Below are positions 1-31,021 of a DNA stretch of 31,021 nt, piece by piece; position 1 is the stretch's first letter; every line of letters begins with the position of its first letter. The DNA is from a virus. The position numbers were made by a program, and so were the translations under genes. The notes under the pieces were generated by a model that made no database searches, was not told the origin of the DNA, and worked only from the letters and a program-made list of their open reading frames with translations. The stretch is taken from positions 1 to 31,021 of IMG/VR virus record IMGVR_UViG_3300025141_000482; one strand, written 5' to 3'.

Positions 1-443
1 GTGAAGTCCTGCGACACACAAACTCTCCACTGGTACACATCAAGCTTCGATACACCGCGGTCTTGCAAATATCTATAAACATCACGCGCATCAGGATCAG
101 ATAGATACTCCACAACTAGCTTCACGTCCTCAGGAAGCTCTGCAACTTCCTCTCTCTTCTCGTGTGCAAGAGGCAAAAGTGTGCCAGTGTTCGGAAAGAC
201 CTCCGTGCACTCCGAAGCAAACTTCGGTGCGTACTTTCGAAACAAAAAGTACACGTTCTTTCCGGAAAGACCGCAGACCCAACAATTGTACCAACCTGTG
301 TCGAGCGCAACATAGAGCTTCTTCTTTTTACTATCGTCACACGATGGACAACACAAGTGTAGGTTCGACTCACTCCGCTCGAGTTCGCCCTTGCCAAATG
401 CCCGGTCTAACAGCCTGGCTCTTCTAGACTTCTCCAGATCCAC
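1..443 (-). CDS. DNA primase, N-terminal part (T4 gp61-like), cut by window edge
   Basis: Read from a GTG at 443-441, the frame stays open for 147 codons to the window edge, so only the N-terminus is present. A zinc-ribbon is visible: Cys32-x2-Cys35 (CPSC), then Cys54-x2-Cys57 (CWVC), separated by a short beta hairpin, as in the DNA-binding domain of phage primases of the gp61/DnaG type. Residues 112-135 (EYLSDPDARDVYRYLQDRGV) resemble the helical 'YL..RG' linker that follows the finger in such primases. The GTG shares its G with the TAG stop of the resolvase gene (TAGTG), which suggests translational coupling; no close Shine-Dalgarno is seen. Such an enzyme makes RNA primers for lagging-strand synthesis with the replicative helicase. 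The Toprim catalytic domain would lie outside the window. A different zinc-finger replication protein is possible. Confidence 0.72.
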   Translation of the reverse strand, partial: MDLEKSRRARLLDRAFGKGELERSESNLHLCCPSCDDSKKKKLYVALDTGWYNCWVCGLSGKNVYFLFRKYAPKFASECTEVFPNTGTLLPLAHEKREEVAELPEDVKLVVEYLSDPDARDVYRYLQDRGVSKLDVYQWRVCVSQDF

Positions 444-1033
444 TATAGATTTGTATCATCGAGATCCTCAATTTTCAAAATATCAGCTCCCCACACCGCG
501 ACAACAAAAGCGTCAGCAATGTCGTAGCAGATGGGCTCAAATCGAGTCTCCCCCTTGTTCTTTCCCGATTTCATTATCTTGGTGGGCCACACGTAGCTTT
601 CCATCTCCTCTCGTGCCATCACCCACTTCAGCACCTGCTCCTTAGTGTTGAGGTCTGACTTTCTATCGAGAGAACATCCGACAGCCTTTCTAGTGGAGAC
701 AACGTTCGCCAGATGCAGAGGACATTCAAATTCGGACCTCGCGATGAAACTGATAATTCCGTTGAACCGATTGAGCTTGGCGATCGTGCCCGCAGAGGAC
801 ATTCTACTTCGAAAAGCCTGAAGCGACTCCTCCACCACAACAACATCGACATTGTGCTTGACAGCAACCCTCAAAAGTTCATTTCTGACCATGCAAGACT
901 TGGTGTAAAGCCCCTTTTCCTTCGACAAGGGTATTCCATAGGCTAGCACGACTCTGTCCCTCTGGGGTACCCCTGTGTCCACCAGACACACCCCCACATT
1001 CGATGTGGAAACGTCAAGACCCAATATTTTCAT
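443..1033 (-). CDS. RuvC-like Holliday junction resolvase
   Basis: This 196-residue protein has an RNase H/RuvC fold pattern: a first strand with Asp7 (KILGLDVSTSNVG), a second acidic pair Glu68-Glu69 in VVVVEES, and a C-terminal helix with Asp171 and Asp174 (YDIADAFVVAVWG). These fit the four metal-binding acidic positions of RuvC-family nucleases. The expected role is resolving branched DNA during replication, recombination and before packaging, a job done in T4 by the unrelated endonuclease VII. I chose the ATG at 1033, which overlaps the TGA of the upstream virion gene (ATGA); a TTG one codon earlier is less likely. The gene is coupled at both ends, to a tail protein gene and to the primase, so it is probably expressed from the late transcript. 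Family assignment is firm; exact substrate is inferred. Confidence 0.85.
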   Translation of the reverse strand: MKILGLDVSTSNVGVCLVDTGVPQRDRVVLAYGIPLSKEKGLYTKSCMVRNELLRVAVKHNVDVVVVEESLQAFRSRMSSAGTIAKLNRFNGIISFIARSEFECPLHLANVVSTRKAVGCSLDRKSDLNTKEQVLKWVMAREEMESYVWPTKIMKSGKNKGETRFEPICYDIADAFVVAVWGADILKIEDLDDTNL

Positions 1034-3525
1034 CAATAATCCATTCTGATCCTGAACGTGTACCTGTCGCCGTCCCTCTTGACGACGGGTTGTGCGAGAT
1101 TTGCGCGGCCAACAACGTTCAAATTCTCATCGTGGAGCTGGATGCCCGTCACGTAAACAAATGATTTTGCAGTCTCGCTCGGATAGTCGCTGGGAATGAG
1201 ATCTGTGTAGGAGGGATTAGAGGAAGAATTTATCACCCCCTTGTCGGCTGTGACGTTGATCTCCAGAACATGAATATTTCGCTGCCCCTCGAATGAGAGC
1301 TCCCAGGCGTCAGATCCGAACAGGGGCAAGTTAGGAGACTTGACAATAATAATGCCCTCCTCATAGACAACATTACCCACAGATGCCCAACTTGCATGTG
1401 CACTATTCGCGTCGGCACGATAGAGATTGCCGTACCCGTTGTCCCTGAGAGTTATCTGCACCCTGCCGTTAGTACCTGTCACTGACAGATCCTTTAATAC
1501 AACAGACTTGGGCTTGATCTGGTCTCCGTAGAACATGTTCGAAACGTCGAAGAAGATCACCTCGTTCGAGCTGGGGTCTTTTGTTCTCTGTAAAATTGTG
1601 AGAATATTGCCGGGCGAGACACCTGGATCTTCCGGTGTTGGGCCAATAAGTGGGACAAACAACCCATCAGGGTACTTAGTCACATTGTCTGATGGATCGT
1701 CTGCTTTGGGCAGAGAAGCCGTGCTGACAAGATTGTTAAGTGTAATTGTTGAGAGATCAATCGCACCAAAATCGTTCCGGAATCGATCGAGTACAGACCC
1801 GCTCTTTGATGTTGTCAGACCTCCTGAAAGAAGAAGTTGAAAATTGGGTGTGAACTTTCCGTTATCATTGGGAAGCACCGTGATATTACGCTTTCTATTG
1901 CTGCCCGACTCATAAATCCAGTAATTTGCTGTGCGTGCGGACGGAGTCGTATGAGTAATTCGTTTAGCTTCTAGACCAAACAGGCGCGGGTAAAAACCTC
2001 TAACAAATTCTCTAGAAAAATTCTCTAAATTCAGTTCGTGTCCGGCGATTCCAAACGACATTGCCACATTAAAGGGATCTTCTGTCGTTCCGGTGGCGTA
2101 GAAAAACGGTGTCTGATTGACGTACCGATTGTCAGTCGCCTTGGTAAAGAATGGAGGCACGTAAAAGAGCAACCCCTCATCAGCAGCTGTTCCTGAAAGT
2201 TCCGGCTGTGACCCGGTCACACCGGGCTGTGAAAAGTAGGGATTCAATTTGAACCCTTCCTTAGATGTCTCCAAACACTGCTCATTGTTTCGATAATTGT
2301 CGAAGATCTTGAGATCGTGAACCTCGGCATTCAGAGGATGGTTAAATTGAGCATCGGACGGGTCTTCTGTGATATTTGGATTGAACTCCATGACCCCAAA
2401 CTCTAGGTGTGCGCTAGGGTTAAAAAATCCCGCGATGGGTTTTGTATCAAAGTTGCTGCCCTCAAAAAAGTTTCCAATAAACAGCGCGTCGGAATCGTGA
2501 TATTCATCTGCTGTCTGGATCGGCTTCATGCAGGACGCGCTGGTGATCACAAATGTCCCTTGCTCTTTTCCGTCAATGACGAACGATCCCGTACCGTCCT
2601 GGACCGTCGTTCCACCCCATCTGATCGCGGTGTGGTGCCACGTATTTTTCTTAAGCGAATTATCTTTTGATACAAACAGAAATCCTGTATCAGTGGATAC
2701 GCTTGGAGCCGACACAGTGTTGCCCGAAATTTTGATCGAGCTGGGGGGTATCTCAGCGCTCGAACTCAACTGCAACAGAAGTCGATATCCGTCAGGCCTT
2801 CCATCCAGGCCCACCGAAGTTCCTGTCACTAAACTGATAGCGTAGGAGGACGACATGTGAAAAATAGTGCCTGGGCGAAACTCGTCAGACACCCTTTCAG
2901 TCGTGTAGCGAGGATTGATATAGAAATCGAACGTGAAGCTCGAACTAGGCGCGTAAAAGTTGGTATCCTCCAGCGCGACGGTGCCCGTGCCGGCCGGATA
3001 GATCATCACGCTTCCGGTGGGTAGATACGAACAGGTAACGAAGTTAAGCGTGTGGTAATTTGTGTACGACCACTGCAGTGTCGGATAAGCATAACGATAG
3101 AAAGGAAACAGCACGTCCTTAACGACCCGTTTTCGCTGAAAGTCTGGCGTCATTTTTACAGTGGGCTCGAATCTGATCACACTCTGTCGCTTCGAAAACA
3201 TAGCGGACGATGTGAGCGCATTGACCCCCGTCATGTATGCTAAAACAGCACCGTAACCATTCGTCGCTGATGATAACGTTTGGCGAACACCGCCCAGCAA
3301 ATTCTCTATCTGGGCATCATCGGAAGCGCTGGCGTTCAGGCCAACATCTTTGTAGACATCCTTAAATGTTGAAGAACCGTCGACGAACAAAGGAAGAGTG
3401 CCTGTGATGCCGGAAGTAATTCCGGCGGCGATGGCATTAGTGGATGCCGAAGAGAATGTTCTTCTTGGGTTCGCGAGAAGTGTGTATCTCTCGATGTTGT
3501 CCGGATTGATCTTTACGATCGACAT
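1033..3525 (-). CDS. Virion structural protein with LamG-like domain
   Basis: This 830-residue protein starts at an ATG 5 nt after a GAGG site. Residues about 185-415 read as a concanavalin A/LamG jelly roll: 'SFTFDFYINP', 'LKKNTWHHTAIRW', 'FVIDGKEQG', 'ALFIGN' and 'LNAEVHDLKIFDNYRNNEQ'. LamG folds usually bind glycans or act as protein contact modules. The C-terminal 200 residues are rich in beta strands. The last 35 residues (from GIQLHDENLNVV to TFRIRMDY) match the end of the upstream 434-residue protein, which makes the two genes partial paralogues or users of a common terminal module. No signal peptide or membrane segment is visible. It is probably a tail-surface or baseplate-associated protein; its position on the particle is unknown. 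It ends the structural cluster and overlaps the resolvase gene. Confidence 0.7.
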   Translation of the reverse strand: MSIVKINPDNIERYTLLANPRRTFSSASTNAIAAGITSGITGTLPLFVDGSSTFKDVYKDVGLNASASDDAQIENLLGGVRQTLSSATNGYGAVLAYMTGVNALTSSAMFSKRQSVIRFEPTVKMTPDFQRKRVVKDVLFPFYRYAYPTLQWSYTNYHTLNFVTCSYLPTGSVMIYPAGTGTVALEDTNFYAPSSSFTFDFYINPRYTTERVSDEFRPGTIFHMSSSYAISLVTGTSVGLDGRPDGYRLLLQLSSSAEIPPSSIKISGNTVSAPSVSTDTGFLFVSKDNSLKKNTWHHTAIRWGGTTVQDGTGSFVIDGKEQGTFVITSASCMKPIQTADEYHDSDALFIGNFFEGSNFDTKPIAGFFNPSAHLEFGVMEFNPNITEDPSDAQFNHPLNAEVHDLKIFDNYRNNEQCLETSKEGFKLNPYFSQPGVTGSQPELSGTAADEGLLFYVPPFFTKATDNRYVNQTPFFYATGTTEDPFNVAMSFGIAGHELNLENFSREFVRGFYPRLFGLEAKRITHTTPSARTANYWIYESGSNRKRNITVLPNDNGKFTPNFQLLLSGGLTTSKSGSVLDRFRNDFGAIDLSTITLNNLVSTASLPKADDPSDNVTKYPDGLFVPLIGPTPEDPGVSPGNILTILQRTKDPSSNEVIFFDVSNMFYGDQIKPKSVVLKDLSVTGTNGRVQITLRDNGYGNLYRADANSAHASWASVGNVVYEEGIIIVKSPNLPLFGSDAWELSFEGQRNIHVLEINVTADKGVINSSSNPSYTDLIPSDYPSETAKSFVYVTGIQLHDENLNVVGRANLAQPVVKRDGDRYTFRIRMDY

Positions 3526-3555
3526 TTGACCTCACGTTGCCCTCTCGATTCCAGG

Positions 3556-4860
3556 CTAGAAATCCAATCGGATCCGGAACGTGATGTCCTTCTCATCATT
3601 CTTCTCGATTGGTCTAGACACCTTGGCCACCGCCAGCAGATTGCCGAACTCGTCGTGCAGTCCCACCGTCGTCGGCATTGTGAACGTCCTCTGAACGTCC
3701 TCCTGGCCGCTGTCGATCGCGCGGATTCGACCGTCGGAATCCACGAAAGTCGGATTGGTGGAATAATTGAACTCGTCCGCGGTAGCCCGACAGAAAATCA
3801 GGGTGGAGTTGATGTTGGTGTTGTTCTGGAAGGTAGCCGCGGTCAGAGATCCTGATTGGAACCTGGTGGAGGCGATGTGGTCGATGATGTCGTCCATGGA
3901 GGCGGACACCATGAAATCAGGAATGAACTTAGCGTTCGGATTTCCGACGTTGTTGGCGTACGATCCGCCACCCATCACAGTTTTACCCGCAGCGATGGAG
4001 GGGCCGCCGGTGCTGTAGGGGTTGTAGGTCGAGGCCGCTTGCATAGCGTCAATGGTTCCCGACATCTTCTGGGACGCGGAGAAAATTAAGTTCATGTCGA
4101 GCACGACCGTGCCGTGGTCGTAGAAGATCAGGCCAGCTGTCTCGTCGGTGTTTGCGGCGTTCTTCACCTCGCCCACGGCGCCGCCGAACGTTCTGCGTTG
4201 ATTGGTGCTGGCACCGATGTCGGTGTAGATTGCTGACCCGGAAATCGATGTTAAGTTGAGATTTGCTCGACCGGCAGGAGGTAGACCATCCGAATGCCAC
4301 GCTCCCACGCTGGCACTCTGGTACAGCCTGATTGCGAACGTCTCTCGCTTGACAGCATCACGCGCGAAGAGACGCTTGAAAGAAAGAAAGAGCGCCTCGT
4401 TAATTCGGTTGGTCGGGGAGGTTGCCGGCGTCGAAGTGATCTGGAACGGTGTGTAAAAAGCCTGGTCGGCATCCCCCAAAAGGGTGGAGGCGTACTGCTT
4501 ATAAATATCGATCTTCTCGCGCATCATCAGGCTGTGGGACGGGAACAGAAGCTTTCCAGCGGAGTCCTCGCCCGTCTTGGAGTTCTGCACCGTGTTGCCG
4601 CTGTAGAACAGACCGACAGTTATGTCGAACATCGGATTCGCGGTCTGCAGAGTGAAGTCCTGGTCGTACACCGTCTGAAACAAGGAACTGGTCACCCCGG
4701 GGCCGATGCCGCCGGTCACAAAGACCTGGTACGCTCTCCTCGTCGAGGAGCCCGAGACGTCCTCCTGGATGATATCCACAAGCTGGTTCAACACTGACCG
4801 AGAGGGCTTGATGTCCTCGGGTGTGATTCTCTTAAAGCTTCCGCCAACTACTCTTGCCAT
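3556..4860 (-). CDS. Virion structural protein, 434 residues, shared C-terminal tail
   Basis: I do not recognise the main fold. The protein is a compact soluble chain without membrane segments; its beginning (RVVGGSFKRITPEDIKPSRS) and middle look like a self-assembling virion subunit. The final 40 residues, from TVGLHDEFGNLLAVAKVSRPI to the terminal ITFRIRLDF, match the end of the downstream 830-residue protein: LHDE, N-L-x-V, P-x-x-K-x-D and TFRIR-x-D-aromatic are shared. The stretch looks more GC-rich than the genes at 5632-14345, a visual impression that may reflect codon selection in an abundant particle protein. The start is an ATG at 4860 with purine-rich GAGAAGCGAG upstream. Its place in the tail operon suggests a tail or baseplate-periphery component. 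Confidence 0.6.
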   Translation of the reverse strand: MARVVGGSFKRITPEDIKPSRSVLNQLVDIIQEDVSGSSTRRAYQVFVTGGIGPGVTSSLFQTVYDQDFTLQTANPMFDITVGLFYSGNTVQNSKTGEDSAGKLLFPSHSLMMREKIDIYKQYASTLLGDADQAFYTPFQITSTPATSPTNRINEALFLSFKRLFARDAVKRETFAIRLYQSASVGAWHSDGLPPAGRANLNLTSISGSAIYTDIGASTNQRRTFGGAVGEVKNAANTDETAGLIFYDHGTVVLDMNLIFSASQKMSGTIDAMQAASTYNPYSTGGPSIAAGKTVMGGGSYANNVGNPNAKFIPDFMVSASMDDIIDHIASTRFQSGSLTAATFQNNTNINSTLIFCRATADEFNYSTNPTFVDSDGRIRAIDSGQEDVQRTFTMPTTVGLHDEFGNLLAVAKVSRPIEKNDEKDITFRIRLDF

Positions 4861-4874
4861 GATTTACTCGCTTC

Positions 4875-5573
4875 TCACTTGCTAATTTTAACGTTGAACT
4901 CTTTGCGCAAGCCCGATTGATCACCGACTACTGCGACCACACTGTTGATTGTTGAGCCGTCACCGTAGACATTGAACGTCGTATCGTCCAAACCCGGCTG
5001 CGTCGCCAGAGTGAACGATGCCTTAGCGCCATTCTTGGTTGTGGTCTCAGATCTGACTATATTGTAACTAGCGATCCTGGTCATGGACTCCACCTGGAGC
5101 GCAGACTTGCCCTGAATTGTCAGGAACCTGTCGGGCACAAACACCGTAAATGTCACGTCAGAGGTTCCGTCCGGAATTTTTGTCTCGGAATCAATTCGCT
5201 GCTCGACATTGATAATGTTCGATGTCGTCTGGTTGCGCGTAAAACTGATCTCATTGTCTGCCAAATTAGCAGATCCCACAATCGTCAGAGACGGCAGACG
5301 AATGATCGTCGGGTCGGGAAGTGTCAGCATTCTGTACTTGAGCGCCAGATTACCCTGAGTCTGGGCCTCGAAAATTGGCGTGTTTTTGGTGATCTTCTCC
5401 TTTCCCACCGTTCTACCGAACTTCTGAATGATGGTGTAGTCCACCTCGTCGTCGGCCAGAGAGAAGAAGGCGATCTTGAAGCTACCGTTGTTGTCCGCCA
5501 TTTTTTTACGTCCGGCGTCGGTCAGGACAGCGTCGATGATAATATTGTTAGTACTGTGGTCAAGGAAGCCCAT
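4875..5573 (-). CDS. Virion structural protein, 232 residues
   Basis: The function is not recognised beyond a virion role. The N-terminus contains 'IIIDAVLTDAGRKKMA' followed by 'GSFKIAFFSLADDEVDY', a pattern repeated at the N-terminus of the 329-residue protein at 14355-15344 (D-x-V-x-T-x-x-G, an A, a G, KI, then D). The rest is predicted beta-rich by eye ('VTFTVFVPDRFLTIQG', 'LPSLTIVGSAN'), ending in 'RKEFNVKISK'. The start is a clear ATG with GAGGAGA 8 nt upstream. This is the first gene after one of the three longer gaps, which carries the CTAAATATCA motif, so it may open a transcription unit that continues through the 434- and 830-residue proteins, the resolvase and the primase. Confidence 0.6.
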   Translation of the reverse strand: MGFLDHSTNNIIIDAVLTDAGRKKMADNNGSFKIAFFSLADDEVDYTIIQKFGRTVGKEKITKNTPIFEAQTQGNLALKYRMLTLPDPTIIRLPSLTIVGSANLADNEISFTRNQTTSNIINVEQRIDSETKIPDGTSDVTFTVFVPDRFLTIQGKSALQVESMTRIASYNIVRSETTTKNGAKASFTLATQPGLDDTTFNVYGDGSTINSVVAVVGDQSGLRKEFNVKISK

Positions 5574-5615
5574 AATTATTTCTCCTCATTTTGGTGCAAT
5601 CTTACACACCTACGT

Positions 5616-5625
5616 CTAAATATCA
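5616..5625 (-). promoter_or_regulatory. Shared intergenic motif TGATATTTAG, copy 1
   Basis: The coding strand reads TGATATTTAG, 6 nt after the stop of the 596-residue gene and 42 nt before the ATG of the 232-residue gene. The identical 10-mer occurs in the only two other gaps longer than 50 nt (15350-15359 and 28187-28196). It may be a phage late promoter element or a processing site. It does not match the classical T4 late sequence TATAAATA on the coding strand, so the function is inferred from position and recurrence only. Confidence 0.5.
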
Positions 5626-5631
5626 CCACAC

Positions 5632-7422
5632 TCATGTTTTCGTAAACTGGCGGTTGTCATTGACTTTAATCTCTGCAACAGTTGATTTCTGCAGGTCTAA
5701 ATTTAGCACGTGCATCTTGTAGATGCCCTGATTTCTGTCTGTTACCAGCACATCATCGTCGCGTCCAGAGCTGGTTCTTGCCTCCAGGGCATCGGGCGTG
5801 AAGTAGACGTCCATTCTGGTATGTCCGCTGTCGAATATCGCGTCCTGCGAGAAACTATCCACCGCGATGTTGTCGTCTAGATCCGGATCCACAAAAAAAT
5901 TGGGATACTGCTTGGGGGCACCTGGTCGAGATATATTTTTTAGCGTAAGTCGGTTTCTCATCTTGTCGAATCCAACCTGTGTTTGTGATGAATAGCCTGA
6001 TGACAGTCCGTGCGCATCGACAGCGCAGACAGCATAAATAGCCGGCCTAGAGTCTCGATTGAACTTTTTATCTTCAAACATTGTCCAACCACCCACTTTT
6101 TTTATGATCAAGTCCTGCCTGATTGTTTCTGGGCGCAGAGTTCTTACCACCGAATCGTCAAAATCTATCTCACCAATGCATTGGAACGGTTCGTAGATGG
6201 AGAATCGCTTGAACACCTGAAAGAATTTTGTGTCCCTCGATCTTCCGGACGGAAACTGCCACGTGATGATGAGACCCCGTCCTCGGTTGTAATTGAACTT
6301 ATGGAACACCCCGTTGGGAGAGTCCGGAGGCTCAAACTCCTCTGTCAAAACGGCCACTGATTTTGAGGGTCTGGACGCAATCAGTGTCGCGATTCGGTAA
6401 TTTCTCCCTTCCTCGAACGGTTCCCTTGAGGCAACCACCGCATCGACTCGGTAAACCGTGCGCACCGAGTAGAAGTACTTGGATCCATACACAACTTGAC
6501 TGTCAAGATATCTTATATTATCCCTACCCTCGATCGGAAACACACGTGTCGACACCATTCTACCCGAAGGTGCCAGTTGTTTTCTAATCAGGAGATACCC
6601 CACAGTCTGCGCTCCTACAATTTGTGGTGTCAAATTGAGCTCCGGCTCCGGGCTAGTGTCAGGCATTGGTATAAAGGTTGGCTCCAGATCAGCTTCTGTG
6701 AGAACAGATGAATTTGCTCGAGGTTTAAAGTTGTCCGCAATCAACTGCGCCTTTTTTTGGATCTCAAACTTACTCAAGGGCGACACATCGTCTGCTCCCT
6801 GGACGGTGATGTCAAGAACTCGCTTATTGACAAGAGAGTTTAAAGAGAGCTGGGCGGCTGTGTCGAACATCGTTGCTGTGCTTTGTTTTGGGCGAAAATT
6901 CACCTTAAGGTCTTTGGCATTAAGGTAAGGCGTTATCAAGGACTGAATCATGCCCCTCTTCACGCCCAATAAATTTGCGATCGTCTTGGTCTGGTCTGAA
7001 GCAGAAAAGTCTATCTCTAACACTGCGCTCAGACTCTTGATCTTATCAGAAATTCGCGCAGACGCATCCGGATCGCTCTCACGAAACGCAGCGAACGCAT
7101 CATTGGTAATACTCTCCTCGGATGAAACATCGTCTAAGTCAAAATCAATCAATTTTAAATTGTTTTTGGCATCACCAAGATTTCCCATTTCAATTATCTG
7201 AGCGGGTTTAAAATTCACATCATTATAGCGGGGAACCTCAGATTTTAACGTGCCGGCCTTGATCAATCTCTGCGTCTGATTAATTGTGGTCGCACCCGGA
7301 ACCCGAAGATCCCCCTCACCGTTGATCCTCTCATCCGGCGTGAAAAAATTGTAGACGAACTCCGCCCTAATGTCTACCGGATCTGGAACGTCGACTATTG
7401 TGAACTGTCTACTTTGTTTCAT
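5632..7422 (-). CDS. Virion protein with fibronectin type III-like modules (596 residues)
   Basis: Residues about 1-245 are mixed helix and linker without a recognised fold. Residues about 255-350 and 362-485 each look like a fibronectin type III-like beta sandwich. The second is clearest: 'EPPDSPNG', 'GLIITWQFP', 'FFQVFKR', 'WTMFED', then 'AIYAVCAVDAHGLSSGYS', with the W and Y..AVDA positions typical of Fn3. Fn3-type modules on phage tails are usually weak surface-binding or spacer units. The start ATG overlaps the TGA of the 1282-residue gene (ATGA), so the two are translationally coupled. The 1020-residue protein two genes upstream carries related modules. Tail or fibre location is inferred from context. 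The Fn3 call rests on pattern reading and needs a profile search. Confidence 0.62.
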   Translation of the reverse strand: MKQSRQFTIVDVPDPVDIRAEFVYNFFTPDERINGEGDLRVPGATTINQTQRLIKAGTLKSEVPRYNDVNFKPAQIIEMGNLGDAKNNLKLIDFDLDDVSSEESITNDAFAAFRESDPDASARISDKIKSLSAVLEIDFSASDQTKTIANLLGVKRGMIQSLITPYLNAKDLKVNFRPKQSTATMFDTAAQLSLNSLVNKRVLDITVQGADDVSPLSKFEIQKKAQLIADNFKPRANSSVLTEADLEPTFIPMPDTSPEPELNLTPQIVGAQTVGYLLIRKQLAPSGRMVSTRVFPIEGRDNIRYLDSQVVYGSKYFYSVRTVYRVDAVVASREPFEEGRNYRIATLIASRPSKSVAVLTEEFEPPDSPNGVFHKFNYNRGRGLIITWQFPSGRSRDTKFFQVFKRFSIYEPFQCIGEIDFDDSVVRTLRPETIRQDLIIKKVGGWTMFEDKKFNRDSRPAIYAVCAVDAHGLSSGYSSQTQVGFDKMRNRLTLKNISRPGAPKQYPNFFVDPDLDDNIAVDSFSQDAIFDSGHTRMDVYFTPDALEARTSSGRDDDVLVTDRNQGIYKMHVLNLDLQKSTVAEIKVNDNRQFTKT

Positions 7423-10400
7423 TTTCTCACCAGCGGATCTGCAGGAACTACATTAATGGCGTACGAATTGACTGAAACTGTGCCCGGTGTCACATCTGAT
7501 TTAGTCAGACCGATGCTCAGTTGATTGTCTGTACTTATCTTTTTTCCGAGCTTCACCACCTCCTCTGCCTTCCCTGACATTGAGCGAAATTTGAACGCTT
7601 CAAACAAAAATCCCATCGTCTTGTCAAAATACGCCGGAGAGAAAACACGCTCCTCAATCAGTCCGTCGTGAAAGTAAATAGAATCAAAGATGTCATAAAA
7701 TAGCTCAGCAGTCGCGACGCTTATCTTTTGAGACTCAAAAGTTTGTCCATTGGCAATTTTTTTCACCTTGGACGAGGTGGTTTTCAACATCTCCAGCTCA
7801 GACAACCTGGTCGTGGTGGTCCCGCTCTTTGTTACCACAAATGACTGGTCAAAGGTCGACTCATCAATCTTGGCTGCAGAGCATATTTTTCTCGCTAGTG
7901 TTGCCGATCCAGCAGATCTCTTTGTGTAATCAATTTTAACCAAATTTTCCTCGAGTAGATCAGTACTTGACAGAACCGAAAAAGCTTTTCTCACTAAGTA
8001 GGAGAATACCTCATTGCTTAACGACTGCTGTGCCATTTCTCGAGAATCATCAGAATACTGTTTGATGAATTTTTCTCCGGTGACACCTGTCGTCAAGGTG
8101 GCTCTTTTGACAACGTCCGCGAAAGTCTGGGGTGGATTATCTTCAAATCCCTCAAAACTGCTGCTATCAATCAGATTGAGCACAAAAAAGTTTTTCGTGA
8201 CCTGGTCGTATTTTATGTCATCAAATACCCCGTCTCGCCCCACCTGCACAGCAGTAATTTGCTCAAAAATATTGGACGCATGCCCAGATGCAAGACGAAA
8301 TGCCGGCAAAAGTGTGTCGGAAATGTAATCACCAGGCAACCCAACCGTGCAAAAAATTAGATTGTCAGAGGCGGTCGACCCCATCTGCTTAAATGCCGGG
8401 ATCATACAGACAACTTCTCCTTCGGTCAATTTGGGAACTCTCTTACTCCGCTTAGACAGGGAGCTGTGATACCGATTGAGGCGTCTCTGGCTGATACTCA
8501 ATGAATAGTCACTTATCGACGTCAAATAGTCCTCACCAATTGGTTTGTTGGAGAAGTCTATTAGCGACTGCGCGAGATCTGTAGCTTTCTTTTCACCCCT
8601 CAGCATGGCAGCAAGATCGGATATGTTTCGAGTCTGCTGCTGAGTATGCTCAATGATCGCAGAGACAGATGTCAATGCTGCCATGGCAATATCTCTCTCG
8701 CGCGCGAGATCAAAAAAGAAATCCTGCATAGTCAAAAAGGAAAGTTCAGACCCATAGGAGCTAGCCGTTACAATAATATCCTCGGGGCTGCTGTCCAAAT
8801 CAGGAATTAAATTTTTGTCACCCACCCTGGTCGATAATGCACCAAAATTGTTTGCCTTCGATCCCTGAATTAGAAGCTTGAGAGCACGCGCGGCAAATCC
8901 CGCTTGACTGTCTGTTCCCACAAATGTCTTGATAGAAAATTTATTATGTGAAAATGGTGTCTTGAGCTTCATCTTCGGTGTAGAAAAGGAAAATCCCCAC
9001 TTGCTCTTTTTGGGCTTCTTCTTCGTGTCCTGTGTTTGCGCATTCACAAACATTGACACCAAATCAAGCATAGCCTCAAATAGCATTGAAAGCGACAGCG
9101 TGCCGTCGATCTGAGAGTTTCGTGTGAACCTTCCGGGAGTCAAAAATGTCGCGACGTCGTTCTCTGATTTTGAGAGACGCTTGGCCTCGTCGTGCATGTC
9201 AAGATAAATCCGGACAATTCTATTAAGAAGCGAGGACTCAGAGTCGTAAATGTCTTCAAAAAAATTCTCGGTCCATCGCGTCAGGTGCAGCGGATTTCCA
9301 GGAACACCCGACTCTGTGGGATAGGTTCTGAAAGCATCTAGTTTGTTATTTGCCGAATCATCCTCAAAATCAATTATTTTCTTCTTAATAAAATCACCGT
9401 CATCTGACGAGAATCTAATCGCATCCCGACTAAATTCGATATTTTCAGGGTTGTTCTCATCTGACTGATTTGAAGTCGCTGTAATCACGGAGGTTACAGG
9501 ATCTTCTTTGCCGGTTTTTATTGTGACAGTTGTCGATGTGGTTTTCTGCGAAGATTTATTCGCGGCAGCATCTGTTTTGTCAGAGTCAAAACCCTTTCCA
9601 GATAATTGGAGCAGCGCCTTTCGCGCCATCATTGACAACAAGAACCGCTTGACTACGTTGGCCCTTGAGCCGGGCGATGTGTCGTTCTTGCTCCCCTCTG
9701 CCAAAATTTTGAAGAGAGAGGTTTCCATTATATCGAGTTCTTTTCCTGCATCCTTGCTCACACCAAACTGGTCGAGAGAAGTTGACAATTCCTCCAGCAT
9801 TCTTGTGTAAAGACCGCGTGGTGTCAAAAGCACTGGTGTCTTATCCCTTAGATGAAGCTTCTTGTAGAAATTTAAACCTTGTTTGAACACATCATCGGCG
9901 CTGTCGATAGCCCCATCAAAAAGATTGACCTTGTTGTTGGTGGGATCTCTCGCCACAGACTTCATAAAAGTATCAAAAGAATTTAAAACACCCCCCCTTT
10001 CAACCACAAAATTGCCATCGAGCAAACACAGCCTTTTTGATCCTGTTTCAACAGCATCACCCTTATTTGAGACGAGCAAATAATCGATAAGACTGCCGCG
10101 GTGGTGTTGACCTGCTGTTGAACTTTCCACTGCACGCACACCCAAATAAGAGTCTACATACCCCCATTTATCACCTGTTCCCAGCGGGATGTCAGATCCA
10201 AAACGATTTCCAAGTGGTGTTCCGGAAAGACGCCCTAAACCCGCAGAAATCGCGTACTCGTTTGCCAACATTGTTACCAATGCCAGGGACCTTCTGTGTG
10301 CAGGAGCATGTAATTTCTTGTAAAAGTCTCTATTTACATAGGGCGCTTCATTATCAAACCCATACACGTAGTTCTGGCCGGCGTGGTTCTTCATTGAGAG

Positions 10401-11267
10401 AGTTTTCAACGTAGCTGGCTGTTGATTAACGCCCTTAGAATTCCTAAGACTGTCAGCAACTGTCCACCAACCGACCGGCACTGATACCAGGTCCATACCC
10501 AAAATTTCGGGCGTGTATCCGCGGAAGAGCGTCTGCGCGGCAAATTGCAAGGCTTGTGTTGTAAGCGCAGTGCGAGATTTTTGTTTAAGATTTTTGATGC
10601 TTGATTGCACACAGTGCCCCTCTATCAATGAGTAGGGGTCGGTTGCCATCGGCTGGTTAGCCAACAGAGGTTCAGGTTTGCCCAGATCATCAGCCGCCTG
10701 TCTCGCTATTGACGATATGCTCTCCCGCGCAGTGTCGGGTGAAAGAACTCTGTTTGTGTCCTTCAAAAAACGAAAAATTATATTCAACTGCTCGATTGTA
10801 TTCTGCGCATCCTGTGTCTGTTGCCTCAAACTAGCTTCTAACTGATCAAAAGCCTTCTCGTCCTCCCTGAGTATCACATCAAAAATTCTTGCCGCAAACT
10901 CTTGCGAGACTCTATCCTCCAGATACGCCTGGGTCACCGCGGCAGAAACTGGAGAATAGGGTTCCCCCAAAAAGTCAAGCGCCTTGAGTCCAAAGATGAC
11001 CAAGGGCTCCGACCGCTCCTTGTCAATTTTCGCCTCCTCGTTCGTTTTGGGCTGAGAGTTGGGCGTCTTAGATTCGCTCGACAAAACCAGAAACTGATCA
11101 TTCAGATCAACCGTTGCATCTCTGATAATGAGTGACACATTTTTGGGAGAGGCTTTTGCTACGACAGGAACAGACGCAACATTATCAACCAACCCTGTGG
11201 TCGTCTTGTTTACATTTGCCGCAATACTAGATTGTGATGAAATTTTGATATTAAAAAATCCAAACAT
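7419..11267 (-). CDS. Giant virion-associated protein of unknown function (1282 residues)
   Basis: I recognise no family. Features that can be seen: a low-complexity N-terminal 90 residues; a helical, coiled-coil-like stretch at about 100-175 ('REDEKAFDQLEASLRQQTQ'); a globular part with many aromatic residues at about 250-480; a polar linker near 570-640; a strongly basic segment near 745-780 ('KKKPKKSKWGF'); and a helical C-terminal half. There is no signal peptide, no membrane helix and no obvious hydrolase or peptidase motif. The start ATG follows GAAGGGAA. It lies between two Fn3-containing genes and overlaps the next gene by ATGA. It is too long to be a simple subunit; an extended tail or baseplate scaffold, or a protein delivered at infection, are possible. 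Assignment as a virion protein rests on context only. Confidence 0.5.
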   Translation of the reverse strand: MFGFFNIKISSQSSIAANVNKTTTGLVDNVASVPVVAKASPKNVSLIIRDATVDLNDQFLVLSSESKTPNSQPKTNEEAKIDKERSEPLVIFGLKALDFLGEPYSPVSAAVTQAYLEDRVSQEFAARIFDVILREDEKAFDQLEASLRQQTQDAQNTIEQLNIIFRFLKDTNRVLSPDTARESISSIARQAADDLGKPEPLLANQPMATDPYSLIEGHCVQSSIKNLKQKSRTALTTQALQFAAQTLFRGYTPEILGMDLVSVPVGWWTVADSLRNSKGVNQQPATLKTLSMKNHAGQNYVYGFDNEAPYVNRDFYKKLHAPAHRRSLALVTMLANEYAISAGLGRLSGTPLGNRFGSDIPLGTGDKWGYVDSYLGVRAVESSTAGQHHRGSLIDYLLVSNKGDAVETGSKRLCLLDGNFVVERGGVLNSFDTFMKSVARDPTNNKVNLFDGAIDSADDVFKQGLNFYKKLHLRDKTPVLLTPRGLYTRMLEELSTSLDQFGVSKDAGKELDIMETSLFKILAEGSKNDTSPGSRANVVKRFLLSMMARKALLQLSGKGFDSDKTDAAANKSSQKTTSTTVTIKTGKEDPVTSVITATSNQSDENNPENIEFSRDAIRFSSDDGDFIKKKIIDFEDDSANNKLDAFRTYPTESGVPGNPLHLTRWTENFFEDIYDSESSLLNRIVRIYLDMHDEAKRLSKSENDVATFLTPGRFTRNSQIDGTLSLSMLFEAMLDLVSMFVNAQTQDTKKKPKKSKWGFSFSTPKMKLKTPFSHNKFSIKTFVGTDSQAGFAARALKLLIQGSKANNFGALSTRVGDKNLIPDLDSSPEDIIVTASSYGSELSFLTMQDFFFDLARERDIAMAALTSVSAIIEHTQQQTRNISDLAAMLRGEKKATDLAQSLIDFSNKPIGEDYLTSISDYSLSISQRRLNRYHSSLSKRSKRVPKLTEGEVVCMIPAFKQMGSTASDNLIFCTVGLPGDYISDTLLPAFRLASGHASNIFEQITAVQVGRDGVFDDIKYDQVTKNFFVLNLIDSSSFEGFEDNPPQTFADVVKRATLTTGVTGEKFIKQYSDDSREMAQQSLSNEVFSYLVRKAFSVLSSTDLLEENLVKIDYTKRSAGSATLARKICSAAKIDESTFDQSFVVTKSGTTTTRLSELEMLKTTSSKVKKIANGQTFESQKISVATAELFYDIFDSIYFHDGLIEERVFSPAYFDKTMGFLFEAFKFRSMSGKAEEVVKLGKKISTDNQLSIGLTKSDVTPGTVSVNSYAINVVPADPLVRK

Positions 11268-11282
11268 GTTCCCTTCTCAGAA

Positions 11283-14200
11283 TTAGCCAAAAAGCATATC
11301 CTTTATCTCGTTCATACCTAAGTGCCCTGCACCCGTCTTGTTCGCAGAATTCGATACTTCGGCCTCAAATGTCTCCATATTCCAGTCAATAGTAAGTTGA
11401 TTTGCGGCAGAGTGCCAAGCTGACAACAACGATGCCTTGTCAATGCCGATCGCTGATGTGATTTTTCCATCAGAAACTTTCACCGTCGTTGGATCTATTT
11501 TTCCGGAATGTAACCCTTTTTTAATTAACGCACTCGGCTCTATAGAAGTCGATTCCAGCTGTGATATCTTGTTGTCTCCGCCTTTTCCGCTAAAACTTGG
11601 AAGATCGACCCTGTCCCAAGAAAAGATCTCAGCAAACTGATCTGGCATCTTCGGTTTCGCTTCGAGTAGTTGAGATGGCTGCGCCGACCACACTTTGTTG
11701 GACACACCCGGAGATGTCATAGGCGGCACAAGTGGATTCTGAAAGTTGATCGACTGTCCAATTGGTTGCACATAGTTCTTTCCTTTTCCGTAACTAAATA
11801 CCACACCCTCCAAAAGGTTCTCAGGCACCGAGTAAAGCTTCTCAGCATTTATCGATGGCGACTTCACCACCACATCGTCATCAAAACTCACGGCGCGCAC
11901 ACTGTAAGACTTCTCACCGGTTTCGCCGTAAAATCTATCATCCCTGTACCGATACAGCGCGGATCCTCTGCTGCAGGCGATAGCGCCCAAAAGTTGATCG
12001 CTACCATCGTATGTGCAGTAGATCAAAAAGTAGCTGACATTGCTCACATCTCCAGACACTCGCCAGGTCAGAGAACTGTACAGACTTTTTTCAGTAATTG
12101 TCATGTCCTCGATAATCGGCTCAGTCTTTGGAATTGCAACTCTGACAGCTAGCTCCTGGCCCACTTGTGATTCCAGCATCAGGCTCTCAATTGACCGGCC
12201 TTCGCGAACATCAAACTCAGGCGGCAAAACTCCCATTCTGCTGTATATCGCCCGAGCAAAACGTGACGCCAGGCGTTGAATCTCATCGCCGTATCGATTG
12301 ATCAAACCCACAGTCGACGCCTGCAAAAACACCTCGGGCTGCTGAAGACAAGTTTTAACAACGTACTCGTACCTACCGTTTGAAACGGGAGGCGGAAGCC
12401 CCAATTTCTGCCTTTTATCGGAATCATCGATAAATTTTCCAGCTGGAGTAATACCGAAGGACACTCTTCTTCCCGTATTGAGATTTATCCTCTCCACCAA
12501 AAACATCGTGAAAAATTTCGGTTTTAAATCGTCTTTTGACAGATTTGAAATAAATTGTGTATCTACACCGGCATCTCGAAGCGCTGTAGTCACAGTTTTG
12601 AAAAAATCTACTGTTGGCTCACTGAATATTTCAAAAGTCACAGTCGTGTTATTGTCTCCATCCTGGAGCGCTGTGGGGTCTGTTAGAGAGATCGAAAAGG
12701 GAATTTCTCCAGTGACAAATCTCCTGATAATTGTCTCGTCCTCATCTGAAATTATTTCTTCGCCCAAGCTTGCTAATCCAATCGTGCCTGTCCGATACGC
12801 GACAAAATATCGATAATGCCTTCCCAGCACAGCAGTTTCGTCCCTAAAATAAAAAGCATCCTTCTGGCCGTTAACAAAAACAGTGAGATCTCCCTCTATT
12901 GACAAAATTTCTTCCACAGACTCATCAAAACTTCCGGATTTGTGAAACTCCTGTCTAAGCAATCGAATCGTGAAGATATCGTCAGACAACGTATTAACTC
13001 TAATGTCCACCCCTGCGTTTTTATTAATCGCCCGAATAGCTACAGGAATCGACGCGGTGCGCAATGGATCACTCACATTCTTGAATGACGGAATGACAAT
13101 GCTTGAAAATTCTCCAATACTGCCGTCACCATTCACGACCGCGAATCGATAAATGGTCTTGTTTGGCAACACATTGTCCAAAAGATCCTCAAAAATAACA
13201 ATATTTGACTCCGGAGACTCAGAAAAGGACAGGTCTGTCACATCATCAACATATCTTGTTCCCACGTTTGAATTGGTGACAATTCTAAACACTCTCACAA
13301 CACGAAGAGTGGGATCAGTTCGTTTGAGCACAATCGAGACAGAAGCCATCTTAGCATCTATTAGCGAAACGTCAGGCGGCTCTGGATTCGCAAGAAGCTC
13401 GTTCAATTCTCTTCCATGATTGATTTCCACAATCGTCTTGGTGAAGATGCATCGACTTCGTGGGGCACCAATCGAGGAGATCGACGCATAAAGTTTCTCC
13501 GATCCCTGAACTTCTCCCTTGCCCAAATACAGTGTCTGTACGTACTCTCTTTTCACGGGCAGCAGTTCAGCAAAACTGACACTAGACCTGCGACTTCTGG
13601 ATTCGCTTCTTGACACCGCAGCCCGCACAAGTGGTCGATCCTGTTTTCCTCTTCTAGCGCTACGATTCGTCCTTCTAAGAGAAGCCAGACTTTTTCTTGT
13701 TCGTGGAGCTCTCGCCCCGGCCGCGCTTGTGATCGAATTATCGTGAGAGAAAAAATTATTGCTAGATCCCAAAGAAATTGCACTGAATGGTGTCACTGCA
13801 GAAAAATTGCCAGCAGCTGATACCTGTGCCGGATCCTCATTGTTCGATTTCAAATCCTTGGAGATCTGCTTGAAGGTCTTGCCCGGCAAAATATTAGAGA
13901 GGTTCGGAATTGACAAGACGCTTGGGAGAGTCATCATTGAGGTGTTGGCAACCAAAAGCTTCTTCAAGCTATTTGGTGGCGCGGTGACGTTGAAAGCATT
14001 AAAAAGATTCTGTCCTCCAATATTGAAGACCACATCTTGGGCAGTATCAAATCTTACTTCGAACGTCTCGATCGCATCATCTGATGAAAGATTGTTAGTT
14101 CGAGGATTGCGCGTAAAAATTTCAAATCTCACACCGACGACACCCAAACGAGATGCACGTCGCTGATTCACCAAAAATTTTGTCTTGTACTCAAAAACAC

Positions 14201-14345
14201 CCTCGCCTCGCTCAAAACTCTGGCCAGCATCAAAGGACTTTACCTCGGCCTCATTGACCACATCAACTAAATCAAACGGAAGAGTTCCGTCGGCAAACTC
14301 AAAAAAACTGTCAATTGCAACCCTTCTTACTGAGAACTTTGCCAT
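11283..14345 (-). CDS. Multi-module virion protein with Fn3-like repeats and Arg-rich linker (1020 residues)
   Basis: The N-terminal 120 residues form a beta-rich domain. Residues about 211-254 are a highly basic linker with 14 arginines in 44 residues ('TRKSLASLRRTNRSARRGK'). From about 320 the chain looks like several Fn3-like sandwiches: about 322-420 ('VRVFRIVTNSN', 'IYRFAVVNGDGSIGEFS'), about 425-535 ('YRYFVAYRTGTIGLAS'), possibly 550-680, and 745-830 ('SSLTWRVSGDVSNVSYFLI', 'KSYSVRAVSFDD'). The last is the clearest. The C-terminal ~190 residues are unassigned. The start ATG has AGGAAAG upstream, 9 nt after the previous gene. Likely role is an elongated tail or fibre component binding surface polymers. 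The basic linker could contact DNA, RNA or acidic glycans. Module boundaries are by eye. Confidence 0.6.
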   Translation of the reverse strand: MAKFSVRRVAIDSFFEFADGTLPFDLVDVVNEAEVKSFDAGQSFERGEGVFEYKTKFLVNQRRASRLGVVGVRFEIFTRNPRTNNLSSDDAIETFEVRFDTAQDVVFNIGGQNLFNAFNVTAPPNSLKKLLVANTSMMTLPSVLSIPNLSNILPGKTFKQISKDLKSNNEDPAQVSAAGNFSAVTPFSAISLGSSNNFFSHDNSITSAAGARAPRTRKSLASLRRTNRSARRGKQDRPLVRAAVSRSESRSRRSSVSFAELLPVKREYVQTLYLGKGEVQGSEKLYASISSIGAPRSRCIFTKTIVEINHGRELNELLANPEPPDVSLIDAKMASVSIVLKRTDPTLRVVRVFRIVTNSNVGTRYVDDVTDLSFSESPESNIVIFEDLLDNVLPNKTIYRFAVVNGDGSIGEFSSIVIPSFKNVSDPLRTASIPVAIRAINKNAGVDIRVNTLSDDIFTIRLLRQEFHKSGSFDESVEEILSIEGDLTVFVNGQKDAFYFRDETAVLGRHYRYFVAYRTGTIGLASLGEEIISDEDETIIRRFVTGEIPFSISLTDPTALQDGDNNTTVTFEIFSEPTVDFFKTVTTALRDAGVDTQFISNLSKDDLKPKFFTMFLVERINLNTGRRVSFGITPAGKFIDDSDKRQKLGLPPPVSNGRYEYVVKTCLQQPEVFLQASTVGLINRYGDEIQRLASRFARAIYSRMGVLPPEFDVREGRSIESLMLESQVGQELAVRVAIPKTEPIIEDMTITEKSLYSSLTWRVSGDVSNVSYFLIYCTYDGSDQLLGAIACSRGSALYRYRDDRFYGETGEKSYSVRAVSFDDDVVVKSPSINAEKLYSVPENLLEGVVFSYGKGKNYVQPIGQSINFQNPLVPPMTSPGVSNKVWSAQPSQLLEAKPKMPDQFAEIFSWDRVDLPSFSGKGGDNKISQLESTSIEPSALIKKGLHSGKIDPTTVKVSDGKITSAIGIDKASLLSAWHSAANQLTIDWNMETFEAEVSNSANKTGAGHLGMNEIKDMLFG

Positions 14346-14354
14346 TTTTCTTTC

Positions 14355-15344
14355 CTAGTCAATTACCACTGTGAACAGACACAAAAATGTCTCTGCACCA
14401 AAAGAATCCCGCTGTATCTTTCCGACAAATAGAACGCGTTTTCCCGGACTGTGAGGATCATCGTCCTCAAATTCACCAAAATCGACAACAGACAACTTCT
14501 CAACTCCAGAAACATCCTGCTCAAAAAATTGCACCACAATATTATTAGATCGGCTCGTCTGGGCGAACTCAAACCTCTGCATCGATTTCTGCTTCAAAGA
14601 AATCATCAACTCGTCCAGCGTTAGCGTCGTCTTCCACGGTTCTCCTGGACGCGTTTTTCCCCACTTCTCATTCAAACGCGGATAATTTCCGATCGGTTCT
14701 CCACGGTCCTCTCCGGGGCGAGGTGCGTTCTCCGGGGGGAGGTATTTAAAGTTGGCAAAATCAGAGAATCGACGGTCGCTAAAAATGCTCGGAAGATCGT
14801 CCGGATTCACATGCCCGGACTGTCCACCCCGCAAGTACTGTGTGTCGTCATCTATGGAAAAGGTTCCTGTGGTGGGCGACAGAACGACATTCTGGTACAA
14901 TGAGAAATCATCAATCGTTCCCACAATTCTCTGATCAGTAAAATTCTTTGTGATTCCCTCCAGCACGAGAGAAAGCGCAGGTCTAAGATCCGATCCGGTC
15001 AGACCTACGGGGCTCTTGATGAATCCAACCTGCATCGTTCCGGAAGCGATCGTGCCTCCGACCACCTCGAAATCGGATGTTCTAAACGGGCGCATGCTGG
15101 TTCCCGCCTCCAGTTCCGGCACGATCACATCCTGGTATCGATTGTGGGCCTCAAAAAATATTCTACTAGAAGCATCAGCAGCGAGCTTTGGCTGTGTCAA
15201 GCTTCCGGAAGTCTCATAGAAGGTGTGCAGATCGGTGAAAGTGGCGTAGCGGATTTTGAGCTCACCCACACCTGCCTGGCGCTTTCCCTCCTGGGTCACC
15301 ACGAAATCGAGCACGCGCTCTTTGTTGTTCAATATTCCAGCCAT
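14355..15344 (-). CDS. Virion structural protein, 329 residues
   Basis: The opening 'RVLDFVVTQEGKRQAGVGEL' followed by 'KIRYATFTD' parallels the N-terminus of the 232-residue protein at 4875-5573, so both appear to use one small N-terminal module, perhaps for docking on a common partner. The remainder is beta-rich with 'FSIDDDTQYLRGGQSG' and a proline-rich stretch near 200-225. No enzyme motif is visible. The ATG is preceded only 5 nt upstream by the CTAAATATCA (coding TGATATTTAG) motif; the only Shine-Dalgarno-like bases, AGGGA, partly overlap it. If the motif is a promoter, the transcript would have almost no leader. The gene follows the largest non-coding gap of the window (105 nt). Virion role is inferred from context. 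Confidence 0.58.
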   Translation of the reverse strand: MAGILNNKERVLDFVVTQEGKRQAGVGELKIRYATFTDLHTFYETSGSLTQPKLAADASSRIFFEAHNRYQDVIVPELEAGTSMRPFRTSDFEVVGGTIASGTMQVGFIKSPVGLTGSDLRPALSLVLEGITKNFTDQRIVGTIDDFSLYQNVVLSPTTGTFSIDDDTQYLRGGQSGHVNPDDLPSIFSDRRFSDFANFKYLPPENAPRPGEDRGEPIGNYPRLNEKWGKTRPGEPWKTTLTLDELMISLKQKSMQRFEFAQTSRSNNIVVQFFEQDVSGVEKLSVVDFGEFEDDDPHSPGKRVLFVGKIQRDSFGAETFLCLFTVVID

Positions 15345-15449
15345 TGTCCCTAAATATCAGCGCACGGAAGTTCAGGAGATACCCCGCTTGTAACTATTTT
15401 TTATCACTCCAAGCTGGTGTTGGGTGGTGAGATACTTCTTTGTCTCATT
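15345..15449 (-). other. Largest intergenic gap (105 nt)
   Basis: This is the longest non-coding stretch of the window. Besides the motif at 15350-15359 it holds, on the coding strand, an imperfect hairpin (CACCCAA, seven-base loop, TTGGAGTG, one bulge) around 15398-15421 followed by ATAAAAAATAG. Because the hairpin is followed by A-rich and not T-rich sequence, it is not a standard intrinsic terminator for the leftward transcript. I see no reading frame worth calling here. Confidence 0.4.
15350..15359 (-). promoter_or_regulatory. Shared intergenic motif TGATATTTAG, copy 2
   Basis: Coding-strand TGATATTTAG lies 5 nt before the ATG of the 329-residue gene. It is identical to the copies at 5616 and 28187. 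Upstream of it this copy shares the extra 8-mer CTTCCGTG with the copy at 28187, with a slightly different offset. The closeness to the start codon would give a near-leaderless mRNA if this were a promoter element, so a translational or processing role is also possible. Confidence 0.5.
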
Positions 15450-16115
15450 TTAATGTCCTCCACTCAAGTCTGCTGACTGATCCATAAAATTGATCAGGTA
15501 CCAATTTGTACCGTCGAATATCCAGGTCGTGACATCACCGTTAGCCGTTGTTATATTAGTCGTCCCACCCTTTAAATTAGTGCTGGTTACATCGTAAACA
15601 ACTGCAGCCGTTGAAATGACATTTATTATTTGCCCAGCAACTCCGCCGTCAAACATTGTCAGTGTCTGAGAGCTGGCATGTGTTTTAAATAAATTTCCTG
15701 TGGCAACTGACGGGGTTGTGTCAGAACTACCAAATGTGACAAATGTCTCTGATGGGCCACTAAATGCCGCAGCGCCTGCAACGTGTAGCATACAATTTGG
15801 CCCTGCTGTCCCAATACCTACTCTATCAGTGACTGTCGTCAACCTCACAACAGTACCGTCGTCAGTCCATCCCGCCGCGGCCTCCAGCAGGTTGCCGTTG
15901 AAGTAGATTTTTCCGTCCACGGCGTAAAGCAGGTTCGTGATCTGGCTTGGTGCGGTGTCGAGGTTGGAAAGCTTGACACCGTGATTGAACTCCTTGCTCG
16001 CGAGACCGACCTGTATTCCGTTGGGAAAGATCACATTTTGGACCTCGTTGTTGTTGCCGCTGCGCAGCACCAGCTTGTCCTCTTGTCGCAGCTGTGACTG
16101 TTTAATCTTGGGCAT
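15450..16115 (-). CDS. Short tail-fibre-like protein (221 residues)
   Basis: The N-terminal ~80 residues ('QLRQEDKLVLRSGNNNEVQN', 'LLYAVDGKIYFNGNLLEAA') look like an attachment and beta-repeat segment. Residues 97-112 carry the 'DRVGIGTAGPNCMLHVAG' pattern common in trimeric phage fibre shafts. The C-terminal part ('GGVAGQIINVIS', 'LKGGTTNITTANGDVTTWIF', 'DGTNWYLIN') resembles the small beta-structured tip domains seen on phage fibre and neck proteins. There is no intramolecular chaperone or S74 peptidase domain, so it is short for a fibre. A strong AAGGAG site precedes the ATG. The 3' two-thirds of the gene looks more AT-rich than its 5' third, which hints at a swapped distal half. Function as a receptor-contacting fibre is inferred. 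Confidence 0.65.
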   Translation of the reverse strand: MPKIKQSQLRQEDKLVLRSGNNNEVQNVIFPNGIQVGLASKEFNHGVKLSNLDTAPSQITNLLYAVDGKIYFNGNLLEAAAGWTDDGTVVRLTTVTDRVGIGTAGPNCMLHVAGAAAFSGPSETFVTFGSSDTTPSVATGNLFKTHASSQTLTMFDGGVAGQIINVISTAAVVYDVTSTNLKGGTTNITTANGDVTTWIFDGTNWYLINFMDQSADLSGGH

Positions 16116-16128
16116 CTATTTTCTCCTT

Positions 16129-19100
16129 CTAGGTCAAAGTTATGTCGATGTCAATTGGCACCAGCACCCTGTCCGGGTCGTCGGATCGGTCGACCGTCTC
16201 GCCATCGTAATAGGGCTTGGATGATGACGAGAACGGGCTCAGATTCTGGGAGTGAGTCTTGCTCGGATCAGTGCCACGTCCCTCTCTGCTCTTGAAAACT
16301 ATCTCCAGCGGATACTCAACTGTCCCCCCACGCAGCAGTGTGGCGGGATGCCGGCGCTGCTCCAGCATATCCCTAAACTGCCCGTACCTGTCCCGGCGGA
16401 ACCTGGCATCCAGGTGCGAGCCGAACAGGCCACTGAGACCGTACTTGTAGCCGCGAATTATAGGTATATTGTAGTCTGCACCATCGGGCCCGGATTCGTA
16501 ACCTGGCGCATCATACTTGGCCGCGCCGAATCCAAACAAGGTTTTCACAGTATTTATATGTGCCCCATCGCCGAGAGCGGAGCCGTGGTCGGAAGAAACG
16601 ATGCCTGAAATGGCATCTGTGTCGCTGCCGCCGCCCATACCGGTGGCAACCCAAACAGTGTCAGGATAAGTTAGATATACTTCTGCAGCTGTCGGGTTGT
16701 TGCTGGAGTCGTATGCCAAGGACCTAAGGCTGGAAAAATTTGTTGCAACAAACCTGGTCGAAGAAATCTCATATGCTGTCCTAAGAAACCAACTTTCATC
16801 AAATCCTTTGGTTATAGTTTGATCCGGCGTAGCTATACCTAAAAGATATACGCCGGTGATCTGAAAAAATCCCCTTCCAGCCTTGTTCAAAATATCAACA
16901 GGATTGGGCGGGTAGCTGTCGTACAGGGTTCCGGCCTGGTCTGTCAGCCTGACGAACCGCTGCAGGGAGCCCGTGGTGCCCGCCTGTCCCGATGATACTG
17001 TGTTCACCACGCGTCTGGAATATTTCGTTCTAAGAATGTTGCCGTCGTACGCCACGAACATCGAGCCGGAAACTACATTGTCCACATAGGAGCCAGTCAG
17101 CGATCGGAACGAATTCACATCAAACTGGTCGAGCACCGGATTGTCGAAGTACAGCGCCTCGTGCACAGCATCGGAGGTCAGAGGCTGATTGGTCGTAGTC
17201 TCCACGGGCAGGTTGTTGCGAAGCTGTGATCCGAACAGGGTAAGACGACTTTCGCCGGGAAGAATATTTAGCGCGTAAGCACCCGAGACCATGAGCGCCT
17301 CCATGCCGGCTTGGTTTTGATAAATCGCAGCGAGTATCAGGTTGCTTTTCGGCGTCAGGACGTACGGAGAAGTTTCAAATGAGCCCTTTCTAGAAACCAT
17401 ATTGTACCAGGACGTTGGATTCGCGGCGAACCAGTTCACGCCGGTTGTGAAAGCGATTGCGGATCCCACGATGCTTTTTATGAAGGAGCGTCCCGAGGCA
17501 TCATTGAACAAATTTCGCCCTGACATTTCCGTGCATGTCGAGTTGCCGATGTAGCTAGCGCCGTGGCCAGTGGTGTTGCGCGCATACATGTTGAACAAGC
17601 CTATCGGAGGAAAGGCTCTTGTGGAATCGGGGATAATTCTCGGTTCAGCCTCCAGCATAATGGAACCAGTGTAGGATCCTCGAAATCCGAGATAGCGGTA
17701 CAGCTCCGTCACTGTCGGAAGCCACGTCTCGGCCGAAGCGTATATTGTCGGCCAGGTCGCGGACAAGTAGGCCTCCACATTGGGATTTATGGCCACGGGT
17801 GTTCCAGCCGGGGCGGCCGTCTCGTCGAAGCATCCGGCTCGCGCGAACCAAATTATCTCTCGGTCTCTTGTGACGTTGAACACTGACTCGCCGGTGAACT
17901 CATAGGCGGTTGAGCCGGCGGCACCGCCCCTTGACCAAGTGTTCGTTTTGACCAAGTCCACCTTGGCTCCGTCCTCGTGCATCAGCACGAAACAGGCATT
18001 TTGGGGCGGCTGATAGCTGCTGGCCGCCGTTTGATTGAACGCGTACGGATCAAGCCCTCCGGGTGCGCTGCCGAATCTGGCCGTTGCCGATCCGATCAGG
18101 AGAGAAACTTTTTCGAGGAGAAAGGGCGCTGTCAGCGAAGAAGTCAGCGATAAAATTTGCGAACCGGTCGCGTTGAACTTGGACTCGACCGGGAACCCGG
18201 CGACGCTGGTGGGACATCCCATCAAATACGAGCTGGTGATGAATGCCCCGAATTGGGTGGGAGCGCCGATGTGGATGGTGCCGGGGTTCTGACACTGCGC
18301 CAGCATTGAACCGGTAAAAACTGTGGGCGAGGGGTGGTAATAGTCCACATTACTGCCCGTGGTGAGGTTCCCCACGATCTCCCATACTTTTCGATCCCAG
18401 TTGTAGTACGCCAAGCCCGAATTGATGTCTCCCGCCAGGCCTAGCGCGCTATTGGCATACGGTTGAGATCCCGCGTCGGTGCCCGTCGACCAGAAAATGC
18501 TTGTCGATTTTCTCGGCGAAGTGTCGAACGTCAGGATCGTCTTCGAACTCAACCGCTGGTTGAATCCCGGCAGAGTGCCCGGCGTCGTCCCGGTGGTGTA
18601 GAACTTGAGATCGTTGTCGATGTAGACCCTGTTCTCAACGAACGGAGAGATGCTCTCCCCGGGTGTGAAGGACACGTGTGTGTCAGACACCCCAGCGCTG
18701 CTGGTGCCCGCGGCGGTGAGCCCCTGCAAAATGTTGGGCGTGGCCACCCCTCCGCTCACAAACTTACTCCCCTCGAACAGTCCAGTGGGGTACACAATAT
18801 TATTGCTTGCAGAGAAGATGATTGAATTTGTGTCGTTGAACGGAGAGACGTAGATGCCGGTGAAATCCGGGTCTCCAGTCCTGGCGATGGTGGGGTAGGA
18901 GCCTGTGCGCACATCCCGATTTTGAAGCACTACCCGACTGGGCAGAGACAGTATACCACTCTGCATCTGCCCGTAGGTTCCGCGGCGGCTGTTGTAGATT
19001 GCGAGAATATTCTCCTGACTCAAAATAGTGGACCAGATCGCACACGAGTCCAGGCTACCGTTATAATAGTATGCAGATGTACTCGAGCCGAAGCCGGTAT

Positions 19101-19746
19101 TCCCAGCAAAATCTTGTTTGGTGCCTGCCGAAGCGGTTGTGAAATCAGGTGTGAGCTCGATGCCATCCATGTATGCCTTGGGCACATTTCCGGCTGTTGA
19201 CCTGTCGTAAGTAATTACAAAATGTTGCCAGGTGTCCTTCAGTAATACATTATCGAGCTGCCACCCGCCGGCGGTGGTACTCCAAGCATCGTCATCGATG
19301 TTAAGCCTGTAGTTGCCGGAGGCGTACTCGAACCAGACGTCCATTCCTCTTGTGGCACCCATTCTCAGCAATGTCTTCGTGTCCGTCAACTGATCCAATT
19401 TGATCCAGAAAGAGAAAGAGAGGCTAGTTTGGGAATAAAGATCGCTCATGGTCGCCGACGTCAAGAGCAACTCTGAGCTTGAACCGTTGAAATCACCGGC
19501 TGTGCGAGCGCTAGCAAAGGGCAGACGCTTCGTCGAGGATTCCAAGATATATGGGATGTCGGAGGTCGCAGTTATGTTTGTGGCAGTGCCATCTCTTCCG
19601 AGTGGAGAAGAATCAGTGCCAAGCGCTCCTGTCTCAAATTCATACCAGGCTTCAAGGGAGTCTTGCGCGGTGTACAAGTATCCACTTCTACTGTAGAACG
19701 TCTTGGACAGATCTAAATATGTCAGCGTTTTTGTTGCACGTGCCAT
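16129..19746 (-). CDS. Large LamG-domain virion protein (1205 residues)
   Basis: Residues about 30-255 form a recognisable LamG/concanavalin-type lectin fold: 'DSLEAWYEFETG', 'LSFSFWIKLDQLTDTKTLL', 'LKDTWQHFVITYDR', 'KAYMDGIEL', 'YYNGSLDSCAIWSTILSQEN'. Such domains bind sugars and usually sit on particle surfaces. The ~800 residues that follow are beta-rich and unassigned, with many Thr-Gly-Ser turns. The C-terminus has a conspicuous 'PIIRGYKYGLSGLFGS' then 'FRRDRYGQFRDMLEQRR' segment, which I believe recurs in large marine phage structural proteins; this is from memory. The gene starts 1 nt after the previous stop, with GAAGAAG as ribosome site. Likely role is a large tail or baseplate appendage facing the host surface. 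Neither partner nor ligand is visible from sequence. Confidence 0.68.
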   Translation of the reverse strand: MARATKTLTYLDLSKTFYSRSGYLYTAQDSLEAWYEFETGALGTDSSPLGRDGTATNITATSDIPYILESSTKRLPFASARTAGDFNGSSSELLLTSATMSDLYSQTSLSFSFWIKLDQLTDTKTLLRMGATRGMDVWFEYASGNYRLNIDDDAWSTTAGGWQLDNVLLKDTWQHFVITYDRSTAGNVPKAYMDGIELTPDFTTASAGTKQDFAGNTGFGSSTSAYYYNGSLDSCAIWSTILSQENILAIYNSRRGTYGQMQSGILSLPSRVVLQNRDVRTGSYPTIARTGDPDFTGIYVSPFNDTNSIIFSASNNIVYPTGLFEGSKFVSGGVATPNILQGLTAAGTSSAGVSDTHVSFTPGESISPFVENRVYIDNDLKFYTTGTTPGTLPGFNQRLSSKTILTFDTSPRKSTSIFWSTGTDAGSQPYANSALGLAGDINSGLAYYNWDRKVWEIVGNLTTGSNVDYYHPSPTVFTGSMLAQCQNPGTIHIGAPTQFGAFITSSYLMGCPTSVAGFPVESKFNATGSQILSLTSSLTAPFLLEKVSLLIGSATARFGSAPGGLDPYAFNQTAASSYQPPQNACFVLMHEDGAKVDLVKTNTWSRGGAAGSTAYEFTGESVFNVTRDREIIWFARAGCFDETAAPAGTPVAINPNVEAYLSATWPTIYASAETWLPTVTELYRYLGFRGSYTGSIMLEAEPRIIPDSTRAFPPIGLFNMYARNTTGHGASYIGNSTCTEMSGRNLFNDASGRSFIKSIVGSAIAFTTGVNWFAANPTSWYNMVSRKGSFETSPYVLTPKSNLILAAIYQNQAGMEALMVSGAYALNILPGESRLTLFGSQLRNNLPVETTTNQPLTSDAVHEALYFDNPVLDQFDVNSFRSLTGSYVDNVVSGSMFVAYDGNILRTKYSRRVVNTVSSGQAGTTGSLQRFVRLTDQAGTLYDSYPPNPVDILNKAGRGFFQITGVYLLGIATPDQTITKGFDESWFLRTAYEISSTRFVATNFSSLRSLAYDSSNNPTAAEVYLTYPDTVWVATGMGGGSDTDAISGIVSSDHGSALGDGAHINTVKTLFGFGAAKYDAPGYESGPDGADYNIPIIRGYKYGLSGLFGSHLDARFRRDRYGQFRDMLEQRRHPATLLRGGTVEYPLEIVFKSREGRGTDPSKTHSQNLSPFSSSSKPYYDGETVDRSDDPDRVLVPIDIDITLT

Positions 19747-19747
19747 C

Positions 19748-20755
19748 TTACTTCTTCAAACCCCCGAACGCGATGGAATCGTAACTATAATTGTCGTTCT
19801 GTGAATACACGAACCCGTGCCGCATCACCACCACCTCCTTTCTGACACCGTGGGGCCTCGCGGCCCTATACGTTGTTGAAGCACTGACAAACCCTTCGAT
19901 CAACTGATATCTCATTGACTCATCCAGCGTGCCCGAATAGAACAGCTCTCTATCAGTGGCGTCAGTGTACGGTGCAATTCGCTGGTCGGCGTCAGAAAAA
20001 CCGCCGGGCATGTCAACCTTGTTCGATCCGGATCCACCAAAATTCTCCACGCTGTCCAAAAAGGGCCGAGTTCCAGAATCACGCAGGTCTCGCTTGTCGT
20101 CCAAAATTATTGACTCTCTCTTGTCGTTCACGTTCGACATACTACCCTTGATGCTTCGTATGATATAAGGAAGCTCAATTGAGGTCCTGTCGACAACCTT
20201 TCTGATGGTAAGCGGTTCAATCACACCGTCGAAGGAGCTTGGAGAACCGTAGCCCTGGACGAAACCCGTAGGAATCACCAAATTCAAAGGATGTGTGTTA
20301 ATCACCGCCAACGGTCCGATGCTTCCTGTTGTCACCTCCACGGGATCCGGATCCACAAACGGGCTGTTGTCGTCGTAGATCGCAGTCTGCCCGAGATCTC
20401 TTCTCTCTGTCTGGTGTACGACCGCCACCCCCAACAAACCAAATGTGTCGAGATTGACCTGGGATCCATATCCCGGCGTCGGTAAAGAACCAGACCCAAT
20501 CGAACCACTAGTGGTTGCCGATGGACCAAGATTTTCGGGTGCCAGTGTCTCATTAAAAAAGTTCTGATTCTGTAGAACCCCACTTAGCGTGGTGGCTAAA
20601 TTAATATTTCCCCTTATTTTGAAAACAGTGAACGCGGCAAGCTGGAAGGGTGTCTTGATCATCGCCCCCTGTCTATAGGTGTCCACCGAGGATGTGATAA
20701 TCGGATGTGTGACATTCGCTAAGGTGCCGGTATGAATTCCTGAGATGGCTGACAT
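19748..20755 (-). CDS. Virion structural protein of unknown function (335 residues)
   Basis: I do not recognise a fold. The sequence is soluble, moderately rich in Gly, Ser and Asp, and holds blocks that look well conserved: 'KVDMPGGFSDADQRIAPYTD' followed by 'RELFYSGTLDESM', and 'VENFGGSG'. Its ATG shares one base with the TAA of the 1176-residue wedge-like gene (TAATG), and AGGAA lies just upstream, so it is coupled to that gene. It is followed 1 nt later by the 1205-residue LamG protein. Being locked between a wedge-type protein and a lectin protein suggests an adaptor that links an appendage to the baseplate, but this is inference from position only. Confidence 0.55.
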   Translation of the reverse strand: MSAISGIHTGTLANVTHPIITSSVDTYRQGAMIKTPFQLAAFTVFKIRGNINLATTLSGVLQNQNFFNETLAPENLGPSATTSGSIGSGSLPTPGYGSQVNLDTFGLLGVAVVHQTERRDLGQTAIYDDNSPFVDPDPVEVTTGSIGPLAVINTHPLNLVIPTGFVQGYGSPSSFDGVIEPLTIRKVVDRTSIELPYIIRSIKGSMSNVNDKRESIILDDKRDLRDSGTRPFLDSVENFGGSGSNKVDMPGGFSDADQRIAPYTDATDRELFYSGTLDESMRYQLIEGFVSASTTYRAARPHGVRKEVVVMRHGFVYSQNDNYSYDSIAFGGLKK

Positions 20756-23700
20756 TAGAACTTCCTCAGATCACCGGTGATCAGTTGCATTAGTATTACA
20801 GGTTTTCCACCCCTGTTCTCCTCGCCCAGGTACATGTCGTAGTATTTGTAGGTAAATTTGGCCCTCTCCAGCACGTGTGGCTCGATCACGTAGCTCGTTC
20901 CCTGAAACTTGGAATCGCTGGGCAACATCTGCTCGAGAAGATCGCCAATGGTCTCGTCGAAGAACTTGAAAAATTCGAAGAACGACTGCAAATTGACCTT
21001 ATCTGTGAGGCGATTGAAGTAAATTCGGCGGAGATTTCTGAGGTGGGGGTACTCGTACGCGAAGACCAGCTCCGGGCTGCCGATCAAATTGTCGAGCGAC
21101 TCTAGCGTCGCAAAAATATTCATGATGTCCTCGTTCAGCGCCTGCACGACAGAAATCTCGATCGATACCCGCTTGTCGTCCTGCGGTTCTTCCGCCTGTG
21201 GTATCTCATGGAGGGGCGCCAGGGCGGCACCAAATTTTTCCGCTGTCTGATCGTTCAGGTAGCTTCTAATTCTGATCTTGTTCGGATTCTCACCCGACTG
21301 AAAATTGGGGGACAGAACCTCAAAATCGAATCTCTCAGGCTTGATCACCTCTTTGCTGGCTTGAAAACCACTTCCAGAGAACAGAAGATTGTTCTGGGAA
21401 AAATCGAACAAAGCGATGTTGCCCGACGCGTCGGATTTCGTCACCGTCTGGTCGATTGAAACGTCAACACGCAACCGCTCAAAGGAACCGCTCGCATTTG
21501 TGACGAAATTAAAGTTAATCTCGGGATCGATCACCCCCAATGACTTGAAATTTCGAGCATGAGTTTTGGTCTCATCGACTGTCAGGCCCTTGCTCCAAAA
21601 TCGTAATGTCGAAACTTTGCCCGTGAATGTCGAAATTCTGGCACGGGAATCGACATTGGTCGTGTCATTGAGAAAAACTGACTCGGTTGTGTCAAAGCTC
21701 TGGCTTCCCACAACCACAAATGTACCGCTAGTATTATAAGAAGCGGAAGCCCCCGAACCGCTGATACTTTGCAGGGCATTGTTGGCAGATGTACCCTCGT
21801 AAAAATAGCTCGAGGTTGTTAAAAACTCTTCCAATCCGCCCGGGGTGAATTTTCCGGCGCGCAGAAAATAGGACGAGGACACATAAGAAGAGATAAGATC
21901 GTGTCTGTCGCGTCCAAAAGCAATACTCCACTTTCGACCGTCAAAAATATCAACGCCAGTCATGTACATCGATAGCGTCGGTGCAGACGAACCACTCACG
22001 GGTCGACCGTAGAGAACCAGGCTACCAGTCGTCGAAAGAGACGAGCCCGGCTTTATGGCCACGAGGTTGAACAAAACACCATGTCCGACATTCGGTGCAG
22101 TGGTTCCTGTGACGTGAATTCTCGCCAGGCTCTGTGTCAAAGGATGTGTGTGTTTGTTGTCAAATTTATAAATACCCTCAACTGTCCAAGACCCAGAAGT
22201 GAAGAGGCCATCATTGGGATCGCTCGATCCCGTTATGGGACCGTAGGCGCCGCTAACGTAAGCACGCTCACCGAGTACACCAGCGGGTTGTGGCACACCT
22301 GGCGCAACTCTGGATCCTGACAGATATGGACCCGCTAAAAACGGTCTGCTAGAGTCTATTCCCTGAGGGTTTAGTGTCCCGGGAGTGTTGAGCGTTCCGC
22401 TCATATCCAACATTGCAGCGATCTCGTGGCGTCTAATAAAGGAGTCCCCCAAATTTCTCTGCTTAGAACCTCCAAACTCCCTGATTCTGATTGGTCCGTC
22501 CGGATTAATACCCATATTTGCCAGAATGGACCTCAACGACATGTGTGTGCCTCTCGTGGAAAAGATGAAAGGTAGATCTGAAAAAATTCGTCTCCACAGT
22601 GTATTCTGAACCGCACGCAGCGCCGTCGTCGAGCGTCGATTTTTTCGAATCTCCGTGCCATCAAGCAGCTGATTTAACGAGGCGTTGGCGTAAAAATTTG
22701 GTAGCGCTATACCGTAGTATCTGGAAAGCCACGGTAACAGCTGATCCGAGATGGCATCCTGTGAGAGGACATCAACCTTCAACAGACGCTTGAATTCGTC
22801 GATAAACATTTTTAGTTCATCAAATGTTTCAGCAAACGTGTAAAGCAAGCCTGCGATAATCTGTGGCTGCCCCACTCGGGCGCCCCCGGGCTGATCGTAG
22901 CGTCTAGCTAACGACTCACCTATGTCGGCCTTCTCTGTCTCGAATCCCTCAGCGTCCGACGCCTCCTTGAAGTAGTGCGAGGGAACCAATCGAGTCACCA
23001 AATTGGGATTACTGTAATCATAATTGCTGGCGGAAGTCAACAATTCATCGTTGAGATCTGTCACACCCTCAAATGATGGAAAAAGCACCGTCGAAACTAT
23101 AGCCGTCTCTCCATTGACGGGCGCCTGGCCGTACGTGCCAGTATTTCTAAGAGACATCGAAAAATTCTGTACGCTAGTGTGAAGCCCGTTTCCACTATGA
23201 TCAAGCACAAGATCTGATCCATTGCCTGCAAAGGTACCAGACGGCTCGTTGAATCTGTACAAAAGTTTAAGCTTTTTCTGGGCAAAAACATCAAGAAATC
23301 TCTGTTGCTGGATCTCCTGCTGTGTTCTTCCGGTGTGCCACACTCTGAATTCGTCCATCGCTCCCGAAAGTGTCTCCTGGGGTGTAAAAGTATGGTAGCC
23401 AAAGGCGTGAGCGGATCCGCTTCCCAGCGTCATTGGAGACGTCTTAAAATCAATCTGTCCCAACGCGCCGAAATCACTGGTCGCGACCTTCATACCGTTG
23501 CGATACAGCAGAATCTGACCCGGCCCGGCCGATCGATCAAAAACAGTAGCACAGTGCTCAAACTGACCTTTTGTCAGTTCCATCGAGGCAGAGAGAGTCA
23601 ATGATCCAGACCTTATCATCACAAGATAATCCACTACACCCAGCGGGCTTGCTTTGTCTGCTGAGGAGGAGAGGAAGAGCGAGATTCCGTCATTTCCATT

Positions 23701-24285
23701 CAGCTTCTGCGCGATGACCTGACTGTCGTTGTTCGATCCGCTGGGAGAATTCACATAGAACTCGAACGTGAAAGGATTGGTTCCTGGATCGAGAACACTC
23801 CCCCCGGTTGGATTCTTTGAAAGCTTAGGTGAGTGTGAACCTTTGAAGTCATTGATGCTGATATAGGTTCCGGGTGACGACGGCGACGAGGACCCGCTGA
23901 AAGCCAGATAACCAATGTGCTGTGGGAACTGATCAAGCACATACTTCTCATATCCCGTAAGACCGTCAACAAAGCTGTAAAATTCAGTTTTGGTGCCGTC
24001 AAAAGGCAAGCTATTTATGATCTTGTCAAAAGCCTTTTGGGTCTTTGCTTCCGCAGAATTGAAAAATGTATGGGACGCAAAATCCGACCAGTCGACAAAA
24101 AGCTGCTGTGTGCTTTTGAGCGGAGCGCCTGGGGAATCATATCTAAACGAGCCTGTCAGAATTGTCTGCGTGTTCTCGGCATCGTTCAGAGTCATATTTC
24201 TGACAGGTGCGGCCGACCTTTTATTTCTTAGAATGCCAGGTTTGAAAAGCAGATTGTCTGCTGGCGTATTAGGCTCTCGTGACAT
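20755..24285 (-). CDS. Baseplate wedge protein (gp7 / P2 gpI-like) with two LamG-type regions
   Basis: In this 1176-residue protein, residues about 450-606 match the pattern of P2 gpI/T4 gp7-type wedge proteins: a helical part ('FAETFDELKMFIDEFKRLL', 'ISDQLLPWLSRYYGI') and the typical 'IFSTRGTHMSLRSILANMGI' followed by 'PIRIREFGG'. Around this core sit lectin-like sandwiches: about 125-330 ('PFTFEFYVNSP', 'QFEHCATVFDR', 'LLYRNGMKVA', 'GAMDEFRVWHTGRTQQE') and about 690-915 ('SWTVEGIYKF', 'KVSTLRFWSKGLTVDE'). A helical C-terminal part (1035-1176) ends in 'VLERAKFTYKYYDMYLGEE'. gp7 and gpI join gp6/J in the wedge, consistent with gp6 lying two genes upstream. It begins 3 nt after the previous stop. 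The wedge assignment is from motif reading, not search; the LamG regions are clearer for the first than the second. Confidence 0.66.
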   Translation of the reverse strand: MSREPNTPADNLLFKPGILRNKRSAAPVRNMTLNDAENTQTILTGSFRYDSPGAPLKSTQQLFVDWSDFASHTFFNSAEAKTQKAFDKIINSLPFDGTKTEFYSFVDGLTGYEKYVLDQFPQHIGYLAFSGSSSPSSPGTYISINDFKGSHSPKLSKNPTGGSVLDPGTNPFTFEFYVNSPSGSNNDSQVIAQKLNGNDGISLFLSSSADKASPLGVVDYLVMIRSGSLTLSASMELTKGQFEHCATVFDRSAGPGQILLYRNGMKVATSDFGALGQIDFKTSPMTLGSGSAHAFGYHTFTPQETLSGAMDEFRVWHTGRTQQEIQQQRFLDVFAQKKLKLLYRFNEPSGTFAGNGSDLVLDHSGNGLHTSVQNFSMSLRNTGTYGQAPVNGETAIVSTVLFPSFEGVTDLNDELLTSASNYDYSNPNLVTRLVPSHYFKEASDAEGFETEKADIGESLARRYDQPGGARVGQPQIIAGLLYTFAETFDELKMFIDEFKRLLKVDVLSQDAISDQLLPWLSRYYGIALPNFYANASLNQLLDGTEIRKNRRSTTALRAVQNTLWRRIFSDLPFIFSTRGTHMSLRSILANMGINPDGPIRIREFGGSKQRNLGDSFIRRHEIAAMLDMSGTLNTPGTLNPQGIDSSRPFLAGPYLSGSRVAPGVPQPAGVLGERAYVSGAYGPITGSSDPNDGLFTSGSWTVEGIYKFDNKHTHPLTQSLARIHVTGTTAPNVGHGVLFNLVAIKPGSSLSTTGSLVLYGRPVSGSSAPTLSMYMTGVDIFDGRKWSIAFGRDRHDLISSYVSSSYFLRAGKFTPGGLEEFLTTSSYFYEGTSANNALQSISGSGASASYNTSGTFVVVGSQSFDTTESVFLNDTTNVDSRARISTFTGKVSTLRFWSKGLTVDETKTHARNFKSLGVIDPEINFNFVTNASGSFERLRVDVSIDQTVTKSDASGNIALFDFSQNNLLFSGSGFQASKEVIKPERFDFEVLSPNFQSGENPNKIRIRSYLNDQTAEKFGAALAPLHEIPQAEEPQDDKRVSIEISVVQALNEDIMNIFATLESLDNLIGSPELVFAYEYPHLRNLRRIYFNRLTDKVNLQSFFEFFKFFDETIGDLLEQMLPSDSKFQGTSYVIEPHVLERAKFTYKYYDMYLGEENRGGKPVILMQLITGDLRKF

Positions 24286-24288
24286 TCC

Positions 24289-25833
24289 TTAATCCTTGAC
24301 TTCAAAAATCGCGTCTCTATTTTTGACCAGGTAACTCACCCCTCTATCGACAATATAGAAATCGAAAGCATAGGACCTTCCGGTCATCAGTGCCTGCATC
24401 TTGAAATCAAAGAACATTCCGTCCGCATCCGTCGAGACACGAGTCGAGTCGTTGACGTCGTCATACGACAGCATAATCTTCCCCGTCACCCTGTCCACGA
24501 CTTGGTAATACACCTTGTCATAAATTACTGACTTCAACTTATAGGGCGTCTTGACAGGTTGGTTGTTCTCGGCAATAAGGTCTCTTCCGAATATTCTAAA
24601 ACGCACAGTGTCATTCTTGTGATATGCCCTGGTTGCATTCGTCAGCGTGATTAGCGGTTCTCTTGAGATGAATTCTCCGGCGCTTCTTTGCGCTCTTTTG
24701 ATGACTACGCTGCCAGTGTGATAAGCCACCTTGCCGTCGATTGATTTCCAGAAAGTTGTAAAAGTGACCTCTCCCTTTTCAGCAACAAGCTGTGATATAT
24801 TTCGTGTTGTAGCATACGACGAGGTATTAGTTGATGCCAACGCAAATGATGCCGAATAAACACCCGACACAATGTGACCATCAGTGCCCTGGGTGTGTTG
24901 GCTGCCTGTCACATAGAAGTTGAACAGACCCTTATTGAGATTCAAAACAAAGCAATTGTTGCCTTTTATTTCTGTCAGGGAAGATCCGCTAACAAGATTG
25001 GCGAGGGCGGATCGATTGTAGCTGTTAAGAAACAATGATCCGCTCGCGTCAAAATAGAAATTCGCATGATGATCCTGAATTGAGTCATCAAATCTTACCA
25101 CAATTCGTGGTCGAAGAAGGGGGTTGGACACATGTCGTGATGCAAATCTCTTCACAAATCGAGATTTCGTATCGGTCTCTTCCGATCCCGTAAAGGACAA
25201 TCTAAAGCCCTTGTCGGGAAATTGACTTGCCACAGTTGCAGACACAAGTGTCGTTATGTCTATCTCGAGATCCTCAGTACCCTCGGTAAATGTCTGCGTC
25301 TTTTCAAATGAGACAGTACCGTTTCCATCGATCAGATTACCCGATGCGATGTAGTCGATATCATCCGAGTCGAGCAGGCCTCCCCGGTTCGCGCCGGACA
25401 CGTACCACAGGTTATTTTGAGTCGTATAGGATGCTGTGATAAAGTTAGAAACATCAACGTCATTAAATTTTCCTGTGTCTCGCCCTACGCCCTCGTTGAA
25501 CGATTGTGACAGCGGAAAAACCGACAGTGTGAAATTTCTCGGAACAGCATGACCGGTCATGATATCCTTGAGTTCGAGCGTCGCTTTGAAATTTGAACTG
25601 TTGAGATCGAGAATACTGCCCGTCAGAGCTGTTATCGGAGTCAAATCAAAATTAATCAAAGCACGAGAGAGCTCTGTCTGTTTTCCGAGGCTGCCCAACT
25701 TCGTCTCATCATAAAGTTTGAAAAGGTCTAGGGTAGACGCGCGACCAACATTGGCATCCCGAACCCTGGTTTGTTCATTGATAATTTTATCCGTGATGTA
25801 AGTGTCTGCGCTAGCAGAGCAAACGATTATCAT
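24289..25833 (-). CDS. Virion protein with DNRLRE-like domain (514 residues)
   Basis: Residues about 5-250 follow the pattern of DNRLRE/CBM-like beta sandwiches found in surface-associated proteins: 'SADTYITDKI', a gap, 'ANVGRASTLDLFKLYDET', then 'ELSRALINFDLTPI', and a closing 'RPRIVVRFDDS'. These domains are linked to polysaccharide binding or cell-surface attachment. The C-terminal half (about 255-514) is also beta-rich: 'FYFDASGSLFLNS', 'GEVTFTTFWKSIDGKVAYHT', 'RSYAFDFYIVDRGVSYLV'. No signal peptide is evident despite an apolar first few residues. The ATG follows GAGG by 6 nt. Placed between gp6 and the gp7-like wedge, it is likely a baseplate component or attachment platform. The domain call is by pattern only. 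Confidence 0.62.
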   Translation of the reverse strand: MIIVCSASADTYITDKIINEQTRVRDANVGRASTLDLFKLYDETKLGSLGKQTELSRALINFDLTPITALTGSILDLNSSNFKATLELKDIMTGHAVPRNFTLSVFPLSQSFNEGVGRDTGKFNDVDVSNFITASYTTQNNLWYVSGANRGGLLDSDDIDYIASGNLIDGNGTVSFEKTQTFTEGTEDLEIDITTLVSATVASQFPDKGFRLSFTGSEETDTKSRFVKRFASRHVSNPLLRPRIVVRFDDSIQDHHANFYFDASGSLFLNSYNRSALANLVSGSSLTEIKGNNCFVLNLNKGLFNFYVTGSQHTQGTDGHIVSGVYSASFALASTNTSSYATTRNISQLVAEKGEVTFTTFWKSIDGKVAYHTGSVVIKRAQRSAGEFISREPLITLTNATRAYHKNDTVRFRIFGRDLIAENNQPVKTPYKLKSVIYDKVYYQVVDRVTGKIMLSYDDVNDSTRVSTDADGMFFDFKMQALMTGRSYAFDFYIVDRGVSYLVKNRDAIFEVKD

Positions 25834-25840
25834 TTCAACC

Positions 25841-27685
25841 TCAGACTGCTGTTCCTATAATATCAAAATCAGAGTATTTCAGCTCAAAAATTGAGCCTCT
25901 GTCGGGCTGAATCAGACCCTTGGTCTGGCTCTGCTTAAAATCAAATGTAGCAGTATTGTACTCTCTGTCCTCGATCTGCCCGATACGAGGAAACACTTGC
26001 AAATCTACCAGCGAAATTACGAAGTTAGAATTGATGATCACATTGACGATATCGTCCACAACTATGGGCTGATCGATGTTGAAAAATTTTCTATCTAATG
26101 TGCTCGCGATTCTCGAATTCACTGTTTGAATCACTTGAGTCTTGGCCGCGTTCTCAGACACATAGACGCTGTACTTCACGGCAAAATTAATCACCTTTGT
26201 ATCCAAAATATCTATTGCATCACCCACAAGACGCAATTCGTTCAAATATGTTTTTAAGTTTTTCTTGAGAGAGTCGGGCGAGACAGCCAAACTCCCCTCA
26301 TCATCCCTAGACACAACATAAAGCAGGGCAGACATTGGATTGACAGGATTGTCCACTACTGCTGCTCTATAGATTCTTCCAAATTCACTGGGTAGCGTGT
26401 AAATTCTAGCCAACAGATCCTCACGCGACACAACTCTTCTCTGCGACTTCCTCGCCGATGTTATTCGTGTTTTCAAATCGTCTAGTGTGGGTGCAGAATC
26501 TCCTCCGCTGGCAGGCTCTGGGTTGGTCATCAGAATTGACTGTCGCACAGACAGCGCATCGGCCGCTGAAGGGCTTCTTCTAAACGACAGGGAAAGTTTA
26601 TCCAGCTGCTCCACTTGATTAGCGGAAACATTATGATTGAGACCGCCTCCAAAACGATAGCGAATCGAAAGTGTGGTATCCTTGGGGGATATGCCCAGCG
26701 TCTGTGTTTCCAAAAGTGACTGTGGATCAATATTAAATCGCGCCACAGTTGTCTTTCCGAACAGACTAAGCGCAAGCTCACTGGGGTCTGGAACGATATC
26801 ATCATCCAGAGTGTCCGCATTTCCCGATCCAAATCGCAATGTGGCCAGCTGAGTCACTGGATCGTATTTCTTGATAAAACGATAGGGGGCAGCAATAACA
26901 GTGACGTAGTAGGGCACGGCGGCATTGTCTGGGGCAGCATTTTTTGTTTTGAGCATCACCGTGTCCTCGCTAAGCGAGGTGACCGGGTAGTAGGTATTAA
27001 GCTCGGTATCTGATACGGAGAGTATTGCAGAAATGTTCTTCTCCACAAGAGTTATCTCTCTAAAGGCGACAAAAGCATTTGGCACTGATATTTCCTCAGT
27101 TTTCTCTTCCCCGCTCACCGCAGCCACCGATCTTGTCACAGTAAAGGTTGCGGGGATGCCGTCGGCTCTAGTTGTTGATATCACAAAATCGGCTAAAAAA
27201 TTTCCATCCTCGTCCTGTTCAGAAAAGTCCAAATCATCGACCGTCGTGAAAGGAATTCCCGAAAATGACGACACCTGTGTACCGGCCAATACTACAGGCA
27301 TTGCCGATCTTTTGGGTAGATACACATTGTTAACAGACTGTGACGGCACAGTGAACTGAAAATTCAGAGAAACGGAAGCCGGCGCGGCCCCCACAATATT
27401 TACACCCGCATTATTCAAGTGTGTAATGATGTTCCCAGGTTCAACAGCGCGTGCAGGATCCAGCTCTCGAAAAGCGTGATCGAGGTAAAAACTAAGTGAA
27501 TCTCCAACAGTTGCAACAAAATCGAGAAACATTCCTCCCACAGACGGTTCCGAGAAATCCTGAATTTTGTCAGGAAAGTAAGTGCGTGCGGAATCGAGAA
27601 GCTGTGATCTAATTGACTCGAAGTCTCTCGCCGTAAATGATCTGTTCTCTTCCTTTTTTATCTTCTTTTTAACCTGGAATGCCAT
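25841..27685 (-). CDS. gp6: Baseplate wedge protein gp6 (J-like)
   Basis: This 614-residue protein has the diagnostic start of the gp6/J family: 'SFTARDFESIRSQLLDSAR' then 'FSEPSVGGMFLDFVATVGD' and 'LSFYLDHAFRELDPARAVEP'. The following region holds the beta-rich J-type domain ('RYRFGGGLNHN', 'RRVVSREDLLARIYTLPSEF'), and the C-terminus includes 'VINFAVKYSVYVSENAAKTQ' and the oligomerisation-like 'LDRKFFNIDQPIVVDDIVN'. In T4 gp6 dimers form the inner ring of the baseplate and bind gp25, gp53 and gp7. Its length is close to T4 gp6 (660). The ATG begins 1 nt after the gp25 stop, with GGGGGA as ribosome site. The order gp25 then gp6 is classical for contractile injection systems, which adds confidence. 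Confidence 0.9.
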   Translation of the reverse strand: MAFQVKKKIKKEENRSFTARDFESIRSQLLDSARTYFPDKIQDFSEPSVGGMFLDFVATVGDSLSFYLDHAFRELDPARAVEPGNIITHLNNAGVNIVGAAPASVSLNFQFTVPSQSVNNVYLPKRSAMPVVLAGTQVSSFSGIPFTTVDDLDFSEQDEDGNFLADFVISTTRADGIPATFTVTRSVAAVSGEEKTEEISVPNAFVAFREITLVEKNISAILSVSDTELNTYYPVTSLSEDTVMLKTKNAAPDNAAVPYYVTVIAAPYRFIKKYDPVTQLATLRFGSGNADTLDDDIVPDPSELALSLFGKTTVARFNIDPQSLLETQTLGISPKDTTLSIRYRFGGGLNHNVSANQVEQLDKLSLSFRRSPSAADALSVRQSILMTNPEPASGGDSAPTLDDLKTRITSARKSQRRVVSREDLLARIYTLPSEFGRIYRAAVVDNPVNPMSALLYVVSRDDEGSLAVSPDSLKKNLKTYLNELRLVGDAIDILDTKVINFAVKYSVYVSENAAKTQVIQTVNSRIASTLDRKFFNIDQPIVVDDIVNVIINSNFVISLVDLQVFPRIGQIEDREYNTATFDFKQSQTKGLIQPDRGSIFELKYSDFDIIGTAV

Positions 27686-27686
27686 T

Positions 27687-28172
27687 TTATCCCCCTACTA
27701 AGATGACAGCTTCCACAGCCTGATCTGTCAGGTTCAAATCTGAAACCGAATAAGTAACTCTCACCACACTTCTAATCACATTGCCGTCCTCTGAATTGTC
27801 AACTTTGGGCTCAAATGTTTCGAGAGTGATAAAGGGCATGTACTTGTCCACTGCTGCTGAAATTCTTCTTGCAGCCTCACTGTCGATGTCCTCGGCGGTC
27901 ATCTCCATAGCCAGCGGCAACAAGTTCGCCCCGAAATCTCCCAACATCAGCCGTTCCCCACGATTAGTCGCAATTAAATTTCTAAGATTGTCTCTAATCT
28001 GTGTGCCCAAATCATAGGACATATTGAACATTGTATTTCCCGTCGGAGCGAACAACATAGGTGTCCTAATTCCAATTGGATTCTTGATCGCAACATCATC
28101 AAGATTATCCTCATAAGCGGTCTGAAGCTGGCCCACCGACTTAAAGTCGTAGACCTTTCTTACTTGGGGCAC
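27687..28172 (-). CDS. gp25: Baseplate wedge protein gp25
   Basis: This 161-residue protein carries the gp25/GPW signature near residues 56-85: 'GTQIRDNLRNLIATNRGERL' followed by 'MLGDFGANLLPL', corresponding to the conserved GER..M.P.FG block of gp25 proteins. The usual Pro is Gly here. It ends with 'IRSVVRVTYSV', the usual beta hairpin. gp25 is a sheath-initiator protein that links the wedge to the tail tube and sheath. The start is a GTG (coding GTGCCCCAAGTA) with a strong GGAGGTG site 4-8 nt upstream; no ATG alternative exists nearby. The CTAAATATCA motif sits 14 nt before the GTG, and gp6 follows at once. Family assignment is firm. Confidence 0.93.
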   Translation of the reverse strand: MPQVRKVYDFKSVGQLQTAYEDNLDDVAIKNPIGIRTPMLFAPTGNTMFNMSYDLGTQIRDNLRNLIATNRGERLMLGDFGANLLPLAMEMTAEDIDSEAARRISAAVDKYMPFITLETFEPKVDNSEDGNVIRSVVRVTYSVSDLNLTDQAVEAVILVGG

Positions 28173-28186
28173 TTTTCACCTCCCGA

Positions 28187-28196
28187 CTAAATATCA
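28187..28196 (-). promoter_or_regulatory. Shared intergenic motif TGATATTTAG, copy 3
   Basis: Coding-strand TGATATTTAG lies in the 70-nt gap upstream of gp25, 14 nt before its GTG and just ahead of the GGAGG site. It is identical to the copies at 5616 and 15350. With the copy at 15350 it shares the upstream 8-mer CTTCCGTG. If it is a promoter element it would start gp25, gp6 and the following wedge genes as a unit. The rest of the gap holds no other feature I can support. Confidence 0.5.
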
Positions 28197-28242
28197 CGGA
28201 AGCAAAGTTATATCGCTACACATGTCGTGCCCGAAACACACA

Positions 28243-28806
28243 CTAAGACAGTTTACCCTCTCCGGTTCCTTTCCAGGGTAAACTCACAGAAGGCACCGGA
28301 GCACCCACAGGTGTCACATATCCAATTATGGGAACACCGCCGGTCAGAGCCACATCGGTATTTACCTTAGCAGTCAGCGCGAACTTGTCTGTCGCGTTCT
28401 TGACATCCGTGCTGAGTGTCAAAATAATTTGAATCGAATCTGCATTGTCAATCTTGCCCTCATTTCTCGCCTTCTTGTAGGCAGTTTCGAAGTCCTTCTT
28501 CAGAGTGTCCACGTTACCGCCCTCAAACGAAATTTCACCGGTACCGGTGCCCGGACCCGGGGCAGTGTAGTTGCCCACAGCAAACGTAGGGTGGGTCGAT
28601 ATCTGGCCCGGATTTATTGTGACTGTGGTTACAACCAGCGCCTCTTTCATGTAGTTGTGAACGGCGGTACCCATCTCATCAGCGAGGGTTTCGATGATTA
28701 CATCGCTGTCGGCACCATCCTGCATTCCGTCATCTCTCGACTTTCGAAACGCTGCCTCCAGCTCATTCATCAGTAAAATTTTAGATGCTGCGAGTGTCTG
28801 CGGCAT
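28243..28806 (-). CDS. Small virion protein with two copies of a repeated domain (187 residues)
   Basis: Two similar ~50-residue domains are visible: residues 12-61 ('ELEAAFRKSRDDGMQDGADS', 'VIIETLADEMGTAVHNYM') and 102-152 ('DFETAYKKARNEGKIDNADS', 'IQIILTLSTDVKNATDKFAL'). Each ends in a short Val/Thr strand ('VVTTVTI', 'AKVNTDV'). Between them lies a Pro/Gly-rich linker ('GNYTAPGPGTGTGE'). The C-terminus is low complexity. A third copy is the bulk of the 88-residue protein encoded just upstream. The start ATG has AGGTGA upstream. The family is unknown to me; position between gp5 and gp25 suggests a virion or hub-associated protein. It probably arose by duplication. No enzymatic motif is seen. 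Confidence 0.6.
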   Translation of the reverse strand: MPQTLAASKILLMNELEAAFRKSRDDGMQDGADSDVIIETLADEMGTAVHNYMKEALVVTTVTINPGQISTHPTFAVGNYTAPGPGTGTGEISFEGGNVDTLKKDFETAYKKARNEGKIDNADSIQIILTLSTDVKNATDKFALTAKVNTDVALTGGVPIIGYVTPVGAPVPSVSLPWKGTGEGKLS

Positions 28807-29057
28807 GTATTCACCTAGATCAAACTTGTAGCGATTCCAAACCCCTTACCGCCGGCGGATGTCACTCCACCAACAACATCGGGTTGACCGGACGGAGAAT
28901 CGACATCCGTGTCGACCTTTGCCTGCACCATGTAATCGTGAATTGCGTTCGCGAGATCCTCCGCGAGATCCATAATGATTTTGTCGCTGTCGGCACCGTC
29001 ATTCATTCCGGTATCGCGGGAGGTTTGGTAGGCGGAATACAGGGCAACTTCTAATCC
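28351..29057 (-). repeat. Three protein-level copies of a ~50-residue domain across two genes
   Basis: The copies lie at about 28902-29057 (88-residue protein), 28624-28773 and 28351-28503 (187-residue protein). Shared positions are an aromatic/Ala start, a basic S/A-R turn, G then D/N-G/N-A-D-S, a helix beginning I-I, and a later A/T-h-x-h pair with a final Val/Thr strand. The first two copies are closest ('GADSD', 'IHDYM'/'VHNYM'); the third has diverged. Nucleotide identity was not computed. Confidence 0.6.
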
Positions 29058-29081
29058 GAATTTGGCAACGCTAAGCGGCAT
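28815..29081 (-). CDS. Small virion protein, single copy of repeated domain (88 residues)
   Basis: I start this gene at the ATG at 29081 (MPLSVAK) because GGAG lies close upstream and the gp5-like gene stops 1 nt earlier; a longer reading upstream would run into gp5. Residues about 9-60 are one copy of the domain repeated twice in the next protein: 'LYSAYQTSRDTGMNDGADSD' and 'IIMDLAEDLANAIHDYMVQA' then 'KVDTDV'. It ends in a Gly/Ser/Val-rich tail. No family is recognised. Its size and place after a hub protein would fit a small baseplate or spike-associated protein, but there is no PAAR-like motif that I can see. A virion role is likely, specific function unknown. Confidence 0.58.
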   Translation of the reverse strand: MPLSVAKFGLEVALYSAYQTSRDTGMNDGADSDKIIMDLAEDLANAIHDYMVQAKVDTDVDSPSGQPDVVGGVTSAGGKGFGIATSLI

Positions 29082-29082
29082 A

Positions 29083-30699
29083 TCACTCTCCAAAAATTCT
29101 TTTTGATTGCACCTTTTCGATGGCTTTCTTGTGCTTTGCACTGATGGCAACTTTGAGAGCGGCAACTGCTGCATCAATTTTTGGGGATGGCGATCCGAAT
29201 CCCGGAGTGGGTGCAGCGGTCATGTTATCACAAAATGTCGACATTTCTTTCATAAAATCCTTCCAGATGTCCTCAAGATCCTTGTACTTGACATACGGTT
29301 GTGACTTTCCATCTCCTGGACCTCCGCCGGCACCACCGTCGTCCGGTGTCCGCCCCAGAAAAATCTTGCTGCCGCTAATCTGAATGGTTCCGTCCGGTTC
29401 GATGATGATCGATGCCAGTGTCTCCTTGTTGTTGCCCTCCTTGACAATCCTGATGCTGCCGTTCACCTCCTTAAAATTCGGGTCTCCCGGCTCCTTGTTC
29501 TTAACCTTTTCAATCTTATTTTTTCTGGCAACAATTCGAACATGATCCGCCTTTACCGCGATGGACGGTCCTTCCTGCGGTTTAAAATCTTTGAAGAAAG
29601 CTTTTGGGATCACTTGGTCTAGACCGAGCTTCACATCAATCTTGGTATTTTCCGCGATATAAATTCTCGACGCGTCGACTAAAAAATCCGGATCACCCTC
29701 CCCGGGATTCATCTTTCTGTTGTGATCAGAATTAAGAGTTGTATCCCTTTCGTTCTCTAACTTTTCAACTTGTGCCGGATTCTTATCTGTCTCAAATTTC
29801 TCAAGTGCGTTCTTGGCAATGAGCGGCTGGGTGCTGTTTTTGACGGTCTTAGAGTCCTTTTTTCTGGTCGCCTTTATTTTTTTTTCGTCAGTGTCGAAAT
29901 ATCTGCCTCGACCCGCCACAATGTCAATGGCCCCCGATTTTGTTTCGAGTGGGCTACTTTCTGGATTCGGAGTCGAGTTTGACTTCTTCGGATTGTCCGG
30001 TCGAGTTTTAAAATCCCAACCTCGATCGGTGCCCAGACTGATCAGGGCGTTATTTGACCCCTGGATCACCAAATCTCCCGGTCTTTTTGTCAGCCTAGGA
30101 ATGGGTTCAAGCTTGAACTGCGATCTCTCAACAGAACCCTGGATAACATTTTTAAGCGCACTGTCGTCCCCGCTAATAAGTGAGCCTCCGGCGGCGGCCG
30201 GATTACCATTTGGAAATCCCAAAATGCGCTGTGATTTCATAGAGCCGGTCGTAAGACTTGATCTGGTAAAGGGAGTAAAGTTAACGTCCTCCAAAGGCAG
30301 CATGTCTGACACGCGAGAAAGCCAGTACGTAACTTCTCCCTTGTCATCACTGAGCGCTTTTGTCCGAAAGATCCACACCTGCTCACCCGATTTGACAGGC
30401 AGCGCGAAGTGTGAAGAGAAAAAGGGATAGCAGACAATGTCAGCGTCCGTTGATAAATTATCACCTGTTGTTATTAGTCGACAGACAATCGAGTTTCTTG
30501 GTGCTAAGGGAAATCGCTCCTTTTGATCTTGTCTAAGAGACGACGGCACCTCATCCCTCAACGACACGTCACTGATCGTGTCAATGACTAGACCCCGCTC
30601 AAAGAGGTTCGCATTTTTTAAATTTTCGACATCTACATTGGGTGTCTGGCCGTCCTTGAGACCCGCCTTACCGTATATTAGAGCCTTGGTCGATGACAT
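29083..30699 (-). CDS. Baseplate hub protein, gp5-like OB-fold, no lysozyme domain seen
   Basis: In this 538-residue protein, residues about 65-135 read as the OB-type domain of gp5/gpV-like hub proteins ('PRNSIVCRLITTGDN', 'YPFFSSHFALPVKSGEQVWI', 'WLSRVSDML'). Near 210-226 is 'VIQGSNNALISLGTDRG'. Further on is a repeat-rich, charged stretch (about 235-410) and then short beta-strand units ('SIRIVKEG', 'LASIIIEPDGTIQISGSKIF'), like the start of a beta-helical spike, before a Gly-rich hinge and a helical C-terminus. T4 gp5 also has a lysozyme domain; I see none. The ATG follows GGAG, 2 nt after the previous stop. Such proteins form the central hub and membrane-piercing spike. The gp5-like call fits domain order and the gp25/gp6 context. 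Confidence 0.7.
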   Translation of the reverse strand: MSSTKALIYGKAGLKDGQTPNVDVENLKNANLFERGLVIDTISDVSLRDEVPSSLRQDQKERFPLAPRNSIVCRLITTGDNLSTDADIVCYPFFSSHFALPVKSGEQVWIFRTKALSDDKGEVTYWLSRVSDMLPLEDVNFTPFTRSSLTTGSMKSQRILGFPNGNPAAAGGSLISGDDSALKNVIQGSVERSQFKLEPIPRLTKRPGDLVIQGSNNALISLGTDRGWDFKTRPDNPKKSNSTPNPESSPLETKSGAIDIVAGRGRYFDTDEKKIKATRKKDSKTVKNSTQPLIAKNALEKFETDKNPAQVEKLENERDTTLNSDHNRKMNPGEGDPDFLVDASRIYIAENTKIDVKLGLDQVIPKAFFKDFKPQEGPSIAVKADHVRIVARKNKIEKVKNKEPGDPNFKEVNGSIRIVKEGNNKETLASIIIEPDGTIQISGSKIFLGRTPDDGGAGGGPGDGKSQPYVKYKDLEDIWKDFMKEMSTFCDNMTAAPTPGFGSPSPKIDAAVAALKVAISAKHKKAIEKVQSKRIFGE

Positions 30700-30701
30700 T
30701 T

Positions 30702-31021
30702 TTACTCCGCTATTTTGGCAAAAATATCATTAGCATCGACAGTGTTTGCACTCTCAATCTCTTTCGAGATAATCTGAACCAACGCTAACAGCTGATCGTT
30801 CGACTTAGTCATTCTCTCGAGGTATTTCACTAGAGTAGTTCCTAGAGAGACATGATCTGCAGCTGTTTGACCCAGCTGAATGAATGCCTGGGTGAATAGT
30901 GCTGAGGCACACACTCTGTCGTTGGTGGCATTATTGTAGATCTCTGACCACAAGTGTGCCTTTTTAGGATCAATGCTGTCCATCTCAAGCAGCAATTTCT
31001 CAAAGTCTCTGATCTTCTTTT
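30702..31021 (-). CDS. Possible small terminase subunit (gp16-like), N-terminus outside window
   Basis: The frame is open to the right edge of the window, so the start is missing and 105 C-terminal residues are visible. The sequence is helical ('FEKLLLEMDSIDPKKAHLWS', 'FTQAFIQLGQTAADHVSLGT' and 'LVKYLERMTKSNDQLLALVQ'), ending in 'DANDIFAKIAE'. The helical block and the 'ERM.KSN.QLL.L' segment resemble the central helix pair of T4 gp16 ('[20 protein letters not shown]'), which forms the ring that recognises DNA for packaging. The similarity is modest and from memory, so another small helical virion or packaging protein remains possible. It stops 2 nt before the hub gene. Confidence 0.45.
   Translation of the reverse strand, partial: KKIRDFEKLLLEMDSIDPKKAHLWSEIYNNATNDRVCASALFTQAFIQLGQTAADHVSLGTTLVKYLERMTKSNDQLLALVQIISKEIESANTVDANDIFAKIAE

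Follow-up and report, generated by a model that had tools for sequence, protein, structure and literature searches.

In phage T4 the late promoter carries the box TATAAATA and is used together with gp55, gp33 and gp45; residues H95 and T99 of the late sigma factor gp55 contact positions -9 and -8 (PMC7892883). The corresponding late box of Aeromonas phage Aeh1 is CTAAATA, in which positions -13 and -12 vary and AAATA is kept (PMC1524935, PMC2988020). This box begins at -12, which places its last A at -6 (PMC1524935). For phages CBB and GAP32 a late motif ATAAATA and a gp55-like sigma factor have been described, and here the T4 AA is kept at -9/-8 (PMC5259590). For the late promoters of phiKZ and AR9 (TATG; AACA-6N-TA/G) the reader is a multisubunit RNA polymerase of the phage (PMC5312081). 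Most jumbo phages have no RNA polymerase of their own, and their sigma factors are believed to direct the host polymerase to phage-specific promoters; this combination of sigma factors and host polymerase is found in group 2 jumbo phages (PMC13282480, PMC7824862). Ma-LMM01 was considered as a precedent for the present locus and rejected, as it lacks gp55 and its promoters are of the host type (PMC5780444). A literature search combining TATTTATA with phage and promoter returned no phage late promoter precedent by title.

Here we describe a repeated element in a stretch of viral DNA of 31,021 nt (the window). We argue that its three copies are late promoters of a jumbo phage which point in the coding direction and are diverged relatives of the T4 late promoter, a reading to which we give a probability of roughly 85%. 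The window probably belongs to a jumbo-phage lineage, since contigs of 284, 245 and 241 kb are among its relatives. Near-identical phages were not found in the annotated collections searched, and tblastn with the 596-aa protein gave no matches. One contig (L010) overlaps the last 7.8 kb of the window at 99.87% identity and reaches 3.8 kb further.

The 10-mer CTAAATATCA, which reads TGATATTTAG on the coding strand, has exactly three copies in the 31,021 bases, all on the plus strand (Table 1 gives the coding direction). Dinucleotide shuffles contained 0.02 copies on average and none reached three. Each gap longer than 50 nt holds one copy (5574-5631, 58 nt; 15345-15449, 105 nt; 28173-28242, 70 nt; 233 nt in sum) and there is none elsewhere in the window; a small gene occupies the apparent gap at 28807-29082. 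When all 10-mers were checked, CTAAATATCA and its reverse complement proved to be the only ones common to the three gaps. The annotated starts lie 42, 5 and 14 nt from the copies at 5616, 15350 and 28187. An initial annotation had reported the three exact copies, their confinement to the only gaps above 50 nt (about 230 nt in total), these distances and a very low likelihood of chance, and all of this held up. The count of one-mismatch forms that it had proposed yields four further sites in the window, each within genes, and the resulting set of seven is above the 1.33 expected by chance. It had also pointed out that CTTCCGTG adjoins the motif at 15350 and 28187. The sequence is indeed present at both sites, but the spacing is unequal (CTTCCGTGcgcTGATATTTAG versus CTTCCGTGATATTTAG) and diverged relatives do not keep it. 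For these two reasons CTTCCGTG is probably incidental, and we rejected it as an upstream element.

Table 1. Predicted promoter elements and transcription units in the window
Feature	Position	Strand	Basis
Predicted late promoter element TGATATTTAG before gp25 gene	28187..28196	-	Exact match; conserved in relatives
Predicted late promoter element before 329-aa gene	15350..15359	-	Exact match; similar element in orthologues
Predicted late promoter element before 232-aa gene	5616..5625	-	Exact match; elements in G012, G004, G006
gp25-like baseplate wedge gene, first after 28187 element	27687..28172	-	Pfam GPW_gp25 6.8e-8; phrog_43 9e-6
gp6/baseplate J-like wedge gene	25841..27685	-	phrog_219 1.2e-7
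Remainder of first predicted unit: large tail/fibre genes of 514, 1176, 335, 1205 aa	16129..25833	-	ORFs
221-aa gene, last in first predicted unit	15450..16115	-	ORF
329-aa gene, first in second predicted unit	14355..15344	-	ORF; orthologues
Remainder of second predicted unit: 1020, 1282, 596 aa	5632..14345	-	ORFs
Third predicted unit: genes of 232, 434, 830 aa, then RuvC-like resolvase	443..5573	-	ORFs

In the proposed arrangement each of three structural-gene transcription units would have one promoter, directed to the minus-strand genes and consisting of a single -10-like box, GATATTTAG, without a -35. With the T4 register, the predicted transcription start lies 6 nt downstream of the last A in TATTTA. 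The predicted +1 then falls near 28182 for the first unit (leader of ~10 nt with GAGGTG) and near 5611 for the third (leader of ~38 nt with TGAGGAG). At the 15350 element the core ends 6 nt before the ATG, a Shine-Dalgarno sequence is missing and the predicted +1 is near 15345, so that the mRNA would be essentially leaderless. Two of the tail/fibre genes contain lectin-like domains (Laminin_G_3, 4.6e-13 and 2.3e-15), the resolvase at 443-1036 matches phrog_159 (8.8e-18), and the window also holds part of a primase gene.

Several other features of the window were recorded. The neighbours upstream of gp25 (28243-28806 and ~28815-29081, both minus strand) share a repeat of ~45 residues around SRDxGMxDGADSDxII, which is present twice in the former gene and once in the latter. 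An 8-bp perfect inverted repeat, GTTTACCC...GGGTAAAC, with a 17-nt loop (28251-28283, minus strand) lies at the 3' end of the gene that precedes gp25 and has no T run after it. A 14-codon ORF, MRQRSISPPNTSLE, lies inside the longest gap (15404-15448, minus strand), with GGAGG a few nt upstream, and overlaps the end of the 221-aa gene.

The element is kept at orthologous sites. Before gp25, GATATTTAG is present in L010-L014, L016, L020 and G012 (= L015), and (A/G)ATACTTAAT in L017-L019; distant relatives that keep the element share 48-54% gp25 identity. Orthologues of the 329-aa protein align from residue 1 (70% identity in L004, 61% in G012) and have a similar element in the same place before the same N-terminus: GGATACTTAGgatagttATG in L004 and TGATAATTAGatagtgtaATG in G012, with the box forms GATACTTAG and GATAATTAG, respectively. 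Before the 232-aa orthologue we find GATATTTAC in G012 (76% identity), ATATTTAG in G004 (43%) and GTATTTAC in G006 (37%). Some orthologues are without the motif, namely that of the 232-aa gene in L004, and also L005 and L006.

The genome-wide distribution was followed in the relatives. In these the 0-60 nt ahead of genes are enriched in the element on the coding strand. In the 284-kb relative G012 the 9-mer GATATTTAG occurs 13 times on the main gene strand, which holds 315 of the 355 called ORFs, and not once on the opposite strand. By our reading, 12 of these 13 copies are intergenic, cover the stop codon of the gene in front or stand shortly before a start; the intergenic share of this genome is 5.1%. 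Many copies spread inside genes, the pattern that the initial annotation had named as contradicting its proposal, were looked for in G012 and not seen, and the check it had suggested on strand and late genes found the element on the coding strand upstream of late genes. With no preset motif, the top words before G012 genes are ATATTTA, ATACTTA and GATATTTA, the core GATAYTTA being the most enriched sequence. The same count yields (A/C)TATTTA in G004 and CTAGTTAC/CTATTTAC in G006, and on T4, as a control, it recovers TATAAATA.

Upstream enrichment was also compared between coding sense and reverse complement for all sixteen words of the form TANNTA. TATTTA was observed 28 times against 3.5 expected in G012, 40 against 4.7 in G004 and 25 against 1.7 in G020, and TAGTTA 17 times against 0.3 in G006; the T4 control gave TAAATA (33 against 8.1). 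Coding-sense TATTTA or TAGTTA is favoured in seven family genomes (G012, G004, G006, G018, G019, G020 and G021), and TA(T/C/G)TTA before genes is shared by these related phages, though in G018 the coding sense is barely above the reverse complement; G018 and G022 are weak or ambiguous through short length or AT-richness. The initial remark that the motif is unlike the T4 late box agrees with the enrichment of TA(T/C/G)TTA in the family and of TAAATA in T4. Logos and an upstream scan revealed no -35 or second conserved upstream block. For Microcystis phage Mel-JY01 neither the word count nor the TANNTA test gave a clear motif. The 365-kb relative G018 (L160-L178) has very strong upstream words of the GCTTGACTTT type, which probably represent -35 boxes of the host type belonging to early genes.

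Sites of the form ATATTTAGG in Flavobacterium phage immuto first seemed to represent a shared motif. They were set aside and read as Bacteroidetes host promoters: most have GTTG at a fixed upstream distance and small early-type genes downstream. Bacteroidetes host promoters have the form TTG / TAnnTTTG, with the TTG ~20 nt upstream of the box. Such a TTG is present in immuto; the boxes of G012 have none at this fixed spacing.

Another observation concerns the genes downstream. In G012, which has T4-type portal, sheath and Ad2 genes, the box precedes the portal (5e-71), two tail sheaths (7e-58, 9e-30), the head-tail adaptor Ad2 (3e-11), an endolysin (3e-46) and gp25. Where a gene downstream of the box can be clearly assigned, it is a late gene; many others are without known function. 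A second class of sites in the same genome consists of TATAAT, often with TTGTGTAA ~17 nt upstream, before genes for DNA polymerase (4e-228), a recombinase/helicase-like protein, a clamp-loader-like protein and a nuclease. An example is found upstream of L022:442-4068 (minus strand), where (T)TGTGTAA stands ~17 nt before TATAAT(A) in this class of DNA-metabolism genes. Perhaps these are early or middle promoters with a phage-specific -35.

The distance to the start codon was counted for 1325 ATG starts in the family genomes and the window. In 11 cases in all the motif stops 0-4 nt short of the ATG, in 22 it ends 5 nt and in 25 it ends 6 nt before it, after which the counts tail off; the reverse complement is flat and has no peak at 5-6 nt. 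T4 has no class of sites at such short spacing. With the last A of the box at -6, as in Aeh1, a spacing of 5 nt would put +1 on the A of the ATG. Since the pile-up at 5-6 nt coincides with the T4-register start, we predict that many late mRNAs, including one starting near 15345, are leaderless or have a 1-nt leader; starts were called mechanically, and single leaderless calls may be wrong. A Shine-Dalgarno sequence is present in 1 of the 71 genes with the motif 4-8 nt from the ATG, where the short spacing itself leaves scant room for one.

The initial annotation had named a divergent late promoter, a processing site and an antisense promoter as candidates. Of this, the late promoter is supported and its divergent orientation is not: the element is enriched on the coding strand, and the sharp spacing of 5-6 nt is explained by a promoter in the coding direction and by none of the three candidates as named. 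A processing site or a translation signal in the 5' leader would be strand-specific and upstream of starts, as observed, and some copies do abut the start codon. The distance to the start, however, ranges from 5 to ~40 nt, unlike that of a translation signal, the lower limit of 5 nt is easier to reconcile with a start of transcription than with cleavage, and most sites in G012 and the window also have a Shine-Dalgarno sequence. We therefore give such an RNA-level element the smallest chance of all. A T4-like promoter on the plus strand, which would drive transcription away from the genes, has a slim chance as well. It would draw on the box CTAAATA, which the initial annotation ascribed to cyanophages and which is actually the late box of Aeh1 (PMC1524935, PMC2988020), and on TATTTATA, the form in some relatives, being the reverse complement of T4 TATAAATA. 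Yet coding-strand TATTTA/TAGTTA is far above coding-strand TAAATA in G012, G006, G020 and G021, the 5-6 nt cutoff and the peak before the ATG are confined to the coding-strand form, and the GATACTTAG variants of G012 leave no Aeh1 box on the opposite strand.

A slightly better, though still very small, chance goes to a host sigma-70-type promoter with an extended -10 (TGnTATAAT-like) that needs no phage factor. All three window copies start with TG, and TATTTA shares TAT with TATAAT. Against this, the TG is not kept in G012 and there is no -35. The window contains about as many sigma-70-like sites as shuffled sequence, with none in the gaps, and the separate TATAAT class before DNA-metabolism genes in G012 shows that there are two classes. 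Late promoters in the coding direction are thus the preferred reading. What was computed is the exact motif, its conservation at orthologous sites, orientation, spacing, the association with late genes and the finding that this phage also carries a sigma-fold gene; promoter activity, start sites and the pairing of sigma factor and box are what we infer from these sequence data.

The box would most likely be read on the non-template strand by a gp55-like phage sigma factor on the host RNA polymerase. A gp55 search (phrog_234, late sigma) found one candidate each in G012 (5.4e-7; 1.3e-5 in a second search), G005, G006 and G004. A homologue of 241 aa, 71% identical to that of G012, is encoded at L010:3021-3746, 48 nt past the right end of the window and a few kb upstream of gp25, a position that it also has in G012 and immuto. 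Relatives are present on more than 60 contigs, and the core G-x-x-A-F-x-Y-F is invariant when 34 members are aligned. Homologues annotated as hypothetical are found in immuto (L130:19992-20690) and Mel-JY01 (L137:8764-9534). The L010 protein alone has no PHROG match up to E 0.1, and its tie to gp55 consequently rests on its relatives, the profile comparison and the fold. The family profile matches the gp55 profile over region 2 (78.8% probability, E 1.7e-5). Since it found no match among PDB sequences, a fold comparison was used. The AlphaFold model (pLDDT 83) has a further helical C-terminal half. It matches sigma factors, and sigmaE region 2 gives the nearest of the compact matches (Z 9.5-9.9, rmsd 2.4-2.5 over 89-91 residues), helical models often getting middling Z. 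Among these is a structure in complex with the -10 strand (Z 9.5, 2.4 A, 91 residues). The best PDB E-value by Foldseek is 0.013, and gp55 itself is absent among the structural matches listed. By these comparisons the protein is a distant gp55 homologue, not a close gp55. The sigma factor encoded on L010 probably reads the box, a pairing made by association. In the profile alignment the positions of H95 and T99 are F and N or S, and T4 Y97, which stacks on -12, corresponds to a conserved Y. This fits a joint change of the sigma residues aligned with the gp55 contacts to -9/-8 and of the promoter at -9/-8.

Searches for a gp45-like clamp and a bacterial beta clamp (phrog_223 and PF02768, respectively) gave none, although a diverged clamp could escape them. 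The RNA polymerase beta-subunit domain PF00562 is absent in five family genomes and present in 14 of 14 controls; split phage subunits could escape this search. The single-subunit RNA polymerase domain PF00940 had no match, and the controls gave none either. The missing beta domain appears in line with group 2 jumbo phages. A wider picture, which we offer tentatively and at somewhat less than even odds, is a widespread lineage without RNA polymerase in which a diverged gp55-like sigma factor would direct late transcription from TA(T/C/G)TTA, with starts often at the start codon, a partly leaderless late proteome and no recognisable gp45-type clamp.

The analysis supplies a candidate promoter sequence, a probable reader sigma factor and a testable register for a widespread lineage (>60 contigs), and it touches proteins of cultured Flavobacterium and Microcystis phages that have so far been annotated as hypothetical. 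In related genomes it can be used for operon and late-gene calling, correction of gene starts and prediction of leaderless late mRNAs. The lineage can further serve as a natural series for comparison with T4, from which it differs both in sigma residues and at promoter positions -9/-8.

With phiKZ and AR9 the shared trait is a short late box in a jumbo phage, whereas those phages have multisubunit RNA polymerases and PF00562 was not found in the five family genomes searched here. The likeness to CBB and GAP32 goes further, as it includes jumbo phages with T4-like structural genes, a gp55-like sigma factor and a single late box, but the box there keeps AA. With Aeh1 the present phages share a gp55-type system with a diverged box; here -9/-8 vary, and the Aeh1 resemblance of the window motif itself is on the opposite strand. 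The T4 late promoter is matched in its single -10-like box without a -35, its TAnnTA register, its position before virion and lysis genes and a phage-coded gp55-like sigma factor with a region-2 domain. Differences concern the box, which is not TATAAATA and has YT (or GT) at -9/-8 instead of AA, the longer sigma factor (241 aa) with its extra helical C-terminal half, the many sites ending 5-6 nt from the ATG against mostly 12-30 nt in T4, and the gp45 homologue, which was not found with phrog_223. Judged by sequence, the element would work like a T4 late promoter with a diverged box and is not a TATAAATA promoter.
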